Source: Nonlabens sp. MB-3u-79 (GTDB lineage Bacteria > Bacteroidota > Bacteroidia > Flavobacteriales > Flavobacteriaceae). Taken from it: a stretch of DNA of 64,000 nt. Shown here one piece after another: positions 1-64,000 of this stretch. The stretch is taken from assembly GCF_002831625.1 (NCBI RefSeq), contig NZ_CP025116.1, forward strand, positions 1,116,001-1,180,000, in the 5' to 3' direction. The number at the start of each line of letters is the position of its first letter. Within the stretch, counting starts at the first letter, position 1. Below the pieces are notes generated by a model that did not search any database, was not told the origin of the DNA, and saw only the letters and a list, made by a program, of their open reading frames with translations. The position numbers and the translations under genes are program-made.

Positions 1-1244
1 GCACTTCTGTTTTTATGTTGAGGTCTTGGCTTACGCTTTTGAGTTCCTTCTTTAGTTGCAGGAGGATTTGCGGTAGCTGTAGACGTATTAGAGTCTGCTT
101 TGTTAGGATTGTTACTGCTTTTAGTGCGGCGCTTTTTTGTGTGTTTGTTGCGTGATTTAGGTTGGTCAAAACGAGTTAAACTATCCTGTCCTACCACATT
201 TTCAAAGTTCATTTCTTCTTCAACGATGAGCTCGCTAGCATATTCTTCTATGCTGCCAACGGTTTCTTTGGCTTTGTTTTTAGCAACGATTTCATGAACC
301 TGCTCGGTAGTAAGTGCATGCCAGTTCATCCACTCGCCATCGTAACAAAACCACATCAGTCCTTTGAAAATATCTACTTTTTGACAGATAGCGGTTCCTT
401 TTTCTGTATAAAGCTTTTGATTTTGTTTTGGGAAATTACTCAAAGCATCCATATAAGAATCCAGCTCAAAATTGAGACAGCATTTGAGTTTACCACATTG
501 TCCAGCAAGCTTCTGCGGATTGAGCGATAAGTTTTGATAACGTGCTGCTCCAGTGGTAACCGACCTAAAGTCTGTCAACCAAGTGCTGCAACACAATTCA
601 CGACCACAAGAACCTATACCTCCTAGACGCGCTGCTTCTTGACGCAAGCCTATCTGACGCATTTCGATTCTAGTTTTGAATTCAGTGGCATATTCTCTGA
701 TGAGATCACGGAAATCTACACGTTCATCTGCAGTGTAATAAAAGGTGGCTTTAGACCCATCTCCTTGAAATTCAATATCAGAGATTTTCATTTTGAGTTG
801 AAGACGTATGGCGATCTGACGAGCACGTATTTTCATAGGATCTTCTTTCTCTCGAGCAGCTACCCATTTTTCTACGTCTTTTTCGCTGGCAATGCGGTAC
901 ACTTGCGGTATCTCGTCATCTATTTTAACGCGTTTGCGTTTCATTTGTACACGCACTAATTCTCCAGTAATGGTGACGCCACCTATATCGTGGCCACTCT
1001 CTGTTTGTGTAGCGACAATATCTCCTATTTTGAGTTGTAGGTCATCCTTATTGAGAAAGAATTCTTTACGGCCGTTTTTAAAGCGCACTTCAACGTAAGG
1101 AAACTGTTTTTGACCATTGGGCAACTCCATGTTTGCTAACCAGTCAAAAACGGTTAATTTATTACATCCACTTGTTCCACAGGTGCCATTATTTTTACAT
1201 CCGCCAGGGGCGCTATCACTCGTTCCACAACTATTACAGCTCAT
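1..1244 (-). CDS. PSP1 domain-containing protein (RicT/YaaT-like), C-terminus outside window
   Basis: An open frame runs from an ATG at 1242-1244 to the window edge without a stop (414 complete codons). The N-terminus is cysteine-rich (SCNSCG, GGCKNNGTCGTSGC), then comes the PSP1 core with the paired cysteines CGRELCC and CGKLKCC near residues 205-250. The tail is basic and low in complexity (lysine, arginine, asparagine, threonine). The family includes RicT (YaaT) of Bacillus, which acts with partner proteins in RNA maturation and sporulation; its role in Bacteroidota is not clear. The family assignment is firm and the function is inference. Nothing is visible of the downstream neighbour. 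Confidence 0.85.
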   Translation of the reverse strand, partial: MSCNSCGTSDSAPGGCKNNGTCGTSGCNKLTVFDWLANMELPNGQKQFPYVEVRFKNGRKEFFLNKDDLQLKIGDIVATQTESGHDIGGVTITGELVRVQMKRKRVKIDDEIPQVYRIASEKDVEKWVAAREKEDPMKIRARQIAIRLQLKMKISDIEFQGDGSKATFYYTADERVDFRDLIREYATEFKTRIEMRQIGLRQEAARLGGIGSCGRELCCSTWLTDFRSVTTGAARYQNLSLNPQKLAGQCGKLKCCLNFELDSYMDALSNFPKQNQKLYTEKGTAICQKVDIFKGLMWFCYDGEWMNWHALTTEQVHEIVAKNKAKETVGSIEEYASELIVEEEMNFENVVGQDSLTRFDQPKSRNKHTKKRRTKSSNNPNKADSNTSTATANPPATKEGTQKRKPRPQHKNRS

Positions 1245-1555
1245 TCTTTTATTCTCTATATATTGAAATTGAAACGATTAACTCGTCCAATTGAAGTCAT
1301 TCCTTGAACCGTAAATATAACAATTAAAAATGTGGGAATATGGTACCTAGCATGCTTGTGAAAAAGATAATAGGAATGGATATATTTTATATATGGTGGC
1401 ACATCTGATTTAAAATGATTTGAAAACCGATAGAATAATTTGTTTAAGTACTAATTAATCAATAAAATACACCTTCAAAAAGGTCTTTTAGATTAGTTTT
1501 ACAAGCTCAAAAGAATAGTTAAACCATTTAGTTAATTAGATTTAAAACTTCTTAA
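1245..1555. other. Intergenic, A+T-rich, divergent promoters expected
   Basis: This gap separates two divergently transcribed genes and must hold both promoters. I see A+T-rich sequence with no open frame, no clear hairpin and no copy of the repeats found elsewhere in the window. Confidence 0.5.
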
Positions 1556-2311
1556 ATGAAAAACATTTTAGTCCCTATTGGGACAAGAGAAAAAGGTATT
1601 AATAATTTAACCTACGCAGTTAATTTTGCTTCGATCACTCAGGCTAGAGTTTATGTGACCTGTATCAATTCTGACGGCACTGCTGAGCAAGTTTTGAGAG
1701 ATGTTCTTGAAGCTGTCCCAGTGGTAAAAAGTGTGCAAGTAGTTTCAAAAGTTCTTTCTGGTGATATTTTTGAAGGAATACAAGAATTGTCTAGAACGTT
1801 AAAAATTGATTTAATAATTCTATCTCCAAAGAGTATTGATATAAGTGACAAGCTTTATTTAGGAAAAGTAACAGGTAAAATTGTGAAGCAAAACGATATC
1901 CCGTTACTGATTGTGCCGGCTAATTTCTTGTTTAGAAAACTAGACAAGGTTCTTATGGCGTTTAAAAACGCTAATTATAAGAATGACGATAACTTCTTGA
2001 TGTTAGAAGATTTTTTAAACATATTTAACTCGCAACTGCATTTACTTCATGTCAACACCCCAGATGCTCCCGAGGAGGCAAAAGTAATATCTAAAGGCTT
2101 GATGGGCCGCAGCTCTTCTTTAACGGAGTCTGATAATGCGACGGTTTTTCAAGGTATTCTAGAGCATTATCAGCATATTAATCCAGATATGATTTGTCTA
2201 CTGCGCAGAAGAAAGCAAAATATTTTTGAGAAAATATGGCAACGTAATGAAATTTTCAAAGAAGAATTTCACACTACAAAGCCATTATTAATATTGAAGG
2301 AAAGAGAGTAA
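1556..2311 (+). CDS. Universal stress protein (UspA family), two-domain length
   Basis: The 251-residue protein starts with the UspA strand MKNILVPIG and has a recognisable first Usp domain (about residues 1-122) ending in the family-typical PLLIVPANF. The second half (about 127-251, starting KLDKVLMAFK and ending KPLLILKERE) has the same start and end strands but little else, so it is a diverged second domain. Usp proteins are cytosolic stress-associated nucleotide binders; the ATP loop GxxGxxxxG is not evident here, so it may belong to the non-ATP-binding type. A terminator hairpin follows at 2412. Confidence 0.85.
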   Translation: MKNILVPIGTREKGINNLTYAVNFASITQARVYVTCINSDGTAEQVLRDVLEAVPVVKSVQVVSKVLSGDIFEGIQELSRTLKIDLIILSPKSIDISDKLYLGKVTGKIVKQNDIPLLIVPANFLFRKLDKVLMAFKNANYKNDDNFLMLEDFLNIFNSQLHLLHVNTPDAPEEAKVISKGLMGRSSSLTESDNATVFQGILEHYQHINPDMICLLRRRKQNIFEKIWQRNEIFKEEFHTTKPLLILKERE

Positions 2312-2411
2312 TCTTTTTAAGTGTGTCTTAGGTACCCAGTTGTTGCTTATGGCTTCCTTACACTTTGTTTTGGTGTGAATCTATTTCAGGACTACACAAA
2401 AATATAAATAG

Positions 2412-2441
2412 AAAAGCCTTTATAGCAATGTGAGGGCTTTT
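2412..2441 (+). terminator. Rho-independent terminator after the Usp gene
   Basis: AAAAGCC pairs with GGCTTTT across a 14-16 base loop and is followed by a T run. It lies about 100 bases after the stop of the plus-strand Usp gene. Confidence 0.65.
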
Positions 2442-2576
2442 TTAATTTTCAGAGTGTCACTTTCCTGATAAAGTAGAACGTTTTAATCTCTGGTTAAGAA
2501 GATTCCATAGACTTTTTGATTTATGCTGATTGTCCATGGTATTATAAAGGGTATCTTATGTGTAAACACTTTAAAG

Positions 2577-3080
2577 TCATTCAATCTTAAGTTTCATAGC
2601 TATAGTCGCTTTGTTTTTCTTTCTCTCCTTTTGAATATTGATATTCCAATCACTCGTATAAATGTTGCCTGTAATATTTATGAAATTGTCCTTTTTTACC
2701 GCCATAAAAGTAACCGGTTTTGAAATTCCTTTGATGGTAAGATTGCCTTCTACCTTGTAAGTCCTGTCTTTGTTTTCTTTAATACTGTTGCTCTCAAAAT
2801 AAATTCGAGGATAGTCACTTCTGTTAAAGTACTTTTCCCACATTAGGTGTCCATCTCGTAAAAAGTTACCCGTTTCTATACTACCGACACTTACGGAGCC
2901 TTTAATGATGGATTCTTCAATCTGGGTGAGATCGATTTCAGATTGGGACTGAATATCGCCTATGGTTCCAGCAACACCTTCGCTGTCGAAAGTAAATGTT
3001 ATTTTAGAATCTGTAGTGTTAATCTTGTTGTTCAATAAAAGTGATGCGCAAACAAGGAGTAGTGCTATTGTTGTTTTCAT
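2577..3080 (-). CDS. YceI-like family periplasmic protein
   Basis: The protein has 167 residues with an N-terminal signal peptide (MKTTIALLLVCASLLL). The body has the YceI lipocalin-like pattern: a strand pair with SKITFTFDSEG, then GSVSVGSIETGN, the family-typical HLMWEKYFNRSDYPRIYFES, then GNLTIKGISKPVTF. YceI-like proteins bind polyprenyl-type lipids in the periplasm; the ligand here is unknown. It is a single gene with no operon partner on its strand. Confidence 0.85.
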   Translation of the reverse strand: MKTTIALLLVCASLLLNNKINTTDSKITFTFDSEGVAGTIGDIQSQSEIDLTQIEESIIKGSVSVGSIETGNFLRDGHLMWEKYFNRSDYPRIYFESNSIKENKDRTYKVEGNLTIKGISKPVTFMAVKKDNFINITGNIYTSDWNINIQKERKKNKATIAMKLKIE

Positions 3081-3458
3081 AGGAGTAGTACGGTTGTTAA
3101 TGAAATTTTAAAAAAGTCCTCTAAAGAATCACCTGTTCAAAGATTTATTGAGAGGGTTTTGGTCCTCACCTTCGGTAACCTCTTATAGCATCTGTCGTTT
3201 TAATCCTTCTTTTACTTTCATTGAATTGCAAGTAAATGAAACCTTTAGAAATTCTTTTATGGTTCAAAACCTTTTTTGTTTGCCTATCTAGGTCAATAGT
3301 TTGTGATTAAGGTAAAACCAAAAAATCCCAATCATGGCTGATTGGGATTTTGCTCCTCTTTTCTGATATAAAATCGGAACAGCCATTGGGCTTCTGGCCC
3401 ATAGACTACGTGGTATAAAAAAACCTAATCATTAACCAAACTACAAAAGGCTATGTAG
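3081..3458. other. Non-coding stretch between YceI gene and tRNA-Asn-linked segment
   Basis: It holds the 40-bp tRNA-end duplication (3321-3360) and a small hairpin TGGGC/GCCCA near 3387-3401. The stretch from about 3390 (cttctggcccatagac) recurs near 5791, next to the intact tRNA. No open frame is supported. Confidence 0.5.
3321..3360. repeat. Duplicated tRNA-Asn 3' end plus terminator (candidate attachment-site copy)
   Basis: These 40 bases match 5820-5859 at 38 of 40 positions in the same orientation. The matched unit is the hairpin terminator of the tRNA-Asn gene plus the discriminator base and the seven 3' acceptor-stem bases. Beyond 3360 the match to the tRNA stops. Such a pair is what site-specific integration into a tRNA 3' end leaves behind; alternatively it is the rest of a deleted second tRNA copy. 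Confidence 0.75.
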
Positions 3459-3542
3459 CACTCAAGTTTAAACCTTAGTTTAACCTACTTGCGGGGTTTT
3501 GAAATAGCTGAATGGAAGGAAGACGATATTCCTATGGTATGA
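3459..3542 (+). pseudogene. C-terminal coding remnant, copy A
   Basis: This is an open frame without a start, ending in TGA at 3540-3542. Its peptide includes LSLTYLRGFE and EDDIPMV. It matches copy B (4367-4453) codon by codon with no gap. Several differences are synonymous (CTT/CTC, CGG/AGA, GGT/GGG, GTA/GTT) and the stop is kept in a different form (TGA versus TAG). That pattern supports a shared origin as the 3' end of one gene family. The parent protein is not recognised. Confidence 0.55.
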
Positions 3543-3568
3543 AAAAAGCCCCCAGAAGGAGGCTTTTA
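3542..3568 (-). terminator. Terminator for the minus-strand gene at 3594
   Basis: Read on the minus strand, AAAAGCC TCC and GGGGGCTTTT pair around a TTCT loop and run into T residues. It sits 26 bases beyond the stop of the preceding minus-strand gene. Confidence 0.7.
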
Positions 3569-3593
3569 GTTGTCTTAAGTTGGTGAAATTAAT

Positions 3594-4295
3594 TTACCAT
3601 TTACCAACCACAGTTCTTGTTTTAGTTTTTACCATTTCGGCATTACCATCAAACTCCTCAATAAATTTATTCCAAGCAGTATTTTTAGCTGACGAAATAC
3701 GGTCCCTAAATTTCCCCATACTAAATGCGTCTTTAAAAGAATTTACTTCAGATAATACATAATGCGTTTCTCCATTTGTACTTCTTCCAAGATTAAATTG
3801 TCCAAATGTCACTCTTCTGTCTTCAGGGTTAGCCTTAGTGTTGTAGTTTTCCCAAGCCGCTGCAAACTTTTGTCCATTTTTTACTTTTAGAATATAAAGA
3901 TTTTGAACTGGGTAATTTCCAGGTTCTCCAAAAGAAATTAGGCTTCTTCCTGCTGCTGACGAGTGAGTTGTAGTGTATCTATTCAATTTAGAGAGGAACA
4001 AGTCCCAACTTAAATCATCTTCTTGAGAATATTGATTACCCATAGCATCTAATGTTCCTGTAAAAGCTATAGTATGCGAAGCATTATTTGAAATATCCTT
4101 AAAATGATTTTCAAATAAGAAAACTGTTACTCCCTCTGCTTTGGAATTTGGCGAACTGAAATAATCATTAGTAAGTTTAGCAACGATTTCTTCATCTTCT
4201 ACGTCTACATTAAAACTGTAACTTGTCCAATAGTTTTCTTGAGCAAATAAATTTAATGTTGTAAGCAGTAAAAGGGATAAAATAATTTTTTTCAT
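3594..4295 (-). CDS. Secreted protein of unknown function
   Basis: The start is taken at 4295 because the protein then begins with a clean signal peptide (MKKIILSLLLLTTLNLFAQE); the longer frame would add nine hydrophilic residues in front. The mature part has about 212 residues and no motif I can name. The second half (NLYILKVKNGQKFAAAWENY, VTFGQFNLGR) has an alternating strand/helix look that could suit an alpha-beta-barrel monooxygenase-like fold, but this is only an impression. It lies within the tRNA-Asn-bounded segment, has its own terminator and is followed on the plus strand by coding remnant A. Confidence 0.6.
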   Translation of the reverse strand: MKKIILSLLLLTTLNLFAQENYWTSYSFNVDVEDEEIVAKLTNDYFSSPNSKAEGVTVFLFENHFKDISNNASHTIAFTGTLDAMGNQYSQEDDLSWDLFLSKLNRYTTTHSSAAGRSLISFGEPGNYPVQNLYILKVKNGQKFAAAWENYNTKANPEDRRVTFGQFNLGRSTNGETHYVLSEVNSFKDAFSMGKFRDRISSAKNTAWNKFIEEFDGNAEMVKTKTRTVVGKW

Positions 4296-4366
4296 TTTAA
4301 TTGTTTTATGTTTATTTAACAAATGTAAAGTATCTAGACGTCAAAAGTCATACACATAAAAATTAA

Positions 4367-4453
4367 TTAGGATATTCTTTAGCCCTCAGTTTAACCAGCA
4401 TAAGAGGGCTTGAAACAAATAAGTTAGACCAAGAAGATATGCCTACGGTTTAG
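4367..4453 (+). pseudogene. C-terminal coding remnant, copy B
   Basis: This is an open frame without a start, ending in TAG at 4451-4453, with the peptide LSLTSIRGLE and QEDMPTV. It is homologous to copy A at 3459-3542. The bases 4381-4387 and 4404-4410 (AGCCCTC/GAGGGCT) form a perfect stem, and the matching positions of copy A also pair; this may be coincidence. It lies between the two genes of the segment. Confidence 0.55.
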
Positions 4454-4467
4454 AATACTTATATATG

Positions 4468-5343
4468 TTATAAAGATTCAAGCCATATATTACCAAAATA
4501 TTCATTAGGCAACCATATTGTTAGATAATCTGTTTCACCTAATTCTTTTAAAGAGCGAATAATTTTTTTTTCAGGGACCCCAAGCAAGCTGCTTCCTCTA
4601 TTAATATCTAATAATGAATTAGTGTTAGATAACCTTTGGGGTAAAATACTTTCAAAAAAAGCGATAGATAAAATTTTTGAGTTTTTTATTGAATGCTTTG
4701 TATTCTTCTCAATTATCAGAGTCCAATTAGCTCCCAAATTTCTATTGACAGAATAAATACCTTGAATCATATCATTCCTATAATATTTGTCATCTTCTCC
4801 GATGAAAAATATCCCTGGAACTTTATGTGTTTTAATTGGTGCTATCCCAGTTTGGTAGTACCCACCTTTATTTACGACAAAAGAAAGAACTTTTTCCGGC
4901 TTCCAACAAGCAAACTCATAATTATATTGCCCCCCTGCAGACATACCAAAAAACAGTAATGGTAAATCGTTAATATATTTTTTTGAAACAGTTGTACTAT
5001 AACTTTTAATGGCTGTCAAAAGAACCTCCCCACTTCCTTTAGAAACTTCTCTATATTTAGGTTTGCCTTTTGATACTTCATAATCTTTAAAATGACAAGC
5101 AGCTATTAAGAAGTTATGTTTAGTTGCAAAACTCTGCCAAACTGAATCTAGAACAGCTTTTCTACCATCCCAATTAAACCCAGGAACAATAACTAAGACA
5201 CCTTTATAATCATTATTTGAACTTGGTTTCCAAAATCGAAACTCAGCCAATTCAAAGTTTTGTCCATCGGAATAACTATAATCAAATGTCTGTCCAAAAG
5301 AAAAAAGAGGAATAAATAATAATAGTAGAAGTAGTTTTTTCAT
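4468..5343 (-). CDS. Alpha/beta hydrolase, secreted
   Basis: The start is placed at 5343, giving a signal peptide (MKKLLLLLLFIPLFSFGQ) and 291 residues; the frame runs on to 5400 but adds a non-signal leader. The hydrolase fold is seen from VLVIVPGFNWDG, the nucleophile elbow GMSAGG (Ser), an acid-loop candidate IGEDDKYYRND and a late His in KNTKHSIKNS. This looks like a PHB-depolymerase/dienelactone-hydrolase-type esterase; the substrate is unknown. It lies in the tRNA-Asn-bounded segment and looks richer in A+T than neighbouring genes, by eye, which would fit acquisition. Confidence 0.75.
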   Translation of the reverse strand: MKKLLLLLLFIPLFSFGQTFDYSYSDGQNFELAEFRFWKPSSNNDYKGVLVIVPGFNWDGRKAVLDSVWQSFATKHNFLIAACHFKDYEVSKGKPKYREVSKGSGEVLLTAIKSYSTTVSKKYINDLPLLFFGMSAGGQYNYEFACWKPEKVLSFVVNKGGYYQTGIAPIKTHKVPGIFFIGEDDKYYRNDMIQGIYSVNRNLGANWTLIIEKNTKHSIKNSKILSIAFFESILPQRLSNTNSLLDINRGSSLLGVPEKKIIRSLKELGETDYLTIWLPNEYFGNIWLESL

Positions 5344-5400
5344 AACATATTTTAAACCAAATATAGTCAATTTTAGGGTTGTTATTCTGCGCATAATCAC

Positions 5401-5819
5401 CTCCGCTAATCTCTAACAACTGAACTTATAGGAAAAATGAGGTTAAGTGTTTTTACTTGTGCCACCTCATTATAATCCATTGCATTTGTAAGGTTGTGTA
5501 GGAAATATTTTAAAAAAATAACAACCGAATGTTGCTGTTTTAAATTTAAGATTTAAATAATTTTTGGCAGGTTTAAATGGAGTAATAGCAATAACCTCTT
5601 TTTTAGTTTTACTTCGATTGTTTTACCGACCTTTAACTCTTTCAGATAATTCTTGAAATGTTGTATGAAGTATATCTGAATATATTAAGCTTTTATCAGG
5701 AATCAAGAGTTCTCTAAAAAATCATTGTAATTCTACTGCACTACTTATATTTTAAGCCTTCTTGGGCTTATTGCATCAAGTGTAGCGCCTGCTTCTGGCC
5801 CATAGACTTAATACCATAA
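5401..5819. other. Non-coding stretch with long imperfect hairpin
   Basis: It carries the imperfect inverted repeat at 5413-5501, a short hairpin AAGCC TTCT TGGGCTT near 5755-5770, and the cttctggcccatagac motif near 5791 shared with 3391. No open frame is supported on either strand. Confidence 0.5.
5413..5501. repeat. Long imperfect inverted repeat (cruciform-like)
   Basis: Nested pairings are visible: CTAACAAC with GTTGTGTAG (one bulge), CTTA with TAAG, GGA with TCC, AATGAGGT (5436-5443) with ACCTCATT (5464-5471), and AAGT with ACTT around a T-rich tip. The layered stems with unpaired bulges recall integron attC sites, but the outer boxes do not fit the RYYYAAC/GTTRRRY consensus well and no integrase is visible. 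Its role is unknown. Confidence 0.5.
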
Positions 5820-5849
5820 AAAAATCCCAACCATTGCTGATTGGGATTT
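5820..5849 (-). terminator. Terminator of tRNA-Asn
   Basis: On the minus strand AATCCCAA pairs with TTGGGATT directly after the tRNA 3' end, followed by TTTTTT. The same hairpin is duplicated at 3321-3350. Confidence 0.8.
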
Positions 5850-5851
5850 TG

Positions 5852-5925
5852 CTCCTCTTCTTGGACTCGAACCAAGGACCCTCTGATTAACAGTCAGATG
5901 CTCTAACCAACTGAGCTAAAGAGGA
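5852..5925 (-). tRNA. tRNA-Asn (anticodon GTT)
   Basis: The minus strand reads as a full cloverleaf: acceptor TCCTCTT paired with AAGAGGA, D-arm with AGCTCAGTTGGTTAGAGC, anticodon stem CTGAC/ATCAG around TGTTAAT with anticodon GTT, and T-arm GGTTCGAGTCC. The discriminator is G at 5852. CCA is not encoded (CAA follows). Its 3' end is duplicated at 3351-3360. Confidence 0.95.
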
Positions 5926-6033
5926 CTGTGATATACACAAACTCAAGCTATTTACTTAAGCGATGGCAAATTTACTACGTTTTTTATTTGTGGCAAACTT
6001 TTATATAAGAAATATCATTATTTCTTATATAAT

Positions 6034-7371
6034 TTAACCGAACAACGCCTTAAACAAGTCATTTCCATTGGCATACAGCATCAAGGCTAATAAAATAACG
6101 ATCCCTATGATCTGTGCTTTCTCTAAAAATTTATCTCCTGGCTTGCGGCCAGTAATCATTTCATAAAGTAAAAAAGTCACATGACCACCGTCTAGTGCAG
6201 GAATAGGTAATATATTCATGATAGCTAAAACAAAGGAAATCCAAGCAGTACGCTCCCAAAATTTAGTCCAGTCCCAGGTATCAGGATACAGCTTTGCAAT
6301 GGTTCCAAAACCACCTAACTGACTGGCGCCTTTTTTAGTAAACACATACTTGAACTGTACCACATAATCGTGCATGGTCCAGTACCCATGAGAAACACCA
6401 ACGCTAACACTCTCAGCAAAATTATAGTCTATATCAGTGGTGGTTAGAAAGTCAGCTGTGGGTTTTATTCTAAACCCTAGGATCCTTTCTTTATTATTTT
6501 TAAAATCAATCGTTTTACTCTCTACCACTCCATTTTTATCTTGATATTTAATCTCGAATGGAAGACTATCTGTTATTTTATGGTTGATGGCATAGGTGTA
6601 ATCTGAATTGTAGGCAATAGGGTAGCCTGCCATTTCAATAATGGTCATCCCTGATTGTAAGCCTATAGAATCGGCTTTAGTTCCTTTTGTTATCTCGCCC
6701 ACTTCAAAAGGGAATCTAGGTTCTAACGGCCCCATAATATCTGCCTGAAAAACAATATTTCCTATATCTTCTGGGATATTGATGTTTACTGGGTCCCCAT
6801 TTCTCAACACCGTAACGGTTTCTACATCTCTAAAAACCATTCTATGGATGAGGTTCTGAGCAATGTTTAGGGTGTCACCATTAACTAATAAAACCTGATC
6901 CCCCTGTTCAAAACCTATTTCTTCAAGAACTGGAGGTATTCCAAAACCGTATTTATAATCTGCTCCAGTGGCTGTATTAGAACCATTTGCATAAAACAAC
7001 ATGATGTAAATAAAGAATCCCACTACCACATTAACAAAAACACCACCTAACATGATGATGAGTCGCTGCCATGCCGGCTTGGATCTAAATTCCCATTCTT
7101 TAGGTTCTTGAGCCATTTGCTCTTTGTCCATGCTCTCATCGATCATTCCAGAGATCTTTACATAACCACCTAGAGGCAACCAGCCTATACCGTATACGGT
7201 ATCACCTATTTTCTTTTTAAATAGAGAATATTTGATGTCAAAGAATAAATAGAATTTTTCTACTCGTATTTTAAAAAGTCGAGCAGGAATAAAATGCCCC
7301 AACTCATGTAAAACAATAAGCAGGGAAAGACTCATTAAGAAATTTATAATCAGAACAACCGTAGGATGCAT
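6034..7371 (-). CDS. rseP: RIP metalloprotease RseP (site-2 protease, M50)
   Basis: The 445-residue protein is an inner-membrane site-2 protease that cuts membrane-embedded regulators such as anti-sigma factors. The zinc motif HELGH is at residues 22-26 in the first membrane segment. The second metal-site motif is NILPIPALDGGH in the C-terminal membrane part, and a PDZ-like region lies between (around residues 140-320, with GLQSGMTI and a second copy-like stretch). Length and layout match RseP. Flavobacterial ECF sigma pathways are the likely targets, by inference. It stands just upstream of the M1 peptidase gene region on the same strand, 66 bases apart. Confidence 0.95.
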   Translation of the reverse strand: MHPTVVLIINFLMSLSLLIVLHELGHFIPARLFKIRVEKFYLFFDIKYSLFKKKIGDTVYGIGWLPLGGYVKISGMIDESMDKEQMAQEPKEWEFRSKPAWQRLIIMLGGVFVNVVVGFFIYIMLFYANGSNTATGADYKYGFGIPPVLEEIGFEQGDQVLLVNGDTLNIAQNLIHRMVFRDVETVTVLRNGDPVNINIPEDIGNIVFQADIMGPLEPRFPFEVGEITKGTKADSIGLQSGMTIIEMAGYPIAYNSDYTYAINHKITDSLPFEIKYQDKNGVVESKTIDFKNNKERILGFRIKPTADFLTTTDIDYNFAESVSVGVSHGYWTMHDYVVQFKYVFTKKGASQLGGFGTIAKLYPDTWDWTKFWERTAWISFVLAIMNILPIPALDGGHVTFLLYEMITGRKPGDKFLEKAQIIGIVILLALMLYANGNDLFKALFG

Positions 7372-7437
7372 ATATTTTTAATTTAAGAGCCGCAAAAATA
7401 GGTCATTCAGCACAGTTGGCATAATGCTATTATAGAT

Positions 7438-9384
7438 TTAGCGTACCATTAGCTTCTTGGTGACCGCACCTTTTTCTGAGGTAAGTTTAATAAAGTAGAT
7501 ACCACTGATTTGTGGCGCAGTAAAAACCATCGCAGGACGAGCCTCCAGTTGGTCTTTATAGTCCAGGATCAATCTTCCATGAAGGTCATATATTTTAAGA
7601 TCTGTCAAAACACTAGTGTCTGTAATAATTTGAAAAGTATTGGAAGTAGGGTTGGGAAATAGTTGAAATTCCGCTTTCGCGAAAGCGTCACCTATACCAA
7701 GTGTAGCCGTATTATTCTTGCTTATAGTGGCAACATCTGGATCTATTTCTACCGTAGCAACGTTAAAAGGAACGCTGATGCTAAAATTTTCATTCAAATT
7801 ATTGATGTTCAATACCTCCCATTGTTCTTGACCAGTGACTCCAGTAATTTTAACAGGAAGCGCTACTTCAAATAAACTCACAGAGCTATGGCTGGGCAGC
7901 TGCTGGTAGTTCATTGTGATTCCAGTAGGTGTTGCTGACCAGTTGATCGTATGCTGCGGATAGCCTTCTCCGTAAATCCAGTCGGCAAAAAATTCGGTCA
8001 GATTTTGCCCACTAGTAGCTGCTGCTATAGCTTTAAAATCAGGTGTTTTGGCATAATTAAAAGAAAGTTGTGGGTCGTTCAAGTAGTTTTGAAGGGTTTG
8101 TTGGAAATCGGTGTTCCCTATTTTTTCACGCAACATATGCAATACCATGCTGCCTTTATAATAAGATAGATTGCTATTAAACACACGTCCTACACTTAAG
8201 GTGTCTTGTGCGGGAACATAAACACTGCCGTTAGTAGAAGTGGTGGCTCTATTATTTGCATTCATACGCCAAGACTTAAAACTGCTGCTTCCGTCCAGAT
8301 GCTCTACCGTCATTCCTGTAGCATAAGTAGCAAAACTCTCGTTGAGCCATATGTCTTGCCAGCTGCCACAAGTTACCTTATTCCCAAACCACTGATGAGC
8401 CAGCTCGTGCGCGATCAAACCCCGACTAAATCCGCCCATAAAACTAATAGTGGTGTGCTCCATGCCGCCACCCCAACCGAATTGTGCATGACCGTATTTT
8501 TCACTTCTATAAGGATAGGCTCCAAAGGTGGTTTCAAAGAAGTTCATAATAGGAACGGTCACCGCAGTACTTGCTTGTGCAGTTGCGAGATCTTCGGGAT
8601 ACACATAATTATCTATTGGTAAAGCGGTTGCGCCGCTACCTACCAGATCGGTATATCTGGCATAATTGGTTACCGCAATGGCAATCAGATAAGCTGGAAT
8701 AGGGTAGTTGTGTTGCCATCTGAATCTTTTTCCAGTGGGTGTTGTTGTTTCAGAAAGGAGCAAGCCATTAGAAACGCCTGTGTTTCCTGCGGGGGTATGT
8801 ATAATGACTTCTGTTTGATCAATTTTATCGTTGAGGTCTTGTTTGCAGGGCCACCAGGCTTTGGCGCCATAAGGCTCAGAAAGAGTCCATATAATTCCAG
8901 CATTATTATGCGTGGTTTGCGCAAAACTTCCAAATCCGCTTGCTATAGGGTTACCGCTATAGGTCACACTTAGACTATCTAAAACAGCATTATTTTGCGT
9001 TGCCGGCAGGTCGATAACCAATTCGTCATTTCCATTATTGATATAGGTAAGTGGGACACCTCTTTGTGTTACTTGGCTTACATTCATATTATTAGCCAAG
9101 TCAAATGTTATTTGATTGATGGCACCCACCGCTTCAAAATGGGAGGTTACCGTTCCAGAAATAATCGCAACATCTGGGTCTGTATCGAGTTCTAGACGTA
9201 CGTATTTAAGATCGTAATTTGCAGTAGCTTGATGTATACTGCGTGAGGACGGGTTGATCAAAGAAGATTTTAAGAGACAAGCATCCACACCTGGCTGTGG
9301 ATAAGTGGTAGTTGTTTGTTGTGATGCTGCTTTCGCGAAAGCGAGAATAAAACAAACTAAAATTAGTATTTTAAAATTCTTCAT
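7438..9384 (-). CDS. M1 family aminopeptidase with type IX secretion sorting domain
   Basis: The 648-residue protein has a signal peptide (first about 21 residues), an M1 catalytic core and a C-terminal type A sorting domain. Zinc ligands are H326, H330 and E349 in HELAHQWFG and the later NESFATY; the exopeptidase loop is GGGMEH (305-310), the Bacteroidota variant of GAMEN. The last about 75 residues (FQLFPNPTSN, LKIYDLHGR, SGIYFIKL, KKLMVR) are the signal for type IX secretion, so the enzyme is exported to the surface or medium and likely digests peptides. The gene carries two exact copies of the GCTTTCGCGAAAGC palindrome, one encoding AFAKA at the signal-peptide cleavage region and one just before the sorting domain. 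Confidence 0.93.
   Translation of the reverse strand: MKNFKILILVCFILAFAKAASQQTTTTYPQPGVDACLLKSSLINPSSRSIHQATANYDLKYVRLELDTDPDVAIISGTVTSHFEAVGAINQITFDLANNMNVSQVTQRGVPLTYINNGNDELVIDLPATQNNAVLDSLSVTYSGNPIASGFGSFAQTTHNNAGIIWTLSEPYGAKAWWPCKQDLNDKIDQTEVIIHTPAGNTGVSNGLLLSETTTPTGKRFRWQHNYPIPAYLIAIAVTNYARYTDLVGSGATALPIDNYVYPEDLATAQASTAVTVPIMNFFETTFGAYPYRSEKYGHAQFGWGGGMEHTTISFMGGFSRGLIAHELAHQWFGNKVTCGSWQDIWLNESFATYATGMTVEHLDGSSSFKSWRMNANNRATTSTNGSVYVPAQDTLSVGRVFNSNLSYYKGSMVLHMLREKIGNTDFQQTLQNYLNDPQLSFNYAKTPDFKAIAAATSGQNLTEFFADWIYGEGYPQHTINWSATPTGITMNYQQLPSHSSVSLFEVALPVKITGVTGQEQWEVLNINNLNENFSISVPFNVATVEIDPDVATISKNNTATLGIGDAFAKAEFQLFPNPTSNTFQIITDTSVLTDLKIYDLHGRLILDYKDQLEARPAMVFTAPQISGIYFIKLTSEKGAVTKKLMVR
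7673..7686. repeat. GCTTTCGCGAAAGC palindrome, exact
   Basis: Within the M1 peptidase gene, encoding AFAKA just before the sorting domain. Confidence 0.95.
9329..9342. repeat. GCTTTCGCGAAAGC palindrome, exact
   Basis: Second copy in the M1 peptidase gene, encoding AFAKA at the end of its signal peptide. Confidence 0.95.
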
Positions 9385-9445
9385 TTTATAGGGGGTTTCT
9401 AGTAAGGAAAGTTACAAAACATTCAATATTAGGATAATTAGGTCG

Positions 9446-9453
9446 TAATTTTG
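9446..9453 (+). promoter_or_regulatory. Candidate -7 element (TAATTTTG) for the SCO1 gene
   Basis: TAATTTTG fits the Bacteroidota -7 consensus TAnnTTTG and lies 17 bases before the ATG at 9470. No convincing TTG -33 element is seen at the expected distance. Confidence 0.45.
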
Positions 9454-9469
9454 CAAAAAAGTATCAATT

Positions 9470-10156
9470 ATGCTTCAATTTTTCATTAAAAATAAGTGGC
9501 GCGTTCTTTTTATGTTTGTCTTGTGCAGTGCGATAATGGCTGCTTTTCAATATGCACTTACACCAGAAAAAACGCTTCCAATTCTTCAGCCAGATAAGTT
9601 TGACCCTTCCCTGGTAGACGACTCTATGCTTTTTGTAAAAAAATACCATAAAATAGCTCCTTTTGAATTGGTAAATCAAAACGGAGACAGCATTACTCAA
9701 GACGATTATACGGGTAAGATTTATGTAGCAGACTTTTTCTTTACCACATGTCCTACCATATGCCCTGTCATGACTAAAAACATGATGCTGGTTCAGGAAG
9801 CCTTTATAAATGACCCTGAAGTACTGATTTTATCTCATAGTGTAACTCCAGAAATAGATTCTGTAGCAGTGCTTAAAAAGTATGCAGTTAAAAAAGGGGT
9901 GATGGATGCTAAGTGGAATTTAGTGACAGGTGATCGCAAGCAAATCTATGACCTAGCTCGTAAATCTTATCTCGCTGCAAAAGACAACAAATACGGAGGA
10001 GAATACGCATTGATCCACACAGAGAATTTCTTGCTGGTCGATAAAGAAGGAAGGCTTAGAGGCCGCTCTTATGACGGTACAGATCCAGAAGATGTGCAGA
10101 AATTAATAGAAGATATTTACATCTTAAAAGAGAGTTACAAAAGGCAAGATCAGTGA
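9470..10156 (+). CDS. SCO1/SenC family copper chaperone
   Basis: The protein has 228 residues, with an N-terminal membrane anchor (about 10-27) and a thioredoxin-like SCO domain. The copper motif CPTIC gives C94 and C98, and the third ligand is H183 in LIHTENFLLVD. SCO1 proteins deliver copper to the CuA centre of cytochrome c oxidase on the outer face of the inner membrane. All three ligands are present. The next gene (DUF3078) starts about 100 bases on, so cotranscription is possible but not shown. Confidence 0.92.
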   Translation: MLQFFIKNKWRVLFMFVLCSAIMAAFQYALTPEKTLPILQPDKFDPSLVDDSMLFVKKYHKIAPFELVNQNGDSITQDDYTGKIYVADFFFTTCPTICPVMTKNMMLVQEAFINDPEVLILSHSVTPEIDSVAVLKKYAVKKGVMDAKWNLVTGDRKQIYDLARKSYLAAKDNKYGGEYALIHTENFLLVDKEGRLRGRSYDGTDPEDVQKLIEDIYILKESYKRQDQ

Positions 10157-10257
10157 TCTTGTAGAAAGGCAGCGACTGGCAGGTATTCCTATATTTTTGT
10201 TTTATATTTTTTTTAAAGTATATTTATATTCACTTCACGTTCAACTAATATTCTATT

Positions 10258-11190
10258 ATGAAACAAATACTGTTCAGCCTTGTACTGGCATTTTCAGTAA
10301 GCATGTCTTTTGCTCAAACAGAGCAAGAATTGAAAGCCATGAAAAAAGTAAAGAAAGATTCTATAGCTCAGATCCAAGAACGTGTAGATGCTATCCAATC
10401 AAAGATAGACGCTATTCCAGGCTGGAGGTATGGCGCTTTTGGAACGGTTGGGGTGAACCTCTCCGAATTCAGCAATTGGTATTCTCAAGGGACTGCTAAT
10501 GTGTCTTCTGGAACTATAGGGCTGACGATCAATTCTTTTGCAAATCTCAAACAACCTAAATATTTCTGGAGAAACTCCTTGAATGTTAATTTAGGATGGG
10601 TAAAATTTGATGATAAAGACGACCCAACAGATGATGCTAGTTTTCAAGAAGCGACTGACGTTTTTAATATTTCCTCTCTCTACGGTTTTAAATTAACTGA
10701 AAAAATAGCAATTTCTACATTGGGAGAATACCGTACTACTATTCTTAACAATCTTAATGATCCCGGGTATTTGGATCTTGGAGTTGGTGGTACTTGGACA
10801 CCTGTTACTAATCTTGTCGTAGTGGTGCACCCTTTGAACTACAACTTTGTATTTGTAACAAACAACCCTGTTTTTGAATCTTCTTTTGGAGCAAAAGTAG
10901 TGGCCGATTATACTCGTAGCATAGGTGAGGTGAGTTTTAAATCTAACTTGTCTGTGTTTTATAGTTATGAAAACAGGGATCTTTCTAATTATACGTGGAT
11001 CAATTCTTTTGGTTACACCCTATGGAAAAATATAGGTGTAGGATTTGAGTTTGGTATAAGAGGTAATAAGCAAGAAGCATTGAACTTTGAAAACAACAAC
11101 CTAGCTGTTGGGGCGACTCCATTTACATTTGATTCGGTAAATAATAAGCTGCAATCTTATTATTTAATAGGATTGAATTACAAGATTTAA
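10258..11190 (+). CDS. DUF3078 domain-containing outer-membrane protein
   Basis: The protein has 310 residues, with a signal peptide (MKQILFSLVLAFSVSMSFAQ) and then a short charged helix (residues 22-50) ahead of an all-strand region rich in alternating hydrophobic residues, from WRYGAFGTVGVNLSEFSNWY on. This matches DUF3078, a Bacteroidota family of predicted small beta-barrels. Its function is unknown. A strong terminator follows. Confidence 0.85.
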   Translation: MKQILFSLVLAFSVSMSFAQTEQELKAMKKVKKDSIAQIQERVDAIQSKIDAIPGWRYGAFGTVGVNLSEFSNWYSQGTANVSSGTIGLTINSFANLKQPKYFWRNSLNVNLGWVKFDDKDDPTDDASFQEATDVFNISSLYGFKLTEKIAISTLGEYRTTILNNLNDPGYLDLGVGGTWTPVTNLVVVVHPLNYNFVFVTNNPVFESSFGAKVVADYTRSIGEVSFKSNLSVFYSYENRDLSNYTWINSFGYTLWKNIGVGFEFGIRGNKQEALNFENNNLAVGATPFTFDSVNNKLQSYYLIGLNYKI

Positions 11191-11210
11191 AAGAGCATTT
11201 CATTTATTGA

Positions 11211-11243
11211 AAAAGGCTTTCCATTTCTGGAAAGCCTTTTTTA
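11211..11243 (+). terminator. Rho-independent terminator after DUF3078 gene
   Basis: AAAAGGCTTTCC pairs with GGAAAGCCTTTT around ATTTCT and runs into T residues. Confidence 0.85.
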
Positions 11244-11354
11244 TGCTGGAAAATGATATCTTGAATCAAGAGTATGTTTTATGAAAATAGCGATTTTATT
11301 GTAGCTAAAGTCTTGATTAAAAATGCGACTAACAAAGTAGTTCCACCTTTTTTA

Positions 11355-13766
11355 TTAAAGTCCGAGTTCTTTTTTAGTGGTGCGATTTTGTTCTTCAGGA
11401 GTAGACAGCTCTTTATTTGCCAGTCTGAAATTACCAAAGTTATAAGTAAAGCCCACACTTACTGTTCTCGTTTCTGGCAAGCTCAGGTAATAATTATCTT
11501 GATTTAAATAACGGGTAGTCATTCTTTGGTTTTGGGTTCTAAAAATATCAGTAAAGGCCAGAGATAGTTGTGCTCTTCTATTCCAAAGACTCTTATTAAA
11601 ACTCATGTTAACGCCTAAAGAATCTCCCCATTCATAAGATCCAAAGAGTATACTAGATAAATAGGTGACGTCTACATCCATAGATAAAGTTCTGTTATCT
11701 GCAAGGTTGAATCGGTTAAAGGAGTTGAGATAGAATCCAGTAGTAGAATTGACTACATCTACACCTCCAGATTGAACTGCCCTGGTTTCATTTTCCATGT
11801 AGAATAAACTCGTACTGATCCCAGTATACCAGTTGCTATTTACATATTGATATGTGGCAGCGTCTATGCTATACTGTAATTCATAGTTTAAATTGATGCT
11901 CTGTGAGTTCAATTCATTAGTTGCATTGTTTTGAAAAGGGACATCGCTCAACAAGTTTTCGGCATACAGAAAATAAGTATTGATAAACCAGGCATTCTTA
12001 TGATTCCAGCTCAAGGTGAATTTGTTATTGAATGCTGGTTGTAGATTAGGATTTCCAGTATTTGTATTAAAGTCATTTATAAAAGTACTGAACGGATTTA
12101 AATCTGCGTATCTAGGTCTGTCAATGGATCTTTTATAGCTTAAGGTGTAGGAATTGTTCTCATTAAATTGGTTGGTCAGTGCTAGATTAGGGAATAATTC
12201 TAGGTATTCTTGAGTATTCACTTGGCCTTGAGACTGTGAGACTCCGTCTACATCAGTTTGCTCTGCTCGCAACCCAGCAGCAAAGGACCATTTTTCCCAA
12301 CTGCGATCTAGTTGCGCATAGGCAGCATAAATATTTTCGTCATAAAGGAATAAATCAGATAATGCGGGGTTAAGAATAGAGCCACTATCGGTATCAAAGA
12401 AATTTTGGGAACTGCTTGAAGCAACGTTGGAGAATTTTAAACCAGTACTAAAGGCATAATTTCCTAAGGAGGTATTGTAATCTAATTTTGCCGTATAAAT
12501 ATCGATTTCTTGAAGGGCATCAGTTAAAAAACTGTTTGTTCCTGTTGTAGCCTGATTGTTGTCAAAAAAGCGGGTGCTTAAATCTTGCAGTTGATCACTA
12601 TTGGTAAAAATATAATTTCCCTCTAAAGTTAGAGAAGCACCGTTCTCATTAAGACTATGTTGCCACTGTGCGTTTACAAAACCATTAGTTCTATTTTTCT
12701 CAAATTGAGAGTCGGTGTTAAATCCAGAAAAGCTGGTCCCTGCATGAGGTAAAATGAGCGTTTGGTTTTGATAATTGACATCGTTATTTTGGTTGGTGCT
12801 AAAATTACCAGAAAAGCTTAAAGCATTTTTCTTATCTACGCTAATATCAACAATGGTATTGAAGTTATGAGCGGCACTGCGATCTACTTTTTCTAGTTCA
12901 GTGAACCACCTCTCTGACCTACTGCCATCTGGATTAAAAAAGCCTATTTGTGAGTCGTCAAACTTGAAGTCTTTTCTAGGGCTAAAGTTGTAATTGGCAT
13001 ACACATTAAGCCAGTTATTCTTGTAAAAATGTGAGGTTCCTATCTGGTATTTAGTAAAGGTTCCTTGAGTCCACGAACCGTTTACATTTCCTTTATAACC
13101 TAATGAAATGCCTTTAGAAGTATTGATGTTGATCACAGCAACACCTTCTGCATCATAACTCGCCGGCGGATTTGTAATTACTTCTACACTCTTGATATTG
13201 TCAGCGCTATAACTGCGTAGTAAGCTGCTCAGTTCATCATTGGTCAGGTACACACGCTTGTTATTGATATAAATTACTGCGGGCGAATTTTGAACCATGT
13301 AGGTTCCTTCCATTTCAAAGACCCCTGGAGTCTTTTTTAACAGGTTTTCAGTGTTACCAATGCTTAAGATGGTATTTTCTACATTAAAAACTAATCTATC
13401 AGTCTTTTTATCTATGGTAGGTTTGCTTGCGGTTACCACAACCGCCTCAAGTTGTTCGGGGTCTTCAGCAAGATAGAAATCTCCTATTTTCCCTGAGCCA
13501 GTAATGTTTTGCTTTCGCGAAAGCGTAACATATCCAACAGAAGAAATCTGAAAAGTATATGCTCCTTGTTGAAAATCTTTGAATTCAAACTCTCCTTTTT
13601 CATCTGTTGCTGTTGCTTTGTAAAAGGTACTGTCTGGCATTTTAAAAGTCACAACGGTGGCGTAGGGTATAGCTACTTTCTCTTTAGTCCATACGTTTCC
13701 TGTAAGATCATTTTGTGCAGTCGTACTAAGGACTAGGAGAAAAATAAAAAAGGGTAAATATTTCAT
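11355..13766 (-). CDS. TonB-dependent receptor-like outer-membrane beta-barrel protein
   Basis: The 803-residue protein has a signal peptide, a carboxypeptidase-regulatory-like domain (about 19-105, GNVWTKEKVAIPYATV to GDFYLAEDP), a plug-like region (about 110-215, with KTPGVFEMEG and IKSVEVITNPPASYDAEG) and a long beta-barrel of aromatic-rich strands ending in FTYNFGNF before a polar tail. It belongs to the outer-membrane barrel family often annotated as TonB-dependent receptors in Flavobacteria. The cargo is unknown; no SusD partner is adjacent. An exact palindrome at 13511 encodes part of TLSRKQN at the end of the first domain. Confidence 0.85.
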   Translation of the reverse strand: MKYLPFFIFLLVLSTTAQNDLTGNVWTKEKVAIPYATVVTFKMPDSTFYKATATDEKGEFEFKDFQQGAYTFQISSVGYVTLSRKQNITGSGKIGDFYLAEDPEQLEAVVVTASKPTIDKKTDRLVFNVENTILSIGNTENLLKKTPGVFEMEGTYMVQNSPAVIYINNKRVYLTNDELSSLLRSYSADNIKSVEVITNPPASYDAEGVAVININTSKGISLGYKGNVNGSWTQGTFTKYQIGTSHFYKNNWLNVYANYNFSPRKDFKFDDSQIGFFNPDGSRSERWFTELEKVDRSAAHNFNTIVDISVDKKNALSFSGNFSTNQNNDVNYQNQTLILPHAGTSFSGFNTDSQFEKNRTNGFVNAQWQHSLNENGASLTLEGNYIFTNSDQLQDLSTRFFDNNQATTGTNSFLTDALQEIDIYTAKLDYNTSLGNYAFSTGLKFSNVASSSSQNFFDTDSGSILNPALSDLFLYDENIYAAYAQLDRSWEKWSFAAGLRAEQTDVDGVSQSQGQVNTQEYLELFPNLALTNQFNENNSYTLSYKRSIDRPRYADLNPFSTFINDFNTNTGNPNLQPAFNNKFTLSWNHKNAWFINTYFLYAENLLSDVPFQNNATNELNSQSINLNYELQYSIDAATYQYVNSNWYTGISTSLFYMENETRAVQSGGVDVVNSTTGFYLNSFNRFNLADNRTLSMDVDVTYLSSILFGSYEWGDSLGVNMSFNKSLWNRRAQLSLAFTDIFRTQNQRMTTRYLNQDNYYLSLPETRTVSVGFTYNFGNFRLANKELSTPEEQNRTTKKELGL
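13511..13524. repeat. GCTTTCGCGAAAGC palindrome, exact
   Basis: Within the receptor gene (minus strand), encoding LSRKQ between the first domain's strands. Confidence 0.95.
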
Positions 13767-13831
13767 TCTAAAGAATTTAAAGACGAGCTAAAATACCAAA
13801 CCTCATCAAAACTTCCCGCGATGTTTTAGAT

Positions 13832-13839
13832 TATATTTG
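13832..13839 (+). promoter_or_regulatory. Candidate -7 element (TATATTTG) for lepA
   Basis: TATATTTG fits TAnnTTTG and ends 18 bases before the ATG at 13858. It overlaps the TTG that would be needed for a longer LepA frame, which argues for the start at 13858. Confidence 0.5.
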
Positions 13840-13857
13840 CACACTATTGAAAGGACT

Positions 13858-15657
13858 ATGAAGAATATACGTAATTTTTGTATCATCGCACATATTGATC
13901 ACGGGAAGAGTACGCTGGCAGACAGGCTGTTAGAGGCTACTCAAACGGTTACAAAACGGGAGTCTCAAGCTCAGCTGCTGGACAGCATGGACTTAGAAAG
14001 GGAGCGCGGAATAACGATTAAATCACATGCGATTCAAATGGATTATACGGCTCCAGATGGGGAGCAATATATTTTAAATTTGATTGATACCCCTGGACAC
14101 GTTGACTTTTCTTATGAGGTATCGCGTTCCATAGCCGCCTGTGAAGGCGCCTTACTTATCGTTGATGCTGCACAAAGTATACAAGCACAAACTATTTCTA
14201 ATCTTTACCTAGCTTTAGAAAATAACCTGGAAATTATCCCTGTGCTTAATAAAATAGACCTTCCTAGTGCCAACCCAGAAGAAGTAACAGATGATATCGT
14301 AGATTTATTAGGGTGTGACCCTAGTGATGTTATTCCTGCAAGTGCCAAAACCGGACAAGGAATTCAAGAAATTTTAGATGCGATTATAGCAAGAGTTCCT
14401 GCTCCTAAAGGGAATCCAGACGAGCCGTTACAAGCGCTTGTTTTTGACTCCCAGTACAACCAGTTCCGTGGAGTAGAGACTATTTTTAGAGTGATAAATG
14501 GCTCTATAAAAAAAGGGCAACACATTAAGTTTGTAGCCACAGGAGAAAGCTATCATGCTGACGAGGTGGGTACTTTAAAACTCAATCAAGTTGCTAAAAA
14601 AGAAATAAAAACCGGCGATGTAGGCTACCTCATTACCGGTATCAAAGATGCCAAAGAAGTAAAGGTAGGGGACACGATCACTGACCACGCCACGCCAACT
14701 ACAAATCCTATAAGTGGATTTGAAGATGTAAAGCCTATGGTATTTGCGGGTATTTATCCGGTAGATACAGAGGATTACGAAGATTTGCGATCCAGTATGG
14801 AAAAACTCCAGCTCAATGATGCTTCTCTAGTCTTCCAGGCAGAGAGTAGTGCGGCGCTAGGTTTTGGATTCCGTTGTGGATTTTTAGGTATGTTACACTT
14901 AGAAATTATCCAAGAACGACTGGAACGCGAGTTTGACATGACTGTGATTACTACAGTTCCTAACGTGTCTTATCATGCCTATACTCATAAGAATCCAGAT
15001 GAGATCCTTATCGTAAACAACCCAACCGACCTTCCAGAGCCTTCTAGTTTGAATAGAGTAGAAGAACCTTATATCAAGGCGACTATCATTACTAAATCTG
15101 ATTTTGTAGGGAATGTGATGTCATTATGTATCGAGAAACGCGGTATTGTGACCAATCAAACTTACCTCACCACAGAGCGTGTGGAATTGACTTTTGATAT
15201 GCCACTTGCCGAAATCGTTTTTGACTTTTACGACAGGTTGAAGACGGTGTCTAAAGGCTACGCCTCCTTTGATTACATGCCTATCGGGATGCGGGAGTCA
15301 AAGTTAGTACGAGTAGATATATTATTAAACGCACAAACGGTGGACGCTTTGAGCGCATTGATCCATGCTGATAATGCTTATAATATCGGTAAAAAAATGG
15401 TAGAAAAACTGCGAGAATTGATCCCAAGACAGCAATTTGATATACCCGTACAAGCGGCTATAGGAGCAAAAATCATATCTCGTGAAACCATCAAAGCTTT
15501 GCGTAAAGATGTAACAGCAAAATGTTATGGTGGCGATATCTCTCGTAAACGTAAACTTCTTGAAAAGCAAAAGAAAGGAAAGAAACGCATGCGCCAAGTG
15601 GGTAATGTTGAAATTCCACAAGAGGCATTTATGGCGGTTTTAAAATTGAATGATTAA
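13858..15657 (+). CDS. lepA: Elongation factor 4 (LepA)
   Basis: The 599-residue product is a membrane-associated ribosomal GTPase that back-translocates or remodels stalled ribosomes. G motifs are clear: AHIDHGKST (11-19), [19 protein letters not shown] and NKIDLP. The LepA-specific C-terminal domain is present, ending in a lysine-rich stretch and [16 protein letters not shown]. The ATG at 13858 gives the standard start MKNIRNF; the frame is open to a TTG at 13837 but this would overlap the promoter. A terminator follows at 15697. Confidence 0.97.
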
Positions 15658-15675
15658 GCACTAGATAAGAATATG

Positions 15676-15689
15676 GCTTTTGCGAAAGC
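15676..15689. repeat. Palindrome variant, one mismatch
   Basis: GCTTTTGCGAAAGC in the intergenic gap between lepA and its terminator. Confidence 0.7.
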
Positions 15690-15696
15690 TACTACA

Positions 15697-15726
15697 AAAA
15701 AGTCTCATCAATTTGATGAGACTTTT
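15697..15726 (+). terminator. Terminator after lepA
   Basis: AAAAGTCTCATCAA pairs almost directly with TTGATGAGACTTTT. It is symmetrical enough to serve either strand and lies between the convergent lepA and antiporter genes. Confidence 0.8.
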
Positions 15727-15821
15727 GTTGTTTAGATTCTATTTCATTCACCTAATCCATCTATAAATGCTGCATGAATTCACGACGCATTACGTCTTTT
15801 AGGAAATAAAATGTTTTTTGT

Positions 15822-17672
15822 TTAGGATGGCTTCTCCTCCATAACGACTTCACCAGTGTCTTTTTCTACAATTTGTTTTCCTAGGTAAGCGAGTACACTT
15901 CCTTCTTCAATCTCTAAATTGAGAGCCATGGACGGTATGATATCGATCTTATTATCCTTTCTTACAAATAGAGGTATGATATCGTTATCTGTCTTAGTAA
16001 TTTCTATAAGTCCTTTAAAATGATCTTGAGACCTGATTGTGATCTCATGAATTTTACCGTGATAGCGTGCCACCTCCATCATGTTTACATAATCGTCTGT
16101 CGCAGAAAACAACCCAGCATCAGAGTTTTTATTAGGGTTATTGATCTCGTTAGAATGTACTAATCTGTACGCTCCATTTTCACCAAAACGGTCGCTGAAA
16201 CGTTCAAGAGCGTAGTCATTAATTTGTGAATTACCGGTAAGCGCTAACAAAAACCCAATGTTGTTAAATTCAATATCGTCTGATATGGAGTCTGAATAAA
16301 TGTCGGCGGTTATAGCATCCAGTCCTTGTTCCTTTGCAACACGTATATTGCTTGCATTGGTATCTACTAAAACGACACTGCGGCCATGATCCTTTAGGTA
16401 GGAAGCAATAATTCTAGAGAATTTTGAGGCCCCTACGATCATGATCCCGTTAGATTTCTTAAGGAATACACCTACCATTTTTGCAAACAGTCGCGCGGTG
16501 GTAGCATTGAGCAATACCGTACCGAGGACGATCATAAAAACGAGTGGTGTGATGTATTCTGCTCCTTGAACTCCCTGAGCGACTAATTTAGATCCGAATA
16601 ATGAGGCGATACCAGCAGCAACAATACCACGAGGTCCTACCCAAGAAATAAATAGTTTTTCATTTAATTTCAAACCGCTATGGGTTGAACTAGCAAACAC
16701 ACCAAGGGGCCTAATGACAAAGGCTATGATCGCAAATAGAACTGCGGTTTCCCATCGGTAGATCAAGTAAAGGTCTTCCATGTTGATGTTTGCAGATAGC
16801 AATATGAAGAGAATAGAGATCAACAGTACACTCAGAGATTCTTTAAAGTAAAGCAATTCTTTAAGGTTGGGTAAATTCATATTACCCATTACCATTCCCA
16901 TGACTACTACGGCCAGTAATCCAGATTCATGTGCAAAAGAATCGCTTAGCACAAAAACGCCAAGCACTGTTGCAAGAGTAAAAACATTTAACAAATAATG
17001 AGGGATGAGCTTCTTTTTAATAGAGAAGACCAAGGCATGTGCAAAAGAAAAACCAAAGGTAAACCCGAATAAAACAATCTTACCAAATTCTTCTAAAGCA
17101 ACTAAAGTGAATTCTCCACCAGCGCCCGCACTAATAAATTCAAAAACCAATACAGCAAATAAGGCCCCTATAGGGTCTATAAGAATCCCTTCCCATTTCA
17201 ATATAGAACTCAAGTCTTTTTTAAGAGGAATATTTCTTAGAATAGGAGTAATTACGGTAGGTCCTGTTACAATGATAAGAGCAGAGAAAAGCAGAGAGAT
17301 CTTCCAGCTCAATCCAAAAATATAATGAGCCGCCACGCCACCACCTGTAAAAGTGATAAGTACAGCGATGGATATTAATTTACCGATTACAGGTCCTGTA
17401 TTTAGTATTTCGGTACGTTTTAGGGTGAGTCCGCCTTCAAATAAGATGATGCTTATCGCCAGGGATACAAAATAAAATAAACTGTCTCCAGGGAACAGGC
17501 CTTTTTCTCCATTCCATATGGGCTCTATAATCTTAGCGTCCATATATAATGTAGCGATAGGTCCTACCAGTAGACCTATAATAATAAGTGGTAAAATAGC
17601 CGGGATTTTAAACCTCCATGCCACCCATTGTGCCAGTATTCCTAATATGATAATTCCTGCTAACTCTAGCAT
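15822..17672 (-). CDS. CPA1-family Na+/H+ antiporter with RCK (TrkA) domains
   Basis: The protein has 616 residues. The first about 390 are a cation/proton exchanger membrane domain with about twelve hydrophobic segments (for example GPTVITPILRNIPLKKD and WVGPRGIVAAGIASLFG). It is followed by a Rossmann-type TrkA-N domain (IMIVGASKFSRIIASYLKDH, about 405-510) and a C-terminal TrkA-C-like part (about 540-605). RCK domains let NAD(H) or ligands gate transport. It likely exports Na+ or K+ for pH and salt homeostasis, as expected in a marine bacterium. It is divergent from the Usp-SulP operon and shares its 117-bp upstream region, which holds a palindrome copy. Confidence 0.9.
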   Translation of the reverse strand: MLELAGIIILGILAQWVAWRFKIPAILPLIIIGLLVGPIATLYMDAKIIEPIWNGEKGLFPGDSLFYFVSLAISIILFEGGLTLKRTEILNTGPVIGKLISIAVLITFTGGGVAAHYIFGLSWKISLLFSALIIVTGPTVITPILRNIPLKKDLSSILKWEGILIDPIGALFAVLVFEFISAGAGGEFTLVALEEFGKIVLFGFTFGFSFAHALVFSIKKKLIPHYLLNVFTLATVLGVFVLSDSFAHESGLLAVVVMGMVMGNMNLPNLKELLYFKESLSVLLISILFILLSANINMEDLYLIYRWETAVLFAIIAFVIRPLGVFASSTHSGLKLNEKLFISWVGPRGIVAAGIASLFGSKLVAQGVQGAEYITPLVFMIVLGTVLLNATTARLFAKMVGVFLKKSNGIMIVGASKFSRIIASYLKDHGRSVVLVDTNASNIRVAKEQGLDAITADIYSDSISDDIEFNNIGFLLALTGNSQINDYALERFSDRFGENGAYRLVHSNEINNPNKNSDAGLFSATDDYVNMMEVARYHGKIHEITIRSQDHFKGLIEITKTDNDIIPLFVRKDNKIDIIPSMALNLEIEEGSVLAYLGKQIVEKDTGEVVMEEKPS

Positions 17673-17726
17673 GTTTTAAATTTTGAGGAAAATTACGACC
17701 TTTTTTACAGGTTTTATAATTGTTCC

Positions 17727-17740
17727 GCTTTCGCGAAAGC
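17727..17740. repeat. GCTTTCGCGAAAGC palindrome, exact
   Basis: Intergenic, between the antiporter and the Usp-SulP operon; preceded by TGTTCC, an outer-arm extension. Confidence 0.95.
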
Positions 17741-17789
17741 GAAATACGCAATAATTAAGCCTATATTTATGATTTTTAACAAATATTAA

Positions 17790-18641
17790 GTGTTGACTGA
17801 TCCCTCATTTAAAAATATAGCGATAGGAATCGCATTTTCCCCTACCTTAGAAGCAAACGTAAGTGAAGCCGCTAGACTAAGCTGTATGTTGGGAGCAAAA
17901 TTATTACTTATTCACGTAGGTAAAGGAAGCCCAGAAAAAATTCAGATCATTGATCAATTTATAGGAAATTGCAATCAATCGCAATTATCTTACGAGCTCG
18001 TTTTTAAAGAAGGAGAGCCGGTCGATGTTATTTTAGAAGCGGTTCAAGAATATCATATAGACTTACTTTTATTAGGAGCATTAAAAAAGGAAAAATTTGT
18101 AAAGTTTTACCTAGGTTCTATCGCTCGTAAAATTACAAGAAAAGCTACTTGTTCAGTACTTTTAATTACCAATCCCAGTGTGGTTAGAAAACCATGCAAG
18201 CACGTAGTAGTTAACAGTCTAAAAGATACGCATACCGAGCGCACCATAGGAACTGCTTTTTATGTAGCCCACAGTCTGGGCAGCAACCAACTCACTATTG
18301 TAGAAGAAATAGAAGACCAAAAAATATCTATTAAAATTGATGATGATCAAAGTTTGCGCAAAGCAAACCTGCTTAAAGAAAAATTAAAAAGGCAAGAGGA
18401 ATCAAGAGTGCGTGGGATTTTAAGTCATATTCCTGAAGAACAAAAGGAGGGGATGTTTATAGAAACACAAGCTATTTTTGGAAAACGAGGTTATTCAATA
18501 GGTCATTACGCACAAATAGTACGTGCCGACCTTCTTGTTATGAACGGCCCTAAGAAATATACTTTTTTAAGCAGATTTTTTCCACACGATCTAGAATATA
18601 TTTTAAAAGAATTACCTACAGATGTACTCATAGTAAGATGA
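17790..18641 (+). CDS. Universal stress protein (two-domain), with SulP partner
   Basis: The 283-residue protein is a tandem Usp: first domain about 1-131 (KNIAIGIAFSPTLEANVSEA to CSVLLITNPS), second about 137-283 ending PTDVLIVR. A GLGALKKEKFVKFYLGSIARKI-like helix region (written here in part: LGSIARKITRKA) is typical of Usp. There is no ATG near the N-terminus; the start is GTG at 17790 or TTG at 17793. Its stop overlaps the ATG of the SulP gene by four bases, so the two are translationally coupled and the Usp probably tunes the transporter. Confidence 0.85.
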   Translation: MLTDPSFKNIAIGIAFSPTLEANVSEAARLSCMLGAKLLLIHVGKGSPEKIQIIDQFIGNCNQSQLSYELVFKEGEPVDVILEAVQEYHIDLLLLGALKKEKFVKFYLGSIARKITRKATCSVLLITNPSVVRKPCKHVVVNSLKDTHTERTIGTAFYVAHSLGSNQLTIVEEIEDQKISIKIDDDQSLRKANLLKEKLKRQEESRVRGILSHIPEEQKEGMFIETQAIFGKRGYSIGHYAQIVRADLLVMNGPKKYTFLSRFFPHDLEYILKELPTDVLIVR

Positions 18642-20854
18642 CGAAGAAGAAAACAGACATTAAAGGATTTTTTAAGTCATTGCCCAAAAACATTTTTAGT
18701 GGTTTTGTTGTAAGTCTTATAGCATTACCTTTAGGGTTAGGGCTTGCTATGGCTAGTGATGCACCACCTATTTCTGGTGTCATTGCAGCAGTGGTAGGCG
18801 GTGTTTTAGTTTCTATTTTAGGAGGCAGCCATGTCACTATTTCTGGACCTGGGAACGGGCTGGTAGGAGTTATATTAGTTGCTGTGGCGACCTTGGGGTT
18901 GAATGGAACCTATGCAGCAATCATATGTTCTGGAATATTGCTTACCATTTTAGGATTTTTAAGAATGGGTAAATTGGCAGATTTCTTTCCGTCCAGCGCT
19001 ATTCAAGGAATGCTTGCTGCAATAGGCCTTATTATTCTGGGCAAACAGTTCCATATTATGATGGGCAATCAAATAAAGTTAGACGGCAGCGTGGATTATT
19101 TACTCGCTATTCCTTCTACTGTAATAGGTGCTTTTTCTTATGATCACTCCGGTTTTACTTATGCAGCAATCGCCGGTATTCTAGCATTAGGTATTATGGT
19201 TTTTTATCCTAAAATACGCAACAAATACTTTCACCTTATTCCAGCACCCATGTGGATCGTACTGATCTCTATAGGATTCAGCTATTTTTATGAATTGGTA
19301 TTGCAGCAGCCGCACCCTGTAGACCCTGCTTATATGATCGCCGATATTCCTACTGGAGCTCAAATCATTTCTGATATTCCCATTCCAAATTTTGATCTGT
19401 TGGGATCTTTTAGCTTTTGGGGAAGTGTTCTTGCAATTACCTTGATCGCCAGTATAGAGTCTTTATTAAGTATCAAAGCGGTCGATCAATTAGACCCTGA
19501 AAAAAGACGATCTAATGTCAATAGAGACTTAAAAGCATTAGGTCTCGCTACTATAGGAAGCGGATTTTTAGGAGGTCTTAATGTAGTTACGGTAATTGCA
19601 CGCAGTTCAGTAAATGTAAATAATGGTGGTAGCAATCGCTCTTCTAACTTTGCACATGCTACGTTTTTGGTGATTTTTATATTGCTGTTTAGTACGCAGC
19701 TCACTCGTATTCCATTGCCGGCATTGATGGCCATATTGGTTTATACCGGTTATAAACTGGCCTCACCAAGAAATATAGCTAAGATTTTTAGGATAGGTAA
19801 GGAGCAGCTCCTTATTTTTTCCACAACTTTACTGGTGACCCTATTTGTAGGTTTGATTTCAGGGATTTTGGCAGGTGTGTTGATGACATTTGTTATTCAT
19901 GTGATTATTAATAAAGACTTGGAGCTTTTTATCAAAAACTGGAGCAAGCCTAATGTGTTGATGTTGAAAGAAAAGCGAGGGGATCAACATTATTATATCA
20001 ACGTAAAACACTATTGTACATTTTTAAACTTTTACAAACTCAAAGAAAAATTAAATGCCATTCCAGAGACTGAAGACGTGGTTGTAGACCTTTCTCTCTG
20101 TGAATTTGTTGACCATACCGTAATGGAAAATTTGAGTGCTTATCAAGATGTCTTTCACAAACGAGGTGGGCACCTGGAATTGATAGGATTAGATCTTCAC
20201 GGTACAGAATCAGGACATCCTTTTGCTTTAAGGAGGTTGATTCCTGGAATTCCATTCCTAACGGATAACCTAACTAAAAGGCAGACCACGCTTCAAGAGA
20301 TTGCTGATAATTACAGTCTGAATTATGAGGCTGACGTAAAAGAAGATACAGAGGTGCTGGATGATTTTAGATACTTCAGAACCAAGCGTATTGAAAAAAT
20401 ATACAACAGGCTATTCAATAAAGATGCTTCTTTTTCAGTTTTTGATATACATTACTCTGAAGGGGAATTTATTGCCAAAGAAGACGTGCGTACCACTATG
20501 CTTCATATAAAATTTGATCATCAGATTCCAGAATTCACCTTAGATAGTGAAGGCTTTCTCGAGCGCGTTTATGCTATTGCCGGTTACAACGATATCCCAA
20601 TAGATAATCATTCTGATTTTTCTAAGCGCTTCTATTTGTTAGGTGATGAACCCAAATTAGTTCAAGACTATTTTACTGATGATCTGGTACGATTCTTTGA
20701 AAGCAACACCTATTACCATGTAGAGTCTGATGGTATTTCTTTACTGGTATTTAAATCCCAACGAACCGCTGGAGTGAAGGAAATCAAACAGCTGCTAGAC
20801 TTTGGTACAAGACTCTCTAAAATTGTGGTTAAAGAAGAAGCCCAGCAAGCTTAA
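18638..20854 (+). CDS. SulP-family anion (bicarbonate/sulfate) transporter with extra C-terminal domain
   Basis: The protein has 738 residues. The N-terminal about 430 residues are the SulP membrane domain (FSGFVVSLIALPLGLGLAMA, GGSHVTISGPGNG, SIKAVDQLDPEKRRSN). A STAS-like region follows (about 445-555, with DVVVDLSLCEFVDHT). About 170 further residues after the STAS region have no family I recognise. In Flavobacteria such genes are often annotated as bicarbonate or sulfate carriers; substrate cannot be read from sequence. Coupled to the upstream Usp by an ATGA overlap. Confidence 0.88.
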   Translation: MTKKKTDIKGFFKSLPKNIFSGFVVSLIALPLGLGLAMASDAPPISGVIAAVVGGVLVSILGGSHVTISGPGNGLVGVILVAVATLGLNGTYAAIICSGILLTILGFLRMGKLADFFPSSAIQGMLAAIGLIILGKQFHIMMGNQIKLDGSVDYLLAIPSTVIGAFSYDHSGFTYAAIAGILALGIMVFYPKIRNKYFHLIPAPMWIVLISIGFSYFYELVLQQPHPVDPAYMIADIPTGAQIISDIPIPNFDLLGSFSFWGSVLAITLIASIESLLSIKAVDQLDPEKRRSNVNRDLKALGLATIGSGFLGGLNVVTVIARSSVNVNNGGSNRSSNFAHATFLVIFILLFSTQLTRIPLPALMAILVYTGYKLASPRNIAKIFRIGKEQLLIFSTTLLVTLFVGLISGILAGVLMTFVIHVIINKDLELFIKNWSKPNVLMLKEKRGDQHYYINVKHYCTFLNFYKLKEKLNAIPETEDVVVDLSLCEFVDHTVMENLSAYQDVFHKRGGHLELIGLDLHGTESGHPFALRRLIPGIPFLTDNLTKRQTTLQEIADNYSLNYEADVKEDTEVLDDFRYFRTKRIEKIYNRLFNKDASFSVFDIHYSEGEFIAKEDVRTTMLHIKFDHQIPEFTLDSEGFLERVYAIAGYNDIPIDNHSDFSKRFYLLGDEPKLVQDYFTDDLVRFFESNTYYHVESDGISLLVFKSQRTAGVKEIKQLLDFGTRLSKIVVKEEAQQA

Positions 20855-20929
20855 CGTCCTCATTTAAATAGGTATTAATCTCTAATGCCTTTGCGTTTAT
20901 TAGAGTTGATTTTGTATTTTGCATGACCT

Positions 20930-21784
20930 ATGAAAATACACGCTATTGAATCCGGTAATTTTAAGTTGGACGGCGGTGCCATGTTTGGCGTAGTGCCTAA
21001 AACTTTATGGACCCGTACAAATCCAGCAGACGCAAACAACATGATTGATATGGCAGCACGATGCCTTCTTATCGAGAATGGAGACCGATTGACACTTATA
21101 GACACCGGCATGGGAAATAAGCAGTCAGAGAAGTTTTTTGGCTACTATTATATGGACCATAGATTTGATCTGGACAGCTCACTAAAGGAAAAGGGTTTTT
21201 CCAGGAATGATATTACAGACGTATTTTTGACGCACTTGCATTTTGATCATTGTGGAGGCGTGATTAAGAAAAGTAGTACAGGAGATTTTTTAGAGCCCGC
21301 TTTCGCGAAAGCGATATGCCACACCAACTCCAGTCACTGGAACTGGGCCGCAGAGCCCAACGACAGGGAGAAGGCTAGTTTTTTAACAGAAAATATAAAG
21401 CCTATAGAAGAAAATGGACAGTTGAACTTTATTTCTCAAAAAGGAACTTATGAGAAAAAAAACGAAATGGACTTTGATATTCTATTTGTAGACGGTCATA
21501 CAGAAAAAATGATGATTCCTCATATTCATATGGGAGAAAAGACATTTGTGTTTATGGCAGATTTACTGCCTACAGTAGGACACTTGCCATTACCTTATGT
21601 GATGGGTTACGATACCAGACCTTTACTGACACTAGGAGAAAAAGAAAAATTTCTTAATGAGGCGGCAACAAAAGGTTATTACCTGATACTGGAGCATGAC
21701 CCTTTTAACGAAATCATCACGGTAAAACACACCGATAAAGGGGTGAGACTAGATCAAACCTTTACTTTTAAAGACTTATTTTAA
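20930..21784 (+). CDS. MBL-fold metallo-hydrolase
   Basis: The protein has 284 residues. The metal motif HLHFDH (in VFLTHLHFDHCGG, about residues 102-107) and a later H in LFVDGHTEKM, plus a D in MADLLPT, fit the metallo-beta-lactamase fold. The length and the substrate-loop layout resemble lactonase-like quorum-quenching or general esterase members, but the substrate is not predictable. An exact palindrome at 21299 encodes AFAKA just after the motif. The subtilase gene starts 25 bases downstream, so the two may be cotranscribed. Confidence 0.88.
   Translation: MKIHAIESGNFKLDGGAMFGVVPKTLWTRTNPADANNMIDMAARCLLIENGDRLTLIDTGMGNKQSEKFFGYYYMDHRFDLDSSLKEKGFSRNDITDVFLTHLHFDHCGGVIKKSSTGDFLEPAFAKAICHTNSSHWNWAAEPNDREKASFLTENIKPIEENGQLNFISQKGTYEKKNEMDFDILFVDGHTEKMMIPHIHMGEKTFVFMADLLPTVGHLPLPYVMGYDTRPLLTLGEKEKFLNEAATKGYYLILEHDPFNEIITVKHTDKGVRLDQTFTFKDLF
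21299..21312. repeat. GCTTTCGCGAAAGC palindrome, exact
   Basis: Within the metallo-hydrolase gene, encoding AFAKA. Confidence 0.95.
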
Positions 21785-21809
21785 AAATTAAATTAATAAT
21801 AAATAACAA

Positions 21810-23435
21810 ATGAAGTATTCAATTTTTAAATCGACTTTGTTAACCATTGCAGCAGCAGGTTTATTAGCTAGCTGTGGTAGTGGTGGAGCAATAGTCTCGC
21901 CGCCTATAGGAAATATAGACAGCACACCATTAAAAACGCAAGCACTTACTGAAGAGCAGGCAAGAAACTGGAAAGACTATGATCTTGTAACAGATACCAT
22001 TCCTGGAATGAGTATCAATAAAGCTTACACAGAACTGCTCAATGGTAAAAAAGGTAAAACCGTCGTGGTAGCCGTAATTGACTCTGGTATTGATATAGAG
22101 CACGAAGATCTGGATGGAGTGATCTGGACCAATACGGATGAAATCCCTAATAACGGGAAGGATGACGATAACAATGGTTATATCGATGATGTTCACGGAT
22201 GGAACTTTCTAGGAGATATCGTTGATGAAAACTTGGAATACGAGCGTATCGTAAGAGATAAAGCTATGCTGCCTGCAGACATCGTTGCCAAAGCTCAAAA
22301 AGAATACGATGCTAAGGTAGAAGCGGCTCAACAAGAGAAAGCATTCTATGAGCAGCAAATTGCAGCGGTAGAAGGGTTTGACTCTAAACTAGAAGCAGCT
22401 ACTGGGAAAAATGAGTATACCTTAGAAGATGTAAATGCAGTTGAAACTGGAGAGGATGAAGAGCTAGTGCAAGCTAAAGGAATTGCACAAAGAGTTTTTC
22501 CTCAATACGAGAATTTTAAAAACTTAAAAGACTTATTACAAGGTGAAGTGGATGGGCTTACAGCTCTTCTTAATGGGGATAAGTTAAAGACCAACTACCG
22601 TAAAGACCTCCTCAATGATGATCCTTATGTATGGGATACCCCAGTATACGGGAATAATGAATATTCTGGTCCAGATCCAGAAAAGGCAGATGCGTTTCAC
22701 GGGACACACGTGGCAGGAATTATCGCTGCAGAGCGGGATAACGGCCTAGGGGTGAATGGTGTTGCAAATCATGTAGAAATCATGGTATTAAGAGCTGTTT
22801 CTCAAGCAGATGAATACGACAAAGATATCGCTAAAGCCATACGTTATGCTGCAGATAATGGAGCAAAAGTAATTAACGGAAGTTTTGGAAAATACCACTC
22901 TACAAATGCACAATGGGTTTGGGAGGCTATCAAATATGCCGAATCTAAAGATGTACTTTTTGTAAATGCAGCTGGTAATGAAGGAATTGACACAGATTTT
23001 ACTCAAGTATATCCACAAGATCAAGTTCTTGCTGGTGCAGAGATTTCTGACAATTTTTTAACCGTTGGAGCATTGAATTTTGAATATGGCTCTGGTTTAG
23101 TTGCAAATTTTTCTAATTACGGTAAAAGTAGTGTGGATGTATTTGCTCCTGGAGTAGCTATTTATTCCACAGCTCCTAATAATGAATACCGCAATGCAGG
23201 TGGTACTTCTATGGCTTCTCCGGCTGTAGCAGGGGTAGCTGCAGTTATTAGATCTCAATATCCCAAACTTACTGCTTCACAAGTAAAGCATGTAATTATG
23301 GACAGTGGCTTAACAACTAGTGCTAGAGTAGTCTTAGGTGGTGATGCAGAAGATACCAAAGCATTTGGTGAAACAACAGTTTCTGGTAAGATGGTCAATC
23401 TTTATAATGCATTAATTATCGCTTCTAGAATATAG
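21810..23435 (+). CDS. S8 family serine peptidase, lipoprotein, with helical insertion
   Basis: The 541-residue subtilase has a lipobox LASC (Cys22), so it is probably anchored to a membrane. Catalytic residues are D91 (VIDSGID), H297 (HGTH), N390 (NAAGN) and S467 (GGTSMAS). D91 and H297 are about 205 residues apart instead of the usual 30-60. The extra stretch (about 140-275) is charged and helical (EYDAKVEAAQQEKAFYEQQI) and may form a coiled coil or lid. Similar insertions are common in Bacteroidota S8 lipoproteins, as far as I recall. A strong terminator follows. Confidence 0.93.
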   Translation: MKYSIFKSTLLTIAAAGLLASCGSGGAIVSPPIGNIDSTPLKTQALTEEQARNWKDYDLVTDTIPGMSINKAYTELLNGKKGKTVVVAVIDSGIDIEHEDLDGVIWTNTDEIPNNGKDDDNNGYIDDVHGWNFLGDIVDENLEYERIVRDKAMLPADIVAKAQKEYDAKVEAAQQEKAFYEQQIAAVEGFDSKLEAATGKNEYTLEDVNAVETGEDEELVQAKGIAQRVFPQYENFKNLKDLLQGEVDGLTALLNGDKLKTNYRKDLLNDDPYVWDTPVYGNNEYSGPDPEKADAFHGTHVAGIIAAERDNGLGVNGVANHVEIMVLRAVSQADEYDKDIAKAIRYAADNGAKVINGSFGKYHSTNAQWVWEAIKYAESKDVLFVNAAGNEGIDTDFTQVYPQDQVLAGAEISDNFLTVGALNFEYGSGLVANFSNYGKSSVDVFAPGVAIYSTAPNNEYRNAGGTSMASPAVAGVAAVIRSQYPKLTASQVKHVIMDSGLTTSARVVLGGDAEDTKAFGETTVSGKMVNLYNALIIASRI

Positions 23436-23460
23436 TATATCAGAATCTTTGAAAGTAGGA

Positions 23461-23505
23461 TATAGCGGTCTGTTTTAATTTTAAAACAGACCGCTATATT
23501 TTGAT
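23461..23505 (+). terminator. Strong terminator after the subtilase gene
   Basis: An 18-bp perfect stem (23461-23478 with 23481-23498, TATAGCGGTCTG at the outer arm) is followed by TTTTG. Confidence 0.85.
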
Positions 23506-23758
23506 TAAAGAGGTCTTTTTTTTTAAAGAAAAACTAAAACTGATGTTTTTACGTTTAATACAGCAGGACGTATCAGTTTCTGTATGTTTGAGCAGGCTGT
23601 GTTTAGTGATAAAGGTTCACTTAATTCTATTCGTCGATTTTAATTACCCTTTAATAAATTAAAAACATCGACGAAATACAGTAAATAATAATAAAATGAA
23701 TAGATGACATATCTTTTTTGCCGGAGTTCTTTTTAATTTCTACTTTCGCAACTGCATA
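23506..23758. promoter_or_regulatory. Intergenic region with long hairpin before small membrane peptide
   Basis: The gap holds an inverted repeat of 16 bp with one 3-base bulge (TTCGTCGATTTTAATT at 23630-23645 with 23657-23675). No poly-T run follows, so it is not a plain terminator. It sits 84 bases before the small ORF. TACTTTCG near 23741 could be a weak -7 element. Confidence 0.5.
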
Positions 23759-23965
23759 ATGATGAACATGATTTTAACAAATTTTAACTTTTTTTGCTTG
23801 ATGTTGCTGCAGCGGGTTCCACCGACTCCTAATGCAACTGGAAAAATGGGTCCTACTCCGCCTGGAGATGTAGTGCCTTTAGATACTAATGTTTGGATAT
23901 TATTGATCATAGCTATTCTTATGATCTTTTATGTAACAGTACCTAGATTAAAGAAAACAGTTTAA
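23759..23965 (+). CDS. Small proline-rich single-span membrane protein
   Basis: A 68-residue ORF with a hydrophobic N-terminus (about 1-19), a proline-rich linker (RVPPTPNATGKMGPTPPG), a VPLDTNVW motif and one membrane helix (WILLIIAILMIFYVTV) ending in basic residues. This layout recurs in Bacteroidota as short proteins with P-rich-GLPID-helix architecture; function is unknown. Three in-frame ATGs (23759, 23762, 23768) are possible starts. Its stop shares bases with the stop of convergent ribE. Confidence 0.7.
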   Translation: MMNMILTNFNFFCLMLLQRVPPTPNATGKMGPTPPGDVVPLDTNVWILLIIAILMIFYVTVPRLKKTV

Positions 23966-24546
23966 AGACTCATTAGTCTTTTTACATACTTTCCTATTAC
24001 GTCAAATTCTAGATTCACTTGATCGCCTTTTGATAAGGTTTTGAACCCTGTGTGCTCATAGGTGTATGGAATGATAGCAACAGAAAAGGAATCGAGTTTT
24101 GAACCGACTACAGTAAGGCTTACTCCATTAATACAAATGCTTCCCTTCTCAATGGTTACGTTGTTTAACTTTGAATCGTATTCAAAACTAAACACCCAGG
24201 AACCGTCCTTATTGATCACTTCTGTGCAGGTAGCCGTTTGATCTACGTGTCCTTGAACAATGTGTCCGTCTAATCGGGCATTCATTTTCATAGCGCGCTC
24301 TATGTTTACTATATCACCTTCTTGTAGATCGCTTATATTAGTTTTATTTAAAGTTTCCTCAATCGCTGTTACCGTATATTGATTTCCATCAATGGAAACA
24401 ACGGTAAGACAGACCCCATTATGAGCAACGCTCTGATCAATTTTTAATTCTGAAGTTAAGTCACAAAGCAAACTCAGATGTAAATTAGTGCCCTCTTTTT
24501 TAAGCTGGACAACTTTTGCGGCACTCTCAATGATTCCTGTAAACAT
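23962..24546 (-). CDS. ribE: Riboflavin synthase, alpha subunit
   Basis: The 194-residue enzyme makes riboflavin from two 6,7-dimethyl-8-ribityllumazine molecules. The start MFTGIIE is diagnostic, and the two tandem lumazine-binding repeats are seen (about 1-96 and 97-190), each with a VCLTV- or VSLTV-type segment (NGVCLTVVS, NGVSLTVVG) and GHIVQGHVD between. It is divergent from pdxA with only 59 bases between starts. No FMN riboswitch fits in that gap. The gene converges with the small membrane peptide, their stop codons overlapping. Confidence 0.95.
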   Translation of the reverse strand: MFTGIIESAAKVVQLKKEGTNLHLSLLCDLTSELKIDQSVAHNGVCLTVVSIDGNQYTVTAIEETLNKTNISDLQEGDIVNIERAMKMNARLDGHIVQGHVDQTATCTEVINKDGSWVFSFEYDSKLNNVTIEKGSICINGVSLTVVGSKLDSFSVAIIPYTYEHTGFKTLSKGDQVNLEFDVIGKYVKRLMSL

Positions 24547-24605
24547 AACTGGCTAAAAAACTTTACTTTTATACTTTCAAAAATAAGGCATAAATAGCGC
24601 ATTAC

Positions 24606-25655
24606 ATGAATAAGGAAGAGAATATCAAAGTAGGTATTACGATAGGGGATCCTAATGGAGTAGGTGGAGAGATAATACTAAAGGCATTTGAGGATCCTAG
24701 AATGTTAGAAATGTATACTCCAGTAGTTTTTGCAAGTACAAAACTACTCTCCTTCTATGCAAAAACATTTGATTTGAAAACTAAAATACACGGTATTACC
24801 TCATTAGACGAGGTAGTTCCAGGGAAGTTTAATGTATTGCGATTAATAAAGGAGCCATTTACAGTACAATGGGGAGAGGTGAGTACAGAAGCAGGAAAGC
24901 TAGCTATAAGAAGTTTAGAAGCTGCCACTGCTGCTCTTAAAGAGAATAAAATAGACGTATTAGTTACGGCGCCTATCAATAAAGAATCAATTCACTCAGA
25001 AGACTTCACATTTCCAGGCCATACCGATTATTTAAATCAAGAATTGGAAGGAGAAAGCTTAATGTTTATGGTTTCTGATGAATTGCGAGTAGGTTTGCTT
25101 ACAGATCATGTACCTGTAAAAGATGTCCCTTCCACTATTAATGAAAAATTAATTAAGACCAAGATAGGAACGATTAAAGAGTCTCTAAAAAAGGATTTTG
25201 GAATTAGTAAGCCTAGAATAGCTGTTTTAGGAATTAATCCTCACGTAGGAGATAATGGTGTTATAGGAACAGAAGATCAGGATACACTTATTCCTGCTTT
25301 AGAGCAATTACGAGAAGACGGGAATATTATTTTTGGCCCCTATGCAGCAGATTCCTTCTTCGGAAATAAAAAATACAAAGAATTTGATGCTGTTTTAGCA
25401 AGTTATCACGATCAAGGATTGATCCCGTTTAAAACCATAGCCTTCGGTCATGGGGTTAATTATACAGCGGGACTTAGTCATGTAAGAACCAGTCCTGATC
25501 ATGGGACAGGCTTTGATATCGCTGGAAAGGGAACTGCAAATCCAGAATCATTTGTCGCTGCAATTGATGCAGCAATCGTGATATATTTAAAGCGTAAAGA
25601 GTATGATATCTTGAATGAAAACCCGTTGAAAAAACTTTCTCGCAAACGAAGGTGA
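24606..25655 (+). CDS. pdxA: 4-hydroxythreonine-4-phosphate dehydrogenase
   Basis: The 349-residue product oxidises 4-phosphohydroxy-L-threonine in the DXP-dependent pyridoxal 5'-phosphate pathway. Typical segments are GITIGDPNGVGGEI, TAPINKESI, FPGHTDYL, GINPHVGDNG, SYHDQGLIPFK and RTSPDHGTGFDIAG. The histidines of the metal site are present in GHTDYL, SYHDQG and SPDHGT. It precedes the yceD gene by 62 bases holding a separate promoter. Confidence 0.95.
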   Translation: MNKEENIKVGITIGDPNGVGGEIILKAFEDPRMLEMYTPVVFASTKLLSFYAKTFDLKTKIHGITSLDEVVPGKFNVLRLIKEPFTVQWGEVSTEAGKLAIRSLEAATAALKENKIDVLVTAPINKESIHSEDFTFPGHTDYLNQELEGESLMFMVSDELRVGLLTDHVPVKDVPSTINEKLIKTKIGTIKESLKKDFGISKPRIAVLGINPHVGDNGVIGTEDQDTLIPALEQLREDGNIIFGPYAADSFFGNKKYKEFDAVLASYHDQGLIPFKTIAFGHGVNYTAGLSHVRTSPDHGTGFDIAGKGTANPESFVAAIDAAIVIYLKRKEYDILNENPLKKLSRKRR

Positions 25656-25685
25656 TATTAACACTAGGTTTTTAATAACTTTTAT

Positions 25686-25693
25686 TATCTTTG
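25686..25693 (+). promoter_or_regulatory. Candidate -7 element (TATCTTTG) for the yceD-rpmF unit
   Basis: TATCTTTG is an excellent match to TAnnTTTG and lies 24 bases before the ATG at 25718. The same octamer is used before atpD at 44056. Confidence 0.6.
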
Positions 25694-25717
25694 CCCGCTC
25701 TTTGAAAGAGTAGTATT

Positions 25718-26260
25718 ATGGAACTCAAGGCTTTTATTTTATCCTTTGCCGGATTAAAGCAAGGGAAGCACCAGTTTAAGTACGAGGTCGATAACACGTT
25801 TTTTGAAAATTTTGGATTTGAAGAGTTTAATAGTTCATCACTAGTAATTGATGCAGAGCTGGATAAAAGAAATACCATTATGGATCTTTTTTTAAAAGCT
25901 ACTGGGTCAGTTAATTTAAATTGTGATGTTACTAATGAGCCATTTGATCTAGACATAGATGCTTCTATGGATTTGGTCATCAAATTTGGAGATATTTTTA
26001 ATGACGATAATGAAGATTTATTGATCCTTTCACATGGAGACTATGAATTCAATATCGCTCAGTATGTGTATGAAATGCTAGTGCTTTCCATACCTCAAAA
26101 AAGAGTTCATCCAGGTGTTGAAGACGGTTCTTTAGATTCAGACGTTTTAGATAAATTGGAGGAATTAAGAGTTTCAATGCCAGAAGAAAAAAGTAACAGT
26201 AACGATATAGATCCCAGATGGGACGCATTAAAGAAATTAAAAACGGATAATAATTTATAG
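25718..26260 (+). CDS. YceD/DUF177 family protein
   Basis: The protein has 180 residues. It keeps the DUF177 core with [16 protein letters not shown] (degenerate cysteines; one Cys is kept), the acidic stretch [11 protein letters not shown], and the C-terminal [10 protein letters not shown]. Family members sit next to rpmF across bacteria and are linked to 23S rRNA or L32 processing. Here rpmF starts two bases after the stop, which supports that link. Confidence 0.9.
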
Positions 26261-26262
26261 CC

Positions 26263-26460
26263 ATGGCGCATCCTAAGAGAAAAATCTCGAAAACGAGAAG
26301 AGACAAAAGAAGAACTCACTACAAAGCTACAGTTCCACAAATTGCTACAGATTCAACAACTGGTGAAGCTCACCTTTATCACAGAGCGCACTGGCATGAA
26401 GGAAAACTGTATTACAGAGGTAATGTAGTTATAGACAAAACTGAAGTAGCGGAGGCTTAA
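26263..26460 (+). CDS. rpmF: 50S ribosomal protein L32
   Basis: The 65-residue basic protein starts [19 protein letters not shown], the L32 signature. The zinc-ribbon cysteines of many L32 proteins are absent, so this is the C-minus form, which does not need zinc. It is directly after yceD and before a strong terminator. Confidence 0.95.
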
Positions 26461-26510
26461 TTCACAATTAATTATTTCGTAGAAAACAATTGCTTTCTAT
26501 ATGAAATCAA

Positions 26511-26549
26511 AAAAAATGACACGTTTTTATTAAAAATGTGTCATTTTTT
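26511..26549 (+). terminator. Terminator after rpmF
   Basis: AAAATGACAC pairs with GTGTCATTTT, with an A/T-rich loop and a final T run. Confidence 0.85.
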
Positions 26550-26611
26550 CTGGTTTCTAGAGCTTTTTTATTAGCTTTCCACGCGCTAATTAAATCATTA
26601 GAATCCCCAGT

Positions 26612-27607
26612 ATGAGTAATATTAAAGCGGCGATAACGGCAGTAGGTGCCTATGCTCCAGAGTATAGACTTACAAATGCCATTTTAGAAACCATGGTCGA
26701 CACCAACGACGAATGGATCACTTCTCGTACCGGAATTAAAGAACGCCGTATCCTTAAGGATAAGGATAAAGGAACATCTTATCTCGCTATTCAAGCAGCA
26801 CAAGACCTTATTAAGAGCGCAAATCTAGATGTCTCTACTATAGATTTAGTTCTCGTGGCAACGGTAACACCAGACATGCCAGTCGCTTCTACAGCAGCTT
26901 TTGTTGCATCAGAAATAGGTGCTGTAAATGCATTCTCTTATGATTTAATGGCAGCATGCTCAGGCTTTCTATACGGTATGAGTACCGCTAGCAGTTACAT
27001 AGAATCTGGTCGTTATAAAAAAGTATTGCTGATTGGGGCAGATAAAATGTCCTCCATTATAAATTACGAAGACCGCGAGACTTGTATCATTTTTGGAGAT
27101 GCCGGTGGCGCAGTTCTTTTTGAACCTAATTTAGAACCTTATGGATTTGAGGATGAAGTCCTGCGCAGTGATGCCATAGGACGTAATTTTCTCAAAATAG
27201 ATGCTGGAGGATCTTTGTTGCCAGCCTCTCATGAAACGGTAGATAAGAAACAACATTACGTTTTTCAGGATGGGAAAAACGTTTTTAAATATGCAGTGTC
27301 AAAAATGGCCGACGTTTCAGAGGAAATCGTGGAGCGCAACAATCTTACCAATGAAGACATTAACTGGCTGGTGCCGCATCAAGCAAACAAACGCATCATA
27401 GATGCAACTGCAAGAAGAATAAATCTTTCAGCAGAGAAGGTGATGATGAATATTCATAAATATGGAAATACCACCAGTGCCACTTTGCCACTATTATTAA
27501 AAGAGTACGAGACTCAGTTAAAAAAGGGAGATCGCTTAGTATTTGCCGCCTTTGGTGGTGGTTTTACTTGGGGGTCTATTTTATTAACTTGGGCTTACGA
27601 TAGTTAA
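26612..27607 (+). CDS. fabH: 3-oxoacyl-ACP synthase III
   Basis: The 331-residue KAS III starts fatty acid synthesis by condensing acetyl-CoA with malonyl-ACP. The catalytic Cys is C116 in MAACSGFLYG, the His lies in VPHQANKRI (about 257) and the Asn in GNTTSATLPL (about 287). The N-terminal signature TNDEWITSRTGI is present. It leads an apparent fabH-accB-accC unit, with gaps of 20 and about 140 bases. Confidence 0.96.
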   Translation: MSNIKAAITAVGAYAPEYRLTNAILETMVDTNDEWITSRTGIKERRILKDKDKGTSYLAIQAAQDLIKSANLDVSTIDLVLVATVTPDMPVASTAAFVASEIGAVNAFSYDLMAACSGFLYGMSTASSYIESGRYKKVLLIGADKMSSIINYEDRETCIIFGDAGGAVLFEPNLEPYGFEDEVLRSDAIGRNFLKIDAGGSLLPASHETVDKKQHYVFQDGKNVFKYAVSKMADVSEEIVERNNLTNEDINWLVPHQANKRIIDATARRINLSAEKVMMNIHKYGNTTSATLPLLLKEYETQLKKGDRLVFAAFGGGFTWGSILLTWAYDS

Positions 27608-27627
27608 ACTTAATAACCACACTATTT

Positions 27628-28107
27628 ATGGACATTAAAGAAATACAGAACCTAATCAAATTTGTTGCTAAATCTGGAGCAAGTGAGGTAAAATTAGAAA
27701 TGGATGATATAAAAATCACCATCAGAACAGGAAGTGATGCAGATGTTACTTACGTATCCCAGGCACCTCCTATGCAAATGGCTCCAGTTCAACAAGCAGC
27801 TCATGCGCCAGTTGCTAGTGAGACTCCAGCAGCGACAGCAGCTCCGGCAGCAGAAAGTATTGATAAATACGTTACTGTAAAGTCTCCTATAATTGGAACC
27901 TTTTACAGGAAATCTTCTCCAGATAAGCCTTCTTTTGTCGAGGTAGGAGATAGTATTAAAGAAGGTGATACCTTATGTATTATCGAGGCGATGAAACTTT
28001 TCAACGAGATTGAAAGTGAAGTTTCGGGTACTATTGTAAAAGTGCTTATTGATGATTCTTCTCCGGTAGAATTTGATCAGCCATTATTTTTAGTAGATCC
28101 TTCTTAA
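27628..28107 (+). CDS. accB: Biotin carboxyl carrier protein of acetyl-CoA carboxylase
   Basis: The 159-residue protein has an N-terminal helical domain, an Ala/Pro-rich linker (about 45-76) and a biotinyl domain in which K123 in EAMKLFNEIE is the biotinylated residue. It carries CO2 between the biotin carboxylase and the carboxyltransferase. Its cofactor links it to the bio cluster at 48-54 kb of this window. Confidence 0.95.
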   Translation: MDIKEIQNLIKFVAKSGASEVKLEMDDIKITIRTGSDADVTYVSQAPPMQMAPVQQAAHAPVASETPAATAAPAAESIDKYVTVKSPIIGTFYRKSSPDKPSFVEVGDSIKEGDTLCIIEAMKLFNEIESEVSGTIVKVLIDDSSPVEFDQPLFLVDPS

Positions 28108-28160
28108 TAGGAGAAGAATTTTTTATGTCTTAGTGTTGGTTTTGCCGCTACTTTCTTACC

Positions 28161-28174
28161 GCTTTCGCGAAAGT
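28161..28174. repeat. Palindrome variant, one mismatch
   Basis: GCTTTCGCGAAAGT, intergenic between accB and accC, followed by GAAACA. Confidence 0.75.
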
Positions 28175-28250
28175 GAAACAAAAAAAGAAGTTGGTGCTGA
28201 ATTTAATTCAGTGCGAAAGTGAGCTAACCAGCCCTTATCTAAAAAGAAAC

Positions 28251-29603
28251 ATGATGTTTAAAAAAATATTAATAGCAAATCGTGGTGAGATAGCCCTTAG
28301 GGTTATACGAACTTGCAAGGAAATGGGAATTAAAACAGTAGCGGTATACTCTACTGCTGATGCCGAAAGCCTTCACGTAAAATTTGCTGATGAAGCAGTT
28401 TGTATAGGTCCACCACCTAGTAATCTATCGTACTTAAAAATGTCTAACATTATTAGTGCAGCAGAGATTACAAATGCAGACGCCATTCACCCTGGATATG
28501 GATTTCTTTCTGAAAACGCAGATTTTTCTCGTATTTGTGAAGAACACCAAATCAAGTTTATAGGCGCTAGTGCTGAGATGATCTCCAAAATGGGAGATAA
28601 AGCTACAGCAAAGAAAACTATGAAAGAAGCAGGTGTACCTTGCGTTCCAGGATCTGAAGGAATTATTGCAGATTTTGAGGAATGTATTAAAACTGCAAAA
28701 GAAACCGGTTATCCGGTAATGCTTAAAGCTACTGCTGGTGGTGGTGGTAAAGGAATGCGTGCTGTGTGGAAAGAAGAAAATCTTCAGGACGCATGGGATA
28801 GCGCCCGTTATGAGTCTAAAGCAGCCTTCGGTAATGATGATATGTATATGGAGAAACTCATTGAAGAGCCACGCCATATAGAAATCCAGATCGTAGGCGA
28901 TAGCTATGGAACAGCATGCCATTTAAGTGAGCGTGATTGTTCTGTACAAAGACGTCACCAAAAGCTTACGGAAGAAGTGCCTTCTCCATTTATGACCAAA
29001 AAATTACGTAAGGAAATGGGTGAAGCTGCGGTAAAAGCAGCAGAATACATTGCTTATGAAGGAGCTGGGACAGTAGAATTTCTTGTAGATAAGCACCGTA
29101 ATTTCTACTTTATGGAAATGAACACTCGTATACAAGTAGAGCACCCTATTACAGAGCAGGTCATTGACTTTGATCTTATTAGAGAGCAAATTTTAGTTGC
29201 TGCGGGAGTGAAAATTTCAGGGAAGAACTATGAACCTTCATTACACTCTATTGAGTGCAGAATAAATGCAGAAGATCCTTATCACGATTTCCGTCCTTCT
29301 CCAGGGAAGATTACTACATTACACGCACCTGGTGGTCACGGTGTTCGATTAGACACTCATGTATACGCTGGATATTCCATCCCGCCTAATTATGACTCGA
29401 TGATTGCAAAGTTGATTACGACTGCAAGAACACGTCAAGAGGCGATTGATAAGATGAAACGCGCACTAGATGAGTTTGTCATAGAGGGAATTAAAACTAC
29501 GATTCCTTTTCACAGACAGCTTATGGATGAGCCAGATTATGTAGCTGGGAATTATACCACTGCATTTATGGATACCTTTAAAATGAAGCCTTTATCTGAA
29601 TAA
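28251..29603 (+). CDS. accC: Biotin carboxylase subunit of acetyl-CoA carboxylase
   Basis: The 450-residue enzyme carboxylates biotin with ATP and bicarbonate. Motifs: [15 protein letters not shown] at the start, [10 protein letters not shown], the glycine loop [32 protein letters not shown] and [14 protein letters not shown]. The start is ATG at 28251 (or 28254); the frame is open back to a GTG at 28173, but that would add a poorly conserved leader and cross a palindrome variant. Length matches the family. Confidence 0.96.
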
Positions 29604-29623
29604 AAGGATTTTTACTTATATAA

Positions 29624-29657
29624 AAACCTATCTGTCAACCTCAGATAGGTTTTTTTA
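29624..29657 (+). terminator. Terminator after accC
   Basis: AAAACCTATCTG pairs with CAGATAGGTTTT across TCAACCT, followed by T residues. Confidence 0.85.
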
Positions 29658-29756
29658 TGCAATTAATTGTCATTTTATGTTTCTGTACTGGCTATTTGAA
29701 ATATTTTTGAAGATGTTCTGTTTTAAGTAATACCAGTATATTTAAATGGTATAAAT

Positions 29757-32700
29757 ATGAAGTTGAAGTTGTTTTTTATTCTGGTGTTTTGCTGCTCAAT
29801 AGGTGGTGCACAAGAATACAGCAACTTGAAAAAAAAACGTCTTGCAGTTAGGGATTCGATCTCCCTAGATTCTATAAGTATCAGTCCAGCCTATTTTAAA
29901 GTAGTGGATAAAACAGGTAAGACTATCGATAGTTCTAGGTACAATATTAACTTTTCCAGCTCCATTTTAACCTTTAAAAATAAAACTGAAATAAGTGCCG
30001 ATTCTATAGATGTCACCTATTTGCCACTGCCTGATTTTCTTACCAAGACCTATCAATTCTACGACCCAAGTATTATTTTAGATAATGACAGTAGGCAAGA
30101 ACAATTAGTAGCTTTACAGCAACCTACAGCAGTAAACACCTTTATTCCTTTTGATGGTTTGCAAACTTCTGGAAGTATTACCAGAGGCGTGCGGGTGGGA
30201 AATAACCAAAACAGTGTAGTAGATTCTGAACTGGATTTAAGAATCACAGGAAAGCTAAGCGATAAAGTATCACTGAGAGCTTCCATTCAAGATGCAAACG
30301 TACCGCAAACCCAAAATGGATACTCTCAACGACTGGATGAATTTGACCAAATATTTATAGAACTGTACAGTGAAGACTGGAATATCAGGGCAGGAGACGT
30401 AGACTTGATACAAGAGAATTACCAATTCAATAATTTTTCCAAACGCGTTCAGGGAATTTCGGGACAGGTGCGATTTAATGGAGACGACTCTTCTGGTTAT
30501 GCAGGAGCTTCAGGAGCTTTAGTTAGAGGGACTTTTAACATCAGCCGATTCACTGGTCAGGAAGGGAATCAAGGTCCGTATAAGCTCACCGGCCAAAACG
30601 AAGAGTTGTTTATTCTAGTAGTTTCTGGTAGTGAACGTGTTTTTGTAAATGGTGTTCCTTTAAAAAGAGGAGAAAATCAAGATTACGTGATCGATTACAA
30701 TGCCGGGGAAGTGCGTTTTACTCCTACATTCCCTATTACTAGTGAAATGCGTATTTCTATAGAATACCAATACAGCGAGCGTAATTTTACCAGATTTATA
30801 GGATATGGGACAGGTGGCTTTAAGTCTGATAAATTTCAAATAGATTCTTATGTCTACACAGAAACCGATGCAAAAAACCAGCCATTACAACAAAACCTAA
30901 GTGAAGATCAAGTAGCTATTTTAGCAACTGCTGGAGATGACCGAGATCTAGCCATTGCGCCCAGTGCCATACCAGATGAGTTTTCTGAAAATCAAATTCT
31001 TTATCGTAGAGAGGTACTGAACGGTGAAGAGCGGTTTGTTTTTTCTCAAGATAGAACGCAGCAACTTTTTAATGTGAGATTCAGCTTTTTAGGTGAAAAT
31101 CAAGGGGATTACCGACTCATTAATGATCAGGCTATTGCAAATATTTATGAGTATATCGCCCCTATAAATGGGGTGTCTCAGGGAAGTTACGATCCAATCA
31201 TCCAGTTATTTACTCCAGAAATTTTAACTATTGCTGGAATTAAAGCTAGTTATGAGGCTGCTACAGGCACTAAATTATTTACAGAGCTGGCAGCCAGTAA
31301 TAAGGATTTAAATAAATTTTCTTCTATTGATGATGATGACAATAAAGGTGTAGCAGCAAAACTCGCTCTAATTCAACAACTACTCAAAAAAGACAGTTTA
31401 CAGTCTTTAAATGTGACGCTTAATACCGATTACATTCAAGAGAATTTTAGAAATGTAGAACGTGTTTATAATATTGAATTTAATCGAGACTGGAATATAG
31501 AAACAACGCAAGGAAGCCAGTTGTTCACCACGTTGGGACTTAATTATCAATTAGATTCTACCATAACGGCTTCGTACCGATTGGAGCATTTAGAATTTGA
31601 TAATTTTTATAATGGAAATCGTCATGAAATTGCTGCTACTTATCAAGACAGTTTATGGCAGGCTCGCTTTCGCGGAAGCGTACTAAGCACAAAATCTACA
31701 GAACAAGAGTCTGAATTTAATAGAGTAAATGCTGACGTATTAAGAAAAATCAACAACTACTATGTAGGGACGCGATTAGAAAGTGAAAATAATCAGCAAC
31801 GACTTACTGCTACAGATGAGCTTACTGGTCTATCTCAAAAATTCACTGGATATGAAATTTATGCAGGACGAGGTGATACCACAACGACCTTTGTGGAGAT
31901 AGGCTATAGAAATAGAACCAATGACAGTTTGAGAGATGGCATCCTTTCTAGGGTAAATAGTTCTAATAATTATTACATCAAATCTCAACCTATTAAAAAT
32001 AAGGTGAGTAGTTTGCGTATTTATGCTAACTATAGAAAATTAAAAAGTGCTCAAGAGGGATTTTCAGATGAGGTTTCTTTTAATTCTAGACTACAGTATA
32101 AACGTAAGATTTATGACGGTAAAATATTGTGGAATACTACTTATGAGACCAATAGCGCTCGTATCCCAAGACAAGATTTTACTTATGTAGCTGTAAATCC
32201 TGGACAAGGAACTTTTACATGGATCGATTATAATGACGATGGCATTCAGGACCTCAATGAATTTGAAGTAGCTCAATTTCAAGACCAGGGCAGCTTTGTG
32301 AGAGTCTTGTTGCCCAATCAGGTTTTCTTACCCACGCATCAAAATAAATTTTCTCAAACCTTGACCCTCAACCCGATTTCTTGGACTGATGAAAAGGGGT
32401 ATAAAAAAGTGCTGTCTAGATTTTATAATCAGACCAGTTACCTCATTGACCGCATGGTCGCTAGAGAAGGAGAAAATTTTGACTTGAATCCATTTCAAAG
32501 CAGCGACAATCAACTGGGATTGAACCTTAGCTTTAGAAACAGTCTCTTCTTTAACAGAGGCAAGCAGTATTTTACTACTAATTACACCTATTTAAGTACT
32601 GCAAATGAGAACTTACAAAGCATAGGGAGTATATCCAATGAGATAGAAAGTCATCAATTTCGATTTTTACATAAGATCGAAGACACGTGGTTGGTAACCA

Positions 32701-33164
32701 TAAATGCACAATCAGGAATTAACGCGAGTAGTAGTGAAAATTTTGCGAATAGAAATTACGAGATCAACGATCTGTTGTTCAAGCCACAGTTGTCTTATTT
32801 ATTTGATAATAGCAATAGGCTAGAAGTGTTTTATCAATACCAAAGCAAAGATAATCAGATCAATGATACGGCTACGTTGGGTCAGCAAAATATAGGTCTG
32901 GGATGGGCATTTAATAAAGCACAAAACTTTGCCGTTAATGGGGAGATTAAATATGTAAAAAATGATTTTGAGGGACAAGCTTTTTCCCCAGTGGGCTTTC
33001 AAATGCTGGAAGGCTTGCAGCCGGGCACTAATTTTACATGGAATTTATTATTTCAAAAAAACATAACAAAGTTCCTTGACTTGAATCTAAGTTACAGTGG
33101 TAGAGGCAGTGAAACAGCAAGAACCGTGCATAACGGTAGCGTGCAGCTGAAAGCTTATTTTTAG
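29757..33164 (+). CDS. Large outer-membrane beta-barrel protein, SprA-like segment
   Basis: The 1135-residue protein has a signal peptide (to about residue 18, GGAQ) and an N-terminal region (about 130-240) with GSITRGVRVGNNQNSVVDSE and LSDKVSLRASIQDANVPQTQ, then DEFDQIFIELYSEDWNI. That pattern resembles the repeated element of SprA, the type IX secretion translocon, but this protein is less than half of SprA's usual length. The rest is aromatic-rich alternating strand, as in a large barrel, ending in GSVQLKAYF with the C-terminal Phe typical of barrels. Function is unknown. A degenerate palindrome encodes RFRGS at 31666. Confidence 0.75.
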   Translation: MKLKLFFILVFCCSIGGAQEYSNLKKKRLAVRDSISLDSISISPAYFKVVDKTGKTIDSSRYNINFSSSILTFKNKTEISADSIDVTYLPLPDFLTKTYQFYDPSIILDNDSRQEQLVALQQPTAVNTFIPFDGLQTSGSITRGVRVGNNQNSVVDSELDLRITGKLSDKVSLRASIQDANVPQTQNGYSQRLDEFDQIFIELYSEDWNIRAGDVDLIQENYQFNNFSKRVQGISGQVRFNGDDSSGYAGASGALVRGTFNISRFTGQEGNQGPYKLTGQNEELFILVVSGSERVFVNGVPLKRGENQDYVIDYNAGEVRFTPTFPITSEMRISIEYQYSERNFTRFIGYGTGGFKSDKFQIDSYVYTETDAKNQPLQQNLSEDQVAILATAGDDRDLAIAPSAIPDEFSENQILYRREVLNGEERFVFSQDRTQQLFNVRFSFLGENQGDYRLINDQAIANIYEYIAPINGVSQGSYDPIIQLFTPEILTIAGIKASYEAATGTKLFTELAASNKDLNKFSSIDDDDNKGVAAKLALIQQLLKKDSLQSLNVTLNTDYIQENFRNVERVYNIEFNRDWNIETTQGSQLFTTLGLNYQLDSTITASYRLEHLEFDNFYNGNRHEIAATYQDSLWQARFRGSVLSTKSTEQESEFNRVNADVLRKINNYYVGTRLESENNQQRLTATDELTGLSQKFTGYEIYAGRGDTTTTFVEIGYRNRTNDSLRDGILSRVNSSNNYYIKSQPIKNKVSSLRIYANYRKLKSAQEGFSDEVSFNSRLQYKRKIYDGKILWNTTYETNSARIPRQDFTYVAVNPGQGTFTWIDYNDDGIQDLNEFEVAQFQDQGSFVRVLLPNQVFLPTHQNKFSQTLTLNPISWTDEKGYKKVLSRFYNQTSYLIDRMVAREGENFDLNPFQSSDNQLGLNLSFRNSLFFNRGKQYFTTNYTYLSTANENLQSIGSISNEIESHQFRFLHKIEDTWLVTINAQSGINASSSENFANRNYEINDLLFKPQLSYLFDNSNRLEVFYQYQSKDNQINDTATLGQQNIGLGWAFNKAQNFAVNGEIKYVKNDFEGQAFSPVGFQMLEGLQPGTNFTWNLLFQKNITKFLDLNLSYSGRGSETARTVHNGSVQLKAYF
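31666..31679. repeat. Palindrome variant, one mismatch
   Basis: GCTTTCGCGGAAGC in the SprA-like gene, encoding RFRGS. Confidence 0.7.
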
Positions 33165-33198
33165 AAAAAACAGGCTTTCATTACACCAATGCGATAAC

Positions 33199-33741
33199 CT
33201 AAATAGCCAGAAACCCATCAATAGTGGTTTCCAGATCTTTGTCACTTGGTCTTCTGGCGTTATCATCTATCAGACGGCCATTTTTATCAAATAACATGTA
33301 CCTAGGAATGGAGCTCACATTGTTGTCTTGAAACAATTTTGCTTTAGGATAATTACGGGCTAAAAAACTATTCTCTAAGAGATTAAAATTTCGAGCAGAG
33401 CGCTCCCACTTTCCCGGATCTTGATCTATAGAAACAAATAAGAAAACCACATCTTTATCCTTGTATTTTTCTTGTAACTTTTCAGAATAAGGCATCATGG
33501 CTTTACAGGGGCCGCACCAGCTCGCCCAGATATCTAGGTAAACAATTTTCCCTTTATGATCAGCTAGGATTTGATCGATGTTGTAATAATTATCGTCAAA
33601 ATCAGTTAAATGAACCATGTCATTGCTAGAGATATCAGTCTCAGCAAATTTTATTAATGGTTTTTTCTCTGGAGTTTCCGCTTTTTTTTCTCCACAACTG
33701 CTGATTAAAATTGCGGTAATAATTATAAATAACTTTTTCAT
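33199..33741 (-). CDS. TlpA-like thioredoxin-family lipoprotein
   Basis: The start is set at 33741, so the protein begins MKKLFIIITAILISSCGEKK with a lipobox ending at Cys16. The thioredoxin-like domain has the active site WASWCGPCK (C76 and C79) and the cis-Pro region SIPRYMLFD. TlpA-type proteins reduce disulfides on the periplasmic side. No cytochrome maturation genes are adjacent. Upstream lies the 121-bp repeat array. Confidence 0.88.
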   Translation of the reverse strand: MKKLFIIITAILISSCGEKKAETPEKKPLIKFAETDISSNDMVHLTDFDDNYYNIDQILADHKGKIVYLDIWASWCGPCKAMMPYSEKLQEKYKDKDVVFLFVSIDQDPGKWERSARNFNLLENSFLARNYPKAKLFQDNNVSSIPRYMLFDKNGRLIDDNARRPSDKDLETTIDGFLAI

Positions 33742-33770
33742 AATATGTTTTAATTTATATCTCAACACGG

Positions 33771-34090
33771 GCAGACTGAAGTCTGCCGCTGGGAATCTTT
33801 TTTGTCGCTTTCAGCGTTTTTTTATGTAGCGGAATAAATTCCGCTTTTTTCACTTCAATGCGACTTAATTTTTAATCTATTATCGCGTTCAGCAGACTGA
33901 AGTCTGCCGCTAGGGATTTATTTTGTCGCTTTCAGCGTTTTTTTATTTAGCGGAATAAATTCCGCTTTTTTCACTTCAATGCGACTTATTTTTTAATCTA
34001 TTATCTCCTTCAGCAGACTGAAGTCTGCCGCTAGGGATTTATTTTGTCGCTTTCAGCGTTTTTATTTAGCGGAATAAATTCCGCTTTTTC
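33771..34090. repeat. Tandem 121-bp hairpin repeat, 2.6 copies
   Basis: Units start at 33771, 33892 and 34013 with an exact 121-bp step; the third is cut after about 78 bases. Each unit holds two hairpins: GCAGACT-GA-AGTCTGC and GCGGAAT-AA-ATTCCGC. Copies differ at a few bases only. A decayed relative is at 34480-34540. No protein is encoded. Confidence 0.9.
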
Positions 34091-34120
34091 TAGTGTGTTT
34101 CTTCCAGAAAATTTAATTTT

Positions 34121-34399
34121 TCCTCATTCCTCATTCCTCATTCCTCATTCCTCATTCCTCATTCCTCATTCCTCATTCCTCATTCCTCATTCCTCATTCC
34201 TCATTCCTCATTCCTCATTCCTCATTCCTCATTCCTCATTCCTCATTCCTCATTCCTCATTCCTCATTCCTCATTCCTCATTCCTCATTCCTCATTCCTC
34301 ATTCCTCATTCCTCATTCCTCATTCCTCATTCCTCATTCCTCATTCCTCATTCCTCATTCCTCATTCCTCATTCCTCATTCCTCATTCCTCATTCCTCA
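34121..34399. repeat. 7-bp tandem repeat (TCCTCAT), about 40 copies
   Basis: The 279-bp block is nearly pure TCCTCAT repeats, a minisatellite. As 7 is not a multiple of 3 the block translates in all frames as a 7-residue repeat; this should not be taken as a gene. Confidence 0.95.
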
Positions 34400-34479
34400 G
34401 ACTGGCATTTTTGTTCAAGTTCAAAGTGAAATCTCACCCTTTAGGGCTGGGGAAAAGATTTCGCTATTCTACAAAGCTC

Positions 34480-34540
34480 ATTGCGGAATAAATTCTGCCT
34501 AAGGGAATCTATTTTGTCACCTATGGCGTTCTTTTATTTT
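34480..34540. repeat. Decayed copy of the 121-bp repeat and shared 23-bp module
   Basis: GCGGAATAAATTCTGC followed by tctattttgtca and ggcgttctttta matches the 121-bp unit with several changes. Just before it, 34435-34457 holds a 23-base module (CACCCTTTAGGG then CTGGGGAAAAG) that recurs at 56998 and 57247. Confidence 0.75.
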
Positions 34541-34605
34541 CATCTGAATATATTCGAAGTTTTTTCAAGTTCAATTTCGAGTTCGAATTCAAGTTCAAAT
34601 TTGAG

Positions 34606-35976
34606 TTATGAAAACAAATATCTAACTAAATCTTCAATTTTTGAAAAGGCTTGTACTTCAGTTCCTATATTTTTAAAGGTTTGTTTTCCTGGAGCGATAA
34701 AAACTTTTTCAAAACCTAGTTTTGCCACTTCATTCACTCGTTGTTCCATACGGCTTACCGGTCGTATTTCGCCGCCTAATCCCACTTCGGCACTGAAGCA
34801 GTGTTGTGAAGAAAGTTCTATATCAAAATTAGAAGAAAGAATAGCAGCTACAACGGCAAGATCTATTGCCGGGTCATCGACGGTGATTCCCCCAGTAATG
34901 TTGAGAAAAACATCTTTTTGACCTAGTTTAAAACCAGCTCTTTTTTCTAAGACGGCAAGGATCATGTTCAATCGTTTCAGGTTGTAACCGGTCGCACTAC
35001 GCTGTGGTGTTCCATAAACGGCTGTACTTACTAATGCTTGAACTTCTATCATGAGCGGTCGCATTCCTTCCATAGTAGCAGCAATAGCAGTACCGCTTAG
35101 ATTTGCCCCGCGTTGTGAGATTAAAATTTCACTAGGATTAGTCACTTCTCTCAATCCATGCGCTAGCATTTCATAGATTCCTATCTCATGTGTACTTCCA
35201 AAACGGTTTTTAAGAGCTCTCAAAATCCTATAGGTGTGATTGCGATCTCCTTCAAATTGCAGGACCGTATCCACCATGTGTTCTAGAATCTTAGGTCCAG
35301 CAATATTCCCGTCTTTAGTAATATGACCTATTAGAAGTACTGGGGTATTGGTTTCTTTAGCAAATTTGATGAGTTCACTGGTGCATTCTCTAATTTGTGA
35401 AACACTACCGGGCGAGCTTTCAATATGATCGGTCTGTAGGGTTTGAATAGAGTCAATAATCAAGACATCTGGTTCTACCTCAGTAATTTGTCTGAAGATA
35501 TTTTGGGTTTTGGTCTCGGTAAGAATATAGCAGTTTACGGCTTCTTTTTTTATGCGATCAGCACGCATTTTAATTTGTTGTGCACTTTCTTCTCCAGACA
35601 CATAAAGTGTTTTGTAGGGCAAGTTGAGGCATACTTGGAGCAGCAATGTAGACTTCCCTATTCCTGGTTCTCCACCTAAAAGGGTGATGGATCCAGGAAC
35701 GAGTCCACCACCTAGAACTCTGTTAAACTCTGCATTTGTAGTGTCCATTCTAGGACTTTCGGCAGCATTTATTTTTGAGATGAGTTGTGGTTGAGGGGCA
35801 CGCTTTCGCGAAAGCGGAACATCTGCAACACTACTTTCCCAAGATTTTTTAGTTTCTTTTTGAACGATCTCTTCTACCAGAGTGTTCCATTCTTTACAGG
35901 TCAAACACTGTCCTTGCCACTTGGAATGTTGGCCGCCACAATTCTGGCAAAACCAAGTCGTTTTCACTTTGGCCAT
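34606..35976 (-). CDS. radA: DNA repair protein RadA
   Basis: The 456-residue protein helps process recombination intermediates. It has the four-cysteine zinc finger (C10, C13, C24, C27), a RecA-like ATPase with Walker A GGEPGIGKST (101-110), Walker B-type VLIIDSIQ, the RadA-specific KNRFGS (about 255) and a C-terminal Lon-like domain. The linker has an exact palindrome giving PLSRKRAP between finger and ATPase. Its ATG lies one base after the stop of the esterase-like gene, so they are read together. Confidence 0.96.
   Translation of the reverse strand: MAKVKTTWFCQNCGGQHSKWQGQCLTCKEWNTLVEEIVQKETKKSWESSVADVPLSRKRAPQPQLISKINAAESPRMDTTNAEFNRVLGGGLVPGSITLLGGEPGIGKSTLLLQVCLNLPYKTLYVSGEESAQQIKMRADRIKKEAVNCYILTETKTQNIFRQITEVEPDVLIIDSIQTLQTDHIESSPGSVSQIRECTSELIKFAKETNTPVLLIGHITKDGNIAGPKILEHMVDTVLQFEGDRNHTYRILRALKNRFGSTHEIGIYEMLAHGLREVTNPSEILISQRGANLSGTAIAATMEGMRPLMIEVQALVSTAVYGTPQRSATGYNLKRLNMILAVLEKRAGFKLGQKDVFLNITGGITVDDPAIDLAVVAAILSSNFDIELSSQHCFSAEVGLGGEIRPVSRMEQRVNEVAKLGFEKVFIAPGKQTFKNIGTEVQAFSKIEDLVRYLFS
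35802..35815. repeat. GCTTTCGCGAAAGC palindrome, exact
   Basis: Within radA (minus strand), encoding LSRKR; followed on the plus strand by GGAACA. Confidence 0.95.
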
Positions 35977-37155
35977 CTACTCTTTTTCTTTTATTTGAAG
36001 CAGCTCTATTTTATCGAGCACGTCATCTTTATTAATTCCCACGGCAGGTTCCAGCCCATAGGCAATATTAAATGCTTTTATCGCTCTAGAAGGTCTTCCA
36101 AGGCCTTCATATCCTATGCCTTCTATAAACCGCCCATAAAGCAGAGTTGGGTATTCCTTATCAGCAAGAACACCTATACTTATGAGTTGATCCCAATCCT
36201 TTTTGGAGGCTACATAGTCCGAAATAGTAACAAGATCTACAAGACGTAACTTCATATCCACGCCATAGACTTCTTTGATCATACGGTACTTTTCTAGAAT
36301 GCGGTCCATAACGCTGACCATGCCTTTTTTATTTTCTAGGCCTTCAAATTTTGCTTCTTCCGCCAGATCTTCAATAAGGAGTTTTTCTTCGTCTATGAGC
36401 TGGTATTCATTAAAAATAAACTCCAGTCCGCGAGGGATAGCATGAGTGGCAACGGTGTATTTATTAGAGCCTTTTATAGCTTCATGTTTGAGGTGTAAAT
36501 TTTTCTTGGTACCAAATAATGAGTCGGTTTCTTTTGTGATGAGCTCGTTGAGCAAATTATCATTCTCTGGGGTGGCCACATAGAAATAGTTGTATTCTTC
36601 TAATTGGCTTATTTTACTGATCAAGTTTTCTTTAATCAGGGTTGAATATTCTGGAGCAATTTGAATAAATGCGTTTACGGGTATTTTTTTACGCATGATG
36701 TAGAAACTAGCAAGATTTGCGGTGATGTCTTTTCCTACTATTACAGTAAACGGCGCTACTCGATACTCATCTATCATGGTCTGTCTTATTTCCATAACAA
36801 AGTCCATAAATTTGAGTGACTGAGGCTCTGGAAAACCAGATTCTCGATTGATTTGGGTTTCATCATAACGACTTTCTCTCTGGTTGATACCTATCACAAA
36901 AGATTCTGGCATTTGATCCCAGTAAGAAAGATAGTCTACTGTTCCAGCAACCGGTTCAAAAAGAAAGTCTCCATCGAGAACAATTACTAACGGATACGTC
37001 TTTTCAGGATTTGCAGCATAATTACGCGGTTTTAAGATCTTTACATTGCGTTCTTCTCCCAAAACATCACTAGGAAAAGCTCTATATAAAGCTTGAGAAA
37101 TTGCCAATTGACTTATAAATAAAGCCATTATGAGCACTATAAATTTTTTCATCAA
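35977..37155 (-). CDS. Esterase-like alpha/beta hydrolase-fold protein lacking the nucleophile
   Basis: The 392-residue secreted protein (signal peptide MKKFIVLIMALFISQLAIS) resembles the esterase family: LVIVLDGDFLFEPVAGTVDY, FVIGINQRESRYDET, EYRVAPFTVIVG. Where family members have GHSLGG, it reads GKDITA, so the Ser is replaced. It may be a non-catalytic binding protein. The C-terminal about 120 residues have a tetratricopeptide-like look (GRFIEGIGYEGLGRPSRAIK). It abuts radA and lies 27 bases after the membrane protein gene. Confidence 0.75.
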   Translation of the reverse strand: MMKKFIVLIMALFISQLAISQALYRAFPSDVLGEERNVKILKPRNYAANPEKTYPLVIVLDGDFLFEPVAGTVDYLSYWDQMPESFVIGINQRESRYDETQINRESGFPEPQSLKFMDFVMEIRQTMIDEYRVAPFTVIVGKDITANLASFYIMRKKIPVNAFIQIAPEYSTLIKENLISKISQLEEYNYFYVATPENDNLLNELITKETDSLFGTKKNLHLKHEAIKGSNKYTVATHAIPRGLEFIFNEYQLIDEEKLLIEDLAEEAKFEGLENKKGMVSVMDRILEKYRMIKEVYGVDMKLRLVDLVTISDYVASKKDWDQLISIGVLADKEYPTLLYGRFIEGIGYEGLGRPSRAIKAFNIAYGLEPAVGINKDDVLDKIELLQIKEKE

Positions 37156-37182
37156 ACAAAAATTAAGAAGCGAAATTTACAA

Positions 37183-38166
37183 TTATTTACCTGAAAGACT
37201 GCCTTTCAAAGATAATAATAGAAGAGATAGTGACCCATAAACTAATACCAGAATGGTTTGGGACAACCATAAAATCCATCCAAAAGAGGTTCCTAATGGT
37301 TCTGAAATACCAAAAACCAGCAGTACCTGAGCTATAAAATAGGGATAAGCACCAAAGCCACCATTAGTAAAGGCTACCGCAAAACTACCAGCTACAAAGG
37401 CACATAAGATGGCGCTTATAGGTATAGTTTCTATTCCAGGTATAGCAAAAATACTAACGTAAAACATGAGCAAATACATGCCCCAAATAAACAGGGTGTG
37501 AAGGAAGTACCACCATTTTTTCTTCATGGTCCAAATGGTCATAAATCCTTCTTTCATGCCTAGGATAAAACTTTTTAGTCTGTTAAAAAGCTGAATACGT
37601 CTCGAGATGAAAACAATCAAAATAACTAGTACTAGAAATATACCAGAATAAAGCAGGATTTTTGCGGGTTCCGTTTTCGCGAAAGCGTCATCTATACGAG
37701 TCTTAAAGAAGTTAACAATAGCATCTCCTGCAGTAAGAACGGCGACTGCTGTAATGATTAAAAGAACAATAAGGTCTAGCACGCGCTCTGCAATAATGGT
37801 TCCTATAGCTTTATCCATAGGCACCTGGTCAGAGCGATTAACAATAGCCGCTCTTGAAATTTCACCACTGCGAGGAATGATCAGGTTCATGGCATAACCA
37901 GCTCCTATTGCCATAACATTAGTTATGAATTTAGGGGTTGCGCCTAAAGTTTCAAGCATGTAATTCCATCTCCATGCTCTAGATAAATGACTTAAAAAAG
38001 CAAAAAACAGAGAAAGAATGATCCATGCATAGTTTGCATCTAGAAGATAAGAGTAGATTTTATCTCTCTCTAGATCTGTAAACTGGTTGTAGGAATAATA
38101 AATAAGGAAAAAGCCCAATAATAAGGGCAGGGCAATTTTTAATATTTTGAAAATGACTTTTTTCAC
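37183..38166 (-). CDS. Lysylphosphatidylglycerol synthase TM-region/UPF0104 family membrane protein
   Basis: The 327-residue protein has about eight hydrophobic segments and the family markers SHLSRAWRWNYMLE, RSGEISRAAIVNR, AERVLDLIVLL and TNGGFGAYPY. The family includes flippase or transporter domains of MprF and glycan transport partners; a single membrane domain here has no catalytic part. The substrate is unknown. A variant palindrome encodes DDAFAKTEP in a loop near residue 162. It sits four bases after panD. Confidence 0.85.
   Translation of the reverse strand: MKKVIFKILKIALPLLLGFFLIYYSYNQFTDLERDKIYSYLLDANYAWIILSLFFAFLSHLSRAWRWNYMLETLGATPKFITNVMAIGAGYAMNLIIPRSGEISRAAIVNRSDQVPMDKAIGTIIAERVLDLIVLLIITAVAVLTAGDAIVNFFKTRIDDAFAKTEPAKILLYSGIFLVLVILIVFISRRIQLFNRLKSFILGMKEGFMTIWTMKKKWWYFLHTLFIWGMYLLMFYVSIFAIPGIETIPISAILCAFVAGSFAVAFTNGGFGAYPYFIAQVLLVFGISEPLGTSFGWILWLSQTILVLVYGSLSLLLLSLKGSLSGK
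37673..37686. repeat. Palindrome variant, one mismatch
   Basis: GTTTTCGCGAAAGC in the flippase-like membrane gene, encoding AFAKT; preceded by GGTTCC. Confidence 0.75.
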
Positions 38167-38169
38167 TGC

Positions 38170-38520
38170 TTAAGAAAGCCTGTTGTCTTCTTCATTAGGA
38201 AAGAGAAGCGTAGGCTTGAACTTTTTAGCTTCTTCCATAGTCATTTGAGCGTAACAAATAAGTATGAGTACGTCTCCTTTAGAAACTTTTCTAGCGGCAG
38301 CACCATTAAGTGTGATTTCACCACTACCTCTAGGTCCTGGAATAGCATAGGTTTCTAGACGATTACCGTTATTATTATTAACGATTTGCACTTTCTCTCC
38401 CTCTACTATGTTTGCACCGTCCATAAGGTCTTCATCAATAGTGATGCTCCCTATGTAATTAAGGTCTGCTCCGGTTACCTTAACTCGGTGGATTTTTGAT
38501 TTTACAACTGTGATTAACAT
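38170..38520 (-). CDS. panD: Aspartate 1-decarboxylase
   Basis: The 116-residue proenzyme makes beta-alanine for pantothenate. The self-cleavage site Gly24-Ser25 is visible in NYIGSITID, with the conserved [12 protein letters not shown] ahead and [12 protein letters not shown] later. It follows panC by 54 bases on the same strand, so the two final inputs of pantothenate synthesis are produced together. Confidence 0.96.
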
Positions 38521-38574
38521 GCTGCAAAGATACGATTTACTATAATTATTTTAATGCTAAGATTTAAAAGTATG

Positions 38575-39429
38575 TTAGGAATACAGCGCTGTGTTATCTA
38601 TAAGCCTAACACCTTCTATGTGCGCCACAATAAAACCTCTGTAATGATGGTTTTTATACTTACGTGTTACTGGTTTTAAGGTCTCCTCACTTGCTATAGT
38701 AAAATATTCTAGCTCAAAATCGGGCTCTTTTTCAAAAAGTTGCTCCACTAGTTTTTGAGTATTTTTTATACTGTGCTGTCTGAAATATTTTTTTGCCAGC
38801 TGCAAGGAGGCATATATGAGTTGGGCTTTTTCACGAGCTTCGGGAGATAAGCGTTCATTTCTTGAACTCATTGCCAGGCCATGCGGTTCTCTTTCTACAG
38901 GGCAGCCTCTTATTTTTATGTTCCACTTTTGTTTTTCAACTAGCTTTTTAACTATTTGTAATTGTTGAAAGTCTTTTTCACCAAAAAAGGCTTGGTCTGG
39001 ATTAATTACCTTAAAAAGAAATTCAAGAATTGTTCCTACGCCATCAAAGTGTCCTGGACGATTTGCACCTTCCATAACATTTTCTAAACCGTCATAGCGA
39101 TAGGTCTTTGCGACAGTTTTCTTTCCATAAACATCTTCAACTCCAGGGGCGTAAACGGTGAGGTTATCGGCGTTTATATACTTCTTGATAAGTGCGACGT
39201 CGTTATTTACCGTTCGCGGATATTTCTCCAGATCTTTTTTATTATCAAATTGTGTAGGATTAACAAAAATGGATACGACTAGTTGATCACATTGGGAAAT
39301 AGCTTCCTTCATTAAAGAGATGTGACCATTGTGTAGAGCACCCATAGTAGGCACAAAGCCTATGGTTTCAGAGCTTTTAACCTTTTTTTTAAGATGCTCG
39401 ACAAGTAATTTATGAGATTTAAAAATCAT
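38575..39429 (-). CDS. panC: Pantoate-beta-alanine ligase
   Basis: The start is taken at 39429 (MIFKSHKLL), giving 284 residues; the frame is open to 39504 but a well-formed promoter lies within that leader. The enzyme joins pantoate and beta-alanine with ATP. Motifs: PTMGALHNGH, FVNPTQF, FGEKDFQQL and the KMSKS-like MSSRNERLS. It leads the minus-strand operon panC-panD-membrane protein-esterase-like-radA. Confidence 0.95.
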   Translation of the reverse strand: MIFKSHKLLVEHLKKKVKSSETIGFVPTMGALHNGHISLMKEAISQCDQLVVSIFVNPTQFDNKKDLEKYPRTVNNDVALIKKYINADNLTVYAPGVEDVYGKKTVAKTYRYDGLENVMEGANRPGHFDGVGTILEFLFKVINPDQAFFGEKDFQQLQIVKKLVEKQKWNIKIRGCPVEREPHGLAMSSRNERLSPEAREKAQLIYASLQLAKKYFRQHSIKNTQKLVEQLFEKEPDFELEYFTIASEETLKPVTRKYKNHHYRGFIVAHIEGVRLIDNTALYS

Positions 39430-39453
39430 AACAATCTGAATATGGTAGGTCCT

Positions 39454-39484
39454 ACAAACATAAGGTTTACAAAGCAAAGTGCAA
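39454..39484 (-). promoter_or_regulatory. Promoter of panC operon
   Basis: On the minus strand, TATGTTTG (complement of 39454-39461) matches the -7 consensus, with TTG (complement of 39482-39484) 19-20 bases upstream as -33. It lies 25 bases before the panC ATG at 39429. Confidence 0.65.
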
Positions 39485-39493
39485 GAAATTGCG

Positions 39494-39501
39494 TATTTTT
39501 G
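39494..39501 (+). promoter_or_regulatory. Candidate -7 element (TATTTTTG) for the starch-synthase-like gene
   Basis: TATTTTTG lies 37 bases before the ATG at 39538 and is divergent from the panC promoter, which it nearly touches. Confidence 0.5.
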
Positions 39502-39537
39502 CAACTTGCTTAAAGTTAGGCATCAATAAATCTATCT

Positions 39538-40365
39538 ATGAAGGAAAAAAGAGTTTTATACGTATCATCTGAAGTCATACCTTATTTACCTGAGACCGAG
39601 GCATCCTCGATGTCATATTTTGCTCCTAAAATGGTAAATGATCGTGGTGGCCAGATACGTATTTTCATGCCGAGATTTGGAAATATTAATGAGAGAAGAC
39701 ATCAACTACATGAGGTGATACGCCTTAGTGGGATGAACTTAATCATCAATGATTTAGACATGCCGCTTATTATTAAAGTAGCCTCTATTCCTAAAGAGCG
39801 TATGCAAGTATATTTCATTGATAATGAAGATTATTTCAAAAGAAAAGCTACGCTAACGGATGAAGACGGAAACCTTTTTCCAGATAATGATGAGCGTGCT
39901 ATATTTTTTGCAAAGGGAGTCATAGAAACCGTTAAAAAATTAAATTGGGCACCAGATATTATTCATGTTCATGGCTGGTTAGCTAGTTTGCTTCCATTAT
40001 ACCTTAAAAACTACTATGGGAATGATCCATTGTTTGAGGAAAGTAAAATAGTGACCTCTATATATAATCAATCCTTTGAAGGAGCGTTAGATGATGAGAT
40101 GATTGAGAAACTTCAATATGATGCATTAGATGACGAGGCTTTAGAAGAGTTTCATGAGCCTACCTATATTAATTTAATGAAAAGCGCTGTAAAATACAGT
40201 GATGCTATTATTAAAGGTAGTGAAGAATTAGATCCTGAAATTGATGAATATATTGATGCACAAGAAAACAAGCCTACTTTAAAATACTATTCCCCAGAAG
40301 AATTTGCTGATGCGTATGAGGAGTTCTACCTTGATCAAGTTTTAAACGAAAAAGAAGAAGCTTAA
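39538..40365 (+). CDS. Starch/glycogen synthase-like protein (GT5 N-domain only)
   Basis: The 275-residue protein has the N-terminal GT5 fold: RVLYVSSEVIPYL, ADP-sugar-type PDIIHVHGWLASLLPLYLKN. It lacks the C-terminal GT half seen in active glycogen synthases (usually about 480 residues). The KxGGL substrate loop is replaced by ETEASSMS. It is probably not a synthase and may have another role. It is five bases from the DUF4270 gene. Such genes next to panC in Flavobacteria are common, as far as I recall. Confidence 0.8.
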   Translation: MKEKRVLYVSSEVIPYLPETEASSMSYFAPKMVNDRGGQIRIFMPRFGNINERRHQLHEVIRLSGMNLIINDLDMPLIIKVASIPKERMQVYFIDNEDYFKRKATLTDEDGNLFPDNDERAIFFAKGVIETVKKLNWAPDIIHVHGWLASLLPLYLKNYYGNDPLFEESKIVTSIYNQSFEGALDDEMIEKLQYDALDDEALEEFHEPTYINLMKSAVKYSDAIIKGSEELDPEIDEYIDAQENKPTLKYYSPEEFADAYEEFYLDQVLNEKEEA

Positions 40366-40370
40366 GAAAA

Positions 40371-41978
40371 ATGAAAAAAATGTTATGTAAGGCTGCGATC
40401 GTAATCGTGGCAGTTTTAGGAGTGGTGTCCTGTGAAAATGAATTAACCCCTTTGGGAGCTAATTTTTTAGGAGAGGATCCTGCAAATGTTATTAAAGAGG
40501 CTGAGTTTGATGTGAAGACATATAGTGTTCCTGTGAATCCGATTCAAACAGATAATTTCAATTCTTTTCCTTTTGGTGTATATGATGATCCGACGTATGG
40601 GAGGTCTACTTACTCTTTAGTTACTCAAATAGACCCTAATTTCACAAGCCCGTCTTTTGGGCAAAACAAGGTGGTAGAAGAGGTTATTTTAGAAGTGCCT
40701 TATTTCTCAAGATTAACAGGAGTTAATGGTGAAGACAGTACCTATCGTATTGATTCCCTTTATGGAATGAGCCCTGTTCATCTTCAGATATTCAGGAGCA
40801 ATTATTTTTTAAATAGTTTTGACCCACAAGATGTGACTCAAAATGCGGTTTATTATTCTAATTTTGAGAGTACTATAGATATGAATCGAGGGGATCTAAT
40901 CTATGAAAACATTTCATTCTTACCAGACCCTGCTGAGATTGATCTTCTGGGAACTAATGATGAAGGAGATTTAGAGGTAACGGAGAGGTTAACTCCTAGG
41001 CTTAGGGTTTCCCTACCTATTGATTATTGGGAAACAGTGATTATTGATCAAGAAGGAAGCGCTAACCTAGCAAGTGTTAGTAATTTTCAAGACTATTTTA
41101 GAGGTCTTTATTTTAAGGTGGCAGGAGCAACAAATTCTGGTAATCTAATTCATCTTGATATGAATAATGCTTTAATCGATATTAAAGTGAATTCTGATTT
41201 TCCAGATATTAGCGATTTTGATGAGGATGGCGATACTACAGAATTAAATAATATTACTTCAAATTTCCGCTTGAACTTTAATGGTAATAAAATCGTTTTC
41301 ATAAATAATGACTTTAGTCCTAGTATACTAAGTGATATTGCAGGTTCTAATGATCCTATAAATGGAGCCGAAAATATTTATTTAAAAGGAGGCCCTGGAT
41401 CAATCGCTGTTATAGAGTTGTTTGGTCAAGCGACAAATAGCGCAAATGGAGAGGCTCAAGTGCTTTCTGATATTATTGCAAATGATTGGTTGATCAATGA
41501 AGCCTCTATTGAGTTTTACGTCGACCAATCTAATATAACTGGTGGAGAGAGTGAGCCGGAAAGAATTTTTATATACGATTATGATGAAAATCGCATTCTT
41601 GCAGACTTTGCTTTATCTGGGAATGGTACTTCTGGCGGGGTTAATACTAACATCAATCACTTAGGGAGATTGGAAAGGGTCATTACAGATGATCTTAGCT
41701 CAGATGGGGTGAAGTATAAGATTGTTCTTACGCAACACGTAAGCAACATCATTCGTGGTAATATAGACAACAACAGATTGGCAATTGTGTCTAGTCAAAA
41801 TGTTGCTTTGGTGGGAAGTAATAAGGTTTTGAATACCATGAATCCCAATCCAGATTTAACGACTATACCACTTAGTGCTGCTCTTTCTCATGAAGGTACC
41901 GTGCTGCACGGTAATCTTTCTACAGATATAGATAAAAGACCTAAGTTGATATTGCGTTATTCTGAAACAACCAATTAA
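40371..41978 (+). CDS. DUF4270 domain lipoprotein
   Basis: The 535-residue protein has a lipobox (VLGVVSCENE) and the DUF4270 opening LTPLGANFLGEDPANV, with GVYDDPTYGRSTYSLVTQ following. DUF4270 proteins are Bacteroidota surface or periplasmic lipoproteins of unknown function. It stands in a run with the starch-synthase-like gene and glmS (gaps of 5 and 10 bases), so all three are probably one transcript, which would suggest a link to envelope sugar supply. Confidence 0.88.
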   Translation: MKKMLCKAAIVIVAVLGVVSCENELTPLGANFLGEDPANVIKEAEFDVKTYSVPVNPIQTDNFNSFPFGVYDDPTYGRSTYSLVTQIDPNFTSPSFGQNKVVEEVILEVPYFSRLTGVNGEDSTYRIDSLYGMSPVHLQIFRSNYFLNSFDPQDVTQNAVYYSNFESTIDMNRGDLIYENISFLPDPAEIDLLGTNDEGDLEVTERLTPRLRVSLPIDYWETVIIDQEGSANLASVSNFQDYFRGLYFKVAGATNSGNLIHLDMNNALIDIKVNSDFPDISDFDEDGDTTELNNITSNFRLNFNGNKIVFINNDFSPSILSDIAGSNDPINGAENIYLKGGPGSIAVIELFGQATNSANGEAQVLSDIIANDWLINEASIEFYVDQSNITGGESEPERIFIYDYDENRILADFALSGNGTSGGVNTNINHLGRLERVITDDLSSDGVKYKIVLTQHVSNIIRGNIDNNRLAIVSSQNVALVGSNKVLNTMNPNPDLTTIPLSAALSHEGTVLHGNLSTDIDKRPKLILRYSETTN

Positions 41979-41988
41979 AAAATAATAT

Positions 41989-43836
41989 ATGTGCGGAATT
42001 GTAGGTTACATAGGGCATCGACAGGCATACCCTATTGTTTTAAATGGTCTTAAAAGACTAGAGTACAGAGGCTATGACAGTGCTGGAATAGCCATATATG
42101 ATGGTGAAGAGCTTAAGTTCTCTAAAACAAAAGGAAAAGTAGTTGATCTACAAGCTCAACTAGAGGCTGAAATTTCTACAAAAGGAACTATAGCGATAGG
42201 TCATACCAGATGGGCGACCCACGGGGTGCCTAATGATGTAAATTCTCATCCTCATTTTTCAAATAGCGGTGATCTAGTGATTATCCATAACGGTATTATA
42301 GAAAACTATGAGCCACTAAAGCAAGAGTTAAAAAACAGAGGGTATACCTTTCAATCGGACACAGATACTGAGGTACTTGTGAACCTGATAGAAGATGTCA
42401 AAACAAAACAAAACGTCAAGTTAGGTAAAGCAGTACAAATAGCTCTTAATCAAACAATAGGTGCATATGCAATAGCTGTTTTTGATCGTAAAAAACCTAA
42501 CGAGATCGTCGTTGCCCGGCTCGGGTCTCCTCTCGCTATAGGTGTAGGAGAAAACGAGTATTTCATTGCTAGTGATGCAAGTCCTTTTTTAGAATTCACT
42601 AAAAGTGCGATTTATTTGGAAGACGGTGAGATGGCAGTAGTGCGTACTCATAAGGATATAAAGGTCAGAAAAATCAAAGATGATTCCTTGGTGGCTCCTT
42701 ATGTTCAAGAATTGCAAATGAACCTGGAACAAATAGAAAAAGGGGGTTACGACCACTTTATGTTGAAAGAGATCTATGAGCAGCCGCAAGCAATTAAAGA
42801 CACTTTTAGAGGTCGCATGTTGGTAGAGAAAGGCTTAATTAGAATGGCTGGTGTCGATGATCATATCGATAAATTTATTAATGCAAAGCGTATATTAATA
42901 GTGGCATGCGGTACTTCATGGCATGCAGGCTTGGTAGCTGAATATATTTTTGAAGAACTAGCTCGCGTACCTGTTGAGGTGGAGTATGCCTCAGAGTTTA
43001 GATACCGCAATCCTGTAATAGACAAAGATGATGTGTTAATAGCTATCTCGCAGTCTGGAGAAACAGCAGACACCATGGCGGCCATAAAGCTCGCTAAAGA
43101 AAAAGGAGCATTCGTTTTTGGAGTTTGTAATGTAGTAGGGAGTTCTATTTCTAGAGAGACTCATGCTGGGGCCTATACCCATGCCGGTCCAGAAATAGGA
43201 GTGGCTTCAACAAAAGCATTTACTACTCAAATTACGGTACTTACTTTAATTGCTTTACAGCTTGCAAAGAAAAAAGGGAAGATCTCTACCAGTGAATTCC
43301 ATACCTATTTGCAGGAATTAGCTTCCATACCAGATAAAGTTGCTGAAGCATTAACTTCTAATGATCATATTGAGAAAATTGCAGAAATTTATAAAGACTC
43401 TAAAAACTGCCTTTATTTAGGTCGTGGTTTCAATTTTCCAGTAGCTTTAGAAGGAGCGTTAAAACTTAAAGAAATCAGCTACATTCACGCTGAGGGTTAT
43501 CCAGCAGCAGAAATGAAGCACGGCCCTATTGCTCTTATTGATGAGCAAATGCCAGTGATCGTCATTGCTACTAAAAAGGGCCACTACGAAAAAGTAGTCA
43601 GTAACATCCAAGAGATTAAATCACGTAGTGGTAAGATTATAGGAATTGTTACTAAAGGTGACGTGGATGTGAGAAACCTCGCAGATCATGTGATAGAAGT
43701 GCCAGAAACAATTGAGTTTTTGACTCCTTTATTAACTACTATTCCGTTACAATTGCTCTCTTACCATATCGCTGTTAAGCTGAATAAGAATGTGGATCAA
43801 CCACGTAATTTAGCAAAAAGCGTTACCGTAGAATAA
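41989..43836 (+). CDS. glmS: Glutamine-fructose-6-phosphate aminotransferase
   Basis: The 615-residue enzyme makes glucosamine-6-phosphate, the first step to UDP-GlcNAc for peptidoglycan and lipid A. Cys2 of MCGIVGYIGH is the glutaminase nucleophile; HTRWATHG, SDTDTEVL, then SIS domains with CGTSWHAG and SQSGETADT, and the C-terminus NLAKSVTVE follow. A terminator lies directly after. No glmS ribozyme is seen upstream (the gap is only 10 bases). Confidence 0.97.
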   Translation: MCGIVGYIGHRQAYPIVLNGLKRLEYRGYDSAGIAIYDGEELKFSKTKGKVVDLQAQLEAEISTKGTIAIGHTRWATHGVPNDVNSHPHFSNSGDLVIIHNGIIENYEPLKQELKNRGYTFQSDTDTEVLVNLIEDVKTKQNVKLGKAVQIALNQTIGAYAIAVFDRKKPNEIVVARLGSPLAIGVGENEYFIASDASPFLEFTKSAIYLEDGEMAVVRTHKDIKVRKIKDDSLVAPYVQELQMNLEQIEKGGYDHFMLKEIYEQPQAIKDTFRGRMLVEKGLIRMAGVDDHIDKFINAKRILIVACGTSWHAGLVAEYIFEELARVPVEVEYASEFRYRNPVIDKDDVLIAISQSGETADTMAAIKLAKEKGAFVFGVCNVVGSSISRETHAGAYTHAGPEIGVASTKAFTTQITVLTLIALQLAKKKGKISTSEFHTYLQELASIPDKVAEALTSNDHIEKIAEIYKDSKNCLYLGRGFNFPVALEGALKLKEISYIHAEGYPAAEMKHGPIALIDEQMPVIVIATKKGHYEKVVSNIQEIKSRSGKIIGIVTKGDVDVRNLADHVIEVPETIEFLTPLLTTIPLQLLSYHIAVKLNKNVDQPRNLAKSVTVE

Positions 43837-43857
43837 AACAATTAAACTCATATTTTT

Positions 43858-43887
43858 AAAAAGCTACTTCTTATGGAAGTGGCTTTT
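43858..43887 (+). terminator. Terminator after glmS
   Basis: AAAAGCTACTTC pairs with GGAAGTGGCTTTT (one G-T pair) around TTAT. Confidence 0.8.
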
Positions 43888-43913
43888 ATGTTTATGGCTA
43901 TAGCTGTTTTTGA

Positions 43914-44000
43914 GATCGCTCAGGGCGAAAGCGATAGCTAACACTATAACAGCAACAATGAAGCGCTGTTCGTTAGAAATAAGCAGGAGATGTCTCCTGC
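43914..44000. repeat. Hairpin-rich stretch before atpD
   Basis: Two dyads are visible: ATCGCT/AAGCGAT (about 43914-43934) and a perfect GCAGGAGA-TG-TCTCCTGC at 43983-44000. The second resembles in design the hairpins of the 121-bp repeat but not in sequence. No frame is open here. Confidence 0.6.
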
Positions 44001-44055
44001 GAGTAATGCAAGAAAAAAATTAAAAAACATCATGTTTTTATATATAGGAAAGCAG

Positions 44056-44063
44056 TATCTTTG
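44056..44063 (+). promoter_or_regulatory. Candidate -7 element (TATCTTTG) for atpD-atpC
   Basis: The octamer matches the consensus exactly and lies 58 bases before the ATG at 44122, giving a leader of about 50 bases. Confidence 0.6.
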
Positions 44064-44121
44064 CGCGACGAAAAACAGCCGCTTAAAGCTGTATCTTTTT
44101 AAGTTTTAAAACATTATATAA

Positions 44122-45633
<1,512 letters not shown>

Positions 45634-45705
45634 ATAAGTAAACAGTAGCAGTCTCAGCAACCAGTCTTACTGGGACTGTAAACTGGAACTGAAAACTAAA
45701 TAAAG

Positions 45706-45981
45706 ATGATTTTAGAAATAGTTACACCAGAGATGACCCTTTTTAAAGGTGAGGTAGAATCAGTTTCTGTACCCGGTATTAACGGTCAGTTTCAGATGCT
45801 AGATAATCACGCGCCTGTGGTATCCTTGCTTACTAAGGGAGCTATTAAGATTTTTGGAAGTGTAGCACTTGAAGAATCTGTTGCTGATTTGTTTACAAAA
45901 GCAGACGGTACTACTAATTTTGCCATTACTGGCGGAGTTCTAGAAATGAAAGATAACAAAGCCATTGTTTTAGCAGACTAA
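45706..45981 (+). CDS. atpC: F1F0 ATP synthase subunit epsilon
   Basis: The protein has 91 residues, starting MILEIVTPEMTLFKGEVESV, with the beta-sandwich motif GINGQFQMLDNHAPVV and GGVLEMKDNKAIVLAD. Only the N-terminal beta domain is present; the C-terminal two-helix regulatory domain of longer homologues (about 130-140 residues) is absent, as usual in Bacteroidota. It follows atpD by 72 bases. Confidence 0.94.
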   Translation: MILEIVTPEMTLFKGEVESVSVPGINGQFQMLDNHAPVVSLLTKGAIKIFGSVALEESVADLFTKADGTTNFAITGGVLEMKDNKAIVLAD

Positions 45982-46005
45982 AGCAAGACTTGTTTTAAAA
46001 ATATT

Positions 46006-46039
46006 AGAAAGCCTTTATCATTTTGATAGAGGCTTTTCT
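46006..46039 (+). terminator. Terminator after atpC
   Basis: AGAAAGCC and a TATCA arm pair with TGATA and GGCTTTTCT, with a TTTT loop. Confidence 0.8.
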
Positions 46040-46104
46040 TATGATTAGAAGTTATACCATATCAGAGACTTGATCCCTTTAGACCTTGATACTATGCAAT
46101 AAAA

Positions 46105-46132
46105 AATCCTTTGAAGCGAGCTCCAAAGGATT
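46105..46132 (-). terminator. Terminator of the ankyrin-repeat gene
   Basis: Read on the minus strand, AATCCTTTG pairs with CAAAGGATT and is followed by TTTTTT. Confidence 0.8.
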
Positions 46133-46192
46133 GATTTAATTTTTTAAAAACAGTAGGTGTGATGGATAACGACTCTACTGAGTGAGTTGCTA

Positions 46193-46618
46193 TTATTTCA
46201 ACAACTTAATCGCAGCTTCATTTCCATTGGTCATCGCGAGTTGAAGTGCTGTATTGCCGTCTACTTGAATAGATTTATCAGCTCCAGCATCTAACAGTTG
46301 AGCTACTAGATCAGCACGACCCATTTTTGCTGCCCACATTAATGGAGTGTTATCGTTACATGCTTTGTTGACATCTACTTCAGCTTCAGTGATAAGGTAT
46401 AGAGCAACATCTGAGCTTCCCATTTGAACAGCTAGTTGCAGAAGAGTTGCTTTCCTAGTGCCAGCTTGTAGGCATTCGTTTTTGTTGGTGTCGTTAACTA
46501 AAACTTTAAGGTCTGTAGGGCTATCATTTTTTAGAGCAATAGTCATTTCTCTAGTTAAATCTTGAGCGCTTGCGGTTCCTGCTAGGATAAGAGCGAGAAT
46601 AAAAAGAACTTTTTTCAT
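46193..46618 (-). CDS. Secreted ankyrin-repeat protein
   Basis: The 141-residue protein has a signal peptide (MKKVLFILALILAGTASA) and then about three ankyrin repeats, seen in GTRKATLLQLAVQMGSSDVA, NDNTPLMWAAKMGRADLVAQ and GNTALQLAMTNGNEAAIKLL (each about 33 residues). Ankyrin repeats bind partner proteins; the partner is not indicated by context. The gene is alone and has its own terminator. Confidence 0.88.
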   Translation of the reverse strand: MKKVLFILALILAGTASAQDLTREMTIALKNDSPTDLKVLVNDTNKNECLQAGTRKATLLQLAVQMGSSDVALYLITEAEVDVNKACNDNTPLMWAAKMGRADLVAQLLDAGADKSIQVDGNTALQLAMTNGNEAAIKLLK

Positions 46619-46984
46619 TATTGTTAGGTTTTAAGAGTTGCTAAGATAACACTATCGTTTCAAACCTTTTAGGAGTTTTATCATAGATTTTAGTTGGGGC
46701 CTGCTTTTCTGACGGTTGTACCACATCGTTTAACTGGCATCAAGACCGTTTCCAAAACATTACGCGCTGCGAAGGAATGACATAATTAAAGGAAACATGC
46801 CTTGCGGGAACCTGTAAAGAGTCGCCCAATAAAAAAATAGAAGTATAACAAGATGACACAATGCTAACTACACAGGTTAGATACTTATAAAATAATCCAA
46901 ATCTAGAAAGCACAAAGATAGGAGGTGTTAAAAAGGGATTGAGTCTTGAAGTCTATTGAGGTGATCAGCTATTTTTATAATAAT
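46619..46984. other. Intergenic, no feature seen
   Basis: This stretch of about 366 bases contains the ankyrin gene's promoter region. I see no coding frame, no hairpin of note and no copy of the window's repeats. Confidence 0.4.
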
Positions 46985-47194
46985 TCACTCCTCTTTTCTG
47001 TATTCCAGTATATCTCCAGGCTGGCATTCTAGAGCTTCACAAATTGCTTCTAGTGTAGTGAATCGTACCGCTTTTGCCTTTCCTGTTTTAAGAATAGAAA
47101 GATTTGCGGTCGTGATTCCTACAGTGTCTGCCAGTTCATTGCTTTTCATGCCTTTTTGAGCGAGTACCACGTCCAGATTGATGTATATAGGCAT
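46985..47194 (-). CDS. XRE-family small helix-turn-helix regulator (YozG-like)
   Basis: The 69-residue protein is an isolated XRE-type HTH: VVLAQKGMKSNELADTVGIT, then a recognition helix TTANLSILKTGKAKAVRF, then LEAICEALECQPGDILEY. This small type is usually found next to a DUF2975 membrane gene, as here, three bases apart. It probably binds the twin dyads upstream of the pair. Confidence 0.9.
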   Translation of the reverse strand: MPIYINLDVVLAQKGMKSNELADTVGITTANLSILKTGKAKAVRFTTLEAICEALECQPGDILEYRKEE

Positions 47195-47197
47195 GAG

Positions 47198-47737
47198 TTA
47201 TATGGTTAAATCGTTTTCATTTTTAAGTTGAATAGATTGGTCGATAATTTTAGAAATTATAATCAAGAAGATCCCAAAAGCGAGAATCACTAAAACAGAA
47301 TCAAAGGAAACCCCTATTTGTAATGAGGCATCTTTAATCAGGACCTTCTTATTTTTTACAATTACTAATGTTGAGTACTTGTAAACAACAGCTGGAATTT
47401 TTGTGAGTAAAGCACCCATAACACAAAATAATCCAGCTTTATAAAAATGATTTTTAATTTCGTTATCAATAAAACGTCTAGGAGTAATGCGATAAGCTAC
47501 TTTCTTCAAGTGAAATATCATAGCTAGAAAGAGAAAATAACCAATAACAGAAAGACTTAAAACAACATAAAAAGTCCAATGAACATTAAATATAGTCACT
47601 CCAAAATTTTCAAAGGAAGTCTGCTCATTATCTGCAAATACAAAAAAGGCAATCGGAGCTAATATCGCTGACATCCAAGTAAAAAAGTAAATCAAAGTCA
47701 TGATTGCTCTGAGTAAACTAAGCCAACTTATTTTCAT
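47198..47737 (-). CDS. DUF2975 domain membrane protein
   Basis: The 179-residue protein has about four hydrophobic segments (for example YFFTWMSAILAPIAFFVFA and FYVVLSLSVIGYFLFLAMIF), and an ending that is polar (IDQSIQLKNENDLTI). DUF2975 proteins are uncharacterised but invariably sit beside a YozG-like HTH gene; a sensing or toxin-like role has not been shown. It leads the pair, which starts after the operators. Confidence 0.85.
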   Translation of the reverse strand: MKISWLSLLRAIMTLIYFFTWMSAILAPIAFFVFADNEQTSFENFGVTIFNVHWTFYVVLSLSVIGYFLFLAMIFHLKKVAYRITPRRFIDNEIKNHFYKAGLFCVMGALLTKIPAVVYKYSTLVIVKNKKVLIKDASLQIGVSFDSVLVILAFGIFLIIISKIIDQSIQLKNENDLTI

Positions 47738-47774
47738 AATAATTATCGTTTAACAACAACAAAACTATATTAAA

Positions 47775-47814
47775 ATTATTGAAAAACAATAATAAATTAT
47801 CGAAAAAGAATAAC
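47775..47814 (-). promoter_or_regulatory. Twin 19-bp dyad operators for the HTH/DUF2975 pair
   Basis: ATTATTG-AAAAA-CAATAAT at 47775-47793 is a perfect dyad with a five-base spacer. It repeats at 47796-47814 as ATTATCG-AAAAA-GAATAAC. The start-to-start distance is 21 bp, two helical turns, so two dimers could bind on one face. It lies 38 bases before the DUF2975 start. Confidence 0.6.
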
Positions 47815-48075
47815 AAAAAGTATTAATCAATTGATCTTAAGTTGTTTGCGATTTAAAAATATAACTACTTCCGCTTGAGTTCTAGCCGATCCCGTATAAA
47901 TTTGGGAAATACTTTTAACTTATATAAAAATATTTTGCAGCCAAATTTTACGGGATGACCACATAATCAAGCTATTAGGGTTAAAAGCGAGCAGGAATCA
48001 ATCAAATAACCGGCAAATTGATAACCGATAACTGACAACCGACTACAACTCACTCCTAAGGCTTATTTTTGCAGC
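47815..48075. other. Intergenic region, promoter for bioF
   Basis: The region between the operators and bioF shows no coding frame. A near-exact duplicated motif (gataaccgataactgacaaccg) lies near 48018-48042. The -7 element TATTTTTG is at 48064. Confidence 0.4.
48064..48071 (+). promoter_or_regulatory. -7 element (TATTTTTG) directly before bioF
   Basis: It ends only four bases before the ATG at 48076, so transcription would start at or right at the ATG, predicting a leaderless mRNA, unless the true start codon is downstream (for example the ATG at 48109). Confidence 0.5.
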
Positions 48076-49197
48076 ATGCTTCCAGATAAACTACAAGCTC
48101 TTTTAGGTATGCGTCACTTCTCAGGAAGTTTGCGCAAACTCACTGTAAATAAAGGTCTTGTAGATTTTGCATCTAACGATTACCTGGGCTTTTCTAAATT
48201 GCCACAATCAGAAACTTATTCCTCTAATGGCGCTACGGGTAGCCGGCTTATTTCTGGACACAGTGAGCTACATGATCAGGTAGAAGCACAAATTGCCCAG
48301 TTTCACAATACGCCAGCGGCATTGTTGTTTAATTCTGGTTATGACGCAAACATAGGACTCATTCCTGCGTTAACAGACCGTGCCGATTTGATTCTTTTTG
48401 ACCGGTTGGTTCATGCCAGTATACGCGACGGAATCCAGCTTTCTCAAGCTAAATCCCTAAAATACCGTCATAACGATTTAGATCATCTCGAGATTTTATT
48501 GTCTAAATTCAGTGAGGAAGAAGAACGCCAGGTGTATGTCATTACAGAGTCTGTTTTCTCTATGGATGGCGATATGCCGGACCTTGAGAAATTGGTAGCA
48601 TTAGTAAAGCGATTTGAGAATGCGCACTTGATTTTGGATGAGGCCCATGCCTTGGGAGTTATAGGAAAAAAAGGTGCTGGTCTCGCCCAAGAACTGGATG
48701 TAGAAAATGACATTTTTGCTCGAGTGGTCACTTTTGGCAAAGGCTTGGGATGTCATGGCGCCGCTATTTTAGGAAGTGAAGATCTCAAGGAATATTTGAT
48801 CAATTATGCCCGTAGTTTTATTTATACAACGGCGCTTCCAGAGCATTCGTTGCGATCTATTGCATATGGTTACCGCACTTTGAGTCAGAGTGAAGATGCC
48901 GTTTCTCGATTAATCCATAACATTGCACTCTTTAATACATTAGTGGTGCAAAATGGTTTGAGATTACGCTTTCGCGAAAGCGAGACCGCCATCCAAGTAT
49001 GTATCATTCCAAAAAACGACAAAGTAAAAAAGGCAGCAAGTGTATTAAAAGAAAATGGCTATGATGTACGAGCCATTCTATCTCCTACAGTAAGTCAGGG
49101 AGAAGAGCGATTGCGAGTGTGTTTACACAGTTTTAATACAGAAAAAGAAATGGCAGACCTACTGAAACTGCTTGCCAAAACCCTAAAAAACCTATGA
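48076..49197 (+). CDS. bioF: 8-amino-7-oxononanoate synthase
   Basis: The 373-residue PLP enzyme joins pimeloyl thioester and L-alanine, the first committed step of biotin ring assembly. Motifs: ASNDYLGFSK, GATGSRLISGHSELH, VITESVFSMDGD, LDEAHALGVIG and the PLP lysine in VTFGKGLGCHGAAI. An exact palindrome at 48968 encodes RFRES in the C-terminal part. Its stop overlaps the next gene's ATG by four bases. Confidence 0.95.
   Translation: MLPDKLQALLGMRHFSGSLRKLTVNKGLVDFASNDYLGFSKLPQSETYSSNGATGSRLISGHSELHDQVEAQIAQFHNTPAALLFNSGYDANIGLIPALTDRADLILFDRLVHASIRDGIQLSQAKSLKYRHNDLDHLEILLSKFSEEEERQVYVITESVFSMDGDMPDLEKLVALVKRFENAHLILDEAHALGVIGKKGAGLAQELDVENDIFARVVTFGKGLGCHGAAILGSEDLKEYLINYARSFIYTTALPEHSLRSIAYGYRTLSQSEDAVSRLIHNIALFNTLVVQNGLRLRFRESETAIQVCIIPKNDKVKKAASVLKENGYDVRAILSPTVSQGEERLRVCLHSFNTEKEMADLLKLLAKTLKNL
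48968..48981. repeat. GCTTTCGCGAAAGC palindrome, exact
   Basis: Within bioF, encoding RFRES. Confidence 0.95.
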
Positions 49198-49607
49198 GTA
49201 AATTTAGAACCGTGGCGGTATTTGCCTATCCTGCAGAAGCCCTAGCAGTAAAAGGACGATTAGAAAGTGAGGAGGTAGAAGTTTTTTTAAAAGACGAATT
49301 TACGGTGGCTGCAGATCCATTGATCTCTAATGCGATAGGTGGTGTGAAAATGCAAGTACACAAAGAAGATTATATAAAAGCGATGGGAATCATTGAACAG
49401 TCTAATCCAGATATGTTGAAACATCGAGTAGAATACATAAAATGCCCTAGTTGCAAGAAAGTGGATGCCAGGGATAGGCGAGTTATAGAAACGGCGCGCT
49501 CGTTATCTGAAAAAATGACAGCTATAGGCTTAAGTATTTTTCCATTCACAAATTCATTTAATTACGAGTGTAAAAACTGTCAAACTAAATTTGATGTAGA
49601 TGAGTAA
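49194..49607 (+). CDS. DUF2007 domain protein with C-terminal zinc ribbon
   Basis: The 137-residue protein has an N-terminal DUF2007-like domain (VAVFAYPAEALAVKGRLESE, NAIGGVKMQV) and a C-terminal cysteine pair set CPSC and CKNC that probably binds zinc. The gene overlaps bioF by four bases and bioD by eight, so it is part of the biotin operon by layout. Its link to biotin is not known; DUF2007 proteins are otherwise annotated as putative signal-transducing proteins. Confidence 0.8.
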   Translation: MSKFRTVAVFAYPAEALAVKGRLESEEVEVFLKDEFTVAADPLISNAIGGVKMQVHKEDYIKAMGIIEQSNPDMLKHRVEYIKCPSCKKVDARDRRVIETARSLSEKMTAIGLSIFPFTNSFNYECKNCQTKFDVDE

Positions 49608-50217
49608 TATTTTTATTACAGGAATAGGAACCGATGTAGGTAAAACGGTTGTTGCAGCAATTGTAACACAAGCACTACAAGCTGATTACTGGAAACCCAT
49701 ACAGAGTGGTCTGGAAGAAACAGATAAAGCTACTATTGCCAGTCTTATCAACAATTCTAAAACACGCATTCATCCAGAAGCCTACCGACTTCATACCCCT
49801 ATGAGTCCTCATAAGTCGGCTGAAATTGATGGAATTACCATAGACCTCGCTAAAATTATACGTCCTAAAACAGAAAACACCTTAGTTATAGAAGGTGCTG
49901 GAGGTTTGCTGGTTCCTATTAATGATCAAGAAACTATTGTCGATTTAATCAGCCCAGAGGATCAAGTGATTTTAGTGAGTTCGGGCTATTTAGGAAGCAT
50001 CAATCATACTTTGTTGAGTGCAATGCTTTTAAAAGCTAAAGGTTTGAACTGTGTAGGTATTATTTACAACCACGTTGATCTTGATGGCACCATTGAAGTG
50101 ATTGAAAAAATGACAGGATTAAAAACCTTGGGTCACATTTCTAGAGAACAAGAAATAAGTGCGGCTGTTGTTTCTAAATATGCCTCAAAATTTGAAAAAG
50201 TTCTAAAAGCATTATGA
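49600..50217 (+). CDS. bioD: Dethiobiotin synthetase
   Basis: The 205-residue enzyme closes the ureido ring of dethiobiotin with ATP and CO2. The P-loop GIGTDVGKTV, the diagnostic KPIQSGLEE and EGAGGLLVPI are all present. It overlaps both neighbours (8 bases upstream, 4 downstream). Confidence 0.95.
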   Translation: MSNIFITGIGTDVGKTVVAAIVTQALQADYWKPIQSGLEETDKATIASLINNSKTRIHPEAYRLHTPMSPHKSAEIDGITIDLAKIIRPKTENTLVIEGAGGLLVPINDQETIVDLISPEDQVILVSSGYLGSINHTLLSAMLLKAKGLNCVGIIYNHVDLDGTIEVIEKMTGLKTLGHISREQEISAAVVSKYASKFEKVLKAL

Positions 50218-51491
50218 AAAAGGAAGAGATTCTAGAAAACGATGCAAGCTTTATATGGCACCCGCTTACGCAACATAAAACAGCGACAGCACCTCTTGCT
50301 ATCTCTCATGCAAAGGGAAATTACTTGTACGATTTTGAGGGGAAGAAGTATTTTGATGGAATATCGAGTTGGTACACCTGTAGTTATGGGCATGCCAATC
50401 CCGCACTGACCAATGCGATCAAACATCAAGTCGATCAGTTGCACCATATTGTCTTTGCTGGAATGACGCATGAGCCAGTGGCCACTTTGGGAAAGAAACT
50501 CATAGCTATCCTGCCTGACAATCAGCAGAAGCTGTTTTTTTCTGAGAATGGGTCTACCAGTGTAGAGATAGGTTTAAAAATGGCGTTTCAATACCATTTT
50601 AATAAAGGGGAGAAACGGAATACAGTGGTAGCATTAGAAAATGGGTTCCATGGAGATACCTTTGGAGCTATGAGTGCCAGCGGATTGTCAGTTTATAACG
50701 GTCCCTTTGAAGAATTTTTTATAGACGTGGTGCGTATTCCAGCGCCTACAAAAGAGAATTTAGATCAGGTGTTACAACTCGTTGATACCATCCTAGAACA
50801 GCAACAAATTTCTAGCTTTATCTATGAACCATTAGTTCAAGGAGCAGCAGCGATGCAGCTCCATGATAATGAGGCCTTGTGCCAAGTGATTAACAAATTC
50901 CAGCAACACGGGGTGATTGCGATTGCTGATGAGGTGATGACTGGTTTTGGTAAAACAGGGACATACTTTGCCAGCGATCAAATAGGTGCAAAGCCAGATG
51001 TGATGTGTCTTTCTAAGGCGCTCACCGGTGGAATTATGCCTATGGCAATTACTTCTTGCACTTCAAATATTTACGAGGCTTTTTACGATGATGAGCTAGC
51101 CAAAGGTCTTTTTCATGGACATACTTATTCTGGAAACCCATTAGGATGTGCTGTTGCCAGTGCGGCAATAGATTTGTTGACTTCTAAGGAGATTCAGGAA
51201 AATATCAAACGAATAACAACCTCCAATCTAGCTTTTAAAACAAAAATCGAATCCCATACAGCTGTTGCGGCAGTGCGCACAAAAGGAGTCATTCTTGCAT
51301 TGGATCTTGCAATTGAAATGGAGCGCTATGGAAACAAACGCAACGAGATGTTTCAATGGTTTTGGCAACGTGGTTTGTTTTTACGACCTCTAGGTAAAAC
51401 AGTTTATATCGTCCCGCCTTTTACCAGTTCGGAACAAGAAATGAATTTTGTTTATGAGTTGTTAGAAGAATTTTTAGCTCAGGTGGTCTAG
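50214..51491 (+). CDS. bioA: Adenosylmethionine-8-amino-7-oxononanoate aminotransferase
   Basis: The 425-residue class III aminotransferase converts 8-amino-7-oxononanoate into diaminopelargonate. IWHPLTQHKT is a BioA-type start, GISSWYTCSYGHANP and GHTYSGNPLGCAVA are diagnostic, and the PLP lysine is in LSKALTGGIMPMA. It is the last gene of the overlapping bioF-DUF2007-bioD-bioA block. Confidence 0.95.
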   Translation: MKKEEILENDASFIWHPLTQHKTATAPLAISHAKGNYLYDFEGKKYFDGISSWYTCSYGHANPALTNAIKHQVDQLHHIVFAGMTHEPVATLGKKLIAILPDNQQKLFFSENGSTSVEIGLKMAFQYHFNKGEKRNTVVALENGFHGDTFGAMSASGLSVYNGPFEEFFIDVVRIPAPTKENLDQVLQLVDTILEQQQISSFIYEPLVQGAAAMQLHDNEALCQVINKFQQHGVIAIADEVMTGFGKTGTYFASDQIGAKPDVMCLSKALTGGIMPMAITSCTSNIYEAFYDDELAKGLFHGHTYSGNPLGCAVASAAIDLLTSKEIQENIKRITTSNLAFKTKIESHTAVAAVRTKGVILALDLAIEMERYGNKRNEMFQWFWQRGLFLRPLGKTVYIVPPFTSSEQEMNFVYELLEEFLAQVV

Positions 51492-51606
51492 ACTTCTTCA
51501 AGGGTCATGAGCGGAGTTTTTCTTTATACGGGCAACTAAACTTTGATGATCACGTACAAAACAATCAGAAAAAAGAGAAGATTTTAAAGTGTCTTAAAGA
51601 TTTACG

Positions 51607-51633
51607 ATGCGTTGTTTTTACACTGCAACGCAT
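51607..51633. repeat. Hairpin between bioA and the KAS gene
   Basis: ATGCGTTG (51607-51614) pairs exactly with CAACGCAT (51626-51633) around an 11-base loop. No T run directly follows, although TTTTTCT is a few bases on. It could be a weak terminator or a processing signal in the bio mRNA. Confidence 0.5.
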
Positions 51634-51703
51634 AGGATTCTTTTTCTACAATTCATTCTAAGTCTAACTTCTTTTGACGATTTTTGCAAGAGTTACAAAG
51701 CCA

Positions 51704-52825
51704 GTGAAAAACCCTATTTACATCAACGATGCAGCGATGATTGCTGCGGTAGATTCATTTACGAGTCAAGAGTCAGCTCATTTTTTTGAGAAAAAAAATA
51801 AAGCTTGGATCAGTCCTATTTCAAAAGTAAAGGAAGACCAATTGCAAGCCTTTTTAAGAGATCATGAGGTTTATAAATCTTTGGATCGCAGTGTGCAACT
51901 GGCACTTTTTGCAGCAAGATCCTTAAAGAATATCCCAGTGCAGACGGCCGTAAACATTGGCTCTAGTCGTGGTGCTACTGGATTGTGGGAGGAGTATCAT
52001 TCTCGCTTTCGCGAAAGCGGAACAGTTCCAACAGCAACTTCTCCACTAACTACTTTGGGGAATATCTCTAGTTGGGTGGCTCAAGATTTGAGATTGAAAG
52101 GAACAGCTTTTTCTCATAGCATTACTTGTGCAACGGCATCGCATGCCATTCTCAATGCTATCGCTTGGTTAGAAAGTGGTATGGCAATGAGTTTTATCGC
52201 TGGAGGAAGTGAGGCACCACTAACTGATTTTACCATAGCCCAAATGCAAGCTTTGCGCATTTATTCAAGAGATTCTTCTCCGTATCCATGTAAGTCATTG
52301 GATTTAGATAAATCCCAAAACTCGATGATTTTAGGAGAGGGAGCAGCCTGTTTTTTACTTTCTAAAGAAGACAAAAATAGTCTTGCCAAAATCACTGGAT
52401 ACGGCAGTGCTATCGAAAAATTAAACAGTGCCACATCTCTTACGCAAAGTGGACTGTGCCTACAAGAATCGATGACACAGGCGATACAGCATATAGACAT
52501 GGAAACGGTAGATGCGATTATAACACACGCGCCTGGAACTATTAAAGGTGATAAAGCAGAGTTTACAGCTATAAAAGCAGTTTTTGGAGAACGTTACCCT
52601 TATTTGTGTAATAACAAATGGCAATTAGGTCACGCTCTTGGGGCCAGTGGTGCTCTTAATCTAAGAATGGCAATCGAAATGCTACAATCAGAAATGATAT
52701 TTAAAATTCCTTACTTAGAAGAATCCTTGGCAAATCCTCGGGGAGATCTAAGAACGCCTAAGCGTATTCTAATTAATGCAACTGGATTTGGAGGTAATGC
52801 GGTGAGTTTGTTGATAGAGCGTTAG
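51704..52825 (+). CDS. Beta-ketoacyl synthase (KAS I/II-like) in the biotin cluster
   Basis: No ATG is near the start; GTG at 51704 (MKNPIYINDAAM) is favoured, with a TTG at 51674 possible. The product (373 residues) has the condensing fold: active Cys in SITCATASHAI, first His in THAPGTIKGDKAE (aligned without gap to AHGTSTPAGD), second His in LGHALGASGALN. The triad is intact but the second loop differs from canonical HGTST. An exact palindrome at 52005 encodes RFRES. No bioC or bioH lies near, so this KAS may help make the pimeloyl chain. Confidence 0.85.
   Translation: MKNPIYINDAAMIAAVDSFTSQESAHFFEKKNKAWISPISKVKEDQLQAFLRDHEVYKSLDRSVQLALFAARSLKNIPVQTAVNIGSSRGATGLWEEYHSRFRESGTVPTATSPLTTLGNISSWVAQDLRLKGTAFSHSITCATASHAILNAIAWLESGMAMSFIAGGSEAPLTDFTIAQMQALRIYSRDSSPYPCKSLDLDKSQNSMILGEGAACFLLSKEDKNSLAKITGYGSAIEKLNSATSLTQSGLCLQESMTQAIQHIDMETVDAIITHAPGTIKGDKAEFTAIKAVFGERYPYLCNNKWQLGHALGASGALNLRMAIEMLQSEMIFKIPYLEESLANPRGDLRTPKRILINATGFGGNAVSLLIER
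52005..52018. repeat. GCTTTCGCGAAAGC palindrome, exact
   Basis: Within the KAS gene, encoding RFRES; followed by GGAACAG. Confidence 0.95.
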
Positions 52826-53003
52826 TTCATAAAAAACTCAAGACTCAGGAGTTTTAAGTAATCAAAATATTTATTCTTTCATCTAGCAGTGCAATGACTT
52901 GGAGCCTCTTTCTAAATGGGTATCTAAAATTTCTTTATCATTAATTCCTTGTAGGTAATACTTCAAGAATCCTTATTTTTACCTATTCAATTAGAATACG
53001 ATT

Positions 53004-54092
53004 ATGAGAAACAACTGGACTAAAGAAGAAGTATTAGAGATTTATAACAGACCGATTATGAATTTGTTATACGATGCGGCAACGATTCATAGAGAATTTC
53101 ACAACCCAAATCAAGTGCAAGTTTCCACACTTCTTTCCATTAAGACTGGCGGTTGTCCAGAAGATTGCGGGTATTGTCCGCAAGCTGCTCGTTACCATAC
53201 CGACGTAAAAGGAAACGATTTGATGTCGGTGCAACAAGTTAAAGCACAAGCCTTAAGAGCAAAATCTAGTGGTAGTTCTCGTGTTTGTATGGGAGCAGCT
53301 TGGAGAAATGTAAAAGACGGACCAGAATTTGACCAAGTTTTAGAAATGGTTCGTACCATTAATAAATTAGACATGGAAGTGTGTTGTACTTTAGGTATGG
53401 TCACAGAAAACCAAGCACACCGACTTGCCGAGGCTGGATTATATGCTTACAACCATAACTTAGACAGTTCTGAAGAATACTATAAAGAAGTTATTTCTAC
53501 CCGTGGTTATCAAGATCGTTTAGATACGATTGGTAATGTACGTAAGACCAATGTTACTGTTTGTAGTGGTGGAATTATAGGAATGGGAGAAAACATAGAA
53601 GATCGCGCAGGAATGTTAGTAGCTTTATCTAGTTTAAGTCCGCAGCCAGAAAGCACTCCAATTAACGCACTAGTTGCAGTAGAAGGAACGCCACTGGAAG
53701 AGCAACAGCCAGTTTCTATGTGGGAAATGATACGTATGGTAGCTACTACTCGTATTGTTATGCCGCAAACTCAGGTGAGGTTGAGTGCTGGTCGTAAAGA
53801 CATGAGTCGAGAAGGACAAGCGATGTGTTTCTTTGCTGGAGCCAACTCTATTTTTGCGGGTGATAAATTGCTGACGACTCCTAATCCAGATGTAAATGAA
53901 GACATGAAAATGTTTGAATTGTTAGGATTAGAACCTATGAAGCCATTTGTAAAAAAGGCGCAGCCAGAAACAATTGACGCTCAATATTCTGTATATAAAG
54001 ATCAAGGAGAGAAACCTCGATGGACGCGTCCAGATCATAAAATTGAACGTAACCTGCAAGCCAAACAAGCAGGTAAAACTATTAAAGCATAG
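53004..54092 (+). CDS. bioB: Biotin synthase
   Basis: The 362-residue radical SAM enzyme inserts sulfur into dethiobiotin. The cluster motif is CPEDCGYCPQ; also seen are QVQVSTLLSIKTGGC, MGAAWRN, YNHNLDSSEEYY, ICSGGIIGMGE-type (here VCSGGIIGMGE), and VRLSAGRKDMS. The C-terminus has about 25 extra residues rich in lysine. The promoter-like TATTTTTA is 30 bases before the ATG. Confidence 0.97.
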   Translation: MRNNWTKEEVLEIYNRPIMNLLYDAATIHREFHNPNQVQVSTLLSIKTGGCPEDCGYCPQAARYHTDVKGNDLMSVQQVKAQALRAKSSGSSRVCMGAAWRNVKDGPEFDQVLEMVRTINKLDMEVCCTLGMVTENQAHRLAEAGLYAYNHNLDSSEEYYKEVISTRGYQDRLDTIGNVRKTNVTVCSGGIIGMGENIEDRAGMLVALSSLSPQPESTPINALVAVEGTPLEEQQPVSMWEMIRMVATTRIVMPQTQVRLSAGRKDMSREGQAMCFFAGANSIFAGDKLLTTPNPDVNEDMKMFELLGLEPMKPFVKKAQPETIDAQYSVYKDQGEKPRWTRPDHKIERNLQAKQAGKTIKA

Positions 54093-54142
54093 TTAGAGGA
54101 GTTGCATTAGTTTGCTTAACAGCTTAAGTTAGCTAGTTGTTT

Positions 54143-55015
54143 ATGGCACTTAACCTTCAACAAATACCACGCGTATCCACTATAGGTAAAGATGATTTTG
54201 TCAAAAATCATCTCCAGCCACAACGTCCTGTTGTCATTGAAAAACTAACAGAAGACTGGCCTGCTTTTCAAAAGTGGCATCTAGCATACATTAAACAAGT
54301 CGCTGGAGATAAAACAGTGCCGTTGTATGATGACCGTCCAGTAAAGCACGATGAAGGCTTTAATGAAGCACATGCCGAAATGAAGATGTCTGAATACGTA
54401 GATTTACTAGAAGAAAAGCCTACTAACTTTAGAATATTTCTTTACAATATATTAAAAGAAGTTCCATCCCTTCAAGCCGATTATAAGTTCCCGAAGTTAG
54501 GATTGCAATTGATCAAAGGCTTGCCTATGATGTTTTTTGGTGGAACCGATTCTAAGGTGTTTATGCATTTTGATATAGACTATACTAACATCCTACATTT
54601 TCAATTTCACGGCAAAAAGAGATGTATTATTTTCCCGCCAGATCAGTCACCTTATTTGTATCGTGTTCCATATTCTTTAATTGCTAGAGAAGATATTGAT
54701 TTCACTGACCCTGATTTTGAAAAATGGCCTGCTTTACAAAAAGCCCAAGGCTATGTTTGCGAGCTCGATCATGGGGAAATGTTGTACATGCCAGAAGGAT
54801 ACTGGCACTATATGCATTACCTCACACCAGGTTTTTCTATAAGCTTGAGGTCGTATCCTCGAAAGATTAAAAACTTGGGAAAGGCGCTATACAATCTATT
54901 ATTTATGCGTCATTATGATAATTTTATGCGCAAACGTAAAGGGCAGGAATGGATCGACTATAAAAACGATCAGGCGATGGTACGGACACACAAGTATCTA
55001 AATAAGGATAGGTGA
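54143..55015 (+). CDS. Cupin-like (JmjC/FIH-type) Fe(II)/2-oxoglutarate oxygenase
   Basis: The start is ATG 54143 (MALNLQQIPR) rather than the upstream TTG. The 290-residue protein has the metal motif HFD (in VFMHFDIDYTN, first His and Asp) and a later His (GYWHYMHY), a cupin_8 pattern as in FIH and tRNA- or ribosome-modifying hydroxylases. The N-terminal RPVVIEKLTEDWPAF is typical. It starts 50 bases after bioB on the same strand, so a link with biotin or the bio operon is possible but unproven. Confidence 0.85.
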   Translation: MALNLQQIPRVSTIGKDDFVKNHLQPQRPVVIEKLTEDWPAFQKWHLAYIKQVAGDKTVPLYDDRPVKHDEGFNEAHAEMKMSEYVDLLEEKPTNFRIFLYNILKEVPSLQADYKFPKLGLQLIKGLPMMFFGGTDSKVFMHFDIDYTNILHFQFHGKKRCIIFPPDQSPYLYRVPYSLIAREDIDFTDPDFEKWPALQKAQGYVCELDHGEMLYMPEGYWHYMHYLTPGFSISLRSYPRKIKNLGKALYNLLFMRHYDNFMRKRKGQEWIDYKNDQAMVRTHKYLNKDR

Positions 55016-55026
55016 TCCTGTTTAAA

Positions 55027-55503
55027 TTAATTAGGTATGAGCTCTACTGTTTTGGCATAAACCAGATGGCTTTCCCAACCTCTATAGAGAAGGTAATCGG
55101 CTAGTTTTTTACGCTTCTTGTACTTATCGGTTTCTGTTGTGAGTTGTTGTAACCGCTTTCGCGAAAGCGTCTCAAAAGCAATTTCATAATCATCATTAGA
55201 AATCTCTTTAAGACCTAATTTTATGCTACGCTCGTTCAATCCTTTCATTTTAAGTTCGCGTACGATACGAACTCTGCCCCATTTTTTAATACGAAATTTT
55301 CCTCGAGCAAAAGACTCGGCATAGCGCGTCTCATTCAAGAATTTATGATGAATCAAATGTGGGATGATTTCATCTATGGCGAGCTGAATCATCCCCATAC
55401 TTTTCAATTTATCTTCCACGTCTTTATGACAGCGCTCTTGATAAGCGCAGTACCTCTCTATGGAACGAGTAGCTTCTTCTACGGTGTAGGAGTCTTTGGG
55501 CAT
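55027..55503 (-). CDS. recX: Regulatory protein RecX
   Basis: The 158-residue RecX family protein inhibits RecA filaments. It has the helical repeats with YCAYQERCHKDVEDKLKS, FARGKFRIKKWGRVRI, LADYLLYRGWESHLV. An exact palindrome at 55155 gives TLSRKRL between repeats. It is the last gene of hemB-short ORF-recX. Confidence 0.92.
   Translation of the reverse strand: MPKDSYTVEEATRSIERYCAYQERCHKDVEDKLKSMGMIQLAIDEIIPHLIHHKFLNETRYAESFARGKFRIKKWGRVRIVRELKMKGLNERSIKLGLKEISNDDYEIAFETLSRKRLQQLTTETDKYKKRKKLADYLLYRGWESHLVYAKTVELIPN
55155..55168. repeat. GCTTTCGCGAAAGC palindrome, exact
   Basis: Within recX (minus strand), encoding LSRKR. Confidence 0.95.
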
Positions 55504-55506
55504 GAG

Positions 55507-55611
55507 TTATTTATTCCATTTTAAAGAAGGGTTGAGCGCTTCATATTCGGCCGTGAAAGCTGGTCTGAAACTAAGTCGTTCTGGTTCTTTGCTGTTGGGG
55601 AGGTGTTTCAT
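55507..55611 (-). CDS. Short ORF of 34 codons between hemB and recX
   Basis: ATG at 55609-55611, stop TAA at 55507-55509. The peptide starts MKHLPNSKEPERLS and continues FRPAFTAEYEALNPSLKWNK. It is three bases from recX and eight from hemB, on the same strand, so it is probably translated. The sequence is polar with no membrane span. I do not recognise it; it could be chance. Confidence 0.4.
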   Translation of the reverse strand: MKHLPNSKEPERLSFRPAFTAEYEALNPSLKWNK

Positions 55612-55619
55612 GACTGAAA

Positions 55620-56594
55620 TTAGGAAATCAACTTTACTATATCCTTAGCAAAATAACTAGCAATCAAGTCGGCACCAGCTCTTTTTATGGCAGTTACTTG
55701 TTCCATCATTACGTCATCGTGATTGAGCCAGCCTCTTTCGGCCGCTGCTTTAAGCATGGCATACTCGCCGCTTACTTGATATACACTTACAGGAACATCT
55801 ACTTCGTTTTTAATATCTCTAACGATGTCCAAGTAGCACAATCCTGGTTTTACCATGACTATATCAGCTCCTTCATCGATATCCATTAAGGTTTCTTTTA
55901 TGGCTTCACTGCGATTTGCAGGGTCCATTTGATAGCTTTTTTTATCTCCAAAACCTGGCGCACTATCCAGTGCATCTCTAAAAGGTCCATAAAAAGCACT
56001 CGCATATTTTGCCGAGTAGCTCATGATTCCTGTATCGGTAAACCCTTCTTCTTCTAGCGCTTCTCTGATATATAGAATACGTCCATCCATCATATCGCTA
56101 GGAGCCACCATATCAGCCCCAGCTTGTGCGTGTGAAATACTCATCTGTGCAAGCACTTCACAAGTCGCATCGTTTATAATCTTATGATTTTCTACAATAC
56201 CATCGTGACCGTAACTGGAATAAGGATCCAGAGCCACATCAGTCATTACGTACATTTCTGGAGCAACTTCTTTAACGGTTTTGATGGCACGTTGCATAAG
56301 GCCTTCTTTATTTAAAGCTTCTGTTCCTTTGTTATCTTTTAATTCGTCAGGTACTTTGACAAAAAGCAACACACTTTTCAGGCCCATACTCCAAAGTAAT
56401 TGCACTTCTTTTTTTAAAAGATCCAGGCTGTAACGGTAATAATCTGGCATGGAAGCGATTTCTTCTTTGATGCCTTTTCCTTCTACAATAAATAATGGGA
56501 CAATAAAATCACTTGGTGAGATTAAGGTTTGTTGTACCAGAGATCTTACCGAGGCACTGGTTCTTAATCTTCTATTTCTTCTTAGTGGATACAT
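55620..56594 (-). CDS. hemB: Delta-aminolevulinic acid dehydratase (porphobilinogen synthase)
   Basis: The 324-residue enzyme condenses two 5-aminolevulinate molecules to porphobilinogen. Active-site segments SAKYASAFYGPFRDA (Schiff-base Lys) and DIVMVKPGLCYLD are present; the start RRNRRLRTSASVRSLV is typical. The metal site reads DVALDPYSSYGHDG: the zinc cysteines are replaced by A/S-type residues, so the Mg-type site is expected. Confidence 0.96.
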   Translation of the reverse strand: MYPLRRNRRLRTSASVRSLVQQTLISPSDFIVPLFIVEGKGIKEEIASMPDYYRYSLDLLKKEVQLLWSMGLKSVLLFVKVPDELKDNKGTEALNKEGLMQRAIKTVKEVAPEMYVMTDVALDPYSSYGHDGIVENHKIINDATCEVLAQMSISHAQAGADMVAPSDMMDGRILYIREALEEEGFTDTGIMSYSAKYASAFYGPFRDALDSAPGFGDKKSYQMDPANRSEAIKETLMDIDEGADIVMVKPGLCYLDIVRDIKNEVDVPVSVYQVSGEYAMLKAAAERGWLNHDDVMMEQVTAIKRAGADLIASYFAKDIVKLIS

Positions 56595-56638
56595 ATTATA
56601 AATCTAGTTTATTGATGAGGTTGCGGTAATCCATCTTA

Positions 56639-56785
56639 TTAATTAGGAATCTTCAAAGTTACTTTCTTTGCGGTATTTAAAATCACGATAGCAGGAGTTT
56701 CTGTATTACTGTCTTTATGAAACTGGAATTGGTTTTGTATATAGTCATTGATTAGTAATGCTTCATTAAAAGTGATGGTTCTTCT
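56639..56785 (-). pseudogene. 3' gene remnant ahead of hemB
   Basis: A start-less open frame on the minus strand ends in TAA (56639-56641) and covers about 48 codons. Its peptide (RTITFNEALLINDYIQNQFQ, then ETPAIVILNTAKKVTLKIP) looks like a real protein C-terminus. It is cut near the boundary with the 249-bp repeat array. The parent gene is not recognised. Confidence 0.45.
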
Positions 56786-56812
56786 TTAAGTTTCTGTTCC
56801 CCAACCGTAAAA

Positions 56813-57310
56813 CCCTTTTGGTTGCTCGTTACGCTCGTCTCCAATACCGATATTCATCGGCACAAGCTCTGTTTTCCCTTTGAAAAAGGGAAATGTTTTT
56901 ACTTGTTTTTTTAGATCTAGTGAGGTATCAATTGCCGCAGGCTTGTTTTTAAATTCAAGTTCAAGTTCATTTTTAAATCCAGTTTCTTAAGAAACGGCAC
57001 CCTTTAGGGCTGGGGAAAAGGTTTCACAGCTAGTTTGTATTTTTCTTTCTCAATCGCATAGCCCTTTTGGTTGCTCGTTACGCTCGTCTCCAATACCGAT
57101 ATTCATCGGCACAAGCTCTGTTTTCCCTTTGAAAAAGGGAAATGCTTTTACTTGTTTTTTTAGATCTAGTGAGGTATCAATTGCCGCAGGCTTGTTTTTA
57201 AATTCAAGTTCAAGTTCATTTTCAAATCCAGGTTTTTAAGAAACGGCACCCTTCAGGGCTGGGGAAAAGGTTTCACAGCTAGTTTGTATTTTTCTCTCTC
57301 AATCGCATAG
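56813..57310. repeat. 249-bp tandem repeat, two full copies
   Basis: Copies at 56813-57061 and 57062-57310 are nearly identical with an exact 249-bp period. Each holds hairpins CCGAT-ATTC-ATCGG and TTTCCCTTT-GA-AAAGGGAAA, direct AAGTTC repeats and the CACCCTTTAGGG module also seen at 34435. Confidence 0.92.
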
Positions 57311-57408
57311 CCCTTTTGGTTGCTCGCTACGCTCGCTCGTCGCCAATCTGTTATCTACTTCGGCAAGCTCAGCATTAAACAGATGAAAAAGGGAAATGCT
57401 TTTTTTAG
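57311..57408. repeat. Partial third copy of the 249-bp repeat
   Basis: It starts like the full unit (CCCTTTTGGTTGCTCG) and shares AAAAAGGGAAATGCTTTT but the middle is replaced by unrelated sequence. Confidence 0.8.
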
Positions 57409-57468
57409 TTCTTTTTCCAAAGGATAGAATTAATTCTACCCTTTGGGAAAAGCGATCTCAGGAATAAA

Positions 57469-58221
57469 TTATTCCTTTTTCAAAATCGTACTGCTTGCTT
57501 GTGCGGTGCACATTACTGTAAGATCGGCAATATTTACGTGTGCCGGTCTGGTCAGTGCAAATAGAATGACATCAGCCACATCCTGTGGTTGTAGGGGCAT
57601 GTAGCCTTGATATACTTTATCTGCTCTTTCTGTATCTCCTTTAAATCGCACCTCGCTAAAGTTAGTTTGTACGAGCCCTGGATTTACAGCACCCACTCTA
57701 ATATTGTAGGGATTTAAATCCAGTCGCATTCCAGTAGTAATGGCGTCGACAGCATGTTTAGAACCGCAATATACATTTCCATTAGGATAGACTTCTTTTC
57801 CTGCCGTAGAGCCTATGTTGATGATGTGACCGCTTTTACGCTCGCGCATTTGTGGCATTACAGCATGACTTACATAAAGCAAGCCTTTGACATTAATATC
57901 CATCATCGCGTCCCAATCTTCTAAACTACCTTTGTCGATAGGGTCTAGTCCATGAGCGTTTCCTGCATTATTAATCAAGATATCGATTTTATTGAAGGGT
58001 GATTTGGTAAGGCTATGTATTTGTTTTTCTACTGTTTTTTGATCGCGCACATCAAAGCAAAGCGTTTCCACAGGAACCTGTTGAGAAAGCTCTTGTTTTA
58101 ATTCGGCTAATTTTTCTTGGTTACGTCCACAAAGCACTAATGCAAAATCATTTTTGGCAAGTATTTGTGCTGTAGCGAGTCCTATTCCGCTTGTTGCTCC
58201 GGTAATCAGTGCTGTTTTCAT
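57469..58221 (-). CDS. SDR-family NAD(P)-dependent oxidoreductase
   Basis: The start is taken at 58221 so that the protein begins MKTALITGATSGIG, the SDR nucleotide loop. The catalytic Ser is in IGSTAG and Tyr/Lys in YCGSKHA; NNAGNAHG is also seen. The layout is like YdfG, a short-chain dehydrogenase of serine or 3-hydroxy acids; the substrate is not settled. It is a lone minus-strand gene beside the repeat array. Confidence 0.88.
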   Translation of the reverse strand: MKTALITGATSGIGLATAQILAKNDFALVLCGRNQEKLAELKQELSQQVPVETLCFDVRDQKTVEKQIHSLTKSPFNKIDILINNAGNAHGLDPIDKGSLEDWDAMMDINVKGLLYVSHAVMPQMRERKSGHIINIGSTAGKEVYPNGNVYCGSKHAVDAITTGMRLDLNPYNIRVGAVNPGLVQTNFSEVRFKGDTERADKVYQGYMPLQPQDVADVILFALTRPAHVNIADLTVMCTAQASSTILKKE

Positions 58222-58567
58222 ATCTGATGTTTCTAACAAAAATAGGGAAAAGCTACTGGCGATTTGTTGGATTTATGTTATGGTTTTTATTTTCTAAGAA
58301 AAGGAAAGTTGATGCAAAATCAGCATGCATCAGAAAGCAAAGGTGTTAACAATCGATAACATAAAAACATACTTCTGTGAAGTATATCCAACAGTCCTAC
58401 GTTAAATTTGGTAGTTAAAGAAGCGAGGCTAATTTTAACGTCTTTTAAACAGTTCTATCTTTGATGATTGGGCATTTTTGTAATTCTCTGACATCGCTAG
58501 TTACTAATGAAAATGGAGGATTAAAGTTTTGACGAGTTTACTAAATATGATTTAAGAAAATATACTT
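58222..58567. promoter_or_regulatory. Intergenic region before the Bat operon
   Basis: It holds a perfect dyad ATACTTC-TGT-GAAGTAT at 58369-58385 and a looser TGTTA/TAACA pair just before it. The dyad may be an operator for the operon that starts at 58568. No coding frame is seen. Confidence 0.45.
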
Positions 58568-59572
58568 ATGGATCAACAAAATACGCAGGTAGATATTGCG
58601 AGTATCAATGAAAAAGTGGCACAGGAAAGCCAGTTTGTGGAGTTACTCGTCAATGAAATGAATAAGGTAATTGTAGGTCAACAATACATGATAGAACGCT
58701 TGCTTATAGGTCTTTTGGGTCGTGGGCATATTCTATTAGAAGGAGTTCCTGGACTTGCAAAAACACTCGCTATTACAACGCTTTCTAAAGCAGTAAGCGG
58801 TTCTTTTTCAAGAATCCAATTTACACCAGACCTTCTTCCAGCAGATGTGGTAGGTACATTGATTTACAACATGAAAGATGGCGAATTCAACATCAAGAAA
58901 GGACCCATATTTGCCAACTTTGTCCTTGCAGATGAGATCAACCGTGCACCAGCTAAAGTACAGAGTGCGCTTTTAGAGGCTATGCAGGAAAAGCAGGTAA
59001 CCATAGGGGATACCACATTTATATTAGAGAAACCATTTTTAGTAATGGCGACTCAAAACCCAGTAGATCAAGAAGGAACTTACCCATTGCCAGAAGCACA
59101 AATGGACCGTTTTATGTTAAAAACGGTCATCGATTACCCTTCGATTGCTGATGAGCAGTTTATCATGCGAGCAAATCTTAAGAAAGATTTCCCTGAGCCT
59201 AATGCAGTGGTGTCCGTAGAACAAATTTTACGTGCTCAAGATGCGGTAGAAATTGTTTACATGGATGAAAAGATCGAGAAGTACATTCTAGACATTGTCT
59301 TTGCGACTCGTTACCCAGAGAAATACAACTTAGCTGAGTTGAAGCCCTTGATATCCTTTGGGGCATCTCCACGTGGATCGATCAATCTTGCCAAAGCTGC
59401 AAAATGTTATGCTTTTATAAAACGACGTGGTTATGTTGTTCCTGAAGATGTACGAGCTGTAGTACTTGATGTATTGCGTCATAGAATAGGAATTACTTAT
59501 GAAGCAGAAGCAGAAAACTACACGACGGAAGACATCGTAAACAAGATCGTAAATACTATTGAGGTACCATAA
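58568..59572 (+). CDS. MoxR-family AAA+ ATPase
   Basis: The 334-residue chaperone-like ATPase has Walker A GVPGLAKT, Walker B FVLADEINRAP, LLEAMQEKQVTI and MATQNPVDQEGTYPLPEAQ. In Bat operons it probably serves the metal-dependent assembly of the VWA proteins encoded downstream. It is the first gene of the operon MoxR-DUF58-BatD-like-BatA-BatB. Confidence 0.95.
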   Translation: MDQQNTQVDIASINEKVAQESQFVELLVNEMNKVIVGQQYMIERLLIGLLGRGHILLEGVPGLAKTLAITTLSKAVSGSFSRIQFTPDLLPADVVGTLIYNMKDGEFNIKKGPIFANFVLADEINRAPAKVQSALLEAMQEKQVTIGDTTFILEKPFLVMATQNPVDQEGTYPLPEAQMDRFMLKTVIDYPSIADEQFIMRANLKKDFPEPNAVVSVEQILRAQDAVEIVYMDEKIEKYILDIVFATRYPEKYNLAELKPLISFGASPRGSINLAKAAKCYAFIKRRGYVVPEDVRAVVLDVLRHRIGITYEAEAENYTTEDIVNKIVNTIEVP

Positions 59573-59686
59573 TCGGGTTTACCGTATCCAGTTGCAGTAT
59601 GCAGATTTTGTCTGGTACTACTTGACTAATATTTTAAGTCAAAAACTGAATATTGAACACTGAGATTGTTAACCGTAATTTGAATA

Positions 59687-60550
59687 ATGAACACACAAGA
59701 ACTCCTTAAAAAAGTACGTAAGATCGAGATCAAAACTCGTCGCTTGAGCGATGCTGTTTTTGGTGGCGAGTACCACAGTGCTTTTAAAGGGCGCGGGATG
59801 ACTTTTAGCGAGGTGCGACAGTACCAGTTTGGAGATGATGTGCGTAACATCGACTGGAATGTAACTGCTAGATACAGTGAACCCTATATTAAAGTTTTTG
59901 AAGAGGAACGAGAGTTGACCTTAATGCTGGTAGCAGACATTAGCGGTTCGACATTTTTTGGAACTCAAGAGCAAATTAAAAAAGAAATTATAACAGAGTT
60001 GTGCGCCACACTAGCTTTTAGTGCCATGCAAAACAATGATAAAGTAGGATTACTGCTATTTTCAGACCGGGTAGAATTGTACATTCCGCCTAAGAAAGGA
60101 AAATTTCATATTCTTAGAATTATCAGAGAACTACTAGAATTCAAACCTCAAGGGGCCGGTACCGATGTGGCTGGAGCATTGAAGTTTCTAGCGGGTGTCC
60201 TTAAGAAAAAAGCCATCGTATTTGTGATGTCAGATTTCATGAGTGCCGACTATAAAAAAACGCTTCAAATTGCAGGTCGCAAGCACGATGTCACCGGAAT
60301 TAGAGTTTATGACCAGCGGGAGGCAGAAATGCCTAAAATGGGACTCGTGCAATTCAAAGATCAAGAAACAGGAGCCTCACAATTGATCAACACCAGCTCT
60401 AAATCGGCACGCATTACATATGCTGCTTATCACAAAGAATGTGCTGCTTATTTTAAAGATGCTTTCACAAGATCTGATGCAGGCGCAATACATTTAGAAA
60501 CACAAGAGAATTATACCAAGAAACTATTAGGATACTTTAAAGCACGATGA
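59687..60550 (+). CDS. DUF58 domain protein
   Basis: The 287-residue protein has the DUF58 signature GMTFSEVRQYQFGDDVRNIDWN and ARYSEPYIKVFEEERELT, followed by a VWA-like part (MLVADISGS). It is found with MoxR in aerotolerance and stress operons. The stop overlaps the next ATG by four bases. Confidence 0.93.
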   Translation: MNTQELLKKVRKIEIKTRRLSDAVFGGEYHSAFKGRGMTFSEVRQYQFGDDVRNIDWNVTARYSEPYIKVFEEERELTLMLVADISGSTFFGTQEQIKKEIITELCATLAFSAMQNNDKVGLLLFSDRVELYIPPKKGKFHILRIIRELLEFKPQGAGTDVAGALKFLAGVLKKKAIVFVMSDFMSADYKKTLQIAGRKHDVTGIRVYDQREAEMPKMGLVQFKDQETGASQLINTSSKSARITYAAYHKECAAYFKDAFTRSDAGAIHLETQENYTKKLLGYFKAR

Positions 60551-62196
60551 TCAAAAAATTAGTGTACATATCGTTTTTATTATGCATCGCCATAACTACT
60601 GCCCAAGATCAGACAAAGACGGAGGTAACTACAAAGGTAGATCGTGACTTGATTAAAATAGGTGAAGAAGTAAAACTAGGAATCAGCGTAGAAGCTGATT
60701 TAGGTGATTTGATCATTTTTCCTGAGCAACAAACTATGGGTGCTATGGAAGTGTTGCAGAGTTATCCGGTAGATAGTTTGAGAATTGCCGATAAAATCAG
60801 GTTGTTCAAGCAATATGGTATTACGCAATTTGACTCGGGGGATTACTGGGTCCCGCGATTGCAGATATTGAAAAACAACCGGAGTATACAATCAGACTCT
60901 GTATTGATAAGTGTGCGAGAAGTGGTTGTTGACACTACTAAACAAGGCATGTTTCCTATCAAGGATTCGGTAGATATAGCCGACAGATCTACTCTTTCCT
61001 ACAGCTGGATGTGGTGGTTATTGCTGTTAATTCCCGTGGTGATTGTAGTTGTTTTGCTTTCGCGAAAGCGGGAACAAAAAACCTATGAAGAAACCTTACA
61101 GCCTTATGAATGGACCAAATACCGTTTAAAATTACTGGACGATAGTGGCCGTCTCGAAAATCGGGAATGGAAGGAATATTATACAGAGCTTACGTACATT
61201 ATTAGAAGGTATATCGACTCTAAAGTCTACGGTCATTCCCTAGAAAGTACCACTGGACAGTTGATTAAGGAGCTCAAGATTGCCATGTCTGAAAAAGGTA
61301 TGCACATTACTGATAAAACACAATCCAGGCTAGAAGAAATCCTTCAAAAGGCCGATTTGGTAAAATTTGCTACTGCTGGTGGAGATGCCATAAGTGCTAA
61401 GGAAGACCGACAGCGTACCATGGAAATCATCAACAATATCCATCAAGTATTGCCGCCACCTACTGAAGAAGAACTCATGCAGGATGCGAGTTACAGACGT
61501 AAGCAAGAAATTAAAAAACGCACTCGCCACATCTCCATCGGTATCGCAGCTGGGCTTGTTGCTTTGGGAATAGCGGCTGGAATCTGGGGGTATATATCAG
61601 GATTTGATAATGTAACAGACAAGGTTTTTGGGAATTCTCAAAGAGCACTTACTGAGCAGATCTGGTTGACCAGTGAATACGGCATGCCACCCGTGCAGTT
61701 GAATTCGCCAGATATTTTAGTACGTCAGGACAGTACAAATTTAGGAGAAGTATTTAAACAGTTTGCTTCTTCAATTGACGAATTTGCATCTGGGGACATT
61801 GCCGACGACTTTTATATAGGTGTTATTACGTTTACTATGGGGTCAGCTGATGGTGATGCAGAAATTGAACTTGATCCAAAGGTGGTAAGAGATAATATGA
61901 CCATAATTTTAGATAAAATGGGAGCAACCGATATCTTGATGTTGGAAGATGAGGTAGAAATAGATGGAGTTAAAGGCGTGTCTTTAGAAGGCACTTATCA
62001 GCTCGGTAATGATGATTATGAGTACGATATTCTTATGATGTCTAATCGGGTAGGGATAGATCAAATCATCATCACCAATAAGAAAGATAATGAAGAAGAC
62101 GCTGATCGCAAATTTGGAAGAATTTTGAGAGAACGAGTGAGAAGCTCTATCGTATTTCCATCTTTTGATGATGGTAAAAAGAAGAAAGAAGAATGA
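60547..62196 (+). CDS. BatD-like/DUF4381-type Bat operon protein
   Basis: The 549-residue protein has a signal peptide, a periplasmic part (about 20-150), one membrane span (MWWLLLLIPVVIVVVLL, about 155-171), a cytosolic helical domain with EWKEYYTELTYIIRRYI, a second span (about 327-347) and a DUF2167-like tail. An exact palindrome at 61056 places SRKRE right after the first span. It is a Flavobacteria form of the Bat operon; its function is not defined. Confidence 0.85.
   Translation: MIKKLVYISFLLCIAITTAQDQTKTEVTTKVDRDLIKIGEEVKLGISVEADLGDLIIFPEQQTMGAMEVLQSYPVDSLRIADKIRLFKQYGITQFDSGDYWVPRLQILKNNRSIQSDSVLISVREVVVDTTKQGMFPIKDSVDIADRSTLSYSWMWWLLLLIPVVIVVVLLSRKREQKTYEETLQPYEWTKYRLKLLDDSGRLENREWKEYYTELTYIIRRYIDSKVYGHSLESTTGQLIKELKIAMSEKGMHITDKTQSRLEEILQKADLVKFATAGGDAISAKEDRQRTMEIINNIHQVLPPPTEEELMQDASYRRKQEIKKRTRHISIGIAAGLVALGIAAGIWGYISGFDNVTDKVFGNSQRALTEQIWLTSEYGMPPVQLNSPDILVRQDSTNLGEVFKQFASSIDEFASGDIADDFYIGVITFTMGSADGDAEIELDPKVVRDNMTIILDKMGATDILMLEDEVEIDGVKGVSLEGTYQLGNDDYEYDILMMSNRVGIDQIIITNKKDNEEDADRKFGRILRERVRSSIVFPSFDDGKKKKEE
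61056..61069. repeat. GCTTTCGCGAAAGC palindrome, exact
   Basis: Within the BatD-like gene, encoding LSRKR just after its membrane span; followed by GGGAACA. Confidence 0.95.
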
Positions 62197-63206
62197 TGGA
62201 CTGGTTTACAAATATCAAGTTTGCCTCACCAGAAATGTTTTGGTTGCTGCTGGCTTTGCCTGTGGTGATCGCTTTTTACATTTGGACTTTTAATAGACAG
62301 AATGCGCAAATACAAGTTTCTTCAATTAAAGGTTTTCAAAATAAAGGATCTCTATTAGGAAAATTGAGGCCCTTACTTTTTGTGTTGAGATTGCTAGCTT
62401 TGACCTTAATTATCATTGCTCTTGCAAGACCTCAAACAACTGATGTTACTACAAAGACTCAAACAACAAACGGTATAGATATCGTTCTTGCCGTGGATGT
62501 AAGTGCGAGCATGCTGGCTAGAGACTTTGAACCCGATAGGCTAGAAGCTACTAAAGAAGTTGCTGCAAATTTCATTAATGGAAGACCTAACGACCGTATA
62601 GGCGTTGTGGTGTATGCTGGAGAAAGCTACACAAAAACACCTATCACCACAGATGAAAGCATTTCTCTAAAAGCAATAAAAGACATCAAATTTGACGGTG
62701 TTCTAGAAAATGGAACGGCAATAGGAATGGGACTTGCTACCTCAGTAAATAGACTGAAAGAAAGTGAAGCGCTGAGTAAAGTGATTATTTTAATGACTGA
62801 TGGAGTGAACAACAGCGGTTTTCTCGACCCTAAAATAGCCAGTGAATTAGCGGTAGAGTTTGGCATTAAAGTGTACACCATTGGAATAGGTACTAACGGC
62901 AACGCATTGTCTCCTTATGCTCAATTACCTGATGGAAGATTCCAGTTTAGAATGTCTCCCGTAGAAATTGATGAAGAGCTCATGAAACAAATCGCTGCTG
63001 ATACCGGTGGTAAATATTTTAGAGCAGACAATAATAAAAAGCTTAAAGAAATTTATGCGGAGATTGACAAACTAGAAAAAACAGAGATCGAGCAATTTGA
63101 GTTCTATAACATAGAAGAAAAATACAGGGATATTGTCTTACTGGCTTTACTATTTATAGGTGTAGAAATGTTATTGCGATATACCATTTTTAAAACCGCG
63201 GCCTGA
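62193..63206 (+). CDS. batA: VWA domain membrane protein (BatA)
   Basis: The 337-residue protein has two N-terminal spans, a von Willebrand A domain and a C-terminal span. The MIDAS metal site is DVSASM with a Thr in the loop and TDG later; LARDFEPDRLEATK is the BatA marker. Bat proteins are tied to oxygen tolerance in Bacteroides, as published, but the molecular role is unclear. It overlaps the preceding gene by four bases. Confidence 0.93.
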   Translation: MMDWFTNIKFASPEMFWLLLALPVVIAFYIWTFNRQNAQIQVSSIKGFQNKGSLLGKLRPLLFVLRLLALTLIIIALARPQTTDVTTKTQTTNGIDIVLAVDVSASMLARDFEPDRLEATKEVAANFINGRPNDRIGVVVYAGESYTKTPITTDESISLKAIKDIKFDGVLENGTAIGMGLATSVNRLKESEALSKVIILMTDGVNNSGFLDPKIASELAVEFGIKVYTIGIGTNGNALSPYAQLPDGRFQFRMSPVEIDEELMKQIAADTGGKYFRADNNKKLKEIYAEIDKLEKTEIEQFEFYNIEEKYRDIVLLALLFIGVEMLLRYTIFKTAA

Positions 63207-63304
63207 CGAATTTAAAAGCTCCTTCAGCTGATTTGTGCTGAGTTGGTAGGGGAAGCAGTTGGGAAAGGAAGCATTAACTAATCAAAGAAAACGAACAGTA
63301 GAAA

Positions 63305-64000
63305 GTGTATATACTAGAAGAAAAAATATATTTCTGGATTTTGTGTCTTATCCCAGTCTTGATCGTTCTATTTATTGGACTTTCTTACTGGAGGTATCGC
63401 GCACAAAAAAAGTATGCTACTAAGCAAATGCTGGATCATTTGATTCCAGACCGCTCTTGGTTCAAGCCTATCTTAAAATTGGTAACCGTTTGTGTGGGAA
63501 TTGCATTTTTAGTTTTGGCGCTGGTGAACCTTAAAGCAGGCGAAAAAACAGAAACTGTAAATCGAGAAGGTGTCGATATTGTCTTTGCAGTAGATGTTTC
63601 AAAATCTATGCTGGCCGAAGATATCGCTCCTAACCGATTGGAAAAATCCCAACGTTTAGTGACAGAGATCATCAACAACTTAGCAAGTGATCGCATAGGA
63701 CTAATTGCTTATGCTGGAAGCGCCGTGCCACAATTACCGATCACCACAGATTACGGAAGTGCAAAAATGTTCTTGCAATCCTTGAATACCGAATTGATTT
63801 CCAGTCAAGGAACCGCTATTAACGAGGCGATACAGTTGGCAGAAAGTTATTATAGTGACGAGACAGAAGCTGCAAAAATTTTAGTCATCATCAGCGATGG
63901 AGAAGACCATGAAGGAGAGAGCGTTGCCGTTGCTGAAGCTGCTGCTGAGAAGGGAATACGCATCTTTACTATAGGAGTAGGAACTGAAAAAGGAACTACC
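63305..64000 (+). CDS. batB: VWA domain membrane protein (BatB), 3' end outside window
   Basis: A GTG start at 63305 yields MYILEEKIYFW, the standard BatB opening; 232 codons are within the window. It has two spans, the MIDAS motif DVSKSM and ISDGEDHEGE, and PNRLEKSQRL. It is 98 bases after BatA. It has no ATG start, so the gene is easily missed. Confidence 0.9.
   Translation, partial: MYILEEKIYFWILCLIPVLIVLFIGLSYWRYRAQKKYATKQMLDHLIPDRSWFKPILKLVTVCVGIAFLVLALVNLKAGEKTETVNREGVDIVFAVDVSKSMLAEDIAPNRLEKSQRLVTEIINNLASDRIGLIAYAGSAVPQLPITTDYGSAKMFLQSLNTELISSQGTAINEAIQLAESYYSDETEAAKILVIISDGEDHEGESVAVAEAAAEKGIRIFTIGVGTEKGTT

Follow-up and report, generated by a model that had tools for sequence, protein, structure and literature searches.

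A 14-letter palindrome kept exact and spread out in Nonlabens genomes, possibly as a self-DNA signal

We find that Nonlabens genomes carry hundreds of exact copies of GCTTTCGCGAAAGC, a 14-letter palindrome whose core is identical to its own reverse complement: 563 in the 3.18-Mb genome of Nonlabens sp. MB-3u-79, where a reversed-pattern control gave 0, and 288–857 apiece in the remaining 22 Nonlabens genomes searched. Reasoning from sequence, we tentatively suggest that GCTTTCGCGAAAGC may be a palindromic self-DNA signal, acting in uptake or recombination during genetic exchange and kept by recombination bias, a reading that we regard as quite possible though still short of probable.

A sequence-only reading of the window (the whole stretch of 64,000 nucleotides of this genome that was analysed) had placed 14 occurrences there and held them to exceed chance. 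All 14 positions are correct (Table 1), 10 being exact and 4 carrying one mismatch, with no two-mismatch copy, whereas in 100 shuffles matches averaged 0.19 and never exceeded 2; the observation is confirmed and was even understated. Across 464 kb of the genome there are 91 exact, 12 one-mismatch and no two-mismatch copies, against no GCTTTCGCGAAAGC in five Markov-3 simulations, so that the counts lie far above Markov expectation. No copy was present in two Nonlabens phages or in one stretch of 32.8% GC, and 20-kb stretches from 20 other genomes (n=20 stretches) contained no dispersed equivalent palindrome. AT-only words aside, two words reached the threshold in that scan: TTGTAGCTACAA in genome G394, which forms a tandem array, and TTGGTACCAA in genome G107, with 3 copies against 0.088 expected but none exact in another stretch of 18 kb. 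GCTTTCGCGAAAGC is absent from the openly licensed literature searched, and by title and abstract start no paper listed there apparently describes it.

Table 1. Copies of GCTTTCGCGAAAGC in the window, with location judged from ORFs of at least 90 aa and congener states from alignments to Nonlabens genomes, the number aligned varying by site
Copy	Position	Location	State in congeners
Exact	7673..7686	ORF 7438-9384 (peptidase M1-like)	Exact in 4/4 aligned
Exact	9329..9342	Near 5' end of ORF 7438-9384 (peptidase M1-like)	Exact in G013, G007, G010; unrelated, longer sequence in G005 and G002
Exact	13511..13524	Outer-membrane beta-barrel gene	Exact in 11/12 aligned; one mismatch in G010
One mismatch	15676..15689	Intergenic	Exact in both aligned (G010, G020)
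Exact	17727..17740	Intergenic, between divergent ORFs	Exact in 11/11 aligned
Exact	21299..21312	ORF 20930-21784	Exact in 10/14; G007 differs at one position, G001, G003 and G016 at 3-5
One mismatch	28161..28174	Gene edge	Exact in G013, G007, G014; 2 mismatches in G005; interrupted by a gap in G015, G009
One mismatch	31666..31679	ORF 29757-33164	Identical variant in G005, G013, G007; 6 mismatches in G014
Exact	35802..35815	ATPase gene, KaiC/AAA and ChlI domains (RadA-like in our reading)	Exact in 3/3 aligned
One mismatch	37673..37686	ORF 37183-38166	Exact in G005, G007; different single mismatch in G013
Exact	48968..48981	Aminotransferase gene	Exact in sole congener aligned, G005
Exact	52005..52018	ORF 51674-52825	Exact in sole congener aligned, G005
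Exact	55155..55168	ORF 55027-55503	Exact in sole congener aligned, G005
Exact	61056..61069	ORF 60547-62196	Exact in sole congener aligned, G005

The copies in the window lie mainly inside genes, as had been noted (11 of the 14 are wholly within ORFs); among the 91 exact copies, 63 lie within ORFs, against 85% expected. The further claim that DNA rather than protein is selected is borne out, given that copies occur in all three frames and between genes and are conserved far above their flanks. Nor do conserved protein residues explain them, since wherever coding copies were compared, orthologues from other genera had neither the DNA word nor the peptide. Of 53 alignable cases in other Nonlabens species, 46 have the copy intact, the flanks near aligned copies being 63–92% identical; core columns were 93–100% identical, single flank columns 41–89%, and other 14-mers were identical in just 2–7% (26% for the close G005). 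Within 40 bases of the copies, identity was under the pair average in 11 of 14 genomes.

The copies are also spread out, at a density of one per 3.8–7.3 kb. For the first 100 copies the coefficient of variation (CV) of spacing was 0.69, against 0.99 at random places, with values of 0.74 in G439 and 0.68 in G234, and gaps shorter than 1 kb were scarce (2, 4 and 0, against 17.7, 22.9 and 12.6 expected). Density is uniform round the chromosome, with 49 copies in 264 kb of the ori half and 42 in 200 kb of the ter half; 21 sampled stretches gave no ori–ter gradient (Spearman 0.07, p 0.76), and the replication-guiding site that had been among the candidates thereby finds no support. Even spacing cannot tell the readings apart, because it has also been interpreted as pointing to replication, repair or compaction (PMC1939737).

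Around the core lies a symmetric footprint. About 35 bases 5' of it are G/T-rich on each strand (56–71% G/T per strand in bins from -34 to -2, 49–54% farther out), at genic copies in all three frames and at intergenic copies, and since the bias of third codon positions changes at the core, from T/G-rich on one side to A/C-rich on the other, codon usage is not the cause of these arms. Among the 10 exact copies of the window, 7 have C/G on both sides, in keeping with what had been read for most of them; the 26-bp palindrome suggested at the same time is no constant unit, its arms being preferences, with frequencies (symmetrised, n=117 sites) of 0.84 for C at -1 and 0.70 for T at -4, and the flanking sequence varies between copies. 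Among 84,980 species genomes, a set from which the window's own or very near genome records are possibly omitted, just 13 stretches contain the exact 24-mer GTTCC-core-GGAAC; 12 matches are in records titled Nonlabens and 1 is in a MAG titled Dokdonia. Base-pair covariation between the two halves is absent (no excess complementarity from -1 to -25 in the flanks, z at most 1.9), which leaves an RNA hairpin or terminator unsupported. Its expected location, convergent or 3', fails as well: the copies outside ORFs comprise 14 in tandem, 11 in divergent and 3 in convergent spacers, which total 27.7, 13.4 and 11.3 kb respectively.

Beyond Nonlabens, all 18 genomes of genus g225 carry 369–905 copies and the single genome of genus g209 carries 408; the rest of the Flavobacteriaceae genomes drawn have 0–19, often clustered. 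In the one region compared, Nonlabens, g225 and g209 have their copies at differing places. LepA proved too conserved to serve as a tree marker. Genome G120, otherwise without copies, has 16 of 16 packed within 78 kb, and DNA common to several genera bears GCTTTCGCGAAAGC with the same arms; the palindrome is usable as a tracer of DNA flow between genera.

In the mechanism that we propose, GCTTTCGCGAAAGC would be a two-fold symmetric DNA signal, whose candidate reader would be a dimeric or two-headed protein. DNA bearing the signal would be preferentially taken up or recombined, and an allele with a perfect copy would outcompete an allele without one at that place; copies would keep their exact sequence and their places, and would stay well apart because one per few kb would suffice. 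We infer that such a reader protein exists and that exchange, not chromosome structure, is the selecting process. A wider version, that Bacteroidota possess a palindromic self-DNA signal read by a pilus-independent candidate receptor or recombination factor, that its origin or transfer within Flavobacteriaceae happened on two or more occasions, and that its hosts donate signal-tagged islands to other genera, may hold, although we regard it as doubtful.

Some features of established uptake sequences favour this proposal. In Neisseria they are likewise described as highly conserved and as lying where the core genome is slightly more divergent, recently acquired genes being without them (PMC2397512); in Haemophilus influenzae ORFs contain 65% of the copies (PMC1939737), which are distributed relatively evenly (PMC7811141). 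Against it, the known uptake sequences are, in the account of PMC1939737, non-palindromic. The type II secretion/type IV pilus ATPase family (PF00437) was found in 4 of the 28 genomes searched, 2 of these copy-rich, and was missing in 8 of the 10 copy-rich genomes searched, so that pilus-type uptake is unlikely in these genomes and uptake by a type IV pilus is disfavoured. It also counts against uptake that single-strand or RecA-linked models account for the G/T-rich arms no less well, and that the flanks described for H. influenzae are AT-rich (PMC7811141).

The symmetric core with its non-covarying arms, the regular spacing with few gaps below 1 kb, the uniform density in both chromosome halves and the one low-GC stretch free of copies would also fit a dimeric nucleoid or cell-division protein that bound every few kb and bridged, anchored or marked the chromosome. 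We think such a role rather unlikely, since with some 560 redundant copies the conservation of single ones is hard to account for, and the filled stretch of the otherwise copy-free G120 also tells against it. Nor is GCTTTCGCGAAAGC parS, being scattered everywhere while parS is separately present: 8 of 8 copy-rich genomes searched have exact parS pairs with a spacing of about 1.9 kb (one pair lies at 961.6 and 963.5 kb), only exact pairs being counted because a one-mismatch parS pattern matched controls 0–4 times per genome, and all 26 genomes searched for ParB_N contained such a protein. The arms, which codon usage does not explain, recall instead a Chi-like hotspot working from both sides, where a resecting enzyme would halt or change mode at the palindrome and G/T-rich 3' single strands would favour RecA. 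According to PMC3763553, RecA filaments are believed to be stabilised by a TG-rich pattern in the vicinity of Chi, and the density of GCTTTCGCGAAAGC is comparable to that of Escherichia coli Chi, given as 1008 copies in ~4.64 Mb (PMC1939737). The same source, however, lists 1008 exact Chi copies against 151 expected and 8855 one-mismatch copies against 3579 expected, on which figures Chi is far less exact than GCTTTCGCGAAAGC. A search of 26 genomes detected RecC in none, which disfavours RecBCD–Chi. With known Chi sites far shorter than a 14-base palindrome, a Chi-like role seems to us improbable.

That GCTTTCGCGAAAGC is an over-represented palindrome both in and between genes would also suit a putatively methylated, HIP1-like word that a methyltransferase, with repair or restriction linked to it, would maintain, cyanobacterial HIP1 being described as over-represented and as including a methyltransferase site (PMC1939737). 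Methylation alone, however, would not predict even spacing. The 14 required bases with weak arms also exceed the usual methyltransferase site, which is shorter, and we hold this explanation to be very improbable. We give scarcely any credence to a tiny mobile repeat inserting as a unit, the self-spreading candidate of the sequence-only reading. At 2 of the 7 coding copies compared, both in g225, 20 of 20 and 12 of 12 other genomes lack most or all of the residues, which favours insertion, but the remaining 5 (in ParB of Nonlabens, one in g225 and three in g209) have no coincident gap, the 21299 copy is altered in three congeners by substitutions that leave its length unchanged, and flanks differ among copies. 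Of the earlier candidates, chromosome organisation and DNA uptake may still hold, and the earlier interpretation is, overall, partly supported.

We know of no sequence marking self-DNA for uptake in bacteria outside Neisseriaceae and Pasteurellaceae, yet Riemerella columbina, which PMC7965970 places in the same family, is there described as preferring its own DNA in transformation, a point in favour of the self-DNA reading. Because the signal is symmetric and strictly kept, and occurs in two lineages, the self-DNA question is directly testable, and the palindrome can serve as bait for its own reader. Should GCTTTCGCGAAAGC instead be chromosome-organising or Chi-like, both its density and its preservation would be unusual for such a site.

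Compared with the DUS/USS of Neisseriaceae and Pasteurellaceae, GCTTTCGCGAAAGC is likewise an exact short word, strongly over-represented in hundreds to thousands of copies, fairly evenly spaced and conserved in place in permissive core regions, and missing from recent imports. It differs in that its core is palindromic, where DUS/USS are non-palindromic words, and longer, with G/T-rich arms, in that the pilus ATPase family is missing from 8 of the 10 copy-rich genomes searched, and in that uptake is here only proposed. Sites such as parS, the Noc-binding site and matS are two-fold symmetric protein-binding palindromes of 13-16 bases, a similar length, present in far fewer copies; GCTTTCGCGAAAGC is far more numerous and has no ori–ter pattern, unlike the few copies near the origin that characterise parS. 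HIP1, whose word is GCGATCGC and thus different, is similarly a short palindrome highly iterated throughout a lineage, as GCTTTCGCGAAAGC is across Nonlabens and g225. An octamer by a title in the reference list of PMC1939737, it contrasts with the 14 bases, extended symmetric arms and few gaps below 1 kb of GCTTTCGCGAAAGC. Finally, Chi, given as the non-palindromic 5'-GCTGGTGG (PMC1939737), resembles GCTTTCGCGAAAGC in its few-kb spacing and G/T-rich surroundings, whereas GCTTTCGCGAAAGC is palindromic and the composition of its arms flips at the dyad.

Within the window, all 14 sites listed by the sequence-only reading were recovered : 10 are exact, 4 carry a single mismatch and no site carries two, whereas 100 shuffles gave 0.19 matches on average. 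The excess extends genome-wide, the exact 14-bp palindrome occurring 563 times, and the reversed pattern never, in a single contig of 3,184,776 bases. In 464 kb of this source genome (the window plus 20 further stretches) there are 91 exact copies, 12 words with one mismatch, none with two and 18 with three, whereas five order-3 Markov simulations of 464 kb gave no exact or one-mismatch words, 0–2 with two mismatches and 10–15 with three; the recognised word is therefore close to all-or-none in the source genome. One- and two-mismatch words are commoner in G250 (120 kb examined), a genome of g225, which is, like g209, another copy-rich genus of the Flavobacteriaceae. Moreover, copies are spaced more evenly than random places. 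For the first 100 copies of each genome, the coefficient of variation of the gaps is 0.69 in the source genome (first 0.5 Mb; 0.99 for random places, with 1 of 20,000 simulations as low), 0.74 in G439 of g225 (p 0.001) and 0.68 in G234 of g209 (0 of 20,000 simulations as low). Over these copies the source genome has 5 gaps below 1.5 kb versus 25 expected, and gaps below 1 kb number 2, 4 and 0 in the three genomes versus 17.7, 22.9 and 12.6 expected. Across 21 sampled stretches, density showed no dependence on how far a stretch lies from the origin, which was located from the parS pair.

Individual copies are strongly conserved among congeners (other Nonlabens). Aligning the 10 exact window copies to 14 congeners gave 53 instances, related by descent and so not 53 independent events, at 72–89% identity over aligned DNA; 46 are fully intact, two are replaced, two have one mismatch and three have 3–5. 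In the reverse comparison, 55 of 81 copies from 20 congeneric stretches lie within blocks alignable to the window (the other 26 outside), and in the window 46 of these are matched by an exact copy, seven by a word one mismatch away and two by a gapped one. Core columns are 93–100% identical versus 41–89% for single flank columns (G005 left out), and ordinary 14-mers are identical in 2–7% of cases, the figure for G005 being 26%. In the 40 bases nearest the copies, identity falls under the pair average in 11 of 14 pairs, equals it in G014 and exceeds it in G005 and G009.

Coordinates of individual motif copies, repeats and sampled stretches (L numbers; G numbers are single genomes)
Feature	Location	Observation
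Motif copy	window 9329	longer unrelated sequence in its place in G005 and G002
Motif copy	window 13511	exact in 11/12 congeners aligned
Motif copy, intergenic	window 17727	exact in 11/11 congeners aligned
Motif copy	window 21299	exact in 10/14 congeners; 3–5 mismatches in G001, G003, G016
Perfect tandem array	window 34120–34399	TTCCTCA x40; adjoins 121-bp repeat at 33771–34089
Tandem repeat	window 56813–57335	249-bp unit, 2.1 copies, 97% matches
L244	G000:C1:1740001–1760000	GC 32.8%, zero motif copies; perhaps foreign DNA
196-aa ORF	L277 (G234)	motif copy encodes AFAKA at apparent signal-peptide end
Multi-genus Flavobacteriaceae DNA	L164–L169, L180–L183, G120:C3:32331–110029	motif copies present, some of them at positions in common

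Copies wholly inside ORFs number 63 of 91 (85% expected; simple ORF caller) and, as claimed from the sequence alone, occupy all three frames (33, 14 and 16, encoding AFAKA, R/SFRES and LSRK, respectively); the remaining 28, outside ORFs or at their edges, are in 14 tandem, 11 divergent and 3 convergent settings. That DNA rather than protein is selected agrees with the orthologue comparison at the ParB copy: the word, in a variable stretch of ParB, is exact in four of five Nonlabens and has one mismatch in the other, and in 16 non-Nonlabens genomes both DNA and peptide are unrelated. Seven coding copies of the parB region were comparable (gene in at least 8 genomes), and none of the three g225 and three g209 copies compared was found in any other genome. 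Two of these, both from g225, coincide with residues absent from other genomes, so that local insertion may have occurred there.

The footprint extends well beyond the core. Symmetrised flanks of 117 sites show C at -1 (0.84), T at -3, -4, -10 and -13, and avoidance of C to about -18; preferences are alike in 27 G250 sites (plus A at -2) and weaker in 12 G234 sites. The G/T fraction per strand is 0.56–0.71 in bins from -34 to -2 and 0.49–0.54 beyond (110 sites, 600-base flanks), a bias seen in each frame and in intergenic copies, and weaker in G234. Codon usage as its cause is ruled out, since third codon positions at 33 frame 0 sites switch in composition across the core (left T 0.52, C 0.06; right A 0.43, G 0.09). 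At no position do the left and right arms pair more than their own base composition predicts, and the two half-site scores correlate weakly (r 0.21). The footprint fits a putative two-fold symmetric reader (a protein recognising the motif) of double-stranded DNA, and the strand-specific bias suggests that single strands are involved at some step, through a RecA-like preference or deamination.

A search of 59 genomes gave 288–857 copies in each of 22 other Nonlabens genomes, none in 12 further genera of the family, six in a thirteenth, and none in 23 genomes from other families of the same order, which formed the sampling outside the family. Among 397 genomes (237 genera) of the family at least one copy occurs in 80, with hundreds only in Nonlabens, G250 (857) and G234 (408) and at most 19 in the rest. 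All 18 g225 genomes carry 369–905 copies; g209 is represented by G234 alone, no second g209 genome being among 39 relatives drawn. The exact 24-mer (GTTCC-core-GGAAC) occurs in 13 stretches of the species-genome collection, 12 in Nonlabens-titled records and one in a Dokdonia-titled MAG. A tree of four parB-region proteins from 21 genomes joins G250 with G234 (100/100), apart from Nonlabens, and rejects one clade of all copy-rich genera (p-AU 0.029), a moderate rejection given four proteins and a long Nonlabens stem. Among the copies compared in this region, no positions coincide between Nonlabens, g225 and g209. The putative reader has either spread by horizontal transfer or disappeared from several genera.

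In low-copy genomes copies are often clustered (4 in 11 kb in G122, 5 in 22 kb in G131, 6 on one contig in G033, and all 16 exact copies of G120 within 32–110 kb of one contig); they are single or scattered in G394 and G393. Homologous DNA is common to ten stretches, drawn from eight genomes that each represent a different genus (72–95% identity in listed pieces), six genomes share the same pair of copies 933 bp apart, and 45 copies from copy-poor genomes have the same G/T arms. On these comparisons, we read the motif-bearing DNA of copy-poor genomes as probable import from copy-rich donors. In L167 the homologous DNA encodes an AcrB-type pump, an outer-membrane efflux protein and a multicopper oxidase, genes that are metal-efflux-like. 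One-mismatch copies exceed chance expectation in G188 (9 exact and 20 one-mismatch copies, over many contigs) and G086 (25 matches, 6 exact), which have no dense motif, and are possible remnants of a lost system. Two Nonlabens phages, which have no annotated integrase and whose host may itself lack the motif, have no copies in 71 kb. Among the IMG/VR matches listed, one contig with a baseplate hub, a transposase and a DNA transposition protein has three copies in the sequence covered, and another, which encodes an integrase and a tape measure protein, has two; most single matches there may be chance.

Considering the candidate roles together, identity with parS is disfavoured by a separate parS pair in the source genome and by the spread of the motif everywhere, a RecBCD-Chi system by RecC being found in none of 26 genomes searched, and a terminator or RNA hairpin by arms without pairing and by only 3 of 28 non-ORF copies being convergent. 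A drive through uptake or recombination would act on every copy separately, and would thus account better than a redundant structural role for how strongly single copies are conserved. We suggest, tentatively, that the motif is an exchange signal (for uptake or recombination) served by the putative reader, a role we rate as somewhat short of probable, and no higher because the Nonlabens word, unlike known uptake sequences, is palindromic and because 8 of the 10 copy-rich genomes searched lack the pilus ATPase family. Neisseria uptake sequences are described as conserved, set in slightly more divergent core regions, missing from recent imports and spaced to match conversion fragments (PMC2397512), and the accounts for Haemophilus influenzae give a rather even distribution (PMC1939737, PMC7811141). 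Like the former, the Nonlabens motif is conserved within more divergent surroundings and absent from a stretch of perhaps foreign DNA (L244) and, like the latter, it is rather evenly spread.
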